Part shown: piece after piece, positions 1 through 64,000 of the stretch
Layout of the letters: every line of letters begins with the position of its first letter
How positions within the stretch are numbered: the first letter of the stretch is position 1
Source: Rhodamnia argentea
Lineage: Eukaryota > Streptophyta > Magnoliopsida > Myrtales > Myrtaceae
Reading direction: 5' to 3'
Assembly: GCF_020921035.1 (NCBI RefSeq)
Contig: NC_063152.1
Location: forward strand, 31,867,903 to 31,931,902
DNA: 64,000 nt
The notes under the pieces: generated by a model
The model's database searches: none
What the model saw: the letters and a program-made list of their open reading frames with translations, nothing else
Told to the model about the DNA's origin: nothing
Made by a program: the position numbers and the translations under genes

Positions 1-45
1 ATTGTTGATAATGGTAGTGCCTTGTAACAATAAGTAAAGTTGGTA

Positions 46-91
46 AAAGATAAGATTATTCTATTTTTTTTTTTTTTTGTCAAAGATAAGA
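46..91. repeat. Micro-insertion, T-tract form
   Basis: A 10-bp direct repeat AAAGATAAGA (46-55 and 82-91) flanks a 26-bp insert that is mostly T and ends TTTTGTC. It is a weaker member of the poly(A/T) micro-insertion class, because its flanking repeat is the shortest. Confidence 0.4.
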
Positions 92-265
92 GAAAGTTTA
101 TAATTAAGAAAGAAAAAAATGTTGATAACTAACTCAAATAAAAGTTGCTTGGCAAAACTAGTTTTTAGCTTAATTGTAGAGAATGATTGGTACATAAGGC
201 GAATGAAATGGTAACTCAACATGGAAATTGGACAAATTAGCAAAGATAATAAAAAGTTGGTGAGC

Positions 266-310
266 AACTCAAATGAGAGTTTCTTTTTTTTGGTCAAAAC
301 TCAAATGAGA
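266..310. repeat. Micro-insertion, T-tract then GGTCAA
   Basis: A perfect 13-bp direct repeat AACTCAAATGAGA (266-278 and 298-310) flanks a 19-bp insert: GTTTC, a T run, then GGTCAA. Read on the minus strand the insert is TTGACC followed by an A run. This looks like a target-site duplication around a poly(A)-tailed fragment. Confidence 0.6.
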
Positions 311-360
311 ATTGATAAACTTAACTAGTAACCTAATTAGTAAATTTAAGATGTTTATAA

Positions 361-406
361 GAAATTTAAGTGAACCACAAATAAAAAAAAAAGAAATTTA
401 AGTGAA
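361..406. repeat. Micro-insertion, A-tract form
   Basis: A perfect 14-bp direct repeat GAAATTTAAGTGAA (361-374 and 393-406) flanks an 18-bp insert, CCACAAAT followed by an A run. It matches the other A-tailed micro-insertions in layout. Confidence 0.6.
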
Positions 407-1043
407 GTTGGAAAAAGGAAACAAAATTGTATAGATAAGAGAAGTTGGTAGTAAATTGGTAACTTAAGCGGAGAAAAGTTCATAATCACTCTAATTGAGG
501 CTTGCAGTAAGCAACTCCAATGAGAATCGATAACTGAAAACTAGTGAGTACCTTAATTGGAGAAAAGTTGATAAGTCACACAAATAAAGGCTGGTAGTTT
601 GTAAATATAAGCAGTTGATATGAAAGGTAAATTTAGTAATTAATGATAGAAATTTCTTTTTTTGTCAAATATAAGAGATATTGACAACGACCAAAGTAAC
701 ATTTGTAACTAACTCAAATAAGAATTGGTAACACAAAACTATATGAGAACTTCATCGGAGAAAAATAAAAATCACTCTAATTAAGGTTGGTAATTTTTAA
801 AAAGAGTTGGTAGAACAACTCAATAATTAAGGAAGGTGATAACTCATTGGTGAATTTTAAGTAAATATATAGCTAAAATTGGTAGTAATTCAAATAAGAG
901 CTAGTAATTCAAAACTAATTGATTACTTAACTGAAGAAAATTTAATAAGTCATACAAATGAATGTTGGTACTTTTATGAAATAGCTCGATTGTAAGTTTT
1001 AACCGCTAATTTTTTTTAATAAATTAAAATTAGTTTCTGTCAG

Positions 1044-1084
1044 AGATAAGAGAACTTTTTTTAGCAACAAAGATAAGAGAACTT
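1044..1084. repeat. Micro-insertion, short T-tract form
   Basis: A perfect 14-bp direct repeat AGATAAGAGAACTT (1044-1057 and 1071-1084) flanks a 13-bp insert, a T run followed by AGCAACAA. It is the shortest insert of the class. Confidence 0.5.
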
Positions 1085-1487
1085 GAAAACTTAGGAAAAA
1101 AAAAACAAATAGACTTTGCTAAGTTGTTAACTGACTCAATAAAAGTTGGTAACGCAGCACTAATCGGTAACTTGATAGAAGAAAATTGATAATAACTCTA
1201 CTTATAGTTGGTAATTCTAAAATAGTTCGTAAATTTTACTGTTGATATGTAAGGCAAATAAAAATTGGTAACTCAATAGAGAAGTTGGTAAATTCAGGAA
1301 AAAAGTGGACACTGGTAGGAAATCCAAATGGTAAACTAAAACTAGTCGGTACTCTAATGGATGAAAAGTTATGAAGACTCAAAATAAAAATTGGTAACTT
1401 CATATCAAGGCATATGTAAGAAATGAAAAACAAAAATAAGTAAATGATAAAAGAGATGATAATAAAAATGGGCTAGTAGTTCAAAAA

Positions 1488-1650
1488 ATCTCAAACTAGT
1501 ACACACATACCATATTTAACCAAAGCTAAATTTTTTGTTGCGAAGAATCCCATACCGGCACACCCATACCACATTTACTCTCCAAACTAATTTTCATATC
1601 ATAAAAAATTTCAAACTGGTACATCCGTGACAAATCTACCAAAATCTTAA
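1488..1650. repeat. Fragment of the CAAACTGGTACA subrepeat family
   Basis: Three tandem, imperfect units of roughly 55-60 bp, each with a core like AAATCTCAAACTGGTACAC followed by a TTTACC-AAACTAATTTT segment. The same unit makes up the arms of the inverted-repeat element at 32.27-32.66 kb and the stretch at 6.51-6.64 kb, so this is probably one arm of a decayed copy. Confidence 0.5.
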
Positions 1651-2162
1651 AATAAAATTGGGATAAGTATGGCTCTGATCTACCATTTTGAGATTTTTTA
1701 TGGTCTCAAGACTCTCAACCCTTAAAAAAATTAAAATATGGAAGTTGTTAACTCAAGACAAGTTGGCAATTAATTGAAAAGAAAAATTTGAAAGACACTC
1801 AAATTAAGATTCGAGAATTCCTGTAAGAGTTGGTGAGTTTAAAGCTGACAGTGAATGCTATGGAAGTTGGTAATAAAGATAAGAAAAAATGGTAATTTGA
1901 ATATTGTTAAAAAAGAGTTTATAATTTCATAAAAGTGTCGGCGGGTTGCTACTACAGAGGCCCCCGTTTTATTTCTCTTTTCGTATTGAAACGATGGGGG
2001 ATATTATAGATTATTCATTTTTGGAAAAGATACAAATGAATGAATTTCAATTAGATGACGATAAAATGAATATCAATGTACGCAGTGAATAAAGAAGGTA
2101 GCATCGCTTACATGACATAAGAACACGACACATCGACCACTTATATGATATTTCATCACTCC

Positions 2163-2260
2163 TCATGAGAATTTCGGAGAATTTCATCACTCCTATGATA
2201 TTGAACATGAATTGGACGCCCCCCACCCAAAAAAAAAAAAGAGATTCATGAGAATTTCGG
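2163..2260. repeat. Possible longer A-tailed insertion
   Basis: A perfect 15-bp direct repeat TCATGAGAATTTCGG (2163-2177 and 2246-2260) flanks a 68-bp segment that ends in CACCC plus an A run. It could be a longer member of the micro-insertion class. The first half of the segment also repeats neighbouring sequence (TTTCATCACTCC), so a local duplication plus a small insertion is an alternative. Confidence 0.35.
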
Positions 2261-3768
2261 TGACGTTATTAGCATCATCGTACCTTCTGTCGACCATCTC
2301 CTGATACAACAATTGGTTTTGTCGCGGCCGGAACTCCTCCTGTTTATTTCCTTTGTTGGTACCTCGTGACTTGACCTAAAGCCAAAAGCATCTCGGCGAG
2401 ACCTTCGGCGAACTCATATGTTGGGACAGGGGGCACATTGGAGGGGAGGTCGGGATGCCTTGCCTTCAAACTCAAAACGGCCATTGCGGCTTCAATCGAA
2501 GGCCGAGAGCTAACAATGGGATGACCACACCAAAGCCCCGTTATCATCAAGGCTTTCACCTGTTTCTTGTCGGAATTTCTGCTGAGTCTGGAGTCCACGG
2601 CATCGAGCAACTTCCTGCGCCCACATTGCTTCCAAACCCACTCCACTAGGCCTGGTTGGCCTCATGCCAAGCCGATGACTCTTCTCCCGCATACTATTTC
2701 CAAAAGGACGACTCTGAAACCGTAGACATCGGATTCCTTATTTGCCTTACCCGTTTGATAGAATTCCGGAGCCAAGTAACCCAGTGTTCCTATTAATTCG
2801 GTTGTTTTTAGCCCTCTGGCGTGGTCAGCTAGCCTAGCGAATCCGAAATCTCCCAATTTGGTGTTGAACTTGTCATCGAGCATGGTGTTGCTGGATTTGA
2901 TATCCCTATGGATCACGCATTGATCACATTGTTCGTGTAGGTAGTGCGGTGCCGAGGCCAATCCCCGAGTGATGTTATACCTCCTTTCCCACGTCAACAG
3001 GGTTATTCTGCCCTTAAAGATCTGTCCTCGAAGCTAACTCCTCTCAAGAATTCGTACACCAGAGCGAAGTTATTCGCCTCGTGACAGTAGCCCATAAGTT
3101 GCATCAAGTTTTTGTGCCTAAGTTGGCTTAACGACATCACCTCGGATGCATACTCCTTTGTCCCTTTGTGCGAATCAGGATTTATTATCTTCACCGCGAT
3201 CCTTGTGCGACCGTCTCTTATGTGCCCTGCGTACACCATCCCGAAACCTCCTTTCCCCAAAATCCTATCATCTTCAAAAGAGTCACGCTCTTCAAACTCT
3301 TCATTGGAGAGCTTCTTGGGTCCCCTCTACTTCTCGAGCTCTTCAGTTGATTTCATGCTACGGTCGGTGGCTTCCTCCACCTCTCTCGGTCTCAATCGGT
3401 TCTCTTCGGTTGTCTTAGTTTCATTATCTCCCTCTGGCCAATCATTGATCGGGGTATGGATGGTCGCCTTTCGACCTACCAAGCAAATGAAGTGATAACG
3501 ATCACCACCGATCCAAGGACACCCGCCGTGAGTATAAAGTAGCCACCTCAACCAAGAGTTGGTAACCTCTTACGTCTGGACCTGTAAACGGGACCTAAAT
3601 TCCCATGAGTGGCAGTTGAGAAACCAACATCCACCGACTCTGGCAAATAGTCCCTTAAGCTGAGTGGGGCATGGTAAAGACTGACTGAGTTACTTGAATT
3701 CCCATCAGCATCCATCAACAAGACGCTCAAATTTCTTGAACGTAAGTCCTACGTTATACAACATTAAC

Positions 3769-4522
3769 TTTTGGAAAAAGTAATGGAATGTAGTAACAAT
3801 GTGGTCGGACTTTGAGGCGTGTAATCACTCTCTTTTAGGATCAATTTGCCCCACAAAGTTGCTATAGGTTTCTGGCAAATTCCCTTCAGGATACAACAAA
3901 GTCGCGATGAGATTACTGGATAGCAATTCCAGTAAATCTCCAAAAACTCTCTACGAAACAATGAAAATTGGTTGTCTCTCTTTTGAAGGAAAACGAAAGA
4001 ATAAAAGTTGTCCACAGAAATTGAACAGAATTGTCCTTTATATAATACTAATGGAACACACCTCTTGGTGTCCAAATTGCCCATGTACGAACGTTCCTAT
4101 TCATGTCCGAAACATCACACCAATTCATGTCCGAAACATTACCATTCGGACATGACTGTTCGTGAGTGACAACAATCATTCGAACACAACCGTTCGTAAG
4201 TGACAACCGCCATTTGGACGCAATTGTTCATATCTGAACAGTCATGATTAATAATATAGAATATAAATATATAAAAAAATTGATTTAGAAAAAGAAAAAA
4301 TAATAATTAAGGTTTATTTCCGTCCGCGGCGCGCAAGCGTGTAAAGTGCTAAGTGCGTCTAATAATCGCGCACCCGCACGCGGGTATAGTGGGGTCAGCT
4401 CACTTGCCCATTTCTTTATTCCGAAAGACTATTGTGGCCTTCTAACTAATAAAGAGACTTGCACCCTACTTTCTATCCTATGTGGGATTGAAAAGGCAGC
4501 TTTTGTTTTAACAAACAAACTT
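3769..4522 (-). mobile_element. Solo LTR-like insertion in the lectin pseudogene
   Basis: A 754-bp insert bounded by a perfect 10-bp direct repeat CAACATTAAC (3759-3768 and 4523-4532). Removing one repeat restores collinearity with the intact paralogue, so the edges are well defined. Read on the minus strand the insert starts near TGTTTGTTAAAACAAAAG, has a cached-promoter look (a TATATAAAGG box in its right half), and contains two copies of TTCATGTCCGAAACAT. It has no coding frame. The layout resembles a solitary plant LTR, but the 10-bp flanking repeat is longer than the usual 5 bp, so a DNA-transposon origin is not excluded. Confidence 0.5.
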
Positions 4523-4639
4523 CAACATTAACCAACCCACCATTCACGGTTTTGTTCAACCATGGGAAGGTGACATTGGCTGCGGACTTGATGTTGTTTA
4601 AATCTATACCAGCATGCGGAACATTCCCATCCTAGAGAT

Positions 4640-5771
4640 TCTTGAAAGTGTTCAGAGACATTTGTTCCATCTTTGTACTCCATGTACGACTCCTTTTTAT
4701 CAAGCTTGTTATGTTTTGAGATCCCCGCGTATGTCCATTCCAGATTTCTCCATAAAACATAAGCCTTGTCTTCTTGGGTGAATTTTTCAAAGATGCTATG
4801 ATCAAGCCACTTTCCGACGGTGGCAACACATCTTTTGTTGAGGGTAGTCCACTCATCCTCCTCCTCTTCTTCTTCTGCTGTGAATTTCAAGGTTTTTGAG
4901 GAGTCTTCTCCTACCTCTCTAGCTATTGGTGCTTTGGGGACTAGTGCCGGAGTCTTTACCAAACCCTTTGGAGGCATTCTTGTCTTGATCGGCCTTTGCA
5001 GGCCTTTGATGTACAGATGATCCTCCATCTTGTACCTCCATATTGCATAATTTGTAACCGTGAGCTTGATCATGTTGTCCTTGTCTTCTGATATCTTTTA
5101 AAACCCCAGCTCTGATACCATTTTGTTGTAAATTAATTTGGATCGCAATCAATCGCAGCGAAATTTTAACTGTCAGATTCTCGCAATATGTGGGCTTTTA
5201 TCTCTTTGGAGAATGAACATAAATAACACAACAACAAGAAACAAGAAGAACGATACACTACAAGTTTTTACATGGAAAACCCAATGTGGGAAAAATCACG
5301 GGACGTTGGTCCAAGAATTGCTCTACTATGATCAAAGGATTACAATTGACACTCTAACGACATCTCTCTCTCTCAATAAATCCTCACAATTGTCACAAAA
5401 CACACTCATTTGATGAACTTTCAAGATCCCACGTGTTTACACATTGTTGAGAATTTTTGCAATCTCTCTAGAGTATTTTCTAGTGCACACTCCTCCATCC
5501 AATCGCTCTATTTCTAGTGGTAGGTCTCCAACCAAATTAAAATCTTACCTAATTGATTTTGCAATCAACTCTTGATTAGAAATCTCCTAAAAGGATTGGA
5601 ATTCCTCTAATTTGGGCAATCACTAAAATTGATTCTATCCTGCTATTATTCCTTTTTAGCGTCGTACCACAATATGACTCCTTCATATTAGATATTCTTG
5701 AAGAGCAATCATCCGGATCTTTTAAATCAAATCCCGAACATGTTGGCCTGCTCCCAACATCTTGAAAGTGT
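4640..5771 (-). mobile_element. Truncated Copia element: one LTR, primer site and partial gag
   Basis: This fossil is read on the minus strand. The LTR (5759-5124, about 636 bp) starts TGTTGGGAGC and ends ACAACA. Next comes a canonical primer-binding site TGGTATCAGAGC (5120-5109, initiator-Met type), then a Copia gag start (MIKLTVTNYAIWRYKMEDHL) running to about 4650. Everything downstream of mid-gag, and the second LTR, is absent. The element is therefore a fragment, not a whole copy. A 12-bp direct repeat TCTTGAAAGTGT lies at both edges (4640-4651 and 5760-5771). Confidence 0.75.
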
Positions 5772-6264
5772 CAACCTCGATCACGACATAAGAGCCCTAA
5801 GGAAGACCTAGATATGCTTCTCCCATGTCGCATGTGGAGCCCCGAGGGGCAACAAAGAAGGCCATCCAATGCCAAACACAAACTGGGCAACAAAATTTAC
5901 CGCAATCCCCGTGGCCTTGTCCCAAAGATGCACTTTCTTGCAATACGTAGCTTGGCCGCATTCCCTGTTCGGGCTCCCGGTTCCGCTGGATTGGGTTGAG
6001 ATTTAGGTCAGGAGATAGCACAGAGGCATTCCCCCGAATGTCTAGGAGCTTGAGATTGAGGCTCTCTGAGCCAAAGGACGGAAAATTGAAAGATGTGTTG
6101 TTCAAGCGTGTAGCTGAAGCTAAAACGGTATGAGCAGGGAGATCATGAAGACTAATACTAATGTGGATGTGGGTGCTTGAGGCTGATCTTTTGTCTCCCA
6201 AAACCTTTCATGTTGGATGTTCTAAAATATCCGGCCGATTAAAACCGAAAAAGTGGTCAAAGCG

Positions 6265-6480
6265 ATGATCAACTTTTTATTAACATTTCTTAAGCTCATT
6301 TTAAATTTACCAAATGTTATACAAAACGTCTAAGTTTAATTTAGGTGATTTAATTTATGCTTTCTCCAACTAAGTAATCATCTTGTTTCGAGCTAACAAA
6401 TAATTGGAAAAAGTCTCTTAAATAAAAGTTTGTGTAAGGAATGTAAACAAAATTTGGTAAATAAATCGGGCGAAAACACT
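6265..6480. repeat. Copy of the 20.94-21.04 kb AT-rich repeat end
   Basis: The segment from ATCAACTTTTTATTAACATTTC to about 6385 is collinear with 20935-21040, including the phrase TTTAAATTTACCAAA and a GTGATTTAATTTAT block. It is probably the end of the GTTGGTAAC-type repeat. It carries no coding potential. Confidence 0.5.
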
Positions 6481-6514
6481 ATTTTAAATAATTAAAAAAG
6501 AGTTAATACCACAA

Positions 6515-7230
6515 AAAATCTCAAGTTGGGACATTTATAATAAATTTACCTCAAATTATTTTTTAACTATAAAAAATTCCAAACCGGTACACTTGTAATA
6601 AATTTATCCGCTGTTAGTTTTCTTAATATTTTAATAGCTTTTTGAACTTTTTTTAATACATTTTTGACTATTTGTTTTCTTTAGTTTTTCTTCCAACTGT
6701 GGCCGGTGAAACTCGCCGGCCACCGGCAAGGGCTGTCATGAGAGCTTCGTGACCCTCGCCGGCCTCGCTCGTGGTTGGGGAGGCCATGGCCACCTTGGCT
6801 CACGGCCGACAAGGCCCTAAAGAGGCTGGCCGAGCATTGCGATGGCCCGGGTTCGTGAGGCGTAGTCTCGGGCAAGGCCACCTCGCTCGGATTAGAGCAA
6901 GGTCGGTCTTGCCCTTGCCTAGATCCGGGCAAGGCGGCTTCGCCCGTGGTCGTGATGGCTTCGCCCGGCGGCCACTCGGCTCCAGCGACCCTCATCGGCA
7001 ACAATGAAAAGAAAAAAAAAGAAAGAATAAAAAATATATTAGAATGCTATTGAAAATTATTCACGTCGTTGTTCGTAGGCCAAATAGACTGAATTGACAA
7101 AAATGTAAAAGGTTCGGGAATGACTTGGCATAAAATGATTTGGGACTGAATTTGCAAAATTGCAATAGGTTTTCGATTTTTTGGTAATTTTCCCCTTGAA
7201 AAGGTGGAGTTCCAAATGTTGTTCGGGATT
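6515..7230. repeat. Dispersed element with AT-rich arms and GC-rich core
   Basis: The left part (6515-6640) is made of CAAACYGGTACAC-type subrepeats. The centre (6690-7005) is a GC-rich block rich in GCCGG and GGCAAGG words, with open frames on both strands that reflect composition only. The right part (7060-7200), read on the minus strand, has ACCTATTGCAATTTTGCAAA and TTCAGTC words shared with the arms at 22.65-23.4 kb and 48.37-48.57 kb. I interpret it as one or two non-autonomous elements. No transposase is visible and the exact ends are unclear. Confidence 0.4.
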
Positions 7231-8439
7231 CCTTAGTGATAACAAGAGGAATCAAACATAGTGGTCGATATGAATTTGGTGATACAGTGATAGATTTCAT
7301 TGCAAAGGTGGTGGATACATATGTTCGAGAGTTAAAATTGTGACGTATGAGTCTTGGGCTCATTAACGAGAGAATCCTGAAGGTTCCGAGGGAAATGAAT
7401 TTATTGTGTGGTTGAAAAACCAACCGCATCAAAAATTGAATGTATGTAGGTAGTGTGACTTATCGAAATGGCGGAAATTACAATTCAACATGACTATTAG
7501 AGATACCATAGAGATTGTAGAGTTGATCTACTTGGATTTTCGTGGGTTGTTGCAATTTCTTTTGAAGAAGAGTTTCAGGATTATGTGGATAACTACTCTA
7601 GGAAGACCTGCATGTTTGTACTTAGGCACAATTTTGATGTTATTGTTAGGATTAGTTGAAAGTGTTCATAAAAAAGGAAACTTGTAAGATGATTAAGCAT
7701 GAGTAGAATAATAGAAGCATGTGAATAGTTTTGGAACTGTAAAATGAATTATGCATGAAGGACATTAACAAAGAGATTCTTTTCAATTTAGATCCAATGT
7801 TAGATGTAGCCACTCATCAACGGTGAGAGTCTAAGGGAAAATCGATCTATGCACATCAAGAAGACGTAATGTATTAAATTCAATGTATCCTCGGACCTCG
7901 ACCGAATCTCTCCCGGCCCAACTACGAGGAAGTCTTTTGGATGATGCTAACCATTTGAAATAGGTAGAATCATCGGCCAAGGTGATGAGATGATAGATAC
8001 AACATACGTAATGGACGATTTTTTTTTCTAAGAGGTTTACGGGGTTCGGGTTCTCCGACTAGACCGATGACTCGATGCATGACGAGAGTGAAGTAGAGTC
8101 AAAAGCTTTTTAGCCTTTTCCTAAGATGATGTCCGGCTTTGTTTATTTCTTGTGAGTCTTATTTCTTCATGCCATTTATTTATTTATTTTGGTCACAAGG
8201 AAAGTTTTCATTTCACTCGAAAGAAAGGTACATAACTTCAAGATAAAGATACAAAGCAAACAAAGCAAATAATTCTTAAAGATAAATCAACTCGGTACAT
8301 ACCTGTCACAGAGACTCACTCATTCCACAAAGACAGGATCTGTCATAATGTTAGACGATGTAGCTACGCAATACCGAGAGTGTGAACAAATAACGGGCAC
8401 ACCTAAAGAACATCTTTCTATACTGTCCATGGATGTCAT
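7231..8439. other. Intergenic DNA, nothing recognised
   Basis: AT-rich DNA with short open frames only. I see no conserved protein motif, RNA gene or clear terminal repeat. It separates the lectin pseudogene and its upstream repeats from the large Copia element. Confidence 0.5.
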
Positions 8440-8967
8440 TGTTGGGGTAAACTTGAGAATCTGATGAAGATAGAGAAGTAGAAATAGATCCTTGATGCTT
8501 TGATGCATGATAACGATCACTGTCCTTAAAGTATTATTTGCCCCACTTTTGTTGCTGCCAGGTTTAGAACAAATATACCTCCAGGATAGACACCAAAGCC
8601 GCAGAGAAATAAGTTCAGCAATTACTCAATCTCGCAGAGAAATAAGTTCAGCAATTACTCAATCTCTCTCTTGGAAATTTCATGTTGAATGCGTTGTGCG
8701 TGTATAAAAGAGAAAAGACGAAAAGAGTTATATATCCGTGAAGTTATGAACAGTTGTGATTAATATCAATAACGTACGATTTGGTGTCCATTCAAAGATA
8801 CCAAATCAATACAACTCTTGGGAATAGGTACCTTATCCCTAACTATCACCACTCTTCACATTTAAAATAACTTCCTTTCAAAACTGTCAATAACATCTCT
8901 TTCGAAACAAAGAGTCATCTCTTTTCATTGAAGAGTCATATCTTTATGATAACAAACTATTTCAACA
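8440..8967 (-). repeat. Left (3') LTR of the Copia element
   Basis: 528 bp, starting TGTTGG and ending CAACA. Apart from a 33-bp tandem duplication (8600-8632 repeated at 8633-8665) it has the same length as the other LTR. A TATAAAAGAGAAAAGACG segment is shared by both. Confidence 0.9.
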
Positions 8968-11900
8968 ATCCTCCACTTAGTTTGTTATCTACACTAATTT
9001 ACATAAATACATACATACAAGAAGGTATCTGTTAAGATTTGAACCTTCAATTAGTGTAAATAATTTCATTAACGAAATCAATGGTAGATAAAATTTTGAA
9101 CTATGATTGCATTTGCTAATCAAACTATCACACACACGAATTTACATACATTCTGTTAGAATTTTCCCATGCCTCAGCACTTTTATGGCCTTGTGCTCCC
9201 TCCCGCATTTTACAAAGTTCATCCAACTTTTGTTGAAGTGGCACCACTTCTTATATTTATATAGGTGAAGTCCTTAATTTATCACATTAGCATTCCCTTG
9301 CTAAAAACCTTGAACCTTATTAAGGGTGTTCTCCTACACTCATCCTCCTAACTTTGCATGAGTACCAACCTTGTGCCATAGTACTCGTTCACCGTCAAGT
9401 TGCAATAGCTTGTTACCCATTTAACTTTAATAATTTCATTAAGAAATTATAAAGTTGGGTTTCCACTATACTTGACTATTATCAATTGGTCTAAGACCCA
9501 TTACTTTGGCAGTGCTATTTATTAAACCTCTCGAGGGTCCTTTAGTGAATGGATCGGCCAAGTTATTATTTGTTCAAATATTTATTATTTGAAATAATTC
9601 CATTAGTAATTAGTTGTCGAACATACTCATGTCACAAACTAATATGTCTAGATTTTTCATTGTATATTTTATTATATGCCCTAGACATAGTTGCCTCACT
9701 ATCACAATGTAAAAGTATGGCTGCCATTGATTGTAGCCACAACTCTATGTCCAATAGAAAATTCACCAGCCATTTAGCTCCTTTACCAGCCACCGATAGT
9801 GCTATAAATTCATATTCCATCGTTGAATGAGCTATACAAGTTTGCTTCTTTGATGCCCAAGAGACCGCACCATTCGCAAGCTTGAAACCCATCTAGATTT
9901 TGACTTGTTATCAATTATGTTAGTTATCCAACTAGCATCTGAATATCCTTCCAATACTGCTGGTTGTCTTTTACAAAATAGACCATAATATATTATTTTC
10001 TTTCAATAACCAAGAATTCTACTTATGGCCTTCCAATGTATAGTACTGGGATTACTAATAAATCTGGATAATTTACAGACAAGGAAAGCTATATCCGGTC
10101 TAGTGTAGTGCATAGCATCCATCAAACTTTCAATCACACTAGCATATTCTAATTGTGCTAAAGGTTGTCCAATATTTTTCATCAATTTCATTGATACATC
10201 ATATAATACATTTGTCTCGTTGATTCCCAAGTGCTGATATTCTTTGAATGATTTTATTCACATAGTGGCCTTGACTTAAAGCATAACCCCCACTATGTTT
10301 GATTACTTTGATACCCAAAATTGTATCCACTTCTCCCAAATCTTTCATTTTAAATTGAAAAGATAGATACCTTTTAATTTCATCTATACCATGCATAGTT
10401 GTACCAACAATCACATATCATCTACATATAAGCAGATTATAACTCCAAACTCTTTAGTAAATTTTGAGTAAATGCACTTATCAATATTGTTATGTTTAAA
10501 TCCATTTGATAAAATCACTAAATCAAATTTTTCATGCCATTGTTTCGGTGCTTGCTTCAAACCATATAATGATTTATTTAACTTACAAACATTATTCTCA
10601 TTTCCAAGTAGAACAAAACCTTCAAGCTGTTCCACATATATCTCCTCTTCTAATTTACCATTTAGAAAAGTTGTTTTAACATCCATTTGATGCACATGCA
10701 ATTTATAAATTGATGACAAAGCCAATAGAACTCTAATAGATGTTATTCGAGCAACTATGCGTATGTATCAAAGTAATCAATTCCCTTTTTCTGCTTATAA
10801 CTATTTGCTACCAACCTTGCCTTAAAGGTTTGTAATGTACCTTCAGGGTTATACTTTCTTCTAGATACCCACTTGCATCCAATTGGATTTGATTTAGGAG
10901 GCAAGTCTACTATTGTCCATGTATTGTGAGCAATAATCGAATCTATTCCATCATTAATTGCTTCTTTACAAAATGATGCATCTCTAGTTGCCATTGCTTC
11001 ATCGAATGTCCTTGGATCTTCATTCAACTAAAATAACATGGGTAATTTATTCAGAACATTTTTCCTATCTCCTTCTACTATGAGAGTTACAAAATCAGAA
11101 TCGAAATCTTTTGCTTTCTTCACTCATTGACTTCTCCTTGGCTCACTTGCCGAATCAAATAGTTTTCTTTTAATTGATGAAGGATTGCTTACATCAATTG
11201 CTATTTGTGAATATGATGAAGTATCACTTGAATCTTTAAGAAACTTGTGTTCAAGAAATTCAACATCTCTTGATTCCACAATTACATTAGATACAACATC
11301 CAATAAGAGATAAGCCTTAGAATTTTCAGCATATCCAATAAACACACCTTTCAATGCTCTTGGTCCTAATTTAGTTCGTTTAGGATCGGGAACTCTATAG
11401 TATGCAAGACATCCCATACTGTAAAGTATTGGATATTTGGTACCCTTCCTTTCCATAATTCATATGGAGATATCTTAAATTTCTTTGAAGGAATTTTGTT
11501 GTGAATATGACATGCAGTAAGAAGTGCTTCTCCCTACGGATTTATGGCAATTGTGCTTGTAAGGTCATGGAATTAAACATAACCACCAAAATTTGATTCT
11601 TTCTTTCTTCCAATCCATTTTGTTGTGGTGCATAATGTGCACTTGCTTGATGCACAATACCATTTTCTTTACAAAATGCAGAAAAGTCTAATGAGAAATA
11701 TTCTTCTCCACGATCGCTTCTCAAAACCTTGATTTTTGCGTCCCTTTGATCTTCAAAAATAGCCTTGTATATCTTGAGCATATCAAAAGCTTGATTTTTT
11801 TTTATTTCATTAGGTAAACATGAGTATATCTAGAGTAATCATCGATAAATGTAATCAAATAACGATTTATGCCTCTAGTTATTACACCATTTAATTCGCA

Positions 11901-13462
11901 GATTTCGTAAAACACAAGTTCAAGTACTTTAGTAGATCTTTCTACTTTTAAGAACGATTTCTTAGCCATCTTTGCTTATAAACATATTTCACAATCTTTC
12001 TTATCCAAATTATCATAAGATATCATACCACGTTTATTCATAAATTTCAAAGTTCTATATCCAATATGTGATAGTCTATTATACCATAAAGAAGATGACT
12101 CAAGCATATAAATAGAAATGAATTTCTCATTAATACTTAATTTGAACATTCTGTTACAAAAGTAACATTTCCCAACAAATGTCTCATACTTAGACAGGAT
12201 AAGCTTATCAGCCTCTAACACAACTTTAATTCCATTCTTGCACAATAAATTTGTTGGTACAAGATTCTTATGAATATCGGGAACATGCAGCACATTGATC
12301 AAAGTCAATTTCTTTCCAGTAGTGAATTGCAAATCAACAGTGCTTGTCCCTAGAACAATTATAGTATTGTGGTTTCCCATCAACACTTGCTGTTCCTTCT
12401 CCACAGAAGTATAAGATTTGAATTGGCTTTTACCATTGCAGACATGTACAGTTGCACCGGAATCAAACCACCAACCCTTTGAATCATTTACGGTTACCAT
12501 GTTTAATTCAGTCACCACCCCAATATGCAATTCAGAAACCATAACTACTAATCCGTTGATGTTTTGATCCACAATATTTGCTCTTGCGTCAACCTTTTTG
12601 CTTTTTCCGGTTGCAACACTTCTTCTTGTAGTGGCCGTTTTTACCACAGTAAAAGCAAGACTTGTCCTTCTTGAATGTGTTGCTATTGCTAGGTTTGTTG
12701 TTGGTGGTGGTGTCGGTGAACTTCCTCTTGTTTTCCTTCATATTTTCTTTGTCTCTATTCATATTGCCATTCTCAACAAAATGTACCTTGTTTGCAACTT
12801 CTTTCATGTAATTAGCCTCACGTTCCCGAGAACCTTCCTCAATTCGAATGTGTTTTATCAAATTGTCCATGGTCAAATTCTCGGTTCTATGGAGAAGTTT
12901 CTTTCAATAGTCTTTCCAAATTGAAGGCAATTTTGAAATAATTGTAGTAATTTGAAGAGGTTTAGAGACTTCAATCGGAAGATCTTTGAGTTTAACAGCA
13001 TATATTTGATGTTCCTCCACTTGCTTAGAGATAGAATTTCCATTAACTATGGTGAATTCAAAATATTTGAAAGCAGTAAATCTATCAATACCTTGTTTTT
13101 CAATGTTGTATTTGGTCTCTAAGGTATTCCAAATGTCTCTGGGACTTGTGTAAAATCGAAAAGTTTCGTAGAGTCGATCTGACAGAGCATTGAGAATCCT
13201 TCCTCGGCACCTCCTTTCATCATCCTCATGTCTCTTCCTTGCAGCCTTGATTTCATCAGAATAGTCGTCTTTTGGATCAAGGATAGTGTGCAAATTGGGA
13301 TCCAAGATGTAGAAGATATATAATTCAGATAAAAGAAAGATCATGTTGTCCTTCTAACAGATGAAATTAGTTCCATCATAAGGATTGATTCGCAATCTGT
13401 CGAGATTGCAAGCATTTGACATAGACAGTGTCTCCATCTTTACGAAAATAATACCTTAAAAC

Positions 13463-13957
13463 TGTTGGAATAAACTTGAGAATCTGATGAAGATAGAGAA
13501 GTAGAAACAGATCCTTGATGCTTTGATGCGTGATGACGATCGCTATCCTTAAAGTATTATTTTCCCCACTTTTGTTGCCGCCAAGTTTAGAACAAATATA
13601 ACTCCAAGATACACACTAAAGTCGTAGAGAAACAAGTTCGGCAATTACTCAATCTCTCTCTTGGAAATTTCACCTTGAAAGCGTAGTGTGTGTATAAAAG
13701 AGAAAAGACGAAGAGAGTTATATATTTGTGAAGTTGTGAACAGTTGTGAGCAATATCAATAACATACGATTTGGTGTCCATTTAAAGATATCAAATCAAT
13801 ACAACTCTTGGGAATAGGTACCTTATCTCCAACCATCACCACTCTTCACATTTGAAATGACTTATTTTCAAAACTGTCAGTCATCTCTATTTTGAAACAA
13901 AGAGTCATCTCTTTTCATTAAAGAGTCACATCTTTATGATAACAAATTATTTCAACA
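13463..13957 (-). repeat. Right (5') LTR of the Copia element
   Basis: 495 bp, starting TGTTGG and ending CAACA. It pairs with 8440-8967. It is the upstream LTR of the minus-strand element and holds the putative promoter (TATAAAAGAG near 13.69 kb on the plus-strand reading). Confidence 0.9.
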
Positions 13958-14117
13958 ATCGTAACCATCAACTTCAGAAACAAAAGCAACATTAAGAGAC
14001 CCATATTAAACGTATATACATGAAAGTAACTTTTTGCTTGAAGATGACATGTACGCGGAAAGAGTCACCATTGCTTGCGTTCAAACGGAGTTGGCATTTG
14101 CCCGAAACTGGAACCAT

Positions 14118-16061
14118 CTAGACCGGACCTTCCATCAACTGTCTCAGATCTGCGGGAAGGTTGGAAAGATCTGCCCTCGAGTTCAAGATGGACATCGCCT
14201 CTGCAATCGAGGGCCGAAGGCTAACATCGAGATGAGCACACCAAAGCCCCACGATCATCAAGACCTTCGCCTGTTCCTTGTCGAAATTTATGCCGAGCTT
14301 CAAGTCCATGGGCAAGTTCCCCTGCCCATATTGCTTCCGAACCCACTCTACCAGGTGGACTTGGTCTTGGATGACTCTTCTCCCACATACTATTTCCAAA
14401 AGGACGACTCCGAAACTGAAGACATCGGATTCCTTACTTACCTTACCAGTCTGATAGCATTCCGGAGCCAAGTAACCCTGCGTTCCTTTCAGTTGGGTTG
14501 TTTTTTGGCCTTTGGCGTGGTCGACTAGCCTAGCCAAGCCGAAATCTCCCAATTTGGCCTCGAACTTTTCATCGAGCAAGGCGTTGCTAGATTTGATATC
14601 CCTGTGGATCACGCATTGATTCCATTTTTCGTGCAGGTGGTGCAGGCCCGAGGCTAATCCCTGAGCGATGTTGTACCTCCTTTCCCACGTCAACAAGCTT
14701 CTGCCTTTAAAAAGATGATCCTCCAAGCTACCTTCTCTCATGAATTCGTAAACCAGGGCGAACTTGTTTGCCTCGTGACAATATCCTAAAAGTTGCACCA
14801 AGTTTCTGTGCTTAAGTTGGCTTCCCGACATCACCTCGGACAGATACTCATCTATTCCTTGGTTTGAATCAGAGTGTATTATCTTCACAGCGACTGGGGT
14901 GCAAGCGTCTCCTATGTGCCCTTCATATACGTTGCCGAAACCTCCTTTTCCCAAGATCCTGGCCTCTGCAAAAGAATTGGTCGCAGTCATCAACTCTTCA
15001 TATGAGAACTTCTTGAGTCTCAACTTTTCGAGCTTCTCAGTTAAATTCGCATTGTGGTCGTCTTCTTCTATACCTCTCTCGGTGTCGATCATGTTCTCTT
15101 CAGTTTTCTTAGATGCATTATCATCCTCCCGCCTAACATTGCTCGGGTATGGACGAGTGACTTTTGCCCTACAATATACCCAAGCAAGAATGATTACCAC
15201 CAATATACCAACGCAGCCAATGGCTATGAGCAGCCACTGCCGCCAAGATAAGGTAGTCTTTTCGGGCCGGAGCCGTAAACTAGAGCTAAATTCCCATGAG
15301 TGGATGATGTGATATTCAAATGCAGCTCCAGTGGCAGCTGAGAAACCAACATCCACCCACTCTGGTAAATACTCACTTAAGTTGAGTGGGGCATAGTGAA
15401 GACTGATTGAGTTACTGGAATTCCCATCAGCGTCCATCAAGACAACGCTCAAATTTTTCGCCTGTGATTCGTACGTTATCGAAGCATTAACCAACCCACT
15501 GACCTTCATGGTTTTGTTCAACCATGGGACGGCGACATTGGCCACAGACCTGATGTTGTTTAAATCTATACCAACATGTGGAACATCCCCATCCCAGGGA
15601 TTCTTGAAAGTGTCAATCTCGATTGCAACAAAAGAACCCCTGGGAAGACCTAGATATTCTCCTCCCCAGTCACATGACATGCCTGAGCCTGGAGGAGCAA
15701 CAAAGAAAGCCAACCCATCGCCGGAAACGTTCCTACTTTGAGAGTCGATGCTGAATACAAACTGGGCGACGAAATCTGCCGCATTCCCCGTAGCCTTGTC
15801 CCAAAGACGCATTTCCTTGGAATACATAGCTTGCCCGCAATTTCCACTCGGGTTTTGGTTCGGCTGGCTTGGGCTGAGATATAGGTTAGGAGACAGCACA
15901 GAGGCATTCCCTTGAATGTCTAGGAGCTTGAGGCTCTCAGAGCTAAATGAGGGGAAATCAAAAGATGTGTTCTCAAAGCGCGTAGCTGAAGCTAAAAAGG
16001 GTTTGAACAGAGAGACCATCAAGACTACTACTAATGTGGATGTGGGAGCTTGATCCATCAT
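14118..16061 (-). CDS. L-type lectin receptor-like kinase (copy 2, intact)
   Basis: A single-exon plasma-membrane receptor kinase of 647 aa, the usual length for plant L-type LecRKs. I chose the start at 16061 (MMDQAPTSTL) because a hydrophobic signal peptide (about residues 3-25, cleaved near ASATR) follows at once. The frame is open another 98 codons upstream, but that part has no lectin homology. The legume-lectin domain spans about 28-268, with GDGLAFFVAP and the metal-loop stretch EIDTFKNPWDGDVPHVGIDLN. A membrane helix lies at about 276-297. The kinase spans about 366-630: GKGGFGNV 371-378, K393, HRDIK 486-490 (RD type), DFG 506-508 and APE 532-534, so all catalytic residues are present. 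The family senses carbohydrates or extracellular ligands in defence and stress signalling; the ligand here is unknown. The neighbours on both sides are dead paralogues. Confidence 0.93.
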   Translation of the reverse strand: MMDQAPTSTLVVVLMVSLFKPFLASATRFENTSFDFPSFSSESLKLLDIQGNASVLSPNLYLSPSQPNQNPSGNCGQAMYSKEMRLWDKATGNAADFVAQFVFSIDSQSRNVSGDGLAFFVAPPGSGMSCDWGGEYLGLPRGSFVAIEIDTFKNPWDGDVPHVGIDLNNIRSVANVAVPWLNKTMKVSGLVNASITYESQAKNLSVVLMDADGNSSNSISLHYAPLNLSEYLPEWVDVGFSAATGAAFEYHIIHSWEFSSSLRLRPEKTTLSWRQWLLIAIGCVGILVVIILAWVYCRAKVTRPYPSNVRREDDNASKKTEENMIDTERGIEEDDHNANLTEKLEKLRLKKFSYEELMTATNSFAEARILGKGGFGNVYEGHIGDACTPVAVKIIHSDSNQGIDEYLSEVMSGSQLKHRNLVQLLGYCHEANKFALVYEFMREGSLEDHLFKGRSLLTWERRYNIAQGLASGLHHLHEKWNQCVIHRDIKSSNALLDEKFEAKLGDFGLARLVDHAKGQKTTQLKGTQGYLAPECYQTGKVSKESDVFSFGVVLLEIVCGRRVIQDQVHLVEWVRKQYGQGNLPMDLKLGINFDKEQAKVLMIVGLWCAHLDVSLRPSIAEAMSILNSRADLSNLPADLRQLMEGPV

Positions 16062-17949
16062 ACTCACCGCTCGGCAATTAAAACTGAAAAAGGTGATGCG
16101 ACCACCAAGCTCTAGTGGCAAAGTGACAATCGCCATAATAAGTCTGACAATCACCAAGCTCAGCGGGATTCTATTGGAACCTTGAAATAGGCTCGACGAA
16201 CCGCGTGTTACTAAGAAAGACAGCATAATATGGTTGAGAACGGCCGGCTGTAATGTCTGGTTGATCTCATGTGGGAGGATGTTCCTAGGAAACATATTAC
16301 AAGTCTGACTAGATGATCGGACGGCAGATTTAGATATAATTAAGGGCATCATCAAACGAAAATCGTATTCGGTGATCCTATATTAAGCCAAGTCTTTCGG
16401 TCGTCTTATTTGTCGATGTGAAAACAAATTAAATATAGAGGAATTGAGTTGTTGCTGTTGTGTCCTTTCGATCAATTTAAAAGGCGATGTCCATGTCTTC
16501 TAGGAAGAACCGATGCGACGGGTAAATAAAACTCTTTCTTATCAATTACAAGTTTCGTATGCATTTCTTTGCGACGCCTTAAATTCACCAACTCTTTCTA
16601 CAAATTACTGACCTTAATTGCAGTAACTTATCAATAATTCTCTGATTAAATTACTAACTAGAGATCGAGTTACCAGCTATCATTTGAGTTGTATATGAAG
16701 CATTTTTTTTTAAATTACCAACTTTTCTGATCTTTATCAACTTTAAATTACCTTTCTTCCAATTGTTTATAGAATCCCAAAAACTCTACCCTACCTTAAA
16801 CCCTAATCCTCTTTGCTTCCTTCATCGTTTTGCCCTGCCAACACCCTAATCCTCTTTTATTCTCTCTTATTGTTCCATTACCAAATCCCCTCTTCCCAAA
16901 TAATCTTTCCTCAGCTTCGATTTCTTCAATTTCTTAATTCGTGGTTTTCAGCTTAGAAATAAATACTTCTTCTCTAGAAATTAACTTTTGGTCACTAGTT
17001 GAATTTTATACTTTTGCTTCTGAGCAGAAGTTGATTTTTCTACTTCTGGAGAGAAGTAATTTTTTTTTTTTACTTGTTCAATTGGCTCTATTTCTAGAAT
17101 AAAAAAATGCTCCAAAATTTGCGTTTTATGCAAGCCCTTGACCCTTGAAATTTCTTCTAGCTATTCTGGACTATAAGTCAATGGATTCTCTCCATTATAC
17201 ATTATTGTAGAACAACCCCATCCCAACCTCATTACATACAAACCCATTCGTCAAAATACTCATTCTGAAACTTACCAGCGACCATCTCCACTAACATCGT
17301 TTGCAATAGGCGACCTTCCTTCAATCCATTGATAGTTAGTCTGGTTTTTCTTCTCGAGGTCCATCGCCCGCATCTTAAGGCTAGGACCCGTCGAATTTAC
17401 GTATCAATACCATCTGAACTGCCATTACTAAAATAGAGAAAAAAGAGGATAATGTAAGGGAAAATTCTCTACAACTCGGAAAACCTCATCTTGAGAATTT
17501 AAGATAAGAAATTGTTAGTTTACCTCTTTTAACCAACTTGATCCCATGGTTCCATCCAATGAGTTGGTTTAGTAGTTAAGCCCCTTACGTGTGTGGTATA
17601 GACGCAGTATACAAGAACCAATATCTAACTAGTCAAGAGTGGCTGTTATATTCTTCTCAGATGATGTTTTGCTTTGTTTAGTATCTTCGAAATCACGTTC
17701 TGCATGCAATTCGTTAGACTATCACAGGAAGTTGCAAAAATCGTATCTTGCAAGAGTCGTTACGGCAATCTCTATTTCTTTTTCGTTATTTTTTGCAGTA
17801 TCATAGCAATCCTAACCATCAATTTCAAGATTAAGACACATTTAAGAAACATACTTACAAAACTTTAACATTTTGCTTGTAGATTACATACACATGTATA
17901 ACATTTTGCTTCAAGATGGCATACCAACATGTAACTCTGAGACTTCATG
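16062..17949. other. Intergenic DNA between lectin kinase copies, with repeat segments
   Basis: The first 300 bp is promoter-proximal DNA of the lectin kinase gene and shares phrases (AAGGGCATCATC, TCGATGTGAAA) with the region upstream of copy 3. From 16.56 to 16.76 kb it carries the TTACCAAC-type AT-rich repeat. From 16.96 to 17.11 kb a segment (TAGAAATTAACTTTTGGTC) matches the AT-rich arm at 45.42 kb. I recognise no gene. Confidence 0.5.
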
Positions 17950-19372
17950 GCCCGCACTCAGAGCGAGGCATTTGCCTAAAGCAAAAAGCATCAAGCCGAG
18001 ACCTTCGGATCAGTAACATGTTAGGACTGTGGCATATACGAGGGGAGGTTGGGATGCCTCGCCTTCAAGGTCAGAACGGCCATTGCTGCTTCGATCGAAG
18101 GCCTAGAGTTAACGGTGGGATGAGCACACCAGAGCCCCAATACCATCAAGGCTTTCGCCTGTCTCTTGTTGAAATCTTTGCCGAGCCTCGAGTCCACGGC
18201 ATTGAGCAACTTCCCATGCCCATAATGCTCCCAAACCCACTTTACAAGGGCATGTTGGACTTGGTCTGCTCGTGCCGACTCCACAGCACGTCTCCCACAT
18301 ACTATCTCCAGAAGGACGACTCCAAAACTGTAAACATTAGATTCCTTATTTGCCTTACCTATTTCACAATACTCTAGAGCCGCATAACCCCATGTTCCTA
18401 TCATTTCAGTTGTTTTTCACCCTTTGGCATGGTCCACTAGCCTAGCCAAGCCGAAATCTCCTAATTTGCCTCCGACGTTTCATCCAACATGGCGTTACTG
18501 GATTTTATATCCCTGTGGATCACACATTGCTTACAATCTCTATGCAGGTAGTGCAGCCCCGAGGCTAATCCCATAGCAATGTTGTACCTCCTTTCCCATG
18601 TCGACAAGGTGCTTTCCATAAGCAGATGATCCTCCAAGCTACCATGTTTCATGAATTCGTAAACCAGGGCGAAGTTATTTGCCTCGTGAAAGCAGCCTAT
18701 AAGTTGCACCAAGTTTCTGTGCCTAAGCTGGCTTAAGGACCTCATCTCCGACACTTACTCCTATCTCCCTTGGCCTAAAACTGAGTTCATCACCTTCACA
18801 GCGACCACTGTGCGATCGTCTCCTGTTTGCCCTTTATAAACTACCCCAAAACCTCCTTTCCCCAGAATCCTATCATCTGCAAAAGAATTGGTCGCGGTCG
18901 TCAATTCTTGATAGGAGAACCTCTTAGGTCCATTGAACTACTCGAGCTCGTGTTAATTTCACTCCTTGCTTGCCTGCTTCCTCCACATTATTTCCCTCTG
19001 GCAAATCCGCCGCCGAAATGGTTTCCCTAGCAAGAGTTGATGCTGAACGTAAATCGGGCCGTGAAATCCAACACATTCCCAGTGGCATCGTCCCAAAGGT
19101 CCACTTTTGAGGAATACATAGCTTGGCCGCATTCCCTGTGGGTGCTCCAGTTCCGCTGGCTTACATATAGGTAAGGAGACACTACAAAGGCATTCCCTTG
19201 AATGTCTAGGAGCTTGAGGCTCTCAGAGCCAAAGGATCAAAAATTGAAAAATATGTTCTCAAGGTGTGTAGCTGAAGCCGAAAAGGGTTTGAGCAAAGAG
19301 TCATCAAGGGTAGTACTAACGTGGAGCTGATCTTTATGTCTTCCAAAGCTTTTCATGTTGGATGTTCTTGAT
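17950..19372 (-). pseudogene. L-type lectin receptor kinase pseudogene (copy 3)
   Basis: This third head-to-tail copy is non-functional. From its 5' end, the N-terminal lectin portion survives near 19345-19040 (words matching LLDIQGNA and SPNLYLS of copy 2). The rest of the lectin domain and the membrane segment, equal to about residues 100-300 of copy 2, are missing between about 19.04 and 18.96 kb. The kinase resumes with a GKGGFGVVY-type loop near 18.86 kb, then LRHRNLVQL and HRDIKSSN in 18754-18461, and the C-lobe (SFGVVLLEIVCGRR) in 18404-18021. Frames change between these blocks and the activation segment is damaged. It retains higher identity in the kinase C-lobe to copy 1 than to copy 2 (for example LNAVDSRLGKDF versus LLDAVDSRLSRN). 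Confidence 0.9.
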
Positions 19373-19637
19373 GTTTGGCGGATCTGGTTACTGCTTGCGA
19401 ACTCTAAGCGTCGTGCAGTGCCGGCGTGGGCAGTTTAACATCTTCATCACTCTCGGCTGCGCAGCTGTCTGTGATAAAACAGAAGACGTGGTTAGAGTGA
19501 CGATGATCGCCTCGGTGCGCCCGACTCGATAAAGAACGGCAGCATTTAGAGACTATCGATGTGAAAGCAAATTAAAAATAATGAAGGGCATCATCGACAG
19601 ATAATGGGGGTCCATGACATTGTAATGAGTCAAAAGT

Positions 19638-19689
19638 CTTTCTATAATCATTCGACCACAAAAAAAAAAAAAAAAGCCTTTCTATAATC
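19638..19689. repeat. Micro-insertion, TTCGACCAC plus A-tract
   Basis: A perfect 12-bp direct repeat CTTTCTATAATC (19638-19649 and 19678-19689) flanks ATTCGACCAC followed by a run of about 15 A. It is one of the clearest members of the class because the flank, junction motif and A-tail are all intact. Confidence 0.65.
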
Positions 19690-19734
19690 CATCTAATGAA
19701 ATGCTTTAACAGTAGACCATGCCTTTGTCTTAAT

Positions 19735-20170
19735 CTAATAGCTTAAGCTTTTAAATCATTTGGTAGTAATCTCGCATGGGATCGGAGCTTGATGTCCTGA
19801 GTTCAAATCTTCCATGTTCTTATTTGCCTCCTCAAGTGCATATTTCAACACTTTGTGCTAAGACCAAACTCCAACCTCCATATAAGGGGAGTGTTAGAAT
19901 ATTTAAATAACAGATCACATATTTATTTAATAGCTTAAACTTTTAAACAATTGGCATAGTCTCACGAAATCTCACATGATATCAGAATAAGATGTCATAA
20001 GTTCAAATATTCCATGCCCTTATTTTCCTCCCTAATTGAATTTTTTTGTGCTTTAGATAAAGACCAAAGTACAGCCTCCCCAATTGCATATTTTCATGTT
20101 TAGATAAAGACCAAAGTACAGCCTCCCCAATTGCATATTTTCATGCTTTAGACAAAGACCAATGTGCATC
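19735..20170 (+). mobile_element. TRIM-like short LTR element remnant
   Basis: A fossil of a small LTR element with no coding region. A purine tract AAGGGGA near 19.89 kb is followed by TGTTAGAATATTTAAATAA, an LTR-like start. The phrase AATAGCTTAARCTTTTAAA occurs twice (near 19737 and 19926). Each is followed by a degenerate primer-site-like word (GGGATCGGAGC, then GATATCAGAATAAG) and GAGTTCAAAT or AAGTTCAAAT. This LTR-interior-LTR-interior order suggests a rearranged copy. It is old and decayed. Its right edge overlaps a 47-bp tandem repeat. Confidence 0.5.
20052..20160. repeat. 47-bp tandem repeat, about 2.3 copies
   Basis: The unit starting TTTAGATAAAGACCAAAGT occupies 20052-20098 and 20099-20145 without change. 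A partial third copy follows with one substitution (TTTAGACAAAGACC). The near-identity of the first two units implies a recent duplication. Confidence 0.85.
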
Positions 20171-20479
20171 CAAGTGTGGTCATATAACAATGAGTCAACT
20201 CCTTCTAGGTGCAACCCGTGAGATTAGTGAATTGGCAGAACTCTCGGTCACTTTGATAAGTGTCAATTAACTATTGATTAAAAAATAATCCCTTATACTG
20301 TTTGAAATAATTAGCAAATAAAAAATATCTTCATTATCGATAAAAATTTATGTCTAACATTTTAGTGAACAATGAGAATTCTTTTCATTCATTTTCTGTT
20401 GCAAACGACATAAGCCATTGTTTTTAGGACAATATTTTTCAAACCATTCATTTTTTGTAAAATAAATGTCGTATAAGCT

Positions 20480-21045
20480 TTTATACTTACTTTTATATAA
20501 AATTACCAGTCTAAATTATGGTGACCCGCTAATTTTTTTAAAATTAAGTCACCCAATAGTTCTGGGTTTTCAACTCTCATTTAATTGTTCATTTTAAATT
20601 AGCAACTTCTTAATTGAGTTACCAACTTTTATTTGTCTTTTAGCATTTTAGAGAATACTAGCCTAAATTAGTATGACTCATAAGTGTTTTCCCTTTGAAT
20701 TACCATAAATAATTGGCTATCGACTCTTGCTTAAGCTACTTCCCCACGTTAATTTATTTTCTTTTAATTTTGCAAATTGTATTTATCAATTACACAGTTT
20801 TATTTGTTTCTATTACCAGCTCTTCTTAAAATAACAGGCCTTAATTACGTTGACTTACTAGTTTTTATGCCAACTCTTGTTTGAGTTACTTATTAAGTTC
20901 TTTCTTTTATTAACCAACTTTTCTTAGCTTTATCAACTTTTTATTTACATTTCTTAACCTCACTTTAAATTTACCAAAGGTTATATGAAATTACTTACTT
21001 TAATTTAAGTGATTTAATTTATACACTCCATCTAAGTGTTGGTGT
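20480..21045. repeat. AT-rich TTACCAACT-type repeat domain
   Basis: A degenerate repeat of ACCAACTTTTATT and GAGTTACC words, the reverse complement of the motif that fills 1-1.9 kb. The right end (20935-21040) is collinear with 6265-6385. It contains no gene. Confidence 0.55.
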
Positions 21046-21169
21046 GTGGTTCATACTCCCCATCAACAGGAAAGAACGGGGATCCTCTACTAAATATATC
21101 CCTAGTTTAACGTTAAAACAAGATAAATCTTGAATCTCGATTTCTATTTCTCGATTTTACACTCTATTT

Positions 21170-22655
21170 CATTGTGGACATATGAGAAGATGAAGAAGGA
21201 TTCTAGACGAAGCTACAAAGCCTTTATCAGAACAAGTCGCTTGTGACAGGGTTGTTTTCGCAAAAGCGATGCACAATCTTTGGATGAGTGAAGGTGATTC
21301 TTTTTTTGCATACTTAAATGAGTTTAATACTATCTCTAGGCAACTTGCATCTATTGATGTTAATTTACATGAGGAGGATAAAGCATGTACCTTGTTGTGT
21401 CCACTACCCAACTCATCGGAACATATAATTGTTTCAATTGGCACTAGTGTTAGTTCGTTATCCTTTGAGAACGTTGTACTGATTTATTGTCCGAGGAGAT
21501 GAGGAGAGCATGTTCCCATAATGCGATGAATGAGGCCCTTTTCGTAAGAGGAAGGAACAGTGAATGATCCAAATCCATAGTTGGTGACAAGACTAAAGAA
21601 AGGTCTAAAAGCTAAGATCAATTCGAAATAAAATGTTGGAAGTGTGGAAAAGCTGGACCCTTGAAGAAGGATTGCAAAAGTAAGAGTGTAGGTCCAGAGA
21701 AGTGAGATAAGGCACTATCGTCTAGTACAAAGAAAGATGATTACGGTAGCACGGGAGACACGTATCTCGTCCGCAACTCATCTCAGCTTGACCACAGTGG
21801 ATGGATAATTCATACTAGAGCATATTTTCATATAATGCCTCATAGAGATTGGTTCTATTGCTATGAGACACATCGGGGAGGTAAAGTGCAAATAAGATTC
21901 CTTATCTTACCGGGAATCTTATCTTTGCAAGTATTCATGCAAGTTAACCATGGATCTATGTTGATTGCTAGAGGTGAACGGTATGAAAAATTGTGGAAAT
22001 TATTGAAAAGCACGGTGATTAGTGGTAAAAGTTATATCTTAGAATAGGTGGAAGAAGATCCTGCAATGTTATGGTATCGAAGATTGGGTCATATTAGTGA
22101 GAAAGGACTGGTGACCTTTTCTTTATAAATGATGGCGGATGCAATCCCAACATGTTCTATGGATTTCGAATTTTGTGAATATTTTCTACATGGAAAACAT
22201 AATCGGGTATCTTTTGAATTCATAGGAGGGAGAGTGAAAGAAATTCCAAATTTGATCCACAATAACATCTTCGGTCCTACACCAACAGCATCTTTTGGAA
22301 AATCAATATATTATGTTTCTTTTACTAACGATATTTCTAGATATGTGAGGAGTTTATTTCTTGTATAGGAAAGATGATGCGTTTGAAAAGTTTCGCCAGT
22401 TCAAAGCTTTGGTGAAAAATTAATTTGAAAGAAAATTGCGAACTAACAATGGAAGAGGATTTTGTTCAATGAAATTTAATCAATTTTGTGCAACTAGTGT
22501 CATTACAAGGCAAAAAACAACACCCTAACACCACAATAGAATGGCGTGGTAGAGAGGCTTAATCGATCTCTCATGGAGAAGGCAATGAGTATGCTAAGTG
22601 GTGTAAGCTTAGCAATTGAATTTTGGACGGAAGCAGTCCCCACCACATGCTATCT
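21170..22655 (+). mobile_element. Truncated Ty1/Copia fossil
   Basis: Copia coding remnants lie on the plus strand in the right order: gag (about 21.18-21.50 kb, LWMSEGDSFFAYLNEFN), a zinc knuckle (about 21.64-21.69 kb), a protease-like stretch (about 21.80 kb), the pre-integrase and integrase core, and MVERLNRSLMEKAMSML near 22.55-22.62 kb. No LTR is visible at either side and the polymerase half is absent. The reading frame is broken many times. The right edge coincides with the inverted-arm element at 22.65-23.40 kb, which probably inserted into it or replaced its 3' half. Confidence 0.85.
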
Positions 22656-23405
22656 AAACCAATTGTGTCAATTATGTCATAAACCTTTTTCATATTTTGC
22701 CAATTTAGTTCATTCGGCTAATTTTGGCCGAAAGTCGATGACCCGGATGCTAGTTGTCCTATGTTGTATGGCCGGTGTTAGCGTAGATATTTTTAAAAAT
22801 GTTATAATATTTTCTTCAAATTTTTTATTTTTTTTTTCTTCTCCTTCCCTTCATTACTTTTTCTTTTTTATTTTTCCCTCCTTTGGCCATCGCAAGCCTC
22901 ATTGATGGCTAGCGAAGGTTGACGGCCTTAGGCTACCCTTGCTAGTTTCGGGCAAGGACCGACCTTACCCAATCCGGCAAGGGCGGCCCTCGCCAAGCTA
23001 AGCTCGAGTGTCCCTCGTCCGAGGCCATTAACCTCAACGGGCCAATGCACGAGGCCCTACATTGGCCAAGTAGAAGGAAAAAGGAAAAAAAAAGACAAAG
23101 AAAAGAAGAGAAAAGGAGAAAAAAGTAAAAGTAAAGAAAGAAAAGCCAAGAAAAGAACTAGATTAATAAAAAAAAATCCAAAATATCATAAATAAATAAA
23201 AATTTGTCCATGTCAACCCCATTGTCCCACATAAAACGGCCGGTGTCCACATTAGTGATTTCCTGTTTAAAATTGATCGGATGAACTCAATTGGTAAAAT
23301 GTAAAAAGATTTTAGATACAATTGACACAATTAAAAGGTTTAGAATTGAATCAACAAAAATGTAATAGATTTATATTTTTCAAACAATTTCGTTCAAAAG
23401 AGAGA
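22650..23405. mobile_element. Non-autonomous inverted-arm element with GC-rich core
   Basis: The left arm (about 22655-22770) and right arm (about 23215-23400) are inverted, imperfect copies. Left has CTAAACC...AATTGTGTCAATT...TTAGTTCATTCGG; the reverse complement of the right has CTAAACC...AATTGTGTCAATT...TGAGTTCATCCGA. Each arm then enters a GCCGGTGT word. Between them is a pyrimidine- and purine-rich stretch with a GC-rich core (22.88-23.08 kb). A related single arm lies at 48.37-48.57 kb. Long inverted arms with unrelated filler suggest a Mutator-like or foldback non-autonomous transposon. I could not define a target duplication. Confidence 0.55.
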
Positions 23406-23433
23406 TCAAGAGTAATTAAAGCTAGCTAAACTA

Positions 23434-24132
23434 GTTTTTTCTAGGGGTGAGCAAAAAAGACCGCCCGGACCGAATCGGGACCGATGGTCCGATTTCCGAT
23501 TTTAGGGGGATCCGGTCCGGTTCTCGATTCCTAAAATTGGAACCAGTGATGTGGTGGTCCGGTTCCCAGGTCCGGGGCCCAAGACCGAACATGTCCTTTT
23601 TTCTAAATTTTTTTTTTTAAATGAACCTAACATTTACTTATTGTTTAGATTTAGGTCCTTTAGGGTTTCTTTGCTTCATTTCAGCGTAGCGCCGCAAATA
23701 TTTTTTTCTTACCTCCCATGTCCAGTCTCTACTTCTCTCTCTACACAGACGAGTCCCGAGTCATCCCACCGCTTGTCTCGCCTCGGACTTCATTGGCACC
23801 GTCTGCAACCAAGTCACTAGTGGACGAGTTCAATCTGGAGCTGCCAATTGAAGAGGTCTTGACTCCGCCAAGCTCGTGCTATACCGACCCTTGTTTCCTA
23901 GACCTCAAGCTCGATCACGTCTTCTATCAAAGTGTGCATCCACTTTTCGAAACTGCGGAACGGAAACCCTTGGAATCACCCTCGAATCAGACCGGACCAA
24001 CGGTCCGGTCCTATTCCCGGTTCCGAGGGTGGCATGTCCGGTCCACGGTTCCAAAAAGTGGAAACCGGGTCCGGTTCCCTAATTTTTATGGAAGCCGGAC
24101 CGGATCGGGAACCGCTCATCCCTGGCTTTTTC
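23434..24132. mobile_element. hAT-like non-autonomous transposon
   Basis: The element proper is 23442-24124 (683 bp). Its ends are inverted: TAGGGGTGAGCA at the left and, on the minus strand, CAGGGATGAGCG at the right. Subterminal CCGGTCCGGTTCC-type words face each other at both ends. The flanks are an 8-bp near-duplication, GTTTTTTC (23434-23441) and GCTTTTTC (24125-24132), differing at one base. An 8-bp duplication plus YAGGG-type ends fits hAT. It encodes no transposase. The middle (about 23.7-23.97 kb) has an ordinary coding-like composition and may be acquired sequence. Confidence 0.7.
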
Positions 24133-24763
24133 TATTCAATCTTAGTCGTTTTATACGTCAAAGAAAAGTGTGGGCAGTTGAGAGACTTCGGAACCGACAA
24201 GAAGAGGTTTATAATCAATTGACAATGCTAGTCATCCTCGGTAAAAGCAAAAGAAAACTAGACTAGAATCACTCTATAATTCTTTTAGCTACATCGACAC
24301 GTACGCGAAAACACCAATGCGAGAAATCTTCTAAGAAAGTAAAAAGAGGATCACAAATACATTCGTAAAATAAATTCATCCAAGAGAGATCACGCGTAAT
24401 TCATATCTTATGTATTTTGAATGCGACATATTTCAAACTTTATGTAAATATTGATACATAAATTCGTGTATATGATTCTCCTTTCTGCAATTTAAATATT
24501 TTTTTTTTAGTTTTAGGAAAAGCAAAGCAAAATACTGTTGCTACACTTATCAATGAACAAACACTTTTAATTCTAAATCTGTGCATTACTCCTCTAGAAG
24601 CCTCAGATAAACAAAGATATTTAATTCTTAAGAAATTACCGAAGCGTATGAAAAACTGCCAACATTGTTGGCCCAAAAAAAAAACGCAATCCAATTTTTT
24701 GCGTGAATTTACACTTTCGTAACAAGTTTTAGGACTTCTAACACACTTATCCCATTATAAAAC
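24133..24763. other. Intergenic DNA, nothing recognised
   Basis: AT-rich, with only short open frames and no recognisable motif, RNA gene or terminal repeat. Confidence 0.5.
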
Positions 24764-25015
24764 TAAAGAACACAGCCTGTTCTTGTAAAGACGGCTGGTT
24801 CTTTTTCCAAAGAAGAAGAAGAAGAGTCCGTCCATGAGAGTGACGACGATTCGAAGAAGCATACGAAGAGGACAAAGACAGATTGACAAAGAATTGGGCT
24901 AGCGATGATGACGATGTTGAGTATGATCGCCAGATTTGGGCAAGGGACCACCTCGCCTATAAGATTGAACAGGCTTTAACACTCTTCGATTGTTTAGATG
25001 TAATTCACAAGAAAG
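24764..25015 (+). pseudogene. Acidic coding fragment of unknown gene
   Basis: Two adjoining stretches on the plus strand look like former protein-coding DNA in different frames. One reads KTAGSFSKEEEEESVHESDD and continues DSKKHTKRTKTD before a stop. The next reads NWASDDDDVEYDRQIWARDH and continues LAYKIEQALTLFD. The acidic and lysine runs and the lack of repeat character suggest a fragment of a host gene. I do not recognise the family, and no start, promoter or intron can be assigned. Confidence 0.35.
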
Positions 25016-25026
25016 ATAATTCCAAC

Positions 25027-25045
25027 ATATATATATATATATATA
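25027..25045. repeat. (TA)n microsatellite
   Basis: About nine uninterrupted TA units in an AT-rich intergenic stretch. Confidence 0.9.
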
Positions 25046-26980
25046 AGAGCTAAATTCAAAAAAGGAAACCAACTCAAATAGCAAAACTACTTGCACTAGG
25101 AAAATTTCTTTTTCAAACTCAAACTCGAGACATATTTTTAGCAAAAACATTTCTTGCATTATGTCCTTCTTTTCTTAAATTACCCTGCTTGGAAAATATA
25201 TTTCTAGTAATCACCAACAGATAGAAATCGAGGGATGGCTTTGCTAACATAACAGTTTTTGAATAACTGTGAAAATAACAATATATTGTGAGCCGCAAAT
25301 TCTTGAAGGAGTAGACTTCACAATAATTCTAATTATTTCTTGTGACTAACAACATGATGTTAATTTTACAGTGGATTGAGTACTGTTGCGTAATCGTTTC
25401 TAATCGAGGAATTGATGATCGTTCGAGGAGTCCAAGCCGTGAAAACCCATAATCTCTTGCGTGGATAGTAATAATCGTTGGATGGTAATTACAATCCGTC
25501 TAAAACAAGCGGCTTGGAACGTCTCCAATGTGGAACCTTCGCAAACAAATTTTACTTCGAGCTGGTCAAAACGAAAATTACTAACCCTTTTTTTTTTTTT
25601 TTGTGGTCAAAAGGGGCACTGGTGATGATGCAATGGCGTTCGTGATATGTACGACCGCTTCTCCCAAACCAGTTGCCAATTTCGTTACTCCTAACGGGCG
25701 TCTCGTCAATCCTCAGGAGTTAGGACAAGGGTCGTCGAAGACGACCGGCGGCCAGGTCGAGCTGATTATCGTCGAAACGACTTCGACTATTTCGGATTCT
25801 AGTAGCTTCTTCGAGAGTCGTTTCCTCGAGAAAATAATAATAATAATCAGAGGATATACCGTCGGAGTAAAGACAACGTTACAAAAGCAGTCTCATCTGC
25901 CTTTTCGAGGATTTTGTGCCATGTTAGAAATGATAAGGATCTCCGACCAAAAAAAAAAAAAAAAAAGAAATGATAAGGATCTGGGAAGGGCGTGATGAGA
26001 CAGAGCGATTCGATTGCACTTGGGAAAAACAGTGGAATCATCTCCAAATTCTTCATTTAGTCCAGCAGATCTTTCATAAAAAAGGCCAGCGGCTAAAATT
26101 GTTTTTCATTACTCTATTTGATGCTTTTGAATCTTGATAAACCCAAGTTGCAGTACATAAAATTCAGATTACGAAACTCACTCGATTTACCATGGCTTCA
26201 AGAAATTAATAGAACTCACTTGCCCGAGTTTGTAATATACGGATACATCTACCTGTTGGCTTGAGCTTTTGGATTGAAACTTTATATGGCATCGAAGCTC
26301 AGGCCAAGTAGTTCGAATCCCGGTGCTCTTCTCTCGAACTCATTGCTCGTGTTGAGCTCACAATAAGGGACGCACATAAATTAGGGGCGTTGCGGAAATT
26401 ATAAACCGAGCCGAGCCATGAACGCGTAAGTATAATCACCCTTCATCTATTTCTTAAATTTTTAGGTGGGTTTTTCATATGTAATTCAACTTAAGTTAAG
26501 GACTTAGGATTTTTCACCGCACCTACATATGCAAAAATTGTCACATATGCTTATATGGGAACTCGATTTTTTCCGGTCTCATCTGCACCGAGGATGCATT
26601 TGTTTCGAGAAAAATTCCATGATAAAGGAAAATACTTTCTAGGAAATTATTTTTCAGAAAAATATTTCCCTTTTTCAGATTAGGAAATTCATTTTCCCAA
26701 TTCTAAGCATGCATTATTTTCTTTAACCGTAGGTGGTCTTCCGTCAATCAATAATTCCCAGTAAACTAAACATGTGAAAGTCCGAAAATGCAATTTCGCA
26801 AAAGATTCTTTTTGATCAAATAAACGCGCCTTTGAGTTGAGTCGGATCTCATATATATGACTTGAATTTGGAGAATAAGATAGATCGGATTTGGGACGTA
26901 GCGAACGGACGCACGCAACATCCTCTCGATCTACGACCAATCTATTTCTGGTCTTTTGCTTGTTATAATCTACCAAATCC
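25046..26980. other. Intergenic DNA upstream of the bHLH gene
   Basis: No gene is supported. An open frame at 25603-25995 starts right after a T-run and ends in low complexity, so I do not call it. A stretch at about 26.26-26.33 kb (GCTTTTGGATTGAAAC, then a GGCATCGAAGCTC word and TTCGAATCCCGG) resembles an LTR end plus degenerate primer site, as in the TRIM-like element at 19.7 kb. The region 26.59-26.70 kb is rich in GGAAAATA/TTTTCC words typical of small transposon remnants. Confidence 0.4.
25926..25982. repeat. Micro-insertion, CCGACC plus A-tract, 17-bp flanks
   Basis: A perfect 17-bp direct repeat AGAAATGATAAGGATCT (25926-25942 and 25966-25982) flanks CCGACC followed by a run of 17 A. 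This is the best-preserved member of the class: the flanking duplication is long and identical, so the insertion is probably recent. Confidence 0.75.
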
Positions 26981-27049
26981 CACTTACGCCAAATCCAAAA
27001 GTTGAATGACCCGAACAAAAAAATAAAAAAAAAAAATTAAATCATGACG

Positions 27050-28000
27050 ACTCTCTGCAAATGCTTTAAATGCTCATCAGACCACTCTTCCCCGAAGTCT
27101 CACCAGTCACCACCTCCATTTCTCTCTCTCTCTCTTCTGAGACTCTGAGAACTCCAAAGCTTTAACATGTACGTAAATGGTGTTCACTTCTGTTCTAACT
27201 TTTGAAGCTCTCTCTCTCTCTCTCTCTCTGTGTGGAATGAGCTTGCTTTTTTCTCTTTATCGTGTTTTGGGCGGTGGAAAAAGACTAGCAAAACCAGCAT
27301 CAAAAGAAAGAGAGCGAGTGAGTGACCGAGGTCTCGTTGTAGGGCCAAGTGTTTCAGTTCCATTGTCTTGCCTCTTTTTTTACTCTTTTTTGTTTTTGCC
27401 TCGTGAAGAAGAATTGGCTATTGGGTTGGTTCTCAATTTGGTTTTCAGAATTCAACAACTCCAAAAAGGCTAAGCGATCTTCAGTTCACCCCACGCTGCT
27501 CTGCCACCATTAATGGCTCTGCCTTATCTTGAGCATGTGTGACTTGATGAGGCCTCGTAACTCAGCATGAGATCTTGTTTCCAGAACATTGTCCTGTGAG
27601 AAGATATAGTTTCCTTTCTCCATTTTCTGTTTTTCCTTTCTTAATTTTTTCTTCCTATCCCATTCTTGGTTTAGGAAAAAAAAAAACTTTTTTTCTTGGG
27701 AATTTAGTAACCGAGCTCAGCTTTTGAAAGCTACCCGTGTCATTGCCTTTCTGGTCCATCATTACACAATCTGAGGTGATTATACGCATTTGTGGTAACT
27801 GAAAAAACTTCATTTGCATAGAATGAAGGGCAAAAGAAAGTAGTGAAAAAACAATGTTTTCTGGTGTGGAGAGTGAAGGAGACAGCAGAACAAATTTTTC
27901 ATATTCATATACGCATCTGTTTAATTGAGGTTGGGAATTTCATATTCATACTTATTTATTTAGTTTTGGTTTGTGGGGGTGTGGGGGTGTCAACAAGAAG
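27050..28000 (+). promoter_or_regulatory. Promoter and 5' leader region of the bHLH gene
   Basis: Two pyrimidine CT-repeat tracts (about 27118-27142 and 27206-27231) typical of plant 5' leaders lie 750-900 bp before the start codon. Several ATG triplets occur between them and 28001, so either the leader is spliced or translation starts after upstream open frames. A donor-like GTACGTAA follows the first tract near 27170. This is inference; no transcript boundary is visible. Confidence 0.35.
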
Positions 28001-31000
28001 ATGTTGGAAATCTCAGCTGGAGTCCAACACCAGGGGACAATCAGAGAGCACTTAAAGGAACAGCTTGCTCTTGCTGTGAGGAATATCCAATGGACCTATG
28101 CAATCTTCTGGTCAATTTCAGCTGCACAACCAGGGTATGCTAGCAGCCACATCTCTGCTCTTGTACATTTTTGTTGTGAAATATTTTCATGCATAAGCTT
28201 CTATCTGAGGTTGCTTGTTCCCCTGAATTTCAGAGTCAATGCAGTTAGTAGGTCTAGTTTAGGATTTGACTATCGGTGCTTGCCCGCTTAACTCAGAGGT
28301 TAGAGCATTGAATCTGTAATGCAATCACTATTGATTCCAACAGCTGGCTTTTTCGATTTTCAGTTTTAGAGTTGCATTCCCATGGTCATATCAGCTTGGT
28401 TTTTCCCTTATTTGGCATTCATATTAGCTTTCTTAGGTTCTTTCGTATACAGATTAGCTTCTTGAATTTCTGTTCATAATTGCAATTGTCATGCCTACAA
28501 GATCAAAATCTTCCTCTGCGTCGCCAGGTACACATGTGCGCGTGTAGGTGGTTCTTAACGCAGAATATGAATATTACCAGTTCAGCAGATATTTAACCAA
28601 TTTTTGGTTCTGAGTTAGCCTTTTCTTGGCTTGCCTTGAGAAATGAGAACTATAGTGGTTTGAGACTCATCATGTTTCTTCTAGCTGAAAAATGTTGAGT
28701 TTCATGCAGGGTACTGGAATGGGGTGGCGGGTACTATAATGGCGACATAAAGACCAGGAGGACGACTCAAGCTATAGAACTCGGTGGAGGAGACCATACG
28801 GACTTGCATAGAAGCGAACAGCTAAGAGAACTATATGAATCCCTCTCTGGGAGCAAATCCAATCCACAACCTAGTAGAAGGCCTTCGGTTGCATTGTCCC
28901 CAGAAGATCTTGCCGATACGGAGTGGTATTACTTGGTTTGTATGTCCTTCATATTCAACATTGGCCAATGGTAAATTCCTTTCTCACAAGTAGTGAATAC
29001 TTAGACTGCTCGACACCGTGTTATGACTTTTTCTCTTTCCTATTCCAATTTGCGAGCAGCTTGGGTTCAACACTCACCAGTTCGCGAATAATGATTCTTC
29101 GCTACATTAACCTGCAGTTTGCCGGGACAAAGTTTAGCAACTGGTAAACTGATTTGGCTATGCAATGCACACTGTGCAGATAGCAAAGTGTTCAGTCGGT
29201 CTCTGCTTGCTAAGGTTGGTGATGATCTTACTTGAGAAGCATTGTTAAACGTTAAAAGTTTGTCATCATTTGACAGCCTATGCACTTATGTTGGCTGGTG
29301 GAATCTGACATTCCCTTACTGTGCCGATATTGTTCTGTGATTCGGGGATTCAACGACCGTATTCTTCAGAGCGCATCAATTCAGGTATTATATTTGTTCA
29401 CAAAATGTTTCTAGCTAGCTTTTGATTACTTTCACTTAGAGTCCGTACCACTGACGATGAAACGATTCCAACACGTAAGAAGAACCACTGCTTTTTAATT
29501 TGGACAGTTTTAAAGTCTCTTCTTGACTAGATAACTCTCCTTATATCCTCTTTTTCGCTTTTCAGACTGTTGTGTGCTTCCAGTTTTTAGATGGCATCAT
29601 TGAGCTAGGCACAACCGAACTGGTATAGCGTCGCACCCCTTCAGTATGGTTTCTTCAGAATTTTGAAGTTGCAAATGCAGAGGAAATCTAAACCAAGTTT
29701 CCTTATTTTTCGTTTTTAACTGTTTTGGAAGGTCTTGGAAGATCCTAATCTCATTCGACATGTCAAAACATCCCTCTTGAAGTCTTCAGACTTAAAAGGC
29801 TCTGAGAAACCCGACCCTTGTGCTATAGATAATAGAAGTAAATTGTTTGATCGAGCAATTTTCGACACCGGATTGATTTCAGGAGAAGCAGAGGAAGGAA
29901 TAACTTCACTTAATACCGGTTCGAATGGGCTTGAGCCGAACCAACAACTTGACGACTCTTGTATTATTGGAGAATTAAATGGGGTTGCTTCGCAATTACA
30001 AAGTTGGCAGATCCAGAAAGATGAGTTCAGTTACCTCATCCATCAATCCGGAAATTCCAGAGACTCTATTTCGCAATCCTTCTTAGAAACTGGAACTTCC
30101 ATTTCAATTCCTAATCTTGAGAAGTCCAAAGATCATTGGACAGAAGACCTTCAAGAATGCAATAACGAAGAACTAGACAGGGTAGACCTCCGAGGGGATG
30201 GTTTGCACTACCGGACCATTCTTTCATCCATATTGGAAACCTCCAACCAATTAAGGTCAAGATCTCATTGTGAATGCGGTGAACCAGAGTCAAGTTTCAT
30301 AGGTTGGAAGAAAGGACAGCTCAAATGCCACAGAGCAAAAGGTGTTCCACAGAAGTTGCTGAAGAGGATCTTGCTCGAAGTACCTCAGCTGCATGCAAGG
30401 AGCATGCTTGACTTTTCGGGAGCAGGTTGCAAGAGAGATGGGATTTGGATGGCTTTGAAAGATGAACTCAGTCCAGACCGTAATCTATCTGGAAGTAGGC
30501 AAAATGAAAAGATAAGCGAGCAGTTTTGTGTTCTTAACGCGGTCGTCCCATCAGTGAAAAAGGTACGTACATTTATATGCCTTTTAACATGGAAAGACAA
30601 TGATCTCTTCATCATCCTATCGGCACTAGCTAAGTCATTCGAATGATTGTTGCGGTATCGCATGATCCAGGTTGACAAAGTATCGATACTAGATGACACA
30701 ATCGAGTATGTAAAGGAGCTTCAGAGAAGGGTGGAAGAGTTGCAGTCGAGCAGGATATCGAGTGAATTATTGGCAATTTCCGGAGGAAAACCCCAAGAAA
30801 GTACAGAGAGGACATCTGATAACTGTGGCAATCTTAGGACGGGTCTCGGCAAGCAGCCAGTAGCTAAAAAAAGGAAAGCTCACAACTATGACATGACAGA
30901 TACAGATTCCAATTATCTCAGAGATGGTCCAATTGACAACTTAAGTGTTAGTGTGAATGATGAGGACGTTCTAATTGAGATGAGGTGTGTTTGGAGGGAA

Positions 31001-31321
31001 GGAGTAATCCTTGAGATAATTGAAGCTTTGAGCCATTCCAGTTTGGATTCTCACTCGGTTCAGTCATCGACCAGCGATGGTATTCTTTCTGTGACCATCA
31101 AATCCAAGGTATAGAGCAGGATTGGATTGTGACATTATGTACTTTCATGTTTAGTCCAGATAATACAAAGATAATAAGACAGGTAGCAAAATAAACCACC
31201 GATCCCCCAGCAAGGATTAACGTCTTCTATTATCATCTTGCAGCTGCAGAGATCAACAACAACAAAGACGACAGCTGCATCGATCAAACAAGCGCTTCAG
31301 GGAGTTGCTCAGAAATGCTGA
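28001..31321 (+). CDS. GL3/EGL3-like: bHLH transcription factor of the GL3/EGL3 (IIIf) class with degenerate basic region
   Basis: Eight exons: 28001-28134, 28710-28970, 29118-29214, 29370-29384 (15 nt), 29566-29622, 29732-30562, 30671-31108 and 31244-31321. All have GT-AG borders and consistent phase, giving 636 aa. The N-terminal MYB-interacting region (about 1-190) has [39 protein letters not shown] and SLLAKSASIQTVVCF, diagnostic of GL3/EGL3/TT8. Helix 2 of the HLH ([20 protein letters not shown], from about 467) and the C-terminal ACT-like domain ([17 protein letters not shown]) are intact. Family members work with R2R3-MYB and WD40 (TTG1) partners in trichome and anthocyanin programmes. 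Oddity: the basic region (about 437-449, [13 protein letters not shown]) lacks the H-E-R contact residues and most arginines, so direct E-box binding is doubtful although the frame is intact. The start at 28001 fits family exon 1. Confidence 0.88.
28282..28351 (+). pseudogene. trnT-UGU: Plastid-derived trnT-UGU fossil in intron 1 of the bHLH gene
   Basis: The 70-bp stretch begins GCCCGCTTAACTCAGAGGTT and continues AGAGCATTGAATCTGTAATG before ending CAGCTGGCTT. From memory of plastid trnT-UGU (GCCCGCTTAGCTCAGAGGTT ... TTTGTAATG ... AGCCGGCTT), nearly the full length aligns with scattered substitutions and a short deletion in the variable/T-arm part. The TGT anticodon position is kept, but the T-loop GGTTCGATTCC is eroded to TTGATTCC. 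This is a nuclear insert of plastid DNA; a working nuclear tRNA is unlikely. Confidence 0.7.
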
Positions 31322-32263
31322 AGATCATTCCCTCACTGATATATCCCTAGGATAGCTCGACCGGTTGAAAAAGCATAATCATTTTGAGAAGTCGATACTG
31401 ATGTTCTTCCTGATGGGATAGTCTAATAAATCGAGAATGCATTTTTCGGAAATATCAAGTTCATTCTTTCAGGGCCAGAATGAAGAGTTGTGCCTATCTC
31501 AGATCAGTGTCTATTCCTTCTAATGAGCTTTCACTGATATATTTTGAGCAGAGACTTGGAGGAAGAACCACTTCAACCCTTGTCAGGCTTTGTCATATGA
31601 GAGTTGACATTATAGAGAAATTACTCATCATGCAATGCATCTTTGCTTGAGAAGGTGAAACAATCAGAAACCCAACTCACAAAAAAAAAACAAAAGAGGG
31701 AAAAACTAGAAGTTAATCAGAAGAAGAACCAGAGACTCTGGAAAAAGCATCAAGATTAGGGCTAAGTGGAGGGGATAAAATATTATAATGGAGGCTTTAT
31801 GGAAAGGCAAGAAAGATAGCTCCTTCCAAGACGTGTTCGTCCATAAATCATATTTCAGTCTCATCCTTTTCGGCCCCTCACATCGTTATCTAATTGAGCA
31901 CATGCACAGTGCTTATTAAGCGGGGTACGGTGCTCATAAGCTAGTTAATAAGCTGCAAAGAACAGGCCAACATCGCAAGAATTGAAACTCCAATAACTCA
32001 CTCCAGGCATGGGTTGCTACCATACTATTCTACTTGGCGATAGTTATGCAAAGATGACGTAGAGTTTACCTTCCCCACCTTCATCCTTCAAGTTGAGAGA
32101 AATTATTTTTTCTTCCCTTCATCTAAAGGGAATACCCCTAAACTTTACGTCCTAAAGTTCGGAAGAAATAGTTTAAGAACTTGTTTAAGTCCAATATCGT
32201 AATCTCATTGAGCACACGCTTTAACAGAGGCCAAAGAAAAATGTTCCATCCTAAAATCTTTTC
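31322..32263. other. 3' flank of the bHLH gene and intergenic DNA
   Basis: The first few hundred bases after the stop codon probably hold the 3' untranslated region. No further coding frame, RNA gene or repeat is recognisable before the inverted-repeat element at 32.27 kb. Confidence 0.4.
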
Positions 32264-32665
32264 AAAGTAAGGATTGATATAGCAAAAAAATTCAAATTGA
32301 TATACGTGTGATAAATTTACCTCAAACTAATTTTCTGATTACCAAAAACCTCGATACACGTGATAAATTTATCTCAAACTGATTTTCTGACAATAAAAAA
32401 TCCCAAATTAATACACACGTGATAAATTTACCCTTTGTTAGTTTTTGTTAAATTGGTTTAATAACACTAAAAACCTCAAACGATACACCCTTCAATTGCT
32501 ACGTGTCATACAACTGAACAATTTGATAGTAAAATTTAATGAAAACTAATAGAGAGTAAATTTATATATACTAATTTAGGATTTTTGGTGATCAAAAAAT
32601 TAAATTGAGATAAATTTATCACAAGTGTATCAAGTTAGAGTTCTTCGTGGTATTAGCCTTTAAAC
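32264..32665. mobile_element. Foldback element with tandem subrepeats in its arms
   Basis: The left arm (about 32269-32460) holds three imperfect tandem units built on GATACACGTGATAAATTTA plus a TCTCAAACT-ATTTTCTGA segment. The right arm (about 32545-32660) is the inverted counterpart: its reverse complement reads TAACTTGATACACTTGTGAT, then AAATTTATCTC, then TTTTTTGATCACCAAAAA. The ends AAGGATTGATATAGC (left) and AAGGCTAATACCACG (right, minus strand) match. No coding sequence is present. It is a MITE or foldback element of undetermined superfamily. The same unit occurs at 1.49-1.65 and 6.51-6.64 kb. Confidence 0.65.
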
Positions 32666-34579
32666 TAATGCAAGATTGCTTTCGACAATTGGACAAAGGA
32701 CAGAAACATCGAGGAAAAAAGACAAACCAAAGAGAGAGGAGAATGCATTGGAGATGAGTATGAATACCAAACCTAAAGAAGATGATTGGGGCTGATGATA
32801 TTCTATAGTAAAGCCCTCCTTCCTTTAATTAGATAGTAAAGTAACGTGTTCTTGCTTTATGCAAATGTCGGCTTGAAGTGGTCAAAAACCTCCAGCAGAC
32901 ATAATCAAGACCCCGGTGTGGAAAAAGATAGACAAGCCCATCTTCATGAGGTTAAAGCAAATATTTTTTGTACAGTAGCAGCACTATTGTTTGATTAAAG
33001 TTCTTCCTCATGTCCATCATTATGCGCTTCAGGTGAACCAGAAAAAGTAGGTAGAGCCGGAAAACTTAAATTTAGCCGGTGGTTTTCTCGTCCGTCCTTT
33101 GTCCGAGTCATTACCGTAATCCGATGATTGAAATGACTCCAATTACAGACTAGTTCCAGAACGCGGGAAATCGCCAGCTCATTTGACATAAGCATGCAAC
33201 TAAGAACTTCATTGAGATGGTCTGTACTCTGTACTGGTTCCCTTCACTTTACTTAATTCATACACCAAGTAATCTGGGAAAGAAAATTCCTGCTTCTCGT
33301 AGGAAGCAGCTAAGAAAAATACGGTGTAATAGACATGAGAGACGAAACCTTTGTCGAGCCAACCAACTATAAACAGAAACAGTTGGGAGTAAGCAACCTT
33401 AGTATGCAGGCAGAGAGATTATAGCGTTGCTATATGTTAAATTACCACACACTAGATTCTTCCGAATTTTATTTTTTTTTCCTCTGTGGATAGTGAAGAA
33501 GGGGAAGAAAGGCATACTGATGGGAACATTTCTACATGAAGTTCCAAAACAAATCTCCCAGGAACTTCACTCTTGCCCCACCATATCGAAACTGCAGACA
33601 TATGAAGGGTGCAATGTCTTCTGTGGCTAACAAAGTTGTACAATCAAGAGGACAGTAGTAGAATCAAGCAAGTTAGAAATAGGTAAATCGTCAATCAAAA
33701 GGAGGGCAGGGCGGCAGGGATTGAGAAAGCCAATGCTTCAGTAGCCACACCCTCGAGGATTATTGCTCTAGCTCAACATCTTGAAGTGCTTTTGCAGAAA
33801 GCAATGTCAGTGAAGCAAGAACTAGCATTTGCAATTCATTCTAATAGTGATGAAGCAAGAAGTTCCAGATCATAATACAATCACCATCACCTATCCTATG
33901 AGAACTCTCTGAGACATCCTTCAATAATGATCATAGGCCACTCTCACAAGGACAAACACCCCATCTCTTCGAATTTTTGTTACACCACATAATTCTTGAC
34001 CATTTTCAAAATAGAGATGCTTCAGGAGGGTGTGCAGAATGAGTATGCCACATTATCACTAAAGCTCCACCGCTAAAGCAATTAAGTACGTCAGGAAAAC
34101 AAGCGAAAAAGTGTAGGGCCATTACCTCCACTAGATAAATAATAAATAATCCAAGCGCACAAGAAATAAACTGCATTCGTTGAATTCCCTCTCAACAGAA
34201 TGCAATATCGACAGTACATGTTTCGTCTTTTCTCCTTTCAAACTACCAACTAGCACATTTGGCACAAAATCCCCTACAAGGCTACATTTAGTTTCAATGG
34301 ACATCGCTCTCCTGCTCTTCCCATGTCAAGTATAAGCCAAACACTGATACAAATCATAAAACAAAACCACACCAATTCCAGACACAAAGAGACAACCTTA
34401 ATTACTGCTTTTGAAACAAGGAAAGGGGGCAGGAAGGAGTGGAAGCAATCTGAACATCACTGCAGAGCAATTTCACTATCATCTGCCATCTTTGGCAGCA
34501 GAGTAGGGAAAACCAAGAACATATGATTATCAATAGCAAATTCACCAAACAGAATCACATCTCACATGTTAAACAGTAC
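32666..34579. other. Intergenic DNA downstream of the dioxygenase gene
   Basis: I find no supported gene. Short frames (for example 32995-33195 on the minus strand) lack known motifs. The last few hundred bases (34.2-34.58 kb) probably include the 3' untranslated region of the minus-strand dioxygenase. Confidence 0.45.
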
Positions 34580-35651
34580 TCATAGCATTGTAGTGACTGT
34601 TGCTTGAATTTTAACACCTGCAAAATCCTTGACAGTGTATCCAATTTTCTCAAACTTTCCTTCCTCGTTACTCTCCCTAAATTTCAGATAGTCAGCACAG
34701 ACGAATGACTTGTAAATCCTTGCGTTACCTTTCCCCACAACATCATCAGGTGCCAATATCACCTTCTCATCCTCAAAACACCAAAAGAAAGCCAGAGAAC
34801 GTCGGTTGACTGGTTGCTTAAGAACAACTCGGTGTTCAGATGACCTAAACCTTCCATTGCTCCAAGCCTGCATCAGATCTCCAATATTAACCACCAAAGA
34901 TCCCTTGCAAGGGTCTATATTCAACCACTCCCCTTCCTTGGATCTCATCTGAAGCCCACCAATCTCATCTTGATATACCAGTGTTATGCAACTCATATCA
35001 GTATGCATTCCAAGTCCTTCAACCTCTTTTTCTTTTACATTTTCAGGTGGCGAATAATTCACAATCCTCAAATAACCATGACAATTGCTGAATTCTGTCT
35101 TGTAATACTTCCGTTCGTAAACATCGCCCAAGCACTTCAACAGAACTTCTATAACTATCTTTGCCACATCAATCATCTTGCTTCCATACTCTTGCAAAAC
35201 ATTGCTGGCAGAACAAAAGCAAAGAAACCAAATTCAAAAACAAAATAGTGCATGATAAAAAGGCAGAGAAAGACCAAAGGTGGAACTTAAGTTACCTTAT
35301 TTCACGATTTTGTGAGCCAAAAAGTTCATCAGCAGAAGCCTTTGCAGAGGCCATAAAGTTGGGTCCAGAAACTCGCAAACTTTCAAAGTATGGAGATGCT
35401 ATAAAACGAGGAGTATAGGTCTGGACTGATGATGATGGGCCTAGTTTAAGTTTCAATTCCTGGGGAAGGCTGAATATATGCTCCGATAGCAAACAAAGCT
35501 CGCTGAATATACTTTCAGGTATACCATGATTGGCAACATAAAAAAATCCCCATTCTTGACATGCTTGAGAGAGTGCAGAGAGGAAGGTGGACTCTACAGG
35601 TTGAGACAAATCAAGAACAGGAAGTTGAAAGGAAATTTTGGATTTGGTCAT
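34580..35651 (-). CDS. 2-oxoglutarate/Fe(II)-dependent dioxygenase, gibberellin 20-oxidase-like
   Basis: Two exons, 35651-35296 and 35204-34580, joined across a 91-bp GT-AG intron, giving 326 aa. The N-terminal DIOX_N part contains QEWGFFYVANHGIP (about residues 32-45). The catalytic fold has the iron ligands H186 and D188 (GMHTDMS) and H243 (SSEHRVV), with the 2-oxoglutarate-binding RRS at 253-255, so it should be active. The enzymes are soluble and oxidise small molecules with O2 and 2-oxoglutarate. The FIASPYFESLRVSGP and ASAKAS stretch resembles the Arabidopsis proteins annotated as gibberellin 20-oxidase-like (At5g51310 type, from memory) rather than true GA20ox. The substrate is unknown. 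Start 35651 is the first Met, directly before the conserved LPVLDLS strand. Confidence 0.9.
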
Positions 35652-36548
35652 TATTACAACAGAAGATCACACGGGTACTTCAGCTAGCTAGGAATGTAGG
35701 CACATAGGGTGGCTACTTATAGAGTAGGGTGCCCAAGATAAGAATTTTATGTATCAAAATTGTCATTCGTTGCTTTAAGTAAGTTTCAAATGCAATAATG
35801 ATGAGCAATCATTAAAAACCTTTCAAGTCGTCAATTGCCACACTCCAACATCACGTGGTAGGAATAAAACCACAAAGGCTACCATAATTTGTAGCCTAGA
35901 CCAGGGGTCATAAATGGAATGAGAGTTAGTTACTGTCAGTTTTTTTCACTACTTCAAAAGGAGAAACTTTAGCGAAGTTCACTATTAACACAATAGTGGT
36001 AGGGACAGGTCATACTGATTACCCACCATAAAAATAGCCGAGGATACACTGTACTATCACTGAAAAAAGCAAGCAGTAAGATTTGCCAGAATAAAAAAAG
36101 TAGAAAGGAGTTCAACCCCTATCTCAGCAGCAATAATACACAGGATGAGAGCAGGTACTGGTGCTAGTAAAGCCTTTAGTATTGCTTTATTATAATTAGT
36201 CGTCAGGCAAGCTTCGATCAGTAACGCACATATGCCTCGAAGTTATTTTAAAATCAGGCAGATACGCCTTGCAATATGCACCGCATATCTGGATAAGAGT
36301 TCAGCAAACCAATCTGCCATTTCACAAACCGAGTACCAGCAACAAGTTATAAAGACTATGCATACCAAAGATTTTTTTTTAGAACTTTGTGCCATTTTCC
36401 TACACCATCTCAAAACTCTACCTCTAAAAGCATGAGAGCACGTCACATAAATTTCCCCTAGTTACTTGGAAAATTTATGTCCCAAAAATCTGCATTCAAA
36501 TCTGATCATAAATATTATGAATCCGGACAAGTTCCATGCATAATGGTA
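35652..36548. other. Intergenic DNA between dioxygenase and GMP synthase
   Basis: It contains the dioxygenase promoter (from 35652 rightwards) and the GMP synthase 3' region. No other gene or repeat is recognisable. Confidence 0.5.
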
Positions 36549-39220
36549 TCACTCCCACTCAATTGTTGATGGAGGCTTCGATGTGATGTCCAGAACAACT
36601 CTATTGACACCTCGAACACTGTTGCATATCTTTCGTGATACGTGGTCAAGGAACTTGTGATCAAATTGATACCTGAAATTGTTTGCAATTGACATATAAG
36701 CACTCAGCATTCCGAAAAGAAAATACCGACAAGAAGACTCAGGAGATACGAGGCCCCAGTGCCCTTTAATAAAGACCGTCATCCAGATAAGCAAGAAAAA
36801 GGCAAAGAAATTGGTGAAACACACATACACGTGTAAAAGATCTAGAACAATAAATATCAGAGCAACAAAAATGCAAAAGATGCCAACATAGTTAGTGGAC
36901 TTTACAAGTCATTATTCAATCCTAGAGACAAGCTTCCCACAATACGACCTGGTAAGATGACATTCTTTTCCGAAGACAAGAAAGAAGTATGACATGCCCT
37001 AAAGGAACAGACTGCTTACCAATCTGCTGTCATTCCGTCTTGACTTGTTACAGCTCTAAGAGCAACAACATGAGAATGCGTCCTTTGATCACCCTGAACT
37101 CCAACAGACCTTACTGGAAGAAACACAGCAAAGGCTTGCCAAATTGTATCATAAAGTCCAGCATCCTTAATTGATTGAATAAATATTTCATCCACCTTTA
37201 GAAAACAAAACAAGAAGACAAAGGTTATGCCTTTGATGTGAATAAAGTGGAGAAGCATTTGTGACATGCCTAACACCACATACCTGGCGAAGGATGTCTA
37301 AGGCATTATCTTTAGTTATGTCACCCAAAACTCGAACTGCAAGGCCAGGACCAGGAAATGGGTGACGCTTAAGAAACCCTTCAGGAACATCTAATATCTT
37401 TCCAAGTTGACGAACCTTAAGAGAGATAAATAAAGCAGGTTAAAAACCAGACAAGTCAGAACAAAACTAAGGACAATCCACAAGCCAAGAAGAAATAATG
37501 CCTCGTCCTTGAATAGAAGCTTAAGCGGTTCGATCAGCTTCAATTTCATATCCTTGGGAAGTCCTCCAACATTGTGATGACTCTTAATTGTGTGCGAGTG
37601 TGACCTTCCACTCCCTGGGGGAGGACATGATTCGATCACATCGGGATATAAAGTCCCTTGGACCAAGTATGCAGGTTTCTTCCCAAGTTTCTTCTCCAGA
37701 TCGTGGGCAAAAGCATCGAAGATGCAAATAAATTCCTTTCCAATTATCTTCCTCTTAACCTCAGGGTCTTCTACACCCTTTAACTTGCTAAGGAACTGCT
37801 CAGTAGCATCAACACAAGTAACTGGCAAGTGTAGATCTCTTTCAAAGGTTTCCATGACACGCTCCTGCTCCTTGTACCTATAGGAAGCAAAGATACAAAG
37901 TAAGGCAGAGGACATAAAATGGCAAGAACACACAAAAGATTTCCCCGAAAAGGGGGCTCAACTCACCTCAGAAGACCATTGTCAACAAAAACACAATGAA
38001 GCCTCTCTCCAATAGCCTTGTGAACAAGAGTTGCAGCAACTGTTGAATCAACACCTCCAGATAATGCGCAAATGACATGATCTTCAGACCCCACTGTGCC
38101 CTTTATCACTTTAATCTCTTCATCCATTACATTTTCCATCTTCCACCCTGCGGTGACTCCACAGATGTCAAAAAGAAAGTAGCGCAGTGTTTCCATTCCT
38201 TCAGGTGAGTGAGTAACCTGCACCATATTCAACAGCCAACATTTATAAGGAGAGACATGTGACGATCTCAAAATCCAGTCACAACTCGGCAGCAAGAGAA
38301 AACCATCAAGTTCAAGCCTAATCAGTCACATCTACTAAATGCTTTAATTAACCAAATCGCACAAGAAAACAATTCTCATTTTGAGGAAGATAGCAACGAA
38401 ATTCACATAAAATTTGCACAAATTAGGCTGTACAACAAGCTGCCTCCCACTTCCATCGAACTTAATTAAACCCGGCGTGAACTCACGAACCAATAACCCA
38501 AATTCTAGGCTTCCATCAATTAAATCTTATAGATCTTTGTGAAAAATCTTTTGCATTGTGAACCAGAAAACCAAAAAGAACAACAAAGCAAAATTAACTG
38601 CCGTCGCCGCCATAAATCAAATGCAAAACAAAATTTTTCACAACAGAAACCAAAAATCAGAATCAAAACCAAACCTCAGGATGATACTGGAGCCCATAGA
38701 ACCTCCTCCCTCGGCTCTCAACGGCCGCCACCGTCCCCTGCTGGCTCCGTGCAACAACTTCAAATCCCTCGGGCAATCTCACCACCTCATCCCCATGACT
38801 CATCCACACAGTCTGCCTATCCCCCAGGCGCTTCGTCCCGAAAAGCCCCGAATTCTTCTCCACCTTGATCTCCATCCTCCCATACTCCTGCTTTTCCCCG
38901 ACCCTAACCTCCCCTCCCAACCTCTGAACAATCAGCTGCAGTCCGTAGCAAATCCCCAGCACATGCACCCCATTACTCTCGGCCCACTCGGCGAACCCCT
39001 CGGGGAAGCTCGGCGAGTCGGCCGTGTGGACGGAGTGGGGCCCGCCGGAGAGGATCACCACGCGCGGGTTGTAGTCGGTGATGGTCTTGAGCTGCGCGGT
39101 GCCGGAGATGCAGAGGGAGAAGACCGAGAGGCTCCGGATCCGGCGCGTGATGAGGTGGGTGTACTGGGAGCCGTAGTCGAGGATGAGGACGAGGTCCGAT
39201 TGGCCTTCTTTGGCGTCCAT
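36549..39220 (-). CDS. GMPS: GMP synthase (glutamine-hydrolysing)
   Basis: Six exons: 39220-38675, 38217-37967, 37877-37502, 37415-37284, 37195-37020 and 36672-36549, giving 534 aa, the expected plant length. The enzyme converts XMP, ATP and glutamine to GMP, the last step of de novo guanylate synthesis, in the cytosol. The class I glutamine amidotransferase half (about 10-185) has the catalytic C91 in GICYGLQL and H180/E182 in YHPE. The ATP pyrophosphatase half has the P-loop SGGVDST (235-241) and [18 protein letters not shown]. The dimerisation domain ends with [11 protein letters not shown], the universal GuaA C-terminus. All introns are GT-AG except intron 3, which starts GC (37501-37500), because GAG|GCATTA is the only junction that keeps the conserved KDEVRQLG. 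The start at 39220 is the first Met before [11 protein letters not shown]. Confidence 0.96.
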
Positions 39221-39244
39221 TTTGGGGAGGGTAGGGTTATGGAA

Positions 39245-39247
39245 TTC

Positions 39248-39280
<33 letters not shown>

Positions 39281-39290
39281 GAGGAGGAGG
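39245..39290. repeat. (CGG)n tract in the GMP synthase 5' leader
   Basis: About eleven GCG/CGG units on the plus strand (CCG on the coding strand), followed by GGA repeats. The tract lies 25-65 bp upstream of the GMP synthase start codon, so it is probably transcribed in the 5' untranslated region. It creates a misleading long open frame on the plus strand. Confidence 0.9.
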
Positions 39291-40408
39291 CGGGAGTTCA
39301 GGCCTTGAAGGGTTTAGGCAGAGAGAAAGATGCTAGGGTCTTAGTGGCGTTTGGCGGGAAGTGACGCCATGAACCTGTAATAGGGGAAAAAGAAGTAGGG
39401 ATATATCTTTCTAAATTTGAGATTTTTTTTAAGTCGAATTAATTTTTTTAACTGGACACGTGGCAGGAAAGAAGATATTCTTATGAAGATAATCTATGGA
39501 AAATCTATGGAATTCCCAGCTTTTTAGCCTAGCAAATGCAAACTGGGTGGCTATAGCCCAGAGACAAAATGCCCTTCCTTCGAATTGGCTACGTTTGGTC
39601 TTGAATAAGATATAAAACGTAGGAATTTTGTAATATCATATTCATCATTTGGTGAATTACAGTAATAAATTTGGATATTTTCACATCGTATCGTGTCCAT
39701 TGTGTGATATAAACATGGACAGAACTTTTGATCCAAACCTCGCAAAGTCGCCATGGACACAACTTTTTGTCCAAACATTGCGGAGTCAAGCATGTTGACT
39801 TCCGTGAGTATGCCATTTAGTTACAATCTTCCTTCAATCAGGTTTATTTAGCGGTGATTCATGAGAGATTCTTATCATTTATGTTTGTGCGTTTTCGAGG
39901 TTCATTTTGCAATGATATGCATTTCTTACCAAATAATGAATTGGATATGATATAGAAATATTCAGCTTTATTATTGCGATTCGCTAAACAATGAATATTA
40001 TATAATAAAATCCTAGGAAGAATGAGTCGTGGCTGTCAACATGAACCGACAAAATAAGGACTTGACCAACATATATATATTTTTAAGTATACCAGTGTAA
40101 ATGAATCAAAATATTGCACAAATGAAAATGATAAGAATTTCTCACAATACTTTTACCTAATTCACATTTTCATTTGCTTAATTTTAATTATTTTTCCTCT
40201 CTTTTTTATTTTTCTTATTTCTTTTTTTCCTTTCCATCATTCTCTAATAAGATTTTATTAAATAGTAAACTATACTAATATACAAAAAGTATGGACTAAG
40301 TGTAAATACTAAATATACATTATATAATGAATTTGTGCTATAGTCCTCTGGATTCTTTGCTATGTCTAAGTGTACATTGTTTCATAGCTTCCACGTTTTA
40401 GCTCATTC

Positions 40409-40466
40409 AACCTTAGAGCTGAGTGTTCGACCAAAAAAAAAAAAAAAATAACCTTAGAGTTGACTG
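40409..40466. repeat. Micro-insertion, TTCGACC plus A-tract
   Basis: A 17-bp direct repeat with two differences, AACCTTAGAGCTGAGTG (40409-40425) and AACCTTAGAGTTGACTG (40450-40466), flanks TTCGACC followed by a run of 16 A and a T. Same junction motif as 19.65 kb and 25.94 kb, but somewhat older. Confidence 0.7.
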
Positions 40467-40805
40467 CTTATTGCATATTCTAATGTTGACTGGGCTTAAG
40501 ACTCTCAAGATGGTCGGTCCATCATAGACTAGTGTTTCTTTTTGGACAACTCAATCTCATAGGATAGTAAGAAACAGAAAACTGTCAATCACTCTTGCAT
40601 AGGAAGCGTAATATCGAATTCTTGTTGATACGACATCAGAGTTATTATTCGTTGCAATGGCTACCGGAAAATATGGGAGTGCGTCATAATAGCGGAACAA
40701 TTATTCATTGTGATAATTAAAGTGCTAACCAAATAGAACATAATAATATTGTTCATGAATGCACCAAGCACGGGCATTCACGGGTGATGGGACTATCGAT
40801 ATGTT

Positions 40806-40848
40806 CACCAAGACACAATTTTTTTTTTTGGTGAAACACCAAGACACA
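40806..40848. repeat. Micro-insertion, T-tract then GGTGAAA
   Basis: A perfect 12-bp direct repeat CACCAAGACACA (40806-40817 and 40837-40848) flanks a 19-bp insert, A, a T run, then GGTGAAA. On the minus strand it reads TTTCACC plus an A run, a variant of the TTCGACC junction. Confidence 0.6.
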
Positions 40849-41296
40849 TTCACTTGGGTGTTTTCTGAATCTTTTCTCCAATCACCAGTTGACTTCAGGA
40901 CTAAGATTTAGGATTAGGTTAATTCTAGTTTACCTCAATTGAATAAGTCAAATTGACAACCCGGGTAGTCCCATTTCTTACAATCATCCCAGAACTATCT
41001 AACTCCCATTAGTAATCACAGTATACCAGATCCTAGCAAAAGTTACAAGGAGATTCTTATCAAGACTTGCAGCTGGACAATGTGTGAGTATATGTAACTT
41101 CGATACGTCGAGTGAGCTTGACAGGGCCACAGATGAATCATCGGCTCTAGAACAAAACTCGCCAGGTTCATGGTCCATCTCGAGTTTTTTCACACATGAT
41201 GATACATAGCCACAGGGAAATTCACTGCCGGGCAATGCTTTTTCGCAGGATTCCTGAAATCCTCGGTACGAAAGATCTGTCTTCATATTCGCATTT

Positions 41297-44200
41297 CTAC
41301 TCCATCTCCTCTATTATATCCTCCAGGATGCTCTCTGCCATCTTGCTAACAATGCCTTCGGCATCCTTTCGAGTGTCCAACCAAACTCGAGGCTTCGCCA
41401 AGTCCTTTTCGATGAGCTGTTCCCCAGCGCGTGGTTCTGTTTGGAAAACAAGGTTCCAATCGATCCATTTCATCGCCTCAGAAACCACATTTTCATCCAG
41501 TGGAACCATCTTGGTATTTAGTCCAAGAAATCTAGAATGCCAATGGTATGCAACTTCTTGGAGGATTTCATCAACATAATCATAGAGGAGTGCGTGATCG
41601 ATGCCCAGCCGATCTTGCTGCGTCTCCATTGCACCAAATAAAGATGGTGGAAGAAATTGGTCTGACTCGGGGTGCTTCACCCAAAGGTCATTCCAGGTTA
41701 AACCCGAAGCTATCAAAAGCCACCTCACGTACTCAGATGTCAGTCCGAGCTTAACATCAGCTGCAAGTATCACAATGCACTTTGGTCAATGAAACAGAAT
41801 ACGAATAAAATGAAAACAAGAACTATATGAGGTTAATTTATTTTTTCCATGATGAATCCTACCGGGTTCAGATACGGTTCTATCCAAGCTCACAGTAGTT
41901 CTGGAAGTAATCACATTATCTGTGTTCTGGCCATTTATAGATCTTAATAAGGAATCACACACAGAAGAAGTTTCCGGTTGATTTTGTAGAGGTGAATCCT
42001 GAAAATATCGAAAGATGCAAACTTGTGAGCTGTATGAAATATCCTAAAATGACTGTAAGAACTGTAAAGAGAACAGGGAAGAGAAAAAGACATATAAGCA
42101 ATAGTAGAACAATGGAGTCGACAACTTGGTGACTAAAGTTGACAAGAGAAAGTGTTACCAATTCATCGGTGCTCTGATTAGCGCAACAATGTGGCCCATA
42201 ATTCAATGCCGCAGGTTCTTTAGGATCGATGCTATTTGGAAGCATATTATTTGTTGTTTCTGCAATAACAGATGCTTCAGCAATGCCAAGATGTGCCTGG
42301 TTAGAAGGAGCTTGACTAAGCTCGCAAGGTACAGATATACCTTCGGAGACTGAATCAATACGGAAAGGGGCAATTTCATGCATTTCGGTTTCAAGAAGTT
42401 TCTCTTGAATTTCTGGGTTTGCTTCAGCATGATTAGACAGATCGTCTGGATTCCTGCAAGTATGATCATTCAGGGTAGGGACCTCCTCATTTGACCTTGG
42501 TGGACTTGGTACATTATTCTCTTTTTCCTTGTGAATCCCGAGTCTGTTCTGATAGTTTAGATAGTTGCTGTAGGAGCCGAACCTCATCTGTGAGGTAAAA
42601 AACCCCACTTCCTCTTTTCTCCCAGAAATGGGGAAGGACAACAAGTCTTGCTCAGGCAAAGAGAGCGACTTCCTTGCAGTATCAAGGAACTGCTCATCAT
42701 CACCTTTTTTACACAGATCTTTACTTAATGGCATAGAGAGATGCATCCTAGCTTCATCCACATTGAAGTTTCCTTCCTTGTGATCTCTATCACTTCCCGT
42801 ACGAGCAACTCTGCCTGTTGTAGCAGATTCACATCCGATTTTCGCTCGGAGACCATCAGGCTCACCTGCATCACCTTTCCTCTCAAGATCAAATGAAAAT
42901 TTAGGCATCTGTCCCTTCTTTGTTCTGCTTAGCTCGGTAGCATTCCTCATTTTCCTTATCAAACTTTGAAATGGAAAGTGCGACTCTCTAACGGTCGGGA
43001 CCTCATTTCTTGTGCTATTGTTTGTTTGTGAAGATGAGCGGGTTTTCTTGATGTTGCCTGCAGTTTGTGGTCCAGGCCTTAAAACCACTATTGAAAAGTG
43101 CTCTTCACTGCTTCTCCTGGGACGGCGTTTTCCCCAGCTCTTGATCTTCTTCCAGGAAAGCGTACCTGCACTTTTATCTTGAATCCCACTCGTATCAATG
43201 GTACTTTCACACTTCTGTTCTCTTTCCTGACAGTCCCGCAATTCTTGGATGTGCTTCGCTACTACAGAGTTTGGGTCATCCAGGAGTTTAGAGAATAATT
43301 GCTCGTTGGAATTCAGCATGTGCAGTGAATCCAAGAATTGCTTAGACTTGTGGCCTGTCCGATCATCACCAAAGTGGCCACCTTTGGCAAACTTCTGATT
43401 TACCAGTGCCTCCGCCACTCCGTTCCTATGAAGGGATTGGACATTCGTCTTCTTCAATTCTTCATTTTCTGCCACACTGATGCTTCTACAGCCAATCTCT
43501 ACTCCGCTTCTGGGATGTACCTGATGGCAAAACATTCCTCTGAATGTCGACTGAGGTCCATCCACTAACATAGGATGGGGAAGTTTCCGTGGAGAACCCG
43601 TATTTGGATCATTTCGTCGAGGCCTACGGTGTGTCTTCCCTTGGCTTTTGGATGAGTGACTTGGATTCTCAGGAAAATGCTTTTCTTCCTGCTTAGCTTC
43701 AGCATTCTCTCTTTTTAACTGCTTGCTAATGTGCCTCTCTTTTTGCCCCATTTTATTTGCACTTTCATCTCTGGACTTGACAACCGGAGTTGTGTGATCC
43801 TGTTCGTCCTATAAGTTACAGATTGCCAATCAGATGCATTGCTCCATCCAGCAAAAATGTTGAGAAATAACATCGCATTTACAAGAATGTTCCACCAGAA
43901 AATGTAAATGCAACCTATGGCTGAGTTCAGATTTTGAATATGTGTATTCTGCTTCGTAGTAAAAGGTTACATGTGGATCATTAGACTTAGCTGAAACAGA
44001 GGAAGATCTGGCCTAATCATGGAATTGCGGGGAATCAATGTTGTCTAAATCATGCTTCTATAGTGTGAAGTATGCAAAAATTTGTGTGATCTCAATAGCA
44101 GAGGTCCGAGGAAACAATAAACAGACTCACCGCAGCAACTTGGCTCTTCTTATCCGACGTGTGAGGAGATTTATGTCTCCCTTTTATATGTAAATCATCT

Positions 44201-44425
44201 GCAGAGGTAAACAAATCAATAAATTCTACACTTCAAACTCGAAACACTTTATATTTGACGTTTATTTTCTTCTGTGCTGCAGAAATAAATCGAGATTTAT
44301 GGTTCCTCGATAAGTGATGCGGTCCGGTTTGAATTCTCACCATGGTTGTGTCTAGTCCCCGAATGCCTCGCATCTTTGAGCAGCTTCATACGTAAACGAC
44401 CCGGGAGAAGCTCGGAAACATTCAT
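41297..44425 (-). CDS. DUF4378-domain protein, TRM (TON1-recruiting motif) family-like
   Basis: Proposed exons: 44425-44341, 44198-44131, 43808-42159, 41998-41863 and 41760-41297. All borders are GT-AG and phases agree, giving about 800 aa. The large middle exon (550 codons) is hydrophilic and disordered. It has a conserved LHMLNSNEQLFSKLLDDPNS segment, seen in this family, and a basic stretch WKKIKSWGKRRPRR. The C-terminus is a DUF4378 domain: TSEYVRWLLIASGLTW, LLYDYVDEILQEV and ESILEDIIEEME at the stop. Family members bind TON1 or microtubule arrays and affect cell shape; that is family knowledge, not shown here. The start is uncertain: the reading frame of exon 1 stays open upstream to about 44545, where an AG could mark an earlier splice acceptor. 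Confidence 0.8.
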
Positions 44426-45400
44426 CAAAACCCCACGACGTGCAGCCCAATTGGTACTTGTCGTGGAACCCAGCGCTTTTCGATGATCTCTTTCCCTTGA
44501 TACTTGTACTAGCGCTCCTCGCTCAGAATTGCCTCTTGGCTCCTGTCATTCAGGCAAGGACCCCCAGGTAAACTGCAGTACATTGACAGATTGAAAAAGA
44601 AAAACATCAGGAATGAGAGAAACCAGTTCTTTCAACTGTTTCATTGCAAAGGAACATCTAAACTCGCAGCAGATTCCTCAAAACTACGATCTTTTTGCAT
44701 AATTAGTCGATACACACAAATTCTTCTAATGCAAAACATACAGTTCAATTCCTCCGCCCTTCGTAATTCACTTTTTTGGGACTACACGCTGTCAAACGGA
44801 TTTGCCTATTTAGAGTGATTCGGTAAAGGCAAGTCTATGTTGGAAAGTAAAGTACTAATCCATATGACAGAAAGTTGCTGATTTTGAGTCTAAAGCTTGA
44901 ATTTTTGCAGGGGAAAAGAAGGGTCTGGACATAAAAAACAACCAAGTCTAAGTTGTCAACTCTTGCCTCATAGAACTCTTCATTTGCTGGAAGCAGAATA
45001 CGCAGGATTGCAACCGAATACCAGGGAAAAAGATTTCTCAAGAAAGCGAGGGCAAGACTTGCAGAGAAAGCGAGAAAAGAAGTACCAGAAAGGGGACAAC
45101 CTAAGCTTAAGTGCTTAGTTCAGTCAACTCAAGATTTTCTGAGGCTAACTTGCAATGGGTATGCTTGAGGATTCAAAGTTACATCGAACCCATCAACAGG
45201 AAGAGAAAGAGGAGAAAAGGCGAAGGATGAGGAAATGCGAAGGTGAGAGGAGAGGGACGAGAGAGAAGGTGACATGAAAGTGTGAAGAAGACGTTAAATA
45301 AGACATGGGGGTGGGAGTCATTATGATATTGACTGATAAACAGAGTAACCACCACAGTTTCTACAGGCTTGGAATTCAAGCAAAGCTAAGGCCGCGCATG
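44426..45400. promoter_or_regulatory. Upstream region of the DUF4378 gene
   Basis: It probably holds the promoter and one or more 5' exons. A purine-rich block at about 45190-45270 (pyrimidine-rich on the coding strand) resembles a transcribed plant leader. A frame compatible with exon 1 begins after GAATGACAG near 44546 (minus strand), suggesting an upstream exon I could not place. Confidence 0.35.
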
Positions 45401-45404
45401 ATGA

Positions 45405-45960
45405 CATTATTTCTACTTTAGAAATTAACTTTCGACCAAAAATTAATTTTTTTACTTCTATTCCAAAAATTAATTTCTGATCATAGAAATTCATTTGGTA
45501 ACAGTTAAAAAATTTTATTTCTAAAATATTATTAACAGAAAATTTTCTATAAAGAGTTATTATCAATGGCAGAAAAATTTCTATTTTATTTTTTAACTTT
45601 TTAAATTTATTTAAAAATAGTTTTTATTATAAAAAAATATTATTTACATTTTACTCCGGCGACCGGAGATGGCGACTTGGCTGCGGCGGCCGGAGATGGG
45701 CGGTGGTCGGTGGTTGGCAATGGGCAGCGGATGTGGTGGTCGGTGATCATAGCCAAGAACGGGTGGCAGCAGGCGATGGTCGGTGGTTGGTGATGGTCAC
45801 GAGTGGTGATGGGCAGTGGCCAGCTGTGGTCGGCGATTGTCAACGGTAGCAGTTGTCAACGATAGCGGTTTTCAATTGTTAATTTACTACTAAATGAGTT
45901 TCTTTTAGATAGGCAATTTACCCGGGAGAAATCATTTTTTTTTAACCTTTCCCTATTTGC
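45405..45960. repeat. AT-rich arm plus GC-rich core element
   Basis: The left 250 bp is AT-rich with TAGAAATTAACTTTYGACC words matching 16.98 kb and 54.5 kb. The centre (45.65-45.85 kb) is GC-rich (CCGGCGACCGGAGATGGCG, GGTCGGTGG words) with open frames caused by composition. I see this as a decayed non-autonomous element; the right boundary is unclear. Confidence 0.4.
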
Positions 45961-46454
45961 CAACTGAAAACGAGTTAAAGACAGTATTGAACTGAAAAAT
46001 TATCTCAACGTCAGTTGGTGCGCAGCAATTTTGACTAGAACTCTTCATCATCATCGTCTGAAAAATTCAATTCCGAACTTAACATCATAAAGATCGGACG
46101 CTGCTAGATTGCTAGGACTTTATACCGAAACAAGCCGAAACGACCAATCAAGTACGACACACCGTTTAATACAACGTGTTTCGACAAGAGGTTTCCGCGT
46201 TTTTATCGATCTAATCACATAGAATTATCCATGGATTATCACAAAATAAGGTGCGTACAAAACAAATGATCCCACCGAACCTTGTCTGCAACTGTTTGTA
46301 TAAAAACTGTGGCTGACAGCACCGTAAGGGGTTTGAATCATTCAAGTCCGTAAGCAACTTCTACTTTTATAATCAACCTGACATTCGAGGATGTCTCCTT
46401 GTCCACATTTCAGCCATCAATTCAGGCCTTGAATGCTCATCCTCTGTACGTATT

Positions 46455-46898
46455 GGTGCATTTGATTCGGCTTTGGGGAAATGTTTTTGGGAAAATACAA
46501 AAGCCTCTAGACTATGAAGGTTTTTGAAATACAAATAGTGTTAGGTAAACTGTATTTTAAAAACACATAGACGACTTTAACTTAAATGTCGGTTTGACAA
46601 AACCTACACTTTGCAAAAGACTTTTGCGCCTCAAGTCATGCAACCAAGGCCTTAGCGTGGATGGCCAGCAGCCAGAACTGACCTCACCAAAGAGGACGCG
46701 TTTGGTGGGTACATTTCCAGAATTATGAAAGTTGAGCGAGGGCAAAGTTGAAAGATAAAGTAGTCATATTTGCATTTTGGAAATGCAATTGCTATCCCCA
46801 AAACTCTCTAAAAAAAAAAAAATTTATCAAGCCATTTGCATTTGGCTGAGGGGCTCTGAAACCCCAAAGGGCTTTGGCAAAGCCGAACCGAACGCACC
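46455..46898. mobile_element. Small TIR element (GGTGCRTTYGRTTCGGCTTT ends)
   Basis: The left end GGTGCATTTGATTCGGCTTT (46455) and right end, read on the minus strand, GGTGCGTTCGGTTCGGCTTT (46898) match at 17 of 20 positions. Subterminal words (GGGAAAATACAAA left, GCCAAATGCAAAT right on the minus strand) are also similar. About 444 bp, with no coding region: a MITE. No convincing target duplication flanks it. Confidence 0.65.
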
Positions 46899-49800
46899 TA
46901 TAGAAACCACTGAAGTGGGATCTGATTAGCAGTTATGATGTACATGAAAATGACCATTGCCCAGAAGAAGACACCGAAGAGAAATCCGCTCTTGGCGCAT
47001 CATCAAAAGCTTCATGTGATTGCCCTGGCGTGCCGGCTTGTTAATCGTGTTCAACACATGCGTCCACAGATCCTTTTTCATTAATCTTACATTTACATGT
47101 ACCAAGTCTTCATGTAGTGCGGGATCTTTCAGTTTTCTTGTTGGTCTTCCTTCCACCTGCTCTCGGTTGGATCAAGAACTTGCCAAATCGGAAGCGGAAT
47201 CCCGGCTTATCCGGCCATAGCGACTCGAAACATCTTTCTTGTGGCCCGAGTTTTGTATCATTCGATGGCGAACCGTTGTCTGAATTCGCTTGTTGGTTGG
47301 TCAAACGGGGACTTAGAACGAACATAACCGACTTCGATTTGGACACTTAAGATAGCTTTGACCATTCGAAAATGTAACACATATCTGTCGAAGCATCAAG
47401 GGATAAACATCGGCACACGACTCTTCAACAGACCCACTTCCAACCATGAATCCCCTCTTTTTCGTTGTTCTAACCTCGACCATTCAATGATGAATAGAAG
47501 CGCAATTAAAATTATTGGGGAGCACCTGATTTGGAATCCATCTTCTTTTACATGGAATAGCGACGATCCAAAGTTCAAGTGTGCCACCCTATGTATCTAG
47601 CTCATGAAAACTGTCCCTCACGAATCGTGTTAGATGAGAGACTCGAGTACTAAAGCCCGGCCTCTCATCACAAGTCGGGCTCTACTCCATCCACGTTAAT
47701 CAGTCCCATATTAGATTAATTCAACTAAATAATATACCTCGCATCAGAAAAACTCTTACATCGAGTCTTTCATTAAGTCTAGTCGGCGACCTTGAATGTC
47801 ATGTCGTTTTCTACGAAGGGCTGTAAATCAACGGCCATGAATGGCATCGCTTTCCTCCAAGCTCGTTCTTTTCTCGGCCTTGGACCGTAGTACCGTACAC
47901 GTTGAGCTTTTCTTAGGCTCTAAGACTTGCATTCCACGACGTCATGGCTTGGAATTTAAAGCTAGCGTCTTGGGGGAAATCTCTTCGGACGTGTGCGAAC
48001 CAGAAGCGGAATGACGGGGAAAGTTCAGAGAAACGTATAAGGGTACGAACAAAAGAATTGACCGTTGACTGTTCTCCTTCAGATGAATCCCGTGATCGAT
48101 TTGATCATCGAATATTGCCTGCTTATAGTATTAATACCATGAAAGGGACTCCAAATATGATACCAAGTACGACACGAGCATCTTTTCCTTCCGTGTAAGC
48201 CGGGCTTTTAAAGAAGGGGAAACACTGATACCGACCCGTCCTCCGATAACGTGTTAGGTATGATCTCGAAAACCCCCTAAAAAAAAAACGAAAGAGGAAA
48301 TTAAAGGGTGTACTTTTTAACACCAAGAATACAACAAGGAAGTAATATGAAGAGGGTGAATGTAATTTTTCTTTTTTTAGATTATCGAAAAAGTTTTAAA
48401 CCTATCTTGCACTCGTGTCAATTCAGTCATAAACCTTATAATATGGCCAGTTTAGACATAAACATTTTGACGATTTGTCGATAGATTCCATTCGGCTAAT
48501 TTTAGATTGAAATCGTAGATGTGGATGCCGATCGTCGTACGTGGCATGTATGGCACGGCTGGCGGATTTGGAGAAGAAAAAAGGTTGAAGGATGAGCGAT
48601 GGGATTCACATGTGTGGACTTAAGTGTCCAAATCACGGTGGACCAGATCAAATTGCCAACGATGTCAGATCAGAATTTCTTCTGGGCCCGAGATCAGATC
48701 AGAAGTTAAACTTGTTGCTTCTTGTTATTGTTTTGGATCGATTTCTTTTTTGGGATTAGGCCCATACCCTAGGCCCAGAATAAGGCGACAAAAGTAAACG
48801 AACTAGCAGGACAACTTACCGATTCTCCTAACATGTTCTCTCTATCATTTGCAAGACTAATCCTAATTAGGTTTTTCAAGAGAGAAAGGAGCGGGAACGG
48901 AAAATAATTTGTGAACAACGAAGTTGGTTCTCTTCTAATTGCGCGAATTGATTAACTCAACTCGTTAATCGATGTGGAAGTATTCCTCTTTCAAATAAAT
49001 AGCCCTTTCGAACGCAATCCCAAAAAAAAAACAGGCTGTACAGTTACACGACCGAGAAATTAGTTATGAAATGACAGTAGGACACCAAGAACGGCAGTGA
49101 AAAAAGATACCGTCACCAGAGCCGAGACAACATATGCATCGCCCGAGCATCGGATTGTCGGATTCCCCTCGAGGGGAAAGGCGCATTACCTTCGCCTCTT
49201 GAAAAACCTCCGGTGGCGACCCGCGATTGTTATAATTACCGCAATGCGGGAATTAGGTCATCAATCTGCTTTTTTATTTCTTTCAATGATATATTTTATG
49301 TGTTGAGCTTGATAATAGACTGTCAATGCGGGAACTATGAGGCTGGAAATCAATAATGGCATCCAAGCTGCATGTTCCTCATGGCTAATGTTCACGAATT
49401 GGACTTAATTGACATCACATGATCGAATGCCATACAGCCAAACCAAAACAAAAAAGAGAGATGCACATAATTGATGCTGAAGTCAAACAAACACGAGAGA
49501 CCCATCAATATGATTATTTTTCTCTATTTTTCTAATGGGGGTGCGAAAAATTCAAAAAAAAAAATTATAGACTAAGACAAAGATAATCCCCCAACGAAGA
49601 CCTTATGTAATATTCCTCGTGCACAAAAAGAATATGTCCCGCCATTGGCCCAAATTATCATGCGTACATTTCGTGATGTACTAAAATATTCAAATCGGAT
49701 TTGATAAGAGGGGATATGATATGCTTTGGAATTCAAAATAGGCACCCTTCCTACCATGATGTTCTCGGAGAATATGACGTGCGTACGTTTAGCGGAAAAT

Positions 49801-50004
49801 AAATGCTCTTGAAAATATTTTTTTTTAAATGACCGCTTATCTCATTTACAAAAATAAATGATTAAAAAAAATCAAATTTATATGATTTTATTATTATCGA
49901 TAGTGAAAATATTATTTAATGACTAATTATTTTAAGCAATATAAATAATTATTTCTTTTTTTAAAAAAAATTCATGCTTTTTATCCGATGAAAAAAGCAA
50001 ATTA
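46899..50004. other. Intergenic DNA with one repeat arm
   Basis: No gene is supported; frames at 46926-47156, 47110-47350 and 47944-48198 have no motif I recognise. The segment 48.37-48.57 kb is a copy of the arm of the 22.65-23.4 kb element (GTGTCAATTCAGTCATAAACC, ATTCGGCTAATTTTAGATTG). Confidence 0.4.
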
Positions 50005-50660
50005 ATGCTAACACTCGAGAAATTTAAAGCTAGCATCAATGCCGCGTGCCCTTGTGGGAAATCGTATGTGGGGAGAGATTATTGTTGCTTCACACGATGA
50101 GCTTTGCTCGGATTCTCGCGAGGCTGGGGTTCCAACTTATGTAGTACCGACACTTTTTGGAGGCTTTTTTGTGTCGCGTTCAACACTTTTTGATACGTAG
50201 TCAGCACTCTAAACACACCAGCGACACGCAAGTCCAGCATCCCGACACGCCACTTCGACATACACTTGATCAATTTTAAGCATTTTCAATGAATCAAAAT
50301 GTAAATATATATCTAGCCATCCTAAAATTAGTATATTCAGCAAATCCAACAAAAATTAATTGTGAATCTCTAACGTAAGAAGAAACTCACCATTGATATT
50401 TTTATATACTCATAATAAATATATTTAACATACAACGTGTCAAAATTTTTTACATTTGGATCATGTAACGGCGATAATTTATTCCTAAACATTTTCATAA
50501 ATATTGTTATCATCACCTTCACGCCGACCGCTCGAACAACTAGCTTTCCACCACATGGCACCAGGTGATTTCAAAAATTCCTAGCTGTATTCAACCAACA
50601 AAACAAAAAGAATTCCTAGCGTCATCACGTCACGACGGTCGGAAACTACGTAGCATCACG
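50005..50660. repeat. Rearranged copy of the 51.53-51.77 kb segment
   Basis: 50005-50130 is a direct copy of 51535-51650 (shared CTCGAGAAAT, GATTCTCGCGAGGC-type words). 50515-50660 is an inverted copy of 51640-51765 (shared GGTGCCA-GTGGTGGAAAGCTAG and CCGACGGCCGTGATGTGA-type words). The left copy therefore appears split, with its second half turned round. Confidence 0.55.
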
Positions 50661-50711
50661 ATACACGAATTATTTTTTAAAAAGGTAAATTTTTTCGCAC
50701 AACAGACGAAT

Positions 50712-51511
50712 GGTGGATTTGGTTCAACTTTGGAAATGAGTTTTGGGAAAATGTAAATACTTTTAACTTAAGGGGTTTTGGGAAAATGCAAATGGCATTT
50801 GGTAAAAAGCTCCTTTGAAAAATAGTTTTGGGGCTAATTAGTATTTGGCAAAGCAAATTTGCAAAAGGGCTTTCTGCCATATTTATTTAAATAATAAAAA
50901 AAGAAAATCCAAACCCTATGGTTACGATTGTCGATGAACTAGATTTGGCTCGCCGGCGGCAGTGGGTCGATGCCGCCGGGGGACGAACGAACCCCGGCTA
51001 GGGTCGCCCTGGGGGTCACGAGACACCCGACCCTCTCCCGGGCTCGTGGCCAAAGGTCGCTCGACCTTGGCTAGGTCCGCCCTAGGGTTGCGAGACGCCC
51101 GTCGGCTGTCTCCCGTGTTGCGAGACCCCGGCGACAAGGCCTGAGGTCGCATGAGTCAAGCGACGGCCGCCGGGGGTCGCCCACCCCGGGCGACCTCGGC
51201 CGACGCTCGCAGATCCGGCTGGCCGGTGGCCGTAACTAAGGTTTGGATTTTTTTATATTTAAAAACCATATAACAAAAAAATAAGAGGCAAAATTGGAAT
51301 TTGAAAAAATAAGTAAGGGTAAGTTTGGAAAACAAAAATCATAGCTCAGCATCTGGCCAAATGCAAAAAGCTTAATGATGTCAAGCTTTTAGTATTCCCA
51401 AGACTAATTTTCATCTCAAATCCCCTTGAGAATGATTGTCAAACGTCCTGTATTTTTTTCAAAAAACTTTGGAGCCCCAATGAGCTTTGAAAATGCTCAA
51501 CCAAACCCACC
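50712..51511. mobile_element. TIR element with GC-rich core
   Basis: The left end GGTGGATTTGGTTCAACTTT and the right end on the minus strand, GGTGGGTTTGGTTGAGCATT, are imperfect inverted repeats related to those of the 46455-46898 element. An inner inverted pair AAATCCAAACC-TATGGTTACG (50.91 kb) and CGTAACTAAGGTTTGGATTT (51.23 kb) brackets a GC-rich core (50.93-51.24 kb) rich in GGTCGCC and CGACC words. It contains no transposase. The nesting suggests an inner element or a captured core. Confidence 0.55.
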
Positions 51512-51770
51512 TAAAATCTCAATGGAAGTCAAGGTAACTCTCGAGAAATCGAAAGCGAACATCGGTGCCACTCTGTCCTCGTGGAAATTCGTCCACGGGG
51601 GAAGATTAAGGTTGCTTCTTCGCTCGAATTCTCGCGAGGCCGGTGGTCCCGACGGCCGTGATGTGACAACACTAAGAATTCCGAGAAGAAAAAAAAATTG
51701 CAAATCCTTGACATCACATGGTGCCACGTGGTGGAAAGCTAGTGGTTCGGACGGTGGGCGTGAAAGGTGA
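51512..51770. repeat. Intact partner of the rearranged 50.0-50.66 kb copy
   Basis: This segment carries both halves that are found separated and partly inverted at 50005-50130 and 50515-50660. It has no coding motif; frames on both strands are compositional. Confidence 0.5.
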
Positions 51771-53722
51771 TTTTTTTTTTTTTTTGGGAGTTGCGAGCTT
51801 TAACGGTTGATGATGCCCCGCCAACTTAAAAAAGAAAAAAAAGAGAAAAAAAAGAAGTTTGAAAACAAATAAAATAAATTTTTCAAAGAGCTTATCATTT
51901 TTTTTTTCAATTTTTTGCCCTTTTTGCTTTTCCCTTTTCCCCATTTTTTTTTTAATGTTACATTCAATGTCACAAATGGCTGGCATTGGACCCCATGCCA
52001 AAGGAGTGAGGCATGTGAGTTTGGGGAGGGTATCCTATAAGGGTGAGTTGGCCAACCCTCTCCCTTTTATAAGTACAAAACTGAACAAGAAGATTGCAAT
52101 TTCCAATTGAAAGGGGTGATCGAAATCGAGGGCCAATTGTGGGCCCCCCACCTCGATGAGTTTGGTGATATGGTAGGTGAGCACAATTATTAAGGACCCC
52201 GTGAACTGATCCGGACAATAGAATTAACACGATATTTCGCTTAAGCAGTTTAGCTAGAAACGAGTCACGGATTTAACTGTCATTAGCCTTCGCAATTACA
52301 AACGAGACGGATTTCAAAACACGATTGAGAAGTTTTGAAACCTATGCATTGCGTGATCGGACATTTCAGAGTCGAAAGGTCCGTATTGCTGTTGCGGACC
52401 GTGCAAAGGTGTTCGTGTTTTAAGACATGACAACCCAAATTCACGTGGGATTTGCCCGAACCATTTCACGCCGAAGTGGGGGACCATTTACAAGTGACGA
52501 GAGTCCCCGTAGAAAGGGACAGACTCGTAAAATCACGTATGCTGCGGGGACAAAATTGTAAATTCACGGCACCGCGATCGTTGTGGAGCCGTTGCACATG
52601 CGCTATTTTTCATCCTCGAGTCCTTTCGCTGTCAACAGATCGAACGGTCAAAAAGGCGGCTGATTTGTGCTGAGCCGTTGGATTTTGACCGTATCTCTCC
52701 GCTTTTTCCATTTCTCTTCTCTCCCTTTTTTTTTTTACTTTTGTTTTTCCCTCGGGGTTTAATTTTTTGTGGCTGTGATTCTGTTACCGTTGCTGGAAGC
52801 ATCGTTGGTTCGCTTCGGAAGGAACCAGGCCGGGCCCCACTCTTTCAAGTGCAATTTACTACTGGGAAGAACGTGCGACTTTGATGAAAATGCTCGATGC
52901 GTCGAGATCTTTCTCGTGTAGAAATCTGGACCGTTGGATCTTATGTTCTTCCGTGAATTCGTTGATCCGAGATCGTTTAGATTCCCGCAGAGAAAAAAAT
53001 GAAATTGCTTAGTTATCACGACATGTCCCATGATGAGATGTCTGAGGTCATTTTGATCGATAATTAATGAGTTTATCGTTTAAAGAAAAACAAGCATTCA
53101 TCATTTTTATTTGATTTTCTTTGACGCGACTACTAAAGTATATATACACGCACACGCACGCGTCAATGAAGTTGGCTAGAACCAACTGATTAAAATCGGT
53201 CTTTCAAATGAAATGCGTAGGTTCATGGGTAAAATCATACAAACTGGCTAAGGCCGGCTCTTCATCGGATTAACTCTCTAAATCACTTGTAATTCTCGGA
53301 TAAATCGTTTTTGGTTATTTAATAATTTGTATAGAAGCCGCGACAAAAGAGATAAGATATTGGATGGCTAAAAAGAAACTCGAAGTGCTTCAACCATTTT
53401 GTCAAGGGAAACTAATACATTAATAATGCAAAACATAAATTCAATACATTTTGAAAATGAAAAATAATAATTCGTGAACGGCTCCCAGGTCTACCCTTAG
53501 AATTGCTCGGCTCAATTTCAGGCTGGATCCAAAGCGTCCCAACTTGGTTTCTGGCTTGGGAAATTCCAGAACTAGCCATGACTTGATGAGTTTTAGGTAC
53601 TTGATCAATGAATAGACCTGGTCTGGAATCGATCACCTGACTTACCTCAATGACACGTTTATACTTCCATCTTTTAAGGAAAGAAAGGAAACACAAGCAT
53701 AAAAATTGATCACAATTATAGC
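51771..53722. other. Intergenic DNA, nothing recognised
   Basis: Several poly(T) runs near 51.77 and 51.90 kb. A moderately GC-rich, gene-leader-like stretch lies at 52.5-52.9 kb (TCTTCTCTCCC tract followed by short frames). I find no conserved protein or RNA gene. Confidence 0.4.
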
Positions 53723-53775
53723 CCCCATCTAGTTTTTTTTTTTTTTTTTGGTAAGGTCTAGTCCCCATCTAGTTT
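53723..53775. repeat. Micro-insertion, long T-tract then GGTAAGG
   Basis: A perfect 13-bp direct repeat CCCCATCTAGTTT (53723-53735 and 53763-53775) flanks a 27-bp insert of T run plus GGTAAGGTCTAGT. Immediately to the right lies CCCACC plus an A run (53776-53795), possibly a second event in the opposite orientation. Confidence 0.6.
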
Positions 53776-54449
53776 CCCACCAAAAAAAAAAAAAAACATA
53801 CATATTGTGACCATAGTGAGCAAACAGCTACTTTTTCAACCTTCACCTAACTTTCCAAAACCATTGAGCTAAAAACACACTTCACTTAAGCTTGAAGAAA
53901 TTCACAAAAGGAAAGACAAATCTACCATCTGACGAGACAACCCACCATACAATCACATTGCTGATGCTTGTCATCCACAAGAAAAATTCTGATTTTGATG
54001 CAGTGGATGCACCATGGATGAATCAAGCAGCTTCCAAAGAAACAACCCTTCTGCTGTTCTGCATTAAAAAACATAAAGAAGAGCACATGACTGCCACTGC
54101 AGGGGGATAAGAACAAAGCCAGCAGGACCAACCAACCTGTCAACATGCCCTTGCCCTTTCCAGAACAATCCCTCACTTGGAAAAAAAAAAAGGAGACATA
54201 GTAGATCATTATGGCAGTTAGGTCCATTCAATTTGAAATTTATAGACCGTTTCCTTAGGCCAACTAGGGACTTCCACAAATTCAATAGCAGAGAATTCAG
54301 AAGTCTGGAATTCAAGCTTAGGTTATCCCTAGGTACGAGCTACTCTATCTATGCAACATGCACGAATAATTTAACTGAAGCAAAGAAATATTTATAGCTT
54401 GCAAGGTAATCATTCTATCTTTTCTGAAGAGAAATTTGTTTCGTAATGT
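53776..54449. other. Intergenic DNA, nothing recognised
   Basis: Open frames on both strands are short and lack motifs. No RNA gene or repeat boundary is seen. Confidence 0.45.
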
Positions 54450-55335
54450 AATTTTATTATTTTTTTAATTTCTGGAGCAGATTTTTAATCCAGAAATAGG
54501 TTTGAAACATAAATGAGAAGTAAAAATCCTACTTCTCTATTTCTAGAACCAAAAACAGAAATAAAAATTCTTCTCATCATTCACTCCCTCTCTCTCTCGC
54601 CCTTTCGCCTATCGCCGCCGTCAGCCGGTTGTCAGCCCATTTAAAGTTCGGCGGCCGATAACTGTAAAAACTTTATGTTGTTATCAAATAAATTGATTTT
54701 GTGTTGTTGCTAAAAACGTTTCTCTGCACATAAACTCATCTAGGAATAAAAAAAATAAAAACTATTTCTATCAAGAAATTATTGTCAGGAACATTGTCAT
54801 TTATGCCCTTACATGTCGATATGCTCTATTATACTGTTAGAGTAAGTTCAATTCAGCCTTGCGCGGAGATGAATTATTGAACATTTTTAAAAATAACTTA
54901 ACGCTTGAAAGCGAAAATCTCAGGGGCAATATCCACAGTAAGGTAAAACATTAAGAAAAGAACCACAAGAAGAAACCTACAGCGCGAATGATAACCACTT
55001 TGTTCTCGGAAGTTATTTATTTTTCTATTTTATTTCTTGGATGAGTTTTTGAGCAGAGAAACGCGTTTAACAACGACATTTTTTTTTTTGTTTGCAAAAC
55101 AAAAATTCATTTGATAATGGCATTACATTTATACGATTGCTGGCTGTCGATCAATGGCCGGCGGTCGGGGATGCGAAAAAGAGGAAGATCACATGCGAGA
55201 GAGCGAGAGTGAGCGAGAAATTTTTATTTCTGTTTCTGTTTTAGAAATAGAAAAACAAGAAATTTTCATATTTCATTTTAGTTCTAAACCTATTTCTCAT
55301 TTAAAAATTTATCCAAAAAATAAAAATAAAATAGA
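54450..55335. repeat. Two opposed copies of one repeat upstream of the aquaporin gene
   Basis: 54470-54790 (plus) and 55010-55330 (minus) are copies of the same sequence in opposite orientation with about 220 bp between. Shared phrases in order: AAATAGGTTTRRAAC, AACAGAAATAAAAATT, a CTCTCTCGC-rich block, CGGCCGGC-type GC words, a TTATCAAATRAATT segment, and GTTTCTCTGC followed by AAACTCATC. Either one large foldback element or two independent insertions. No coding sequence. Confidence 0.6.
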
Positions 55336-55439
55336 GCAAAAGAAAATAAAAATAGAAGAAGAAGAAAAAGCACTGTCGTCCCCGCTCGCGTCCGCCTGTC
55401 GCCCGCAGCGATGAAACATAAAAAAATAAAATGTAGCAC

Positions 55440-55579
55440 GGTCATCTATAAAACCACCTTTGTCATCCCCTCTGCCACAGCTTTAGCTTTATAGAGAGAG
55501 AGAGACAGAGATCAGTCCGCGAAACAGAGGAAACAGAGAATACAGAGAGCAGAGAGCAGAGCACAGAAGCAGAAGGAAA
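55440..55579 (+). promoter_or_regulatory. Core promoter and 5' leader of the PIP1 aquaporin
   Basis: A TATA-like CTATAAAACC lies at about 55445-55454, some 130 bp before the start codon. It is followed by a GA-repeat leader (55494-55510, then CAGAG/GAGAGCAGAG repeats) ending GAAGGAAAATGG. GA-rich leaders are common in highly expressed plant genes. The transcription start is inferred to be near 55475-55485. Confidence 0.5.
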
Positions 55580-57917
55580 ATGGAGGGCAAAGAAGAGGAC
55601 GTGAGAGTGGGAGCCAACAAGTTCCCGGAGAGGCAGCCCATTGGGACGTCCGCGCAGTCGGACAAGGACTACAATGAGCCACCCCCAGCACCATTGTTTG
55701 AGCCTGGGGAGCTTTCGTCGTGGTCCTTCTACAGGGCTGGGATTGCTGAGTTCGTGGCCACTTTCTTGTTCCTCTACATCACCATCCTCACCGTCATGGG
55801 CTTCTTCAAGAGCCCCTCCAAGTGCGCCACCGTGGGCGTCCAGGGCATTGCCTGGGCCTTCGGGGGCATGATCTTCGCCCTTGTCTACTGCACCGCTGGT
55901 ATCTCTGGTGAGTCACGAGTGTGTGTTGGAGTGAGCTTGCTGGGTTTACTTCAGTCGCTCCCTCTGTGTCTCTGTTTTGTTCTTTCTTGCTTGGAGATGT
56001 TTAGGATTTGTCTGGGAGAGAGCGAGAAGGGAAAAGGAAAGAACTTTGTTAACTGTCTTTCCGGGATCTTCATATTCACATGCATGCTTTTATTTCTGTC
56101 GTCCTGGGGGTTAGTTTAGACTTGTTTTCCCTTCAGAAGATGCAATTTTCGCCATTTTTGTCTCGCTTTTCCTGCTTGCTAGAGCCCTTTTTGTTTCCCT
56201 GCTTCCTGCAGCTGGAGATTGTTGAAGGACTTGAGGTATCAGTTTTTCTAAAGACTGCCTAGTAATTTTGGGGGATGTTTTCTTGCAAGATCACTTGCTA
56301 TATCTGCTGTAACTATGACTTAAAATAACATAGATGGCTCTTACAGGTTACATCTTTATCACTACTGAGTGACTTTAAGGAGTAAAGGAAGTTTCTTTTA
56401 CTTTGCCATGTTTTACCTACTAACGGCGCATCTCCTCAGGGGCTTCACCTCATCTCCATTCCCACGACTGATAGGTGTGTTCTGGTTTCTTGAACTTCAG
56501 GTGGACACATCAACCCAGCAGTGACCTTTGGGCTGTTCCTGGCCAGGAAGCTGTCCCTGACCAGGGCAGTGTTCTACATCATTATGCAGTGCCTTGGGGC
56601 CATCTGTGGTGCTGGGGTGGTGAAGGGCTTCATGGGCCACAAGCAGTATGAGCTTCTGGGTGGTGGCGCCAACTTTGTGAGCCATGGCTACACCAAGGGT
56701 GACGGCCTCGGTGCTGAAATCGTGGGCACTTTTGTCCTGGTCTACACAGTGTTCTCTGCCACTGATGCCAAGAGGAATGCCAGAGATTCTCATGTCCCTG
56801 TATGTGCTCACTCTGGCCTCTTCTTCCCTCTGGTGTTCTTGATATTTCTGGTGCTTTTTTTTGTTTCGGGGTTTAACTCAGCTTTTGATCCTTTGTTCAT
56901 GAAAGTGGTTTGATGTAGTGGGATGATTAGCTTTGCTTCTTGTAGTTTGATCTAAGAAAGTGGGGTAAAAGGAGTTTACACAATTTGGACAATGGATATT
57001 TGCTTTTCAAGGGCAATTAAAATTGATGAGTTTGGAGGAGGAAAATTCTTAGGGAGTCAAGAAGTGGTTAGGAAATATTGATCACTGGGGGTAGGCATGA
57101 AATGAAGATTTTACTGTTATCTTGAGGTAAGAATTATTTGGCTTAATCTGAGTGCTCTGGTTTGTTGAGTTGGAGGTATCATTCCACTTCCATAAACTAA
57201 AGTTGGTGGCATAAGGAAAAGAAGCTATGCATGATGGAATTGTTTGACTTTAATGTCTTGCCTTTTTCTAAAGATTTCTGGATTTAGATCAAATAGGGCT
57301 TGTTGAATCATCATGCACATTCAAGAATTTGGAAAAAAGTTAGTTCTCATAGTAACGACTGCCCATTTGTGATGCTAGACTACTCCTAATTAGGTTAGAA
57401 TACCAACATCTGAAGTAGACATTACTGAAAAAACAATCGGCGTGTAAAGAATGTTTAGCATCATGTGAAATTAATCTACTTATTTCAAACCAATGGCATG
57501 AACGAACGGATATCCATGTTGTCTTATACTTGAAAGATAGTTAATTCTAGGCTGCTCTCATTTTTTTTCTTGGGGCATCCATATTGCAGATCTTGGCTCC
57601 TCTTCCAATTGGGTTTGCAGTGTTCTTGGTTCACTTGGCCACGATCCCCATCACCGGAACTGGCATTAACCCGGCAAGGAGCCTTGGAGCTGCCATCATC
57701 TTCGACAAGGACCGTGCCTGGGACGACCAAGTAAGCTCCTTATTTTCTTGTTCAAGAAGAAAACACGATTCTCTTGGTTGATAATCAAAACTAAACTCTG
57801 AGATGAATTTGGTTTTGCCAGTGGATCTTCTGGGTTGGACCCTTCATTGGAGCTGCACTAGCTGCTGTCTACCACCAGATAATCATCAGAGCCATCCCCT
57901 TCAAAGCCAGGGCCTGA
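55580..57917 (+). CDS. PIP1: Plasma-membrane aquaporin, PIP1 subfamily
   Basis: Four exons, 55580-55907, 56501-56799, 57590-57730 and 57822-57917, with GT-AG introns at the three positions typical of PIPs; 287 aa. It is a six-helix channel for water (PIP1s also pass CO2 or H2O2 and often need a PIP2 partner) in the plasma membrane. The long PIP1-type N-terminus [20 protein letters not shown] and [20 protein letters not shown] place it in PIP1. The two pore motifs are NPAVTFG (about residues 114-120) and NPARS in exon 3. The loop-B phosphosite context RKLSL is kept. The C-terminus is short ([10 protein letters not shown]). Start at 55580 is the first ATG after the GA-rich leader. No defects seen. 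The first intron is 593 bp and the second 790 bp. Confidence 0.96.
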
Positions 57918-59615
57918 AAGTTTCATTTGCATCTCTAGCTCCTCTCTCCTTTCACTTGAGGCTTTCCTTTTTTCTAATGGTTTGGACTTTTTTTTTCCCC
58001 AATATTTATGATGTAAATTATCAAAGTTATGATGGTACGTCGAGCTTGTGAATGCTACTCCTTATGAAATGAACTATCCTTTTCTTCTCCCACCTTCCAA
58101 AGCTTTCATGGCTGGAGCAATTTGTTGCCCTTTAAATTTCGTATTGTAGTAATTAGAAAGTTGCCGGCAGAGAACCGACACCACTTAAATAGTCCTGCCT
58201 CATAAACACAAGCAGCTAAGAATCCTAAGGTTACAGCAATCCCGACAGTTGGATCATTCAAATCCAACAATCTCTTGGACACCACAGATATCAGAGAAGG
58301 GAACCTCTCTCTGTCTCATTCAGAGAATGAAAACCTCGACATGATCAGAGAACTGAATCCACAACGAATGGGTTCTTCAACTCAAAATCTGAATCTCCAG
58401 GATCTCCACATATTCATCTTCTTGTTTTTGAATAACCCGACTGAGTTACAAGAATGTACTGCAACTGCGAAGATGGCTAAGCACTTACTGTTTGCAAAGC
58501 TAAGCACCTAACTTGCCAAGACGGCTCGCTTTCTATCAAAGACTAAAAAGGCGATTGCACGAATTCAACCTCAAATCAAAGCAAAGGAAAACTTAAAAAA
58601 GACACAGGCACATGGATGGTCCTAAAGCCTAAAGGAGACGTTTTCTTTCTCACCACAGATATCATTCCACTCCCACTCCATTTGACATGCATCAGCATGT
58701 GGAGCTCGTACTGCAGACCAAGAAAAAGAACATGAACTTCTCTCTAGCTTCTCCACTACAGTTAGCTTTTTTTCACGACTCCGACTACGACGATACAAGA
58801 CTGTTTCGGTAAAAGCCGTCGCCATGATATAGCCGACGACACGACAGGCCTATTAAACAAATTTATAATTGCTTTTACAGCATAAAAAAAAAAAGATTTC
58901 AAGAATGCGATCACATTGCATTGCTTCTTCATTGGAGCAAAACATCACACGCAGAACAATAAGAACAGGAGAACATATGATTGGCGGTATCCACCACCAT
59001 AAATCTCCAGAGGACTGCAGCAGCATACGAAATCACCTTACAAATGGGAAGCAAGTAATGGCATTTCACACAAGATATAAAGCTTGACAGATGCACGAAG
59101 TGTTGCACTATAAAAGCCGAACAAGTAGGTGGAAACCGGGCGTAAGATGCGATCCCAGTCTATCTCTCTCTCTCCATCATTTTTGAAGAATGAAAACCTC
59201 GACTCGATCCAAGAACTGAAATTCACAATCAATGGGTTCTGTCACACAGTAGATCTTCACATCCGCTAAATCCTCTCCGTCTTCTCATTAGTTCTTCATT
59301 ACAAACAAAATGCTAGGAAAAGGTCAGACTGGAGTGAGCAAGACAAAAGAAGTAAAAATCTGAACCAGATATTCATCTTCTCGCTTATGAATACGTGCAT
59401 TAAACTGTTTGACTTAGGAAAATGAACTGCAACTGCAAATGACAGGAAACAAGTATCTAAATCCAACTGACTGACATCTCATTCTTCTACAATTTCTTGC
59501 TTGGGGAAGAACGAACACAAATATTTACAAAAGATTCAGCTGCAATGTATTTTACAACACAATGCTATTCGCAGACCTTTGCCAATAATCTAATAATCCA
59601 CATTAATTATTGGGA
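57918..59615. other. Intergenic DNA with a local duplication
   Basis: The first 150 bp after the aquaporin stop codon is likely its 3' untranslated region. 58303-58375 matches 59160-59240 (GAATGAAAACCTCGAC, AGAACTGAA, AATGGGTTCT words), and 58405-58476 matches 59368-59445 (ATATTCATCTTCT, ACTGCAACTGC). The right copies lie just downstream of the BTB gene. A small minus-strand frame at 58622-58825 has no recognised motif and is not called. Confidence 0.5.
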
Positions 59616-61019
59616 TCAAAATCCTCTTACTGAACTCTGCCAAACCTCAATAGACTGCTGATCCTTCCTGGTGATGAACATCTTGTTCCCTCCAAAAGCC
59701 AAGTTGGTTATCTTAGCTCCTCCCATATCTTTTGTTCTTCCCATTAAGTTCTTCCTGAATACCCTCTCTCCTAAACCGTCATCGCTTTTCTTCCCAGAGC
59801 CGATCAACACCTCTGACCACAACTCTATATCGCCCTTTTTAGTACGAAAGACATGATTCCCATGACTCTCGATTTTACAACCAACTCCTTCCTTCTTTCC
59901 ATTTAGCAAGTTTCTCCTATCTCCAAGACAAGCCCAAGACTTCTCATCATCCAAGTTCCTCAAATCCTTATAAAACACCTCGCCTGAATTCACGCCAATT
60001 TTAAACATGGCAGATAGGTTATCAGAGACTGCAACATCGGAAAAGCAGTCATCTTTATCCTTCACCTCCCAAACTATTCTCCCCGTCCTTATATCCCACA
60101 ATCTGATATTGCCCGATACACCTGATGGCCCACCATGAGACCCAGATGCCATCAAAAGATTATAACTTGGAATCCACTTCAATTTCGTTGCTGGAATAGC
60201 TGAATCAAGATCAGCACCGAATATCTCATTATGACCGATCTCTGTGACTGGCCTTAAGCTCTGCAAGCCATAAACCAAGATCGAATTCGAGTTCCTCCGA
60301 CCTGATTCAAAGCTAGCAAACAAGTACTCACCCGATGAACCAATCGCTTGCACGGTTGAACCAGACCTAGTCACATTCTCCCAATTCAAAGTCTCTCTAA
60401 CAGACCCATTCTCAAGATCAAGTATCTGCAAACCTGAAAAGTCGGTGGCGCCAGCTGCGGCTACAGCCGGCGAGATGGGCAGCAGCGAGTCAACGGCAGT
60501 GAATTGAGTCAGAATAGTCTTCTTCCTCCCCAGACACCAATCGAACGAGGTGATTTTGCTCCCGTGCGCGACGTGGAGGGACCCGAACGGCGTGGCGGCA
60601 ATCGTGGACGGCGTATCGCGGCCATTCAGCGGCAAAACCACCGATTTCTCGAGGTTGAAGGCTTCGAACTGAGACGGGTTGGACACGGAATTGACCAAAA
60701 GGGACTCGACCCCATAGAACTGGGATTCAGAGATCACATCCTGGAGATCAAAGGCCTTAGCTTTCGAGGGGAGATTGCCAGTCCTGAGGAGGGATAAGAT
60801 GATGGAGAACAATTCGGGGTCTCTATCGACGAAATGCTCGCTGAGATGAGCCAATTGGGAGTTGGCCACCGTAGATAGGATCGATTTGGGGCCGGCGAGA
60901 GCGAGGGTCTGCTTGGTGGTCTGGAAAATCTGACCACCCACGTTGATGGTCACCACATTGGAGTCCGTTTTCGCCGGAAGCAACGCATTAGAAGGCGTGG
61001 AGCATGAGAAAGGTGGCAT
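59616..61019 (-). CDS. BTB/POZ (KCTD-type) protein with WD40-like beta-propeller
   Basis: A single exon of 467 aa. A KCTD/T1-type BTB domain lies near the N-terminus (about 21-110: VVTINVGGQIFQTTKQTLAL, FVDRDPELFSIILSLLRTGN, FYGVESLL). The remainder has degenerate WD40/YVTN repeats, for example GNIRLWDIRTGRIVWEV and the C-terminal KMFITRKDQQSIEVWQSS. This layout matches the plant BTB/POZ plus WD40-like family (At5g41330 and At2g24240 types, from memory), thought to act as substrate adaptors for CUL3 ubiquitin ligases. The substrate is unknown. The start at 61019 is the first Met, 20 residues before the BTB fold. No defects seen. Confidence 0.93.
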   Translation of the reverse strand: MPPFSCSTPSNALLPAKTDSNVVTINVGGQIFQTTKQTLALAGPKSILSTVANSQLAHLSEHFVDRDPELFSIILSLLRTGNLPSKAKAFDLQDVISESQFYGVESLLVNSVSNPSQFEAFNLEKSVVLPLNGRDTPSTIAATPFGSLHVAHGSKITSFDWCLGRKKTILTQFTAVDSLLPISPAVAAAGATDFSGLQILDLENGSVRETLNWENVTRSGSTVQAIGSSGEYLFASFESGRRNSNSILVYGLQSLRPVTEIGHNEIFGADLDSAIPATKLKWIPSYNLLMASGSHGGPSGVSGNIRLWDIRTGRIVWEVKDKDDCFSDVAVSDNLSAMFKIGVNSGEVFYKDLRNLDDEKSWACLGDRRNLLNGKKEGVGCKIESHGNHVFRTKKGDIELWSEVLIGSGKKSDDGLGERVFRKNLMGRTKDMGGAKITNLAFGGNKMFITRKDQQSIEVWQSSVRGF

Positions 61020-63029
61020 TTTTACCTGAATTCCGATGCTGGGGACGTTGCGAAGCTCCAGCGAATTCGATCGAGACCTCTCCCGGAAAATAAAAAATAA
61101 AAAAAAACCCTAGAGAGGACCAAGAAAGAGCAACCCCAGGAAACAGGGAGGAAGACGGAGTGCTGAATAAATAAGGGGTAAGCGGGGGTTAACAAACAAA
61201 GGTTGGCAAAGCAAAACCAAAGAGAGGCAAGTGAGAGAACAGAAACAAAATGGGGTGAAACTTGACGTTGAGGATGTCCAGAAGGTCAAAGACGATGTTT
61301 TCCAAAACCCAAGAAAAAAAGGAAAAACCATTACGTGGGACGAACGTATGTGCTCTAATCCATCTTGTCCTTTTGAGTTCGATGAATTCTGTGTCAAATG
61401 TTAGACCCGTCTTTCCAAATAAAACCCATTGAGATGTACGAGCCAATAAATCAGCCAAATACAATCTTATTAACGAGTATTTTTCCAGGTACCAATTGTG
61501 CATAATATGAGGATGATGCGTCGAAAATAAAAAAAGATCTCTTAATTCGCGGCTTAGACAAACCCCCTTCGGGCCAATTAAGAAATTCGCAACAGTGAAT
61601 AATGATATCTCTTCTCTTGGACAGGACAATGAGAGGGGAAAGTTTCTTTGTTTGCAAATTGGCGAGTCAACTAATGTGGTCGCCAAAGCCGTCTGATTTG
61701 GACCTCTGCTTTGAATGTTGGGTCTCTTCCTTCCTTCCCTTCCAACCGTCCTAGCAGTAGCAGAGCCACCGGTCTAAAGCATAGTCACAAAGACCAATCA
61801 ATTGAGTAGTTGTCCTTTTGGGGGTTGGTTTGGTTACACAAAAAGAACAACTTTCTGCTCGGCAAGTCCCACCTTTGTACTGCCCAATGATAAAAATACA
61901 CGGACGGCACCTTCCAGAGTTGTGACCCAGAAGTACTCGTACGAAAATCATGACACGGACAATGTTAGACAGGATCGGATTTGTCATAGATGTGGACGGT
62001 CGAGAAATGGATCTTTGCAAGGGCTTCTCGATAGAAAGTAGGATTCGAGGTCGTTTCGGCCAAGACATTTTAAACGTGATATCAACCCGGCTGCCATACT
62101 CGGACCGGATTCATTAGATATCCGCAATTGCAATCGTCTTCCAGATTTTAGAAACCTAAATCAACCCAGCGTAGACTCCCCACCACATGTGAACCAGGCA
62201 GTGTCACGGAGGCTAGGCTACTAAGACAACCGCATAGCAGATGCTTTCATCCACGAAACGACCGCAGTTACAGAACTAAAGCCACCTTCATCGAGTCCCA
62301 CATCTAAATCAGCAATCTAAGAAATCCTTGTAGTCGCGCATAGTCAAAATTTGGACTGCGACGAACACAGATGTAGAATGGATGTGCCCTTTATATGTAG
62401 AACGGATGTTCCGTTTAAACATTCTCCTGACTTTGACACCGTAGACTGCAGTCACATTGATGAGCATGCCAGCCTCTAATGGAGTCGCTGTAAATGAACG
62501 GGACGCCACGCTAGTAGTGCAAAAGTGGAAACCGGCTTGAGATTTCAAAGAAGTACTCAAAACAGAGACAGACCATAGGTCTTCTAAAATCTCAGGGTTC
62601 AACCCTCCTTCAATCCTTGATAAATACCTGTTGTTTCAAGTACTTGAAAATAACCAGCATCAAAATCTCATTGTAAGTACTAATTTACACGACAACAGCT
62701 GAATATGATATGATGAGATTGAGCCTTGAGATGCCTGGGAATACCAGTAATTTTTCCTGTCTGAACTTTACAAGAGAGAGGGAAAGACTGTTCTATTCTA
62801 GTCCTAACAAAAGTTCATGGACGACCCTGTTTACCCAAAAACAGATACGGTCAACATGCATTGGTCCTTCCAATTAAATTTCCAAATTCTTCCAACTTGA
62901 AGAAAGTAGTATACTGTTAGTTTATAGACGGTCTGTCAAACACTAAAATTCACCCACCTGAGCTTTTAGACTTACTATGGTCTGTGCAAGACTAAACTAA
63001 CAACAGAGTGCAAAAGCAAGCGTTGCCGA
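61020..63029. other. Intergenic DNA between BTB gene and the right-edge gene
   Basis: The left end (61.02-61.25 kb) is the BTB promoter and leader. The right end (about 62.6-63.03 kb) is likely the 3' untranslated region of the next gene. A minus-strand frame at 62309-62602 has no motif I recognise. No repeats with clear ends. Confidence 0.45.
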
Positions 63030-64000
63030 TTAGCTGACACCTGGCTGTATCACTGGGAAGGACCAGTTTCCATTCTCCTCAACAACCGTTTCACCTGCCC
63101 ACCAAGCCGAGCCAAAATCGGGCCTATGAGCATCTCCCCTATCGGCATTATGGAAATTGAATTCTCTAGAAGACCCTGATGTGATAGAACTATGCCTATG
63201 ATGTAGCCCTTTCTCATTGTCACCTATGGAAACTCCCTCTTGTTCATTACTGGATGTTGCGCCTAAAGTGTCCTCGCTCCTGCCTTTGAGTTCACAACAG
63301 ATACTCTCTCTTTCAGCAGATGCATTATTTGCAGAAATGATTGCACTTCCTGTCGAAGCAATAAGCTTGCCATCCCCGTGTCTCACATCTTCTGTAGGTA
63401 TCTCGAATGATACTCTATTGTTGACTGTCAGATCGCCATTTTGGCGTTTGTTGACAGATAGATATGTTGCGACCTTGAAAACTGAAGGGTATCCATCTAC
63501 ATTTCTCACAGGATCAGGAGTCAATGAACCAGAATCTCGCCTCGATCCCCATTCATGGGTGCACAACTTATCAAGGTTCAAGAGCTTGGGAGGCTCACTG
63601 GATCGGAACTCAGGGACATTGAGACCACCAGCAGACTCACAACCAGGAAAAGGAGATGAAGTGCCCGAGCCCGAGATGCCAGAGCTAGGAGAAATCAAGT
63701 GGCCGACAGGGCTTCCAGGAGAAAACTGATAAGACTGATATTCATAGTTAGGGAACGGAAACCCCTGACAGGCCCCAGAGTTCCGCAGGTTGGCGTCAAG
63801 CAGCCGAGCAAACGGCACCTCTGGTGATGAGGGCGTAGTCAGATGCACGGACTCGGGAGGGGGGGTGAAGGGAGCAGTAGACGGCTCAGTTGTAAATGTC
63901 GAGAAAACAGGCGGAGATACTAACTGGGTTTCATGGGCATAAGGTCCAATAGCAAATATGGAGTGAGGTCCACCAGGGGAATACATACTTGCTGACATGG
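63030..64000 (-). CDS. Hydroxyproline-rich glycoprotein family protein, 3' part (truncated by the window edge)
   Basis: The C-terminal 322 codons lie in the window; the frame is open to the edge, so the N-terminus lies beyond 64000. The protein is Pro/Ser/Thr-rich and low in hydrophobic segments. Diagnostic stretches are PGGPHSIFAIGPYAHETQLV, SPPVFSTFTTEPSTAPFTPP, LTTPSSPEVPFARLL and YQSYQFSPGSPVGHLISPSS, which match the plant family annotated as hydroxyproline-rich glycoprotein (At5g52430 and At4g25620 types, from memory). The function is unknown, and the name probably overstates a wall role because no secretion signal is visible in this part. The stop codon at 63032-63030 follows NWSFPVIQPGVS. 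Confidence 0.85.
   Translation of the reverse strand, partial: MSASMYSPGGPHSIFAIGPYAHETQLVSPPVFSTFTTEPSTAPFTPPPESVHLTTPSSPEVPFARLLDANLRNSGACQGFPFPNYEYQSYQFSPGSPVGHLISPSSGISGSGTSSPFPGCESAGGLNVPEFRSSEPPKLLNLDKLCTHEWGSRRDSGSLTPDPVRNVDGYPSVFKVATYLSVNKRQNGDLTVNNRVSFEIPTEDVRHGDGKLIASTGSAIISANNASAERESICCELKGRSEDTLGATSSNEQEGVSIGDNEKGLHHRHSSITSGSSREFNFHNADRGDAHRPDFGSAWWAGETVVEENGNWSFPVIQPGVS

Follow-up and report, generated by a model that had tools for sequence, protein, structure and literature searches.

Tiny poly(A)-tailed inserts between short direct duplications in a 64,000-nucleotide stretch of Rhodamnia argentea DNA

The window analysed here is the whole stretch of 64,000 nucleotides. In it we retained eight loci (266, 359, 1041, 19633, 25926, 40409, 40806 and 53719) where an insert of 10-24 nt, consisting of a short motif joined to an A-run, lies between the two copies of a direct duplication of 12-17 bp, which gives a density of about 8 per 64 kb. 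The original prediction counted nine loci and inserts of 13-27 bp; the tiny size was right, with the range shifted by the boundaries set here, and eight of the loci hold the structure. The other one, locus 46, was rejected because it has only a 10-bp match set 8 nt from the tail, and its TTTGAC-A motif is part of a local repeat also present near 653 and 1034.

The insertions on the forward strand are those at 359..406 (perfect 16-bp duplication, 359-374 / 391-406; insert 375-390, CCACAAAT(A)8), 19633..19689 (17-bp duplication with 1 mismatch, 19633-19649 / 19673-19689; insert 19650-19672, ATTCGACCAC(A)13), 25926..25982 (perfect 17-bp duplication, 25926-25942 / 25966-25982; insert 25943-25965, CCGACC(A)17) and 40409..40466 (17-bp duplication with 2 mismatches, 40409-40425 / 40450-40466; insert 40426-40449, TTCGACC(A)16T). 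On the reverse strand, with the inserts read on the A-strand, we found 266..313 (16-bp duplication with 1 mismatch, 266-281 / 298-313; insert 282-297, TTGACC(A)8GA), 1041..1084 (17-bp duplication with 1 mismatch, 1041-1057 / 1068-1084; insert 1058-1067, TTGCTAAAAA, which has a short tail and does not match GACC), 40806..40848 (perfect 12-bp duplication, 40806-40817 / 40837-40848; insert 40818-40836, TTTCACC(A)11T) and 53719..53775 (17-bp duplication with 1 mismatch, 53719-53735 / 53759-53775; insert 53736-53758, GACCTTACC(A)14). The loci 266, 359 and 1044 (the last being the insertion at 1041) share one repeat-rich stretch (1-1500), where 7 of 57,780 position pairs were 16-mer pairs with at most 1 mismatch at a spacing of 20-59 bp, and these came exclusively from the three loci.

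Regarding the duplications themselves, the two copies differ at 5 of 112 positions in 7 loci. Their first four bases are A-rich in 7 loci, with A in 16 of 28 positions against a background of 0.30 (p=0.0025, for boundaries picked post hoc), and 40806 does not fit this pattern; for the L1 clade a T/A-rich nick resembling TT|AAAA would be expected. A search of the window for empty sites, using 12 sites with 400 bp of flank, gave no paralogous match spanning a site with 10 spare bases on each side.

Other tailed sites lie in the same window. At 2163..2260 on the forward strand there is a longer poly(A)-tailed insertion, where a perfect 15-bp duplication (2163-2177 / 2246-2260) surrounds 51 nt, (A)12 and GAGAT, the end reading CCCACCC(A)12. 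It has the same anatomy and is the same kind of event as the tiny inserts, with more of the template kept. Directly beside the 53719 insertion and in the opposite orientation, the sequence CCCACC(A)15 (53776..53796, forward strand) may record a further event at that break, one that left no duplication. On the reverse strand, TTTTGACCAC(A)15 at 25588..25612 carries the motif seen at 19633; a search for flanking duplications in the layout described below gave none, and the site is ambiguous because another TTTTGACCA sits around 16 nt past the tail. A search reaching 12 kb upstream found no duplication for the sites at 25588 and 53776, and both were kept out of the counts.

The layout expected from target-primed reverse transcription (TPRT), that is repeat, 3-15 nt, A-run and repeat, was found with a score of at least 11 at 9 of the 88 A/T runs of 7 or more bases in the window, against 3 of 5,231 flank-swapped chimeras and 8 of 1,320 random positions. 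The comparison with shuffled sequence that had been proposed, when run within the window, bore out the excess: 40 Markov shuffles contained 2 layout matches in total, with a mean of 50 runs of that length versus 88 in the window. One of the nine matches, 45436-45476, was rejected: part of the supposed insert aligns ungapped with a paralogue at 16964-17013. The loci 45433 (score 8) and 45436 (score 14) had looked like two overlapping extra copies, and both were discarded, since the paralogue alignment, 50 columns long without a gap, runs through 45433 and extends into part of 45436. The mirror layout was found at 1 of the 88 runs for a score of 11 or more, a realignment of locus 25926, and at 2 and 5 of the 88 for scores of 10 or more and 9 or more, two cut-offs at which the TPRT layout gave 9 of 88.

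We also scanned all ungapped direct repeats with a score of at least 11 and a start-to-start distance of 12-70. The resulting 52 pairs include the loci at 266, 359, 1044, 19632, 25926, 40409, 40806 and 53719, and the A/T run has at least 8 bases in seven of these eight and 7 at 1044; the remaining pairs are tandem, of low complexity or with other inserts, and a few of the last kind are A/T-rich as well (16646, 22821). A binned scan reaching 650 bp covered 86 runs, those close to the window ends (383 among them) being excluded. At distances up to 45 bp and a score of 12 or more it found 7 of the 86 runs, against 3 of 256 in a control that is looser than the flank-swap control and richer in chance matches. 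In all eight retained loci the tail lies at most 2 bases from the 3' copy of the duplication. Truncated copies of the L1 clade likewise have a poly(A) tail beside the 3' repeat, with target duplications of about 7-20 bp. The layout is confirmed as real in this window.

As to the bases before the tail, ACC stands directly before it in five of the eight inserts and ACCAC in two more, and the sharing of ACC by five of eight was matched by none of 20,000 random draws. ACC or ACCAC precedes 6 of the 9 A-runs of 13 or more bases, four of these six with a duplication, and only 17 of 966 runs of 4-5 bases; furthermore, it adjoins the tail in 6 of the 9 runs that have a duplication versus 2 of the 79 that have none. 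Among GACC tails of at least 4 A, a duplication with a score of 8 or more was present in 5 of 9, or 4 of 8 once 45434 is dropped, whereas tails after control tetramers had none in 23. For CACC or TACC tails of at least 5 A the count was 2 of 7, and in three further GACC(A)4 places a duplication was not found. A convergence on TTCGACC or a variant, which had been predicted, holds for most loci and fails at 1044, which reads TTGCT, and at 359. Because the motif varies between loci (TTTCACC, GACCTTACC at 53719, CCACAAAT at 359, TTGCT at 1041), a single template is not certain.

We consider it probable that the eight loci are separate TPRT insertions in which a LINE enzyme copied poly(A) RNA, the usual template being one RNA family, probably the 3' end of a LINE or SINE. 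A LINE-type endonuclease, in flowering plants most likely of the L1 clade, would nick one strand at an A/T-rich site. The reverse transcriptase would start on the poly(A) tail of the RNA, copy the tail and 5-10 more bases and then stop; the second strand would be cut 12-17 bp away, which would leave after repair a duplication of that length. The position of the tail, the 12-17 bp duplications, their A-rich first bases and the association of motif and tail support well the target-primed origin that had been proposed. That one RNA family usually served as template is suggested by what the inserts have in common upstream of the A-run, TTYGACC or TTYGACCAC with some variation. The analysis shows the layout, its orientation, the duplication and the association of motif and tail; the class of enzyme, the family of the template and the cause of the early stop are inferred.

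The strongest of the other readings, which we regard as improbable, is that a plant L1 enzyme copies the tails of many cellular mRNAs and soon falls off; what precedes the tail would then be different mRNA ends or additions at the junction. The variation of the motif by locus fits this, as do the different end of the 2163 insert and the processed pseudogenes of flowering plants noted in PMC3747384; but different mRNAs are not expected to share TTYGACC, nor to give ACC before the tail as often as counted above. Less probable still is a polyadenylated non-coding RNA as template, such as the 3' end of 25S rRNA or CCA-ended tRNA fragments. The 25S rRNA ends near GATTCGA, a sequence resembled by ATTCGACC (19650) and TTCGACC (40426), and many inserts read ACC-A, including the five with ACC before the A-run. 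A primer in PMC4691072 confirms only that ATTCAGCCCTTTGTCGCTAA lies close to the end of the 25S, and not its final bases. The variants TTTTGACC, TTTCACC and CTTACC are at odds with one rRNA end. Of three patterns searched in viral contigs for this lead, two had 0 matches and the third had one, of which 2,501 bases drew no Rfam match. Finally, it is very improbable that replication slippage or staggered-break repair made direct repeats with filler in which A-runs grew later, even if many direct repeats of the window are tandem or have other inserts (4099, 8600, 16800, 20052, 50740), because slippage has no preferred side and yet the A-run adjoins the 3' repeat (at a score of 11 or more, 9 of 88 runs, with 1 of 88 in the mirror layout), and because a GACC common to the tails would not be expected from slippage.

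Returning to the source that had been named, a LINE or SINE whose 3' end is TTCGACC(A)n, the reverse-transcription part of that proposal stands and the parent itself is unproven. Crude searches of the window gave no longer element with the same 3' end, so that the long copies ending in TTCGACC(A)n were not found there, and no long-range duplication around a GACC tail. In an exact 14-mer scan, which covered up to 9 kb on the upstream side of each A-run of at least 7 bases, only 2229, the run of the 2163 insertion, was found beyond the short-range loci, and this run alone was found when 7 chosen tails were scanned to 12 kb upstream. The binned scan agrees, with 1 of 86 runs (again 2229; control 0 of 255) at 45-120 bp, 1 of 86 (run 284, which its short-range duplication accounts for; control 0 of 255) at 120-300 bp and 0 of 86 (control 3 of 256) at 300-650 bp, for a score of 12 or more. 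Nine patterns resembling LINE reverse transcriptase, a crude test over all six reading frames, had a single match in the window, which is not a reverse transcriptase; ARAGORN found 0 tRNAs and Rfam no match in the window, and a Pfam scan of 10 of the 19 long frames matched 8. In public collections TTCGACC(A)11 was found in 1 viral contig, whereas 4 prokaryote contigs contained TTYGACC(A)12; none of the five has a flanking duplication on inspection by eye. Three more patterns gave 0, 2 and 0 matches against viral contigs. A literature search, with most subscription journals outside its coverage, listed no title on such a class among its matches.

Extreme 5' truncation had originally been proposed; plain truncation leaves unexplained the near-universal stop within about 10 nt of the tail. 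Ordinary 5' truncation would yield long copies too; the 2163 insertion, with its different end, is the only longer poly(A)-tailed insert seen in the window, which is unusual and counts against our main reading. We suggest, tentatively and as the less likely side of the question, a class of retroposons whose reverse transcription regularly ends about 10 nt from the tail, the copies being nearly pure poly(A) seeds. The early stop might be due to a stable hairpin that immediately precedes TTYGACC(A)n, or the template RNA itself might be that short.

In human genes there are poly(A)-only insertions mediated by L1, with little beyond the tail and with a target duplication; the inserts described here differ in that a short motif before the tail recurs, at about 8 per 64 kb. 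With 5'-truncated LINE copies of the L1 clade they share the (A)n tail, the flanking target duplication and, probably, the A-rich nick side. However, truncated LINE copies are in general of 100-1,000 bp according to a review, whereas 5-10 bases and the tail are kept here, in a window where no longer copy of this end was seen. Of the 233 flowering-plant L1 families tabulated in PMC3747384, 224 end in (A)n. The poly(A)-tailed SINEs of plants are likewise short, tailed and flanked by duplications, and a truncated SINE end may be the origin of the inserts; unlike SINEs, inserts of 10-24 nt are too short for both A and B boxes, and no tRNA gene was found in the window. In maize, SINEs are mostly within introns or UTRs (1174 of 1991, PMC2774510). 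The mammalian tailless retropseudogenes described in PMC3747384 are also truncated retrocopies thought to be products of the L1 enzyme, but they have no poly(A) tail, whereas these inserts are mostly tail.

Inserts as tiny as these are easily missed. If such a class of early-stopped copies exists and the rate of the window (one per 8 kb) held over a genome assumed to be of several hundred Mb, there would be tens of thousands of copies, which would seed most long A/T tracts and escape repeat annotation. With long copies lacking, the reason for 5' truncation could be put to the test. Were the class genome-wide, it would give a simple origin for poly(A) microsatellites near plant genes, many presence/absence markers with the mismatches of the duplication as a built-in age clock, and a natural archive showing how soon a plant LINE enzyme releases its template.

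Eight of the nine loci where the original prediction placed a tail (the A-run) and a flanking duplication were recovered by an ungapped direct-repeat scan of the window, which gave 52 pairs at 12-70 bp spacing. A second scan took as its starting points the 88 A/T runs that are at least 7 bases long; 9 of these had the TPRT layout (5' copy of the duplication, 3-15 nt, A-run, 3' copy) at a direct-repeat match score of 11 or more, vs 3 of 5,231 chimeras with swapped downstream flanks and 8 of 1,320 in a random-position control. Markov shuffling gave 2 layout matches over 40 windows (average 50 A/T runs each). The mirror layout was found in 1/88 runs at this score, as a realignment of locus 25926, and in 5/88 at a score of 9 or more. 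The match at 45436 was excluded because a paralogue passes through part of the supposed insert, leaving eight loci and 8/87 vs 3/5,231 swapped, with a p of about 6e-13 that is rough because the runs are not fully independent. Positions 45408-45457 and 16964-17013 are a paralogous short A/T-rich repeat that looks deceptively like a duplication-flanked GACC(A)n insertion. The duplications measure 12-17 bp, the tail adjoins the 3' copy, and the insert structures are confirmed as real; all counts on tiny inserts refer to this single 64-kb window.

The ninth predicted locus, 46, was lost, as its 10-bp match is set away from the tail and its motif is part of a local repeat. At 1041 (1044 in the prediction) the duplication is sound but the insert lacks the motif. 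This locus, 266 and 359 all lie within the repeat-rich stretch, where no other close 16-mer pairs were found at 20-59 bp spacing. Positions 1-1500 are a degenerate A/T stretch in which GTTGGTAACTCAAAT-like and GATAAGAGA-like units recur; pieces akin to its repeats lie near 16587-16691, 20596-20639 and 20871-20931.

Target-primed reverse transcription is established for LINEs. The tail adjoining the 3' copy, duplications of this length and their A-rich starts (16/28 positions over 7 loci) are its hallmarks and lend good support to this predicted mechanism class, which is the most likely one. Mismatches between duplication copies (5/112 positions over 7 loci) suggest that at least some insertions are not recent. 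Insertion was probably by an L1-clade enzyme; PMC3747384 describes L1 as the sole LINE clade in many flowering plants, with ends there mostly (A)n.

Regarding the motif before the tail, the A-strand inserts read TTGACC(A)8GA (266), CCACAAAT(A)8 (359), TTGCT(A)5 (1041), ATTCGACCAC(A)13 (19633), CCGACC(A)17 (25926), TTCGACC(A)16T (40409), TTTCACC(A)11T (40806) and GACCTTACC(A)14 (53719). The shared motif is therefore real but not uniform: ACC directly precedes the tail in 5/8, a sharing equalled in 0/20,000 random draws, and ACCAC is present in two more (19633, and 359 only when the duplication's last base is included). ACC or ACCAC abuts 6/9 duplicated runs vs 2/79 remaining runs. Searching by motif, a duplication scoring at least 8 accompanied 5/9 GACC tails of 4+ A (4/8 without 45434), 2/7 CACC or TACC tails with 5+ A and 0/23 control-tetramer tails. 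Among A-runs of 13 or more bases, C precedes 8/9 and ACC or ACCAC 6/9 (four of these six with a duplication), vs 326/966 and 17/966 for runs of 4-5. TTTGACC is one C-to-T substitution away from TTCGACC, at its CpG, and would reflect ordinary decay.

At 53719-53796 two tails face outward, in the order T17 GGTAAGGTC, second duplication copy, CCCACC(A)15. The first tail has a 17-bp duplication, and none was found for the second. Two events at the same site are possible, as is priming from both sides of a single break.

Judged by its long frames, the window looks like plant nuclear DNA. Ten of the 19 frames were scanned and eight matched Pfam families, including a legume-lectin receptor kinase, copia gag and pol fragments, a plant bHLH ACT-like domain, an aquaporin and a BTB protein. 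Lectin receptor kinase relatives at 2375-2662, 14118-16382 (a complete frame) and 17975-18261 are probably local duplicates. Four short tandem duplications with periods of 33-47 bp (8600-8666, 20027-20162, 4143-4207 and 17866-17933; perfect copies in two) suggest that local duplication is frequent in the genome.

Each tiny insert retains 5-10 bases plus its tail. One longer insert, 51 nt plus tail, lies at 2163-2260 and its 3' end is unlike theirs; it has an (A)12 tail and a perfect 15-bp duplication, and ATTTCATCACTCCT at 2150 occurs again at 2181. Crude searches of the window turned up no copies with more of the tiny inserts' 3' end, no motif of a LINE reverse transcriptase (nine simple patterns were used), no tRNA gene and no Rfam match. 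The proposed LINE or SINE parent ending in TTCGACC(A)n is unproven. Ordinary 5' truncation of a LINE is expected to leave long copies as well; therefore, either the template RNA is itself very short, or something immediately upstream of the retained bases halts the enzyme, or long copies are missing from the window through chance or selection. The tiny inserts are a variant of known LINE-driven insertion, and what makes them interesting is the size limit and, if the density in the window extrapolates, their number.
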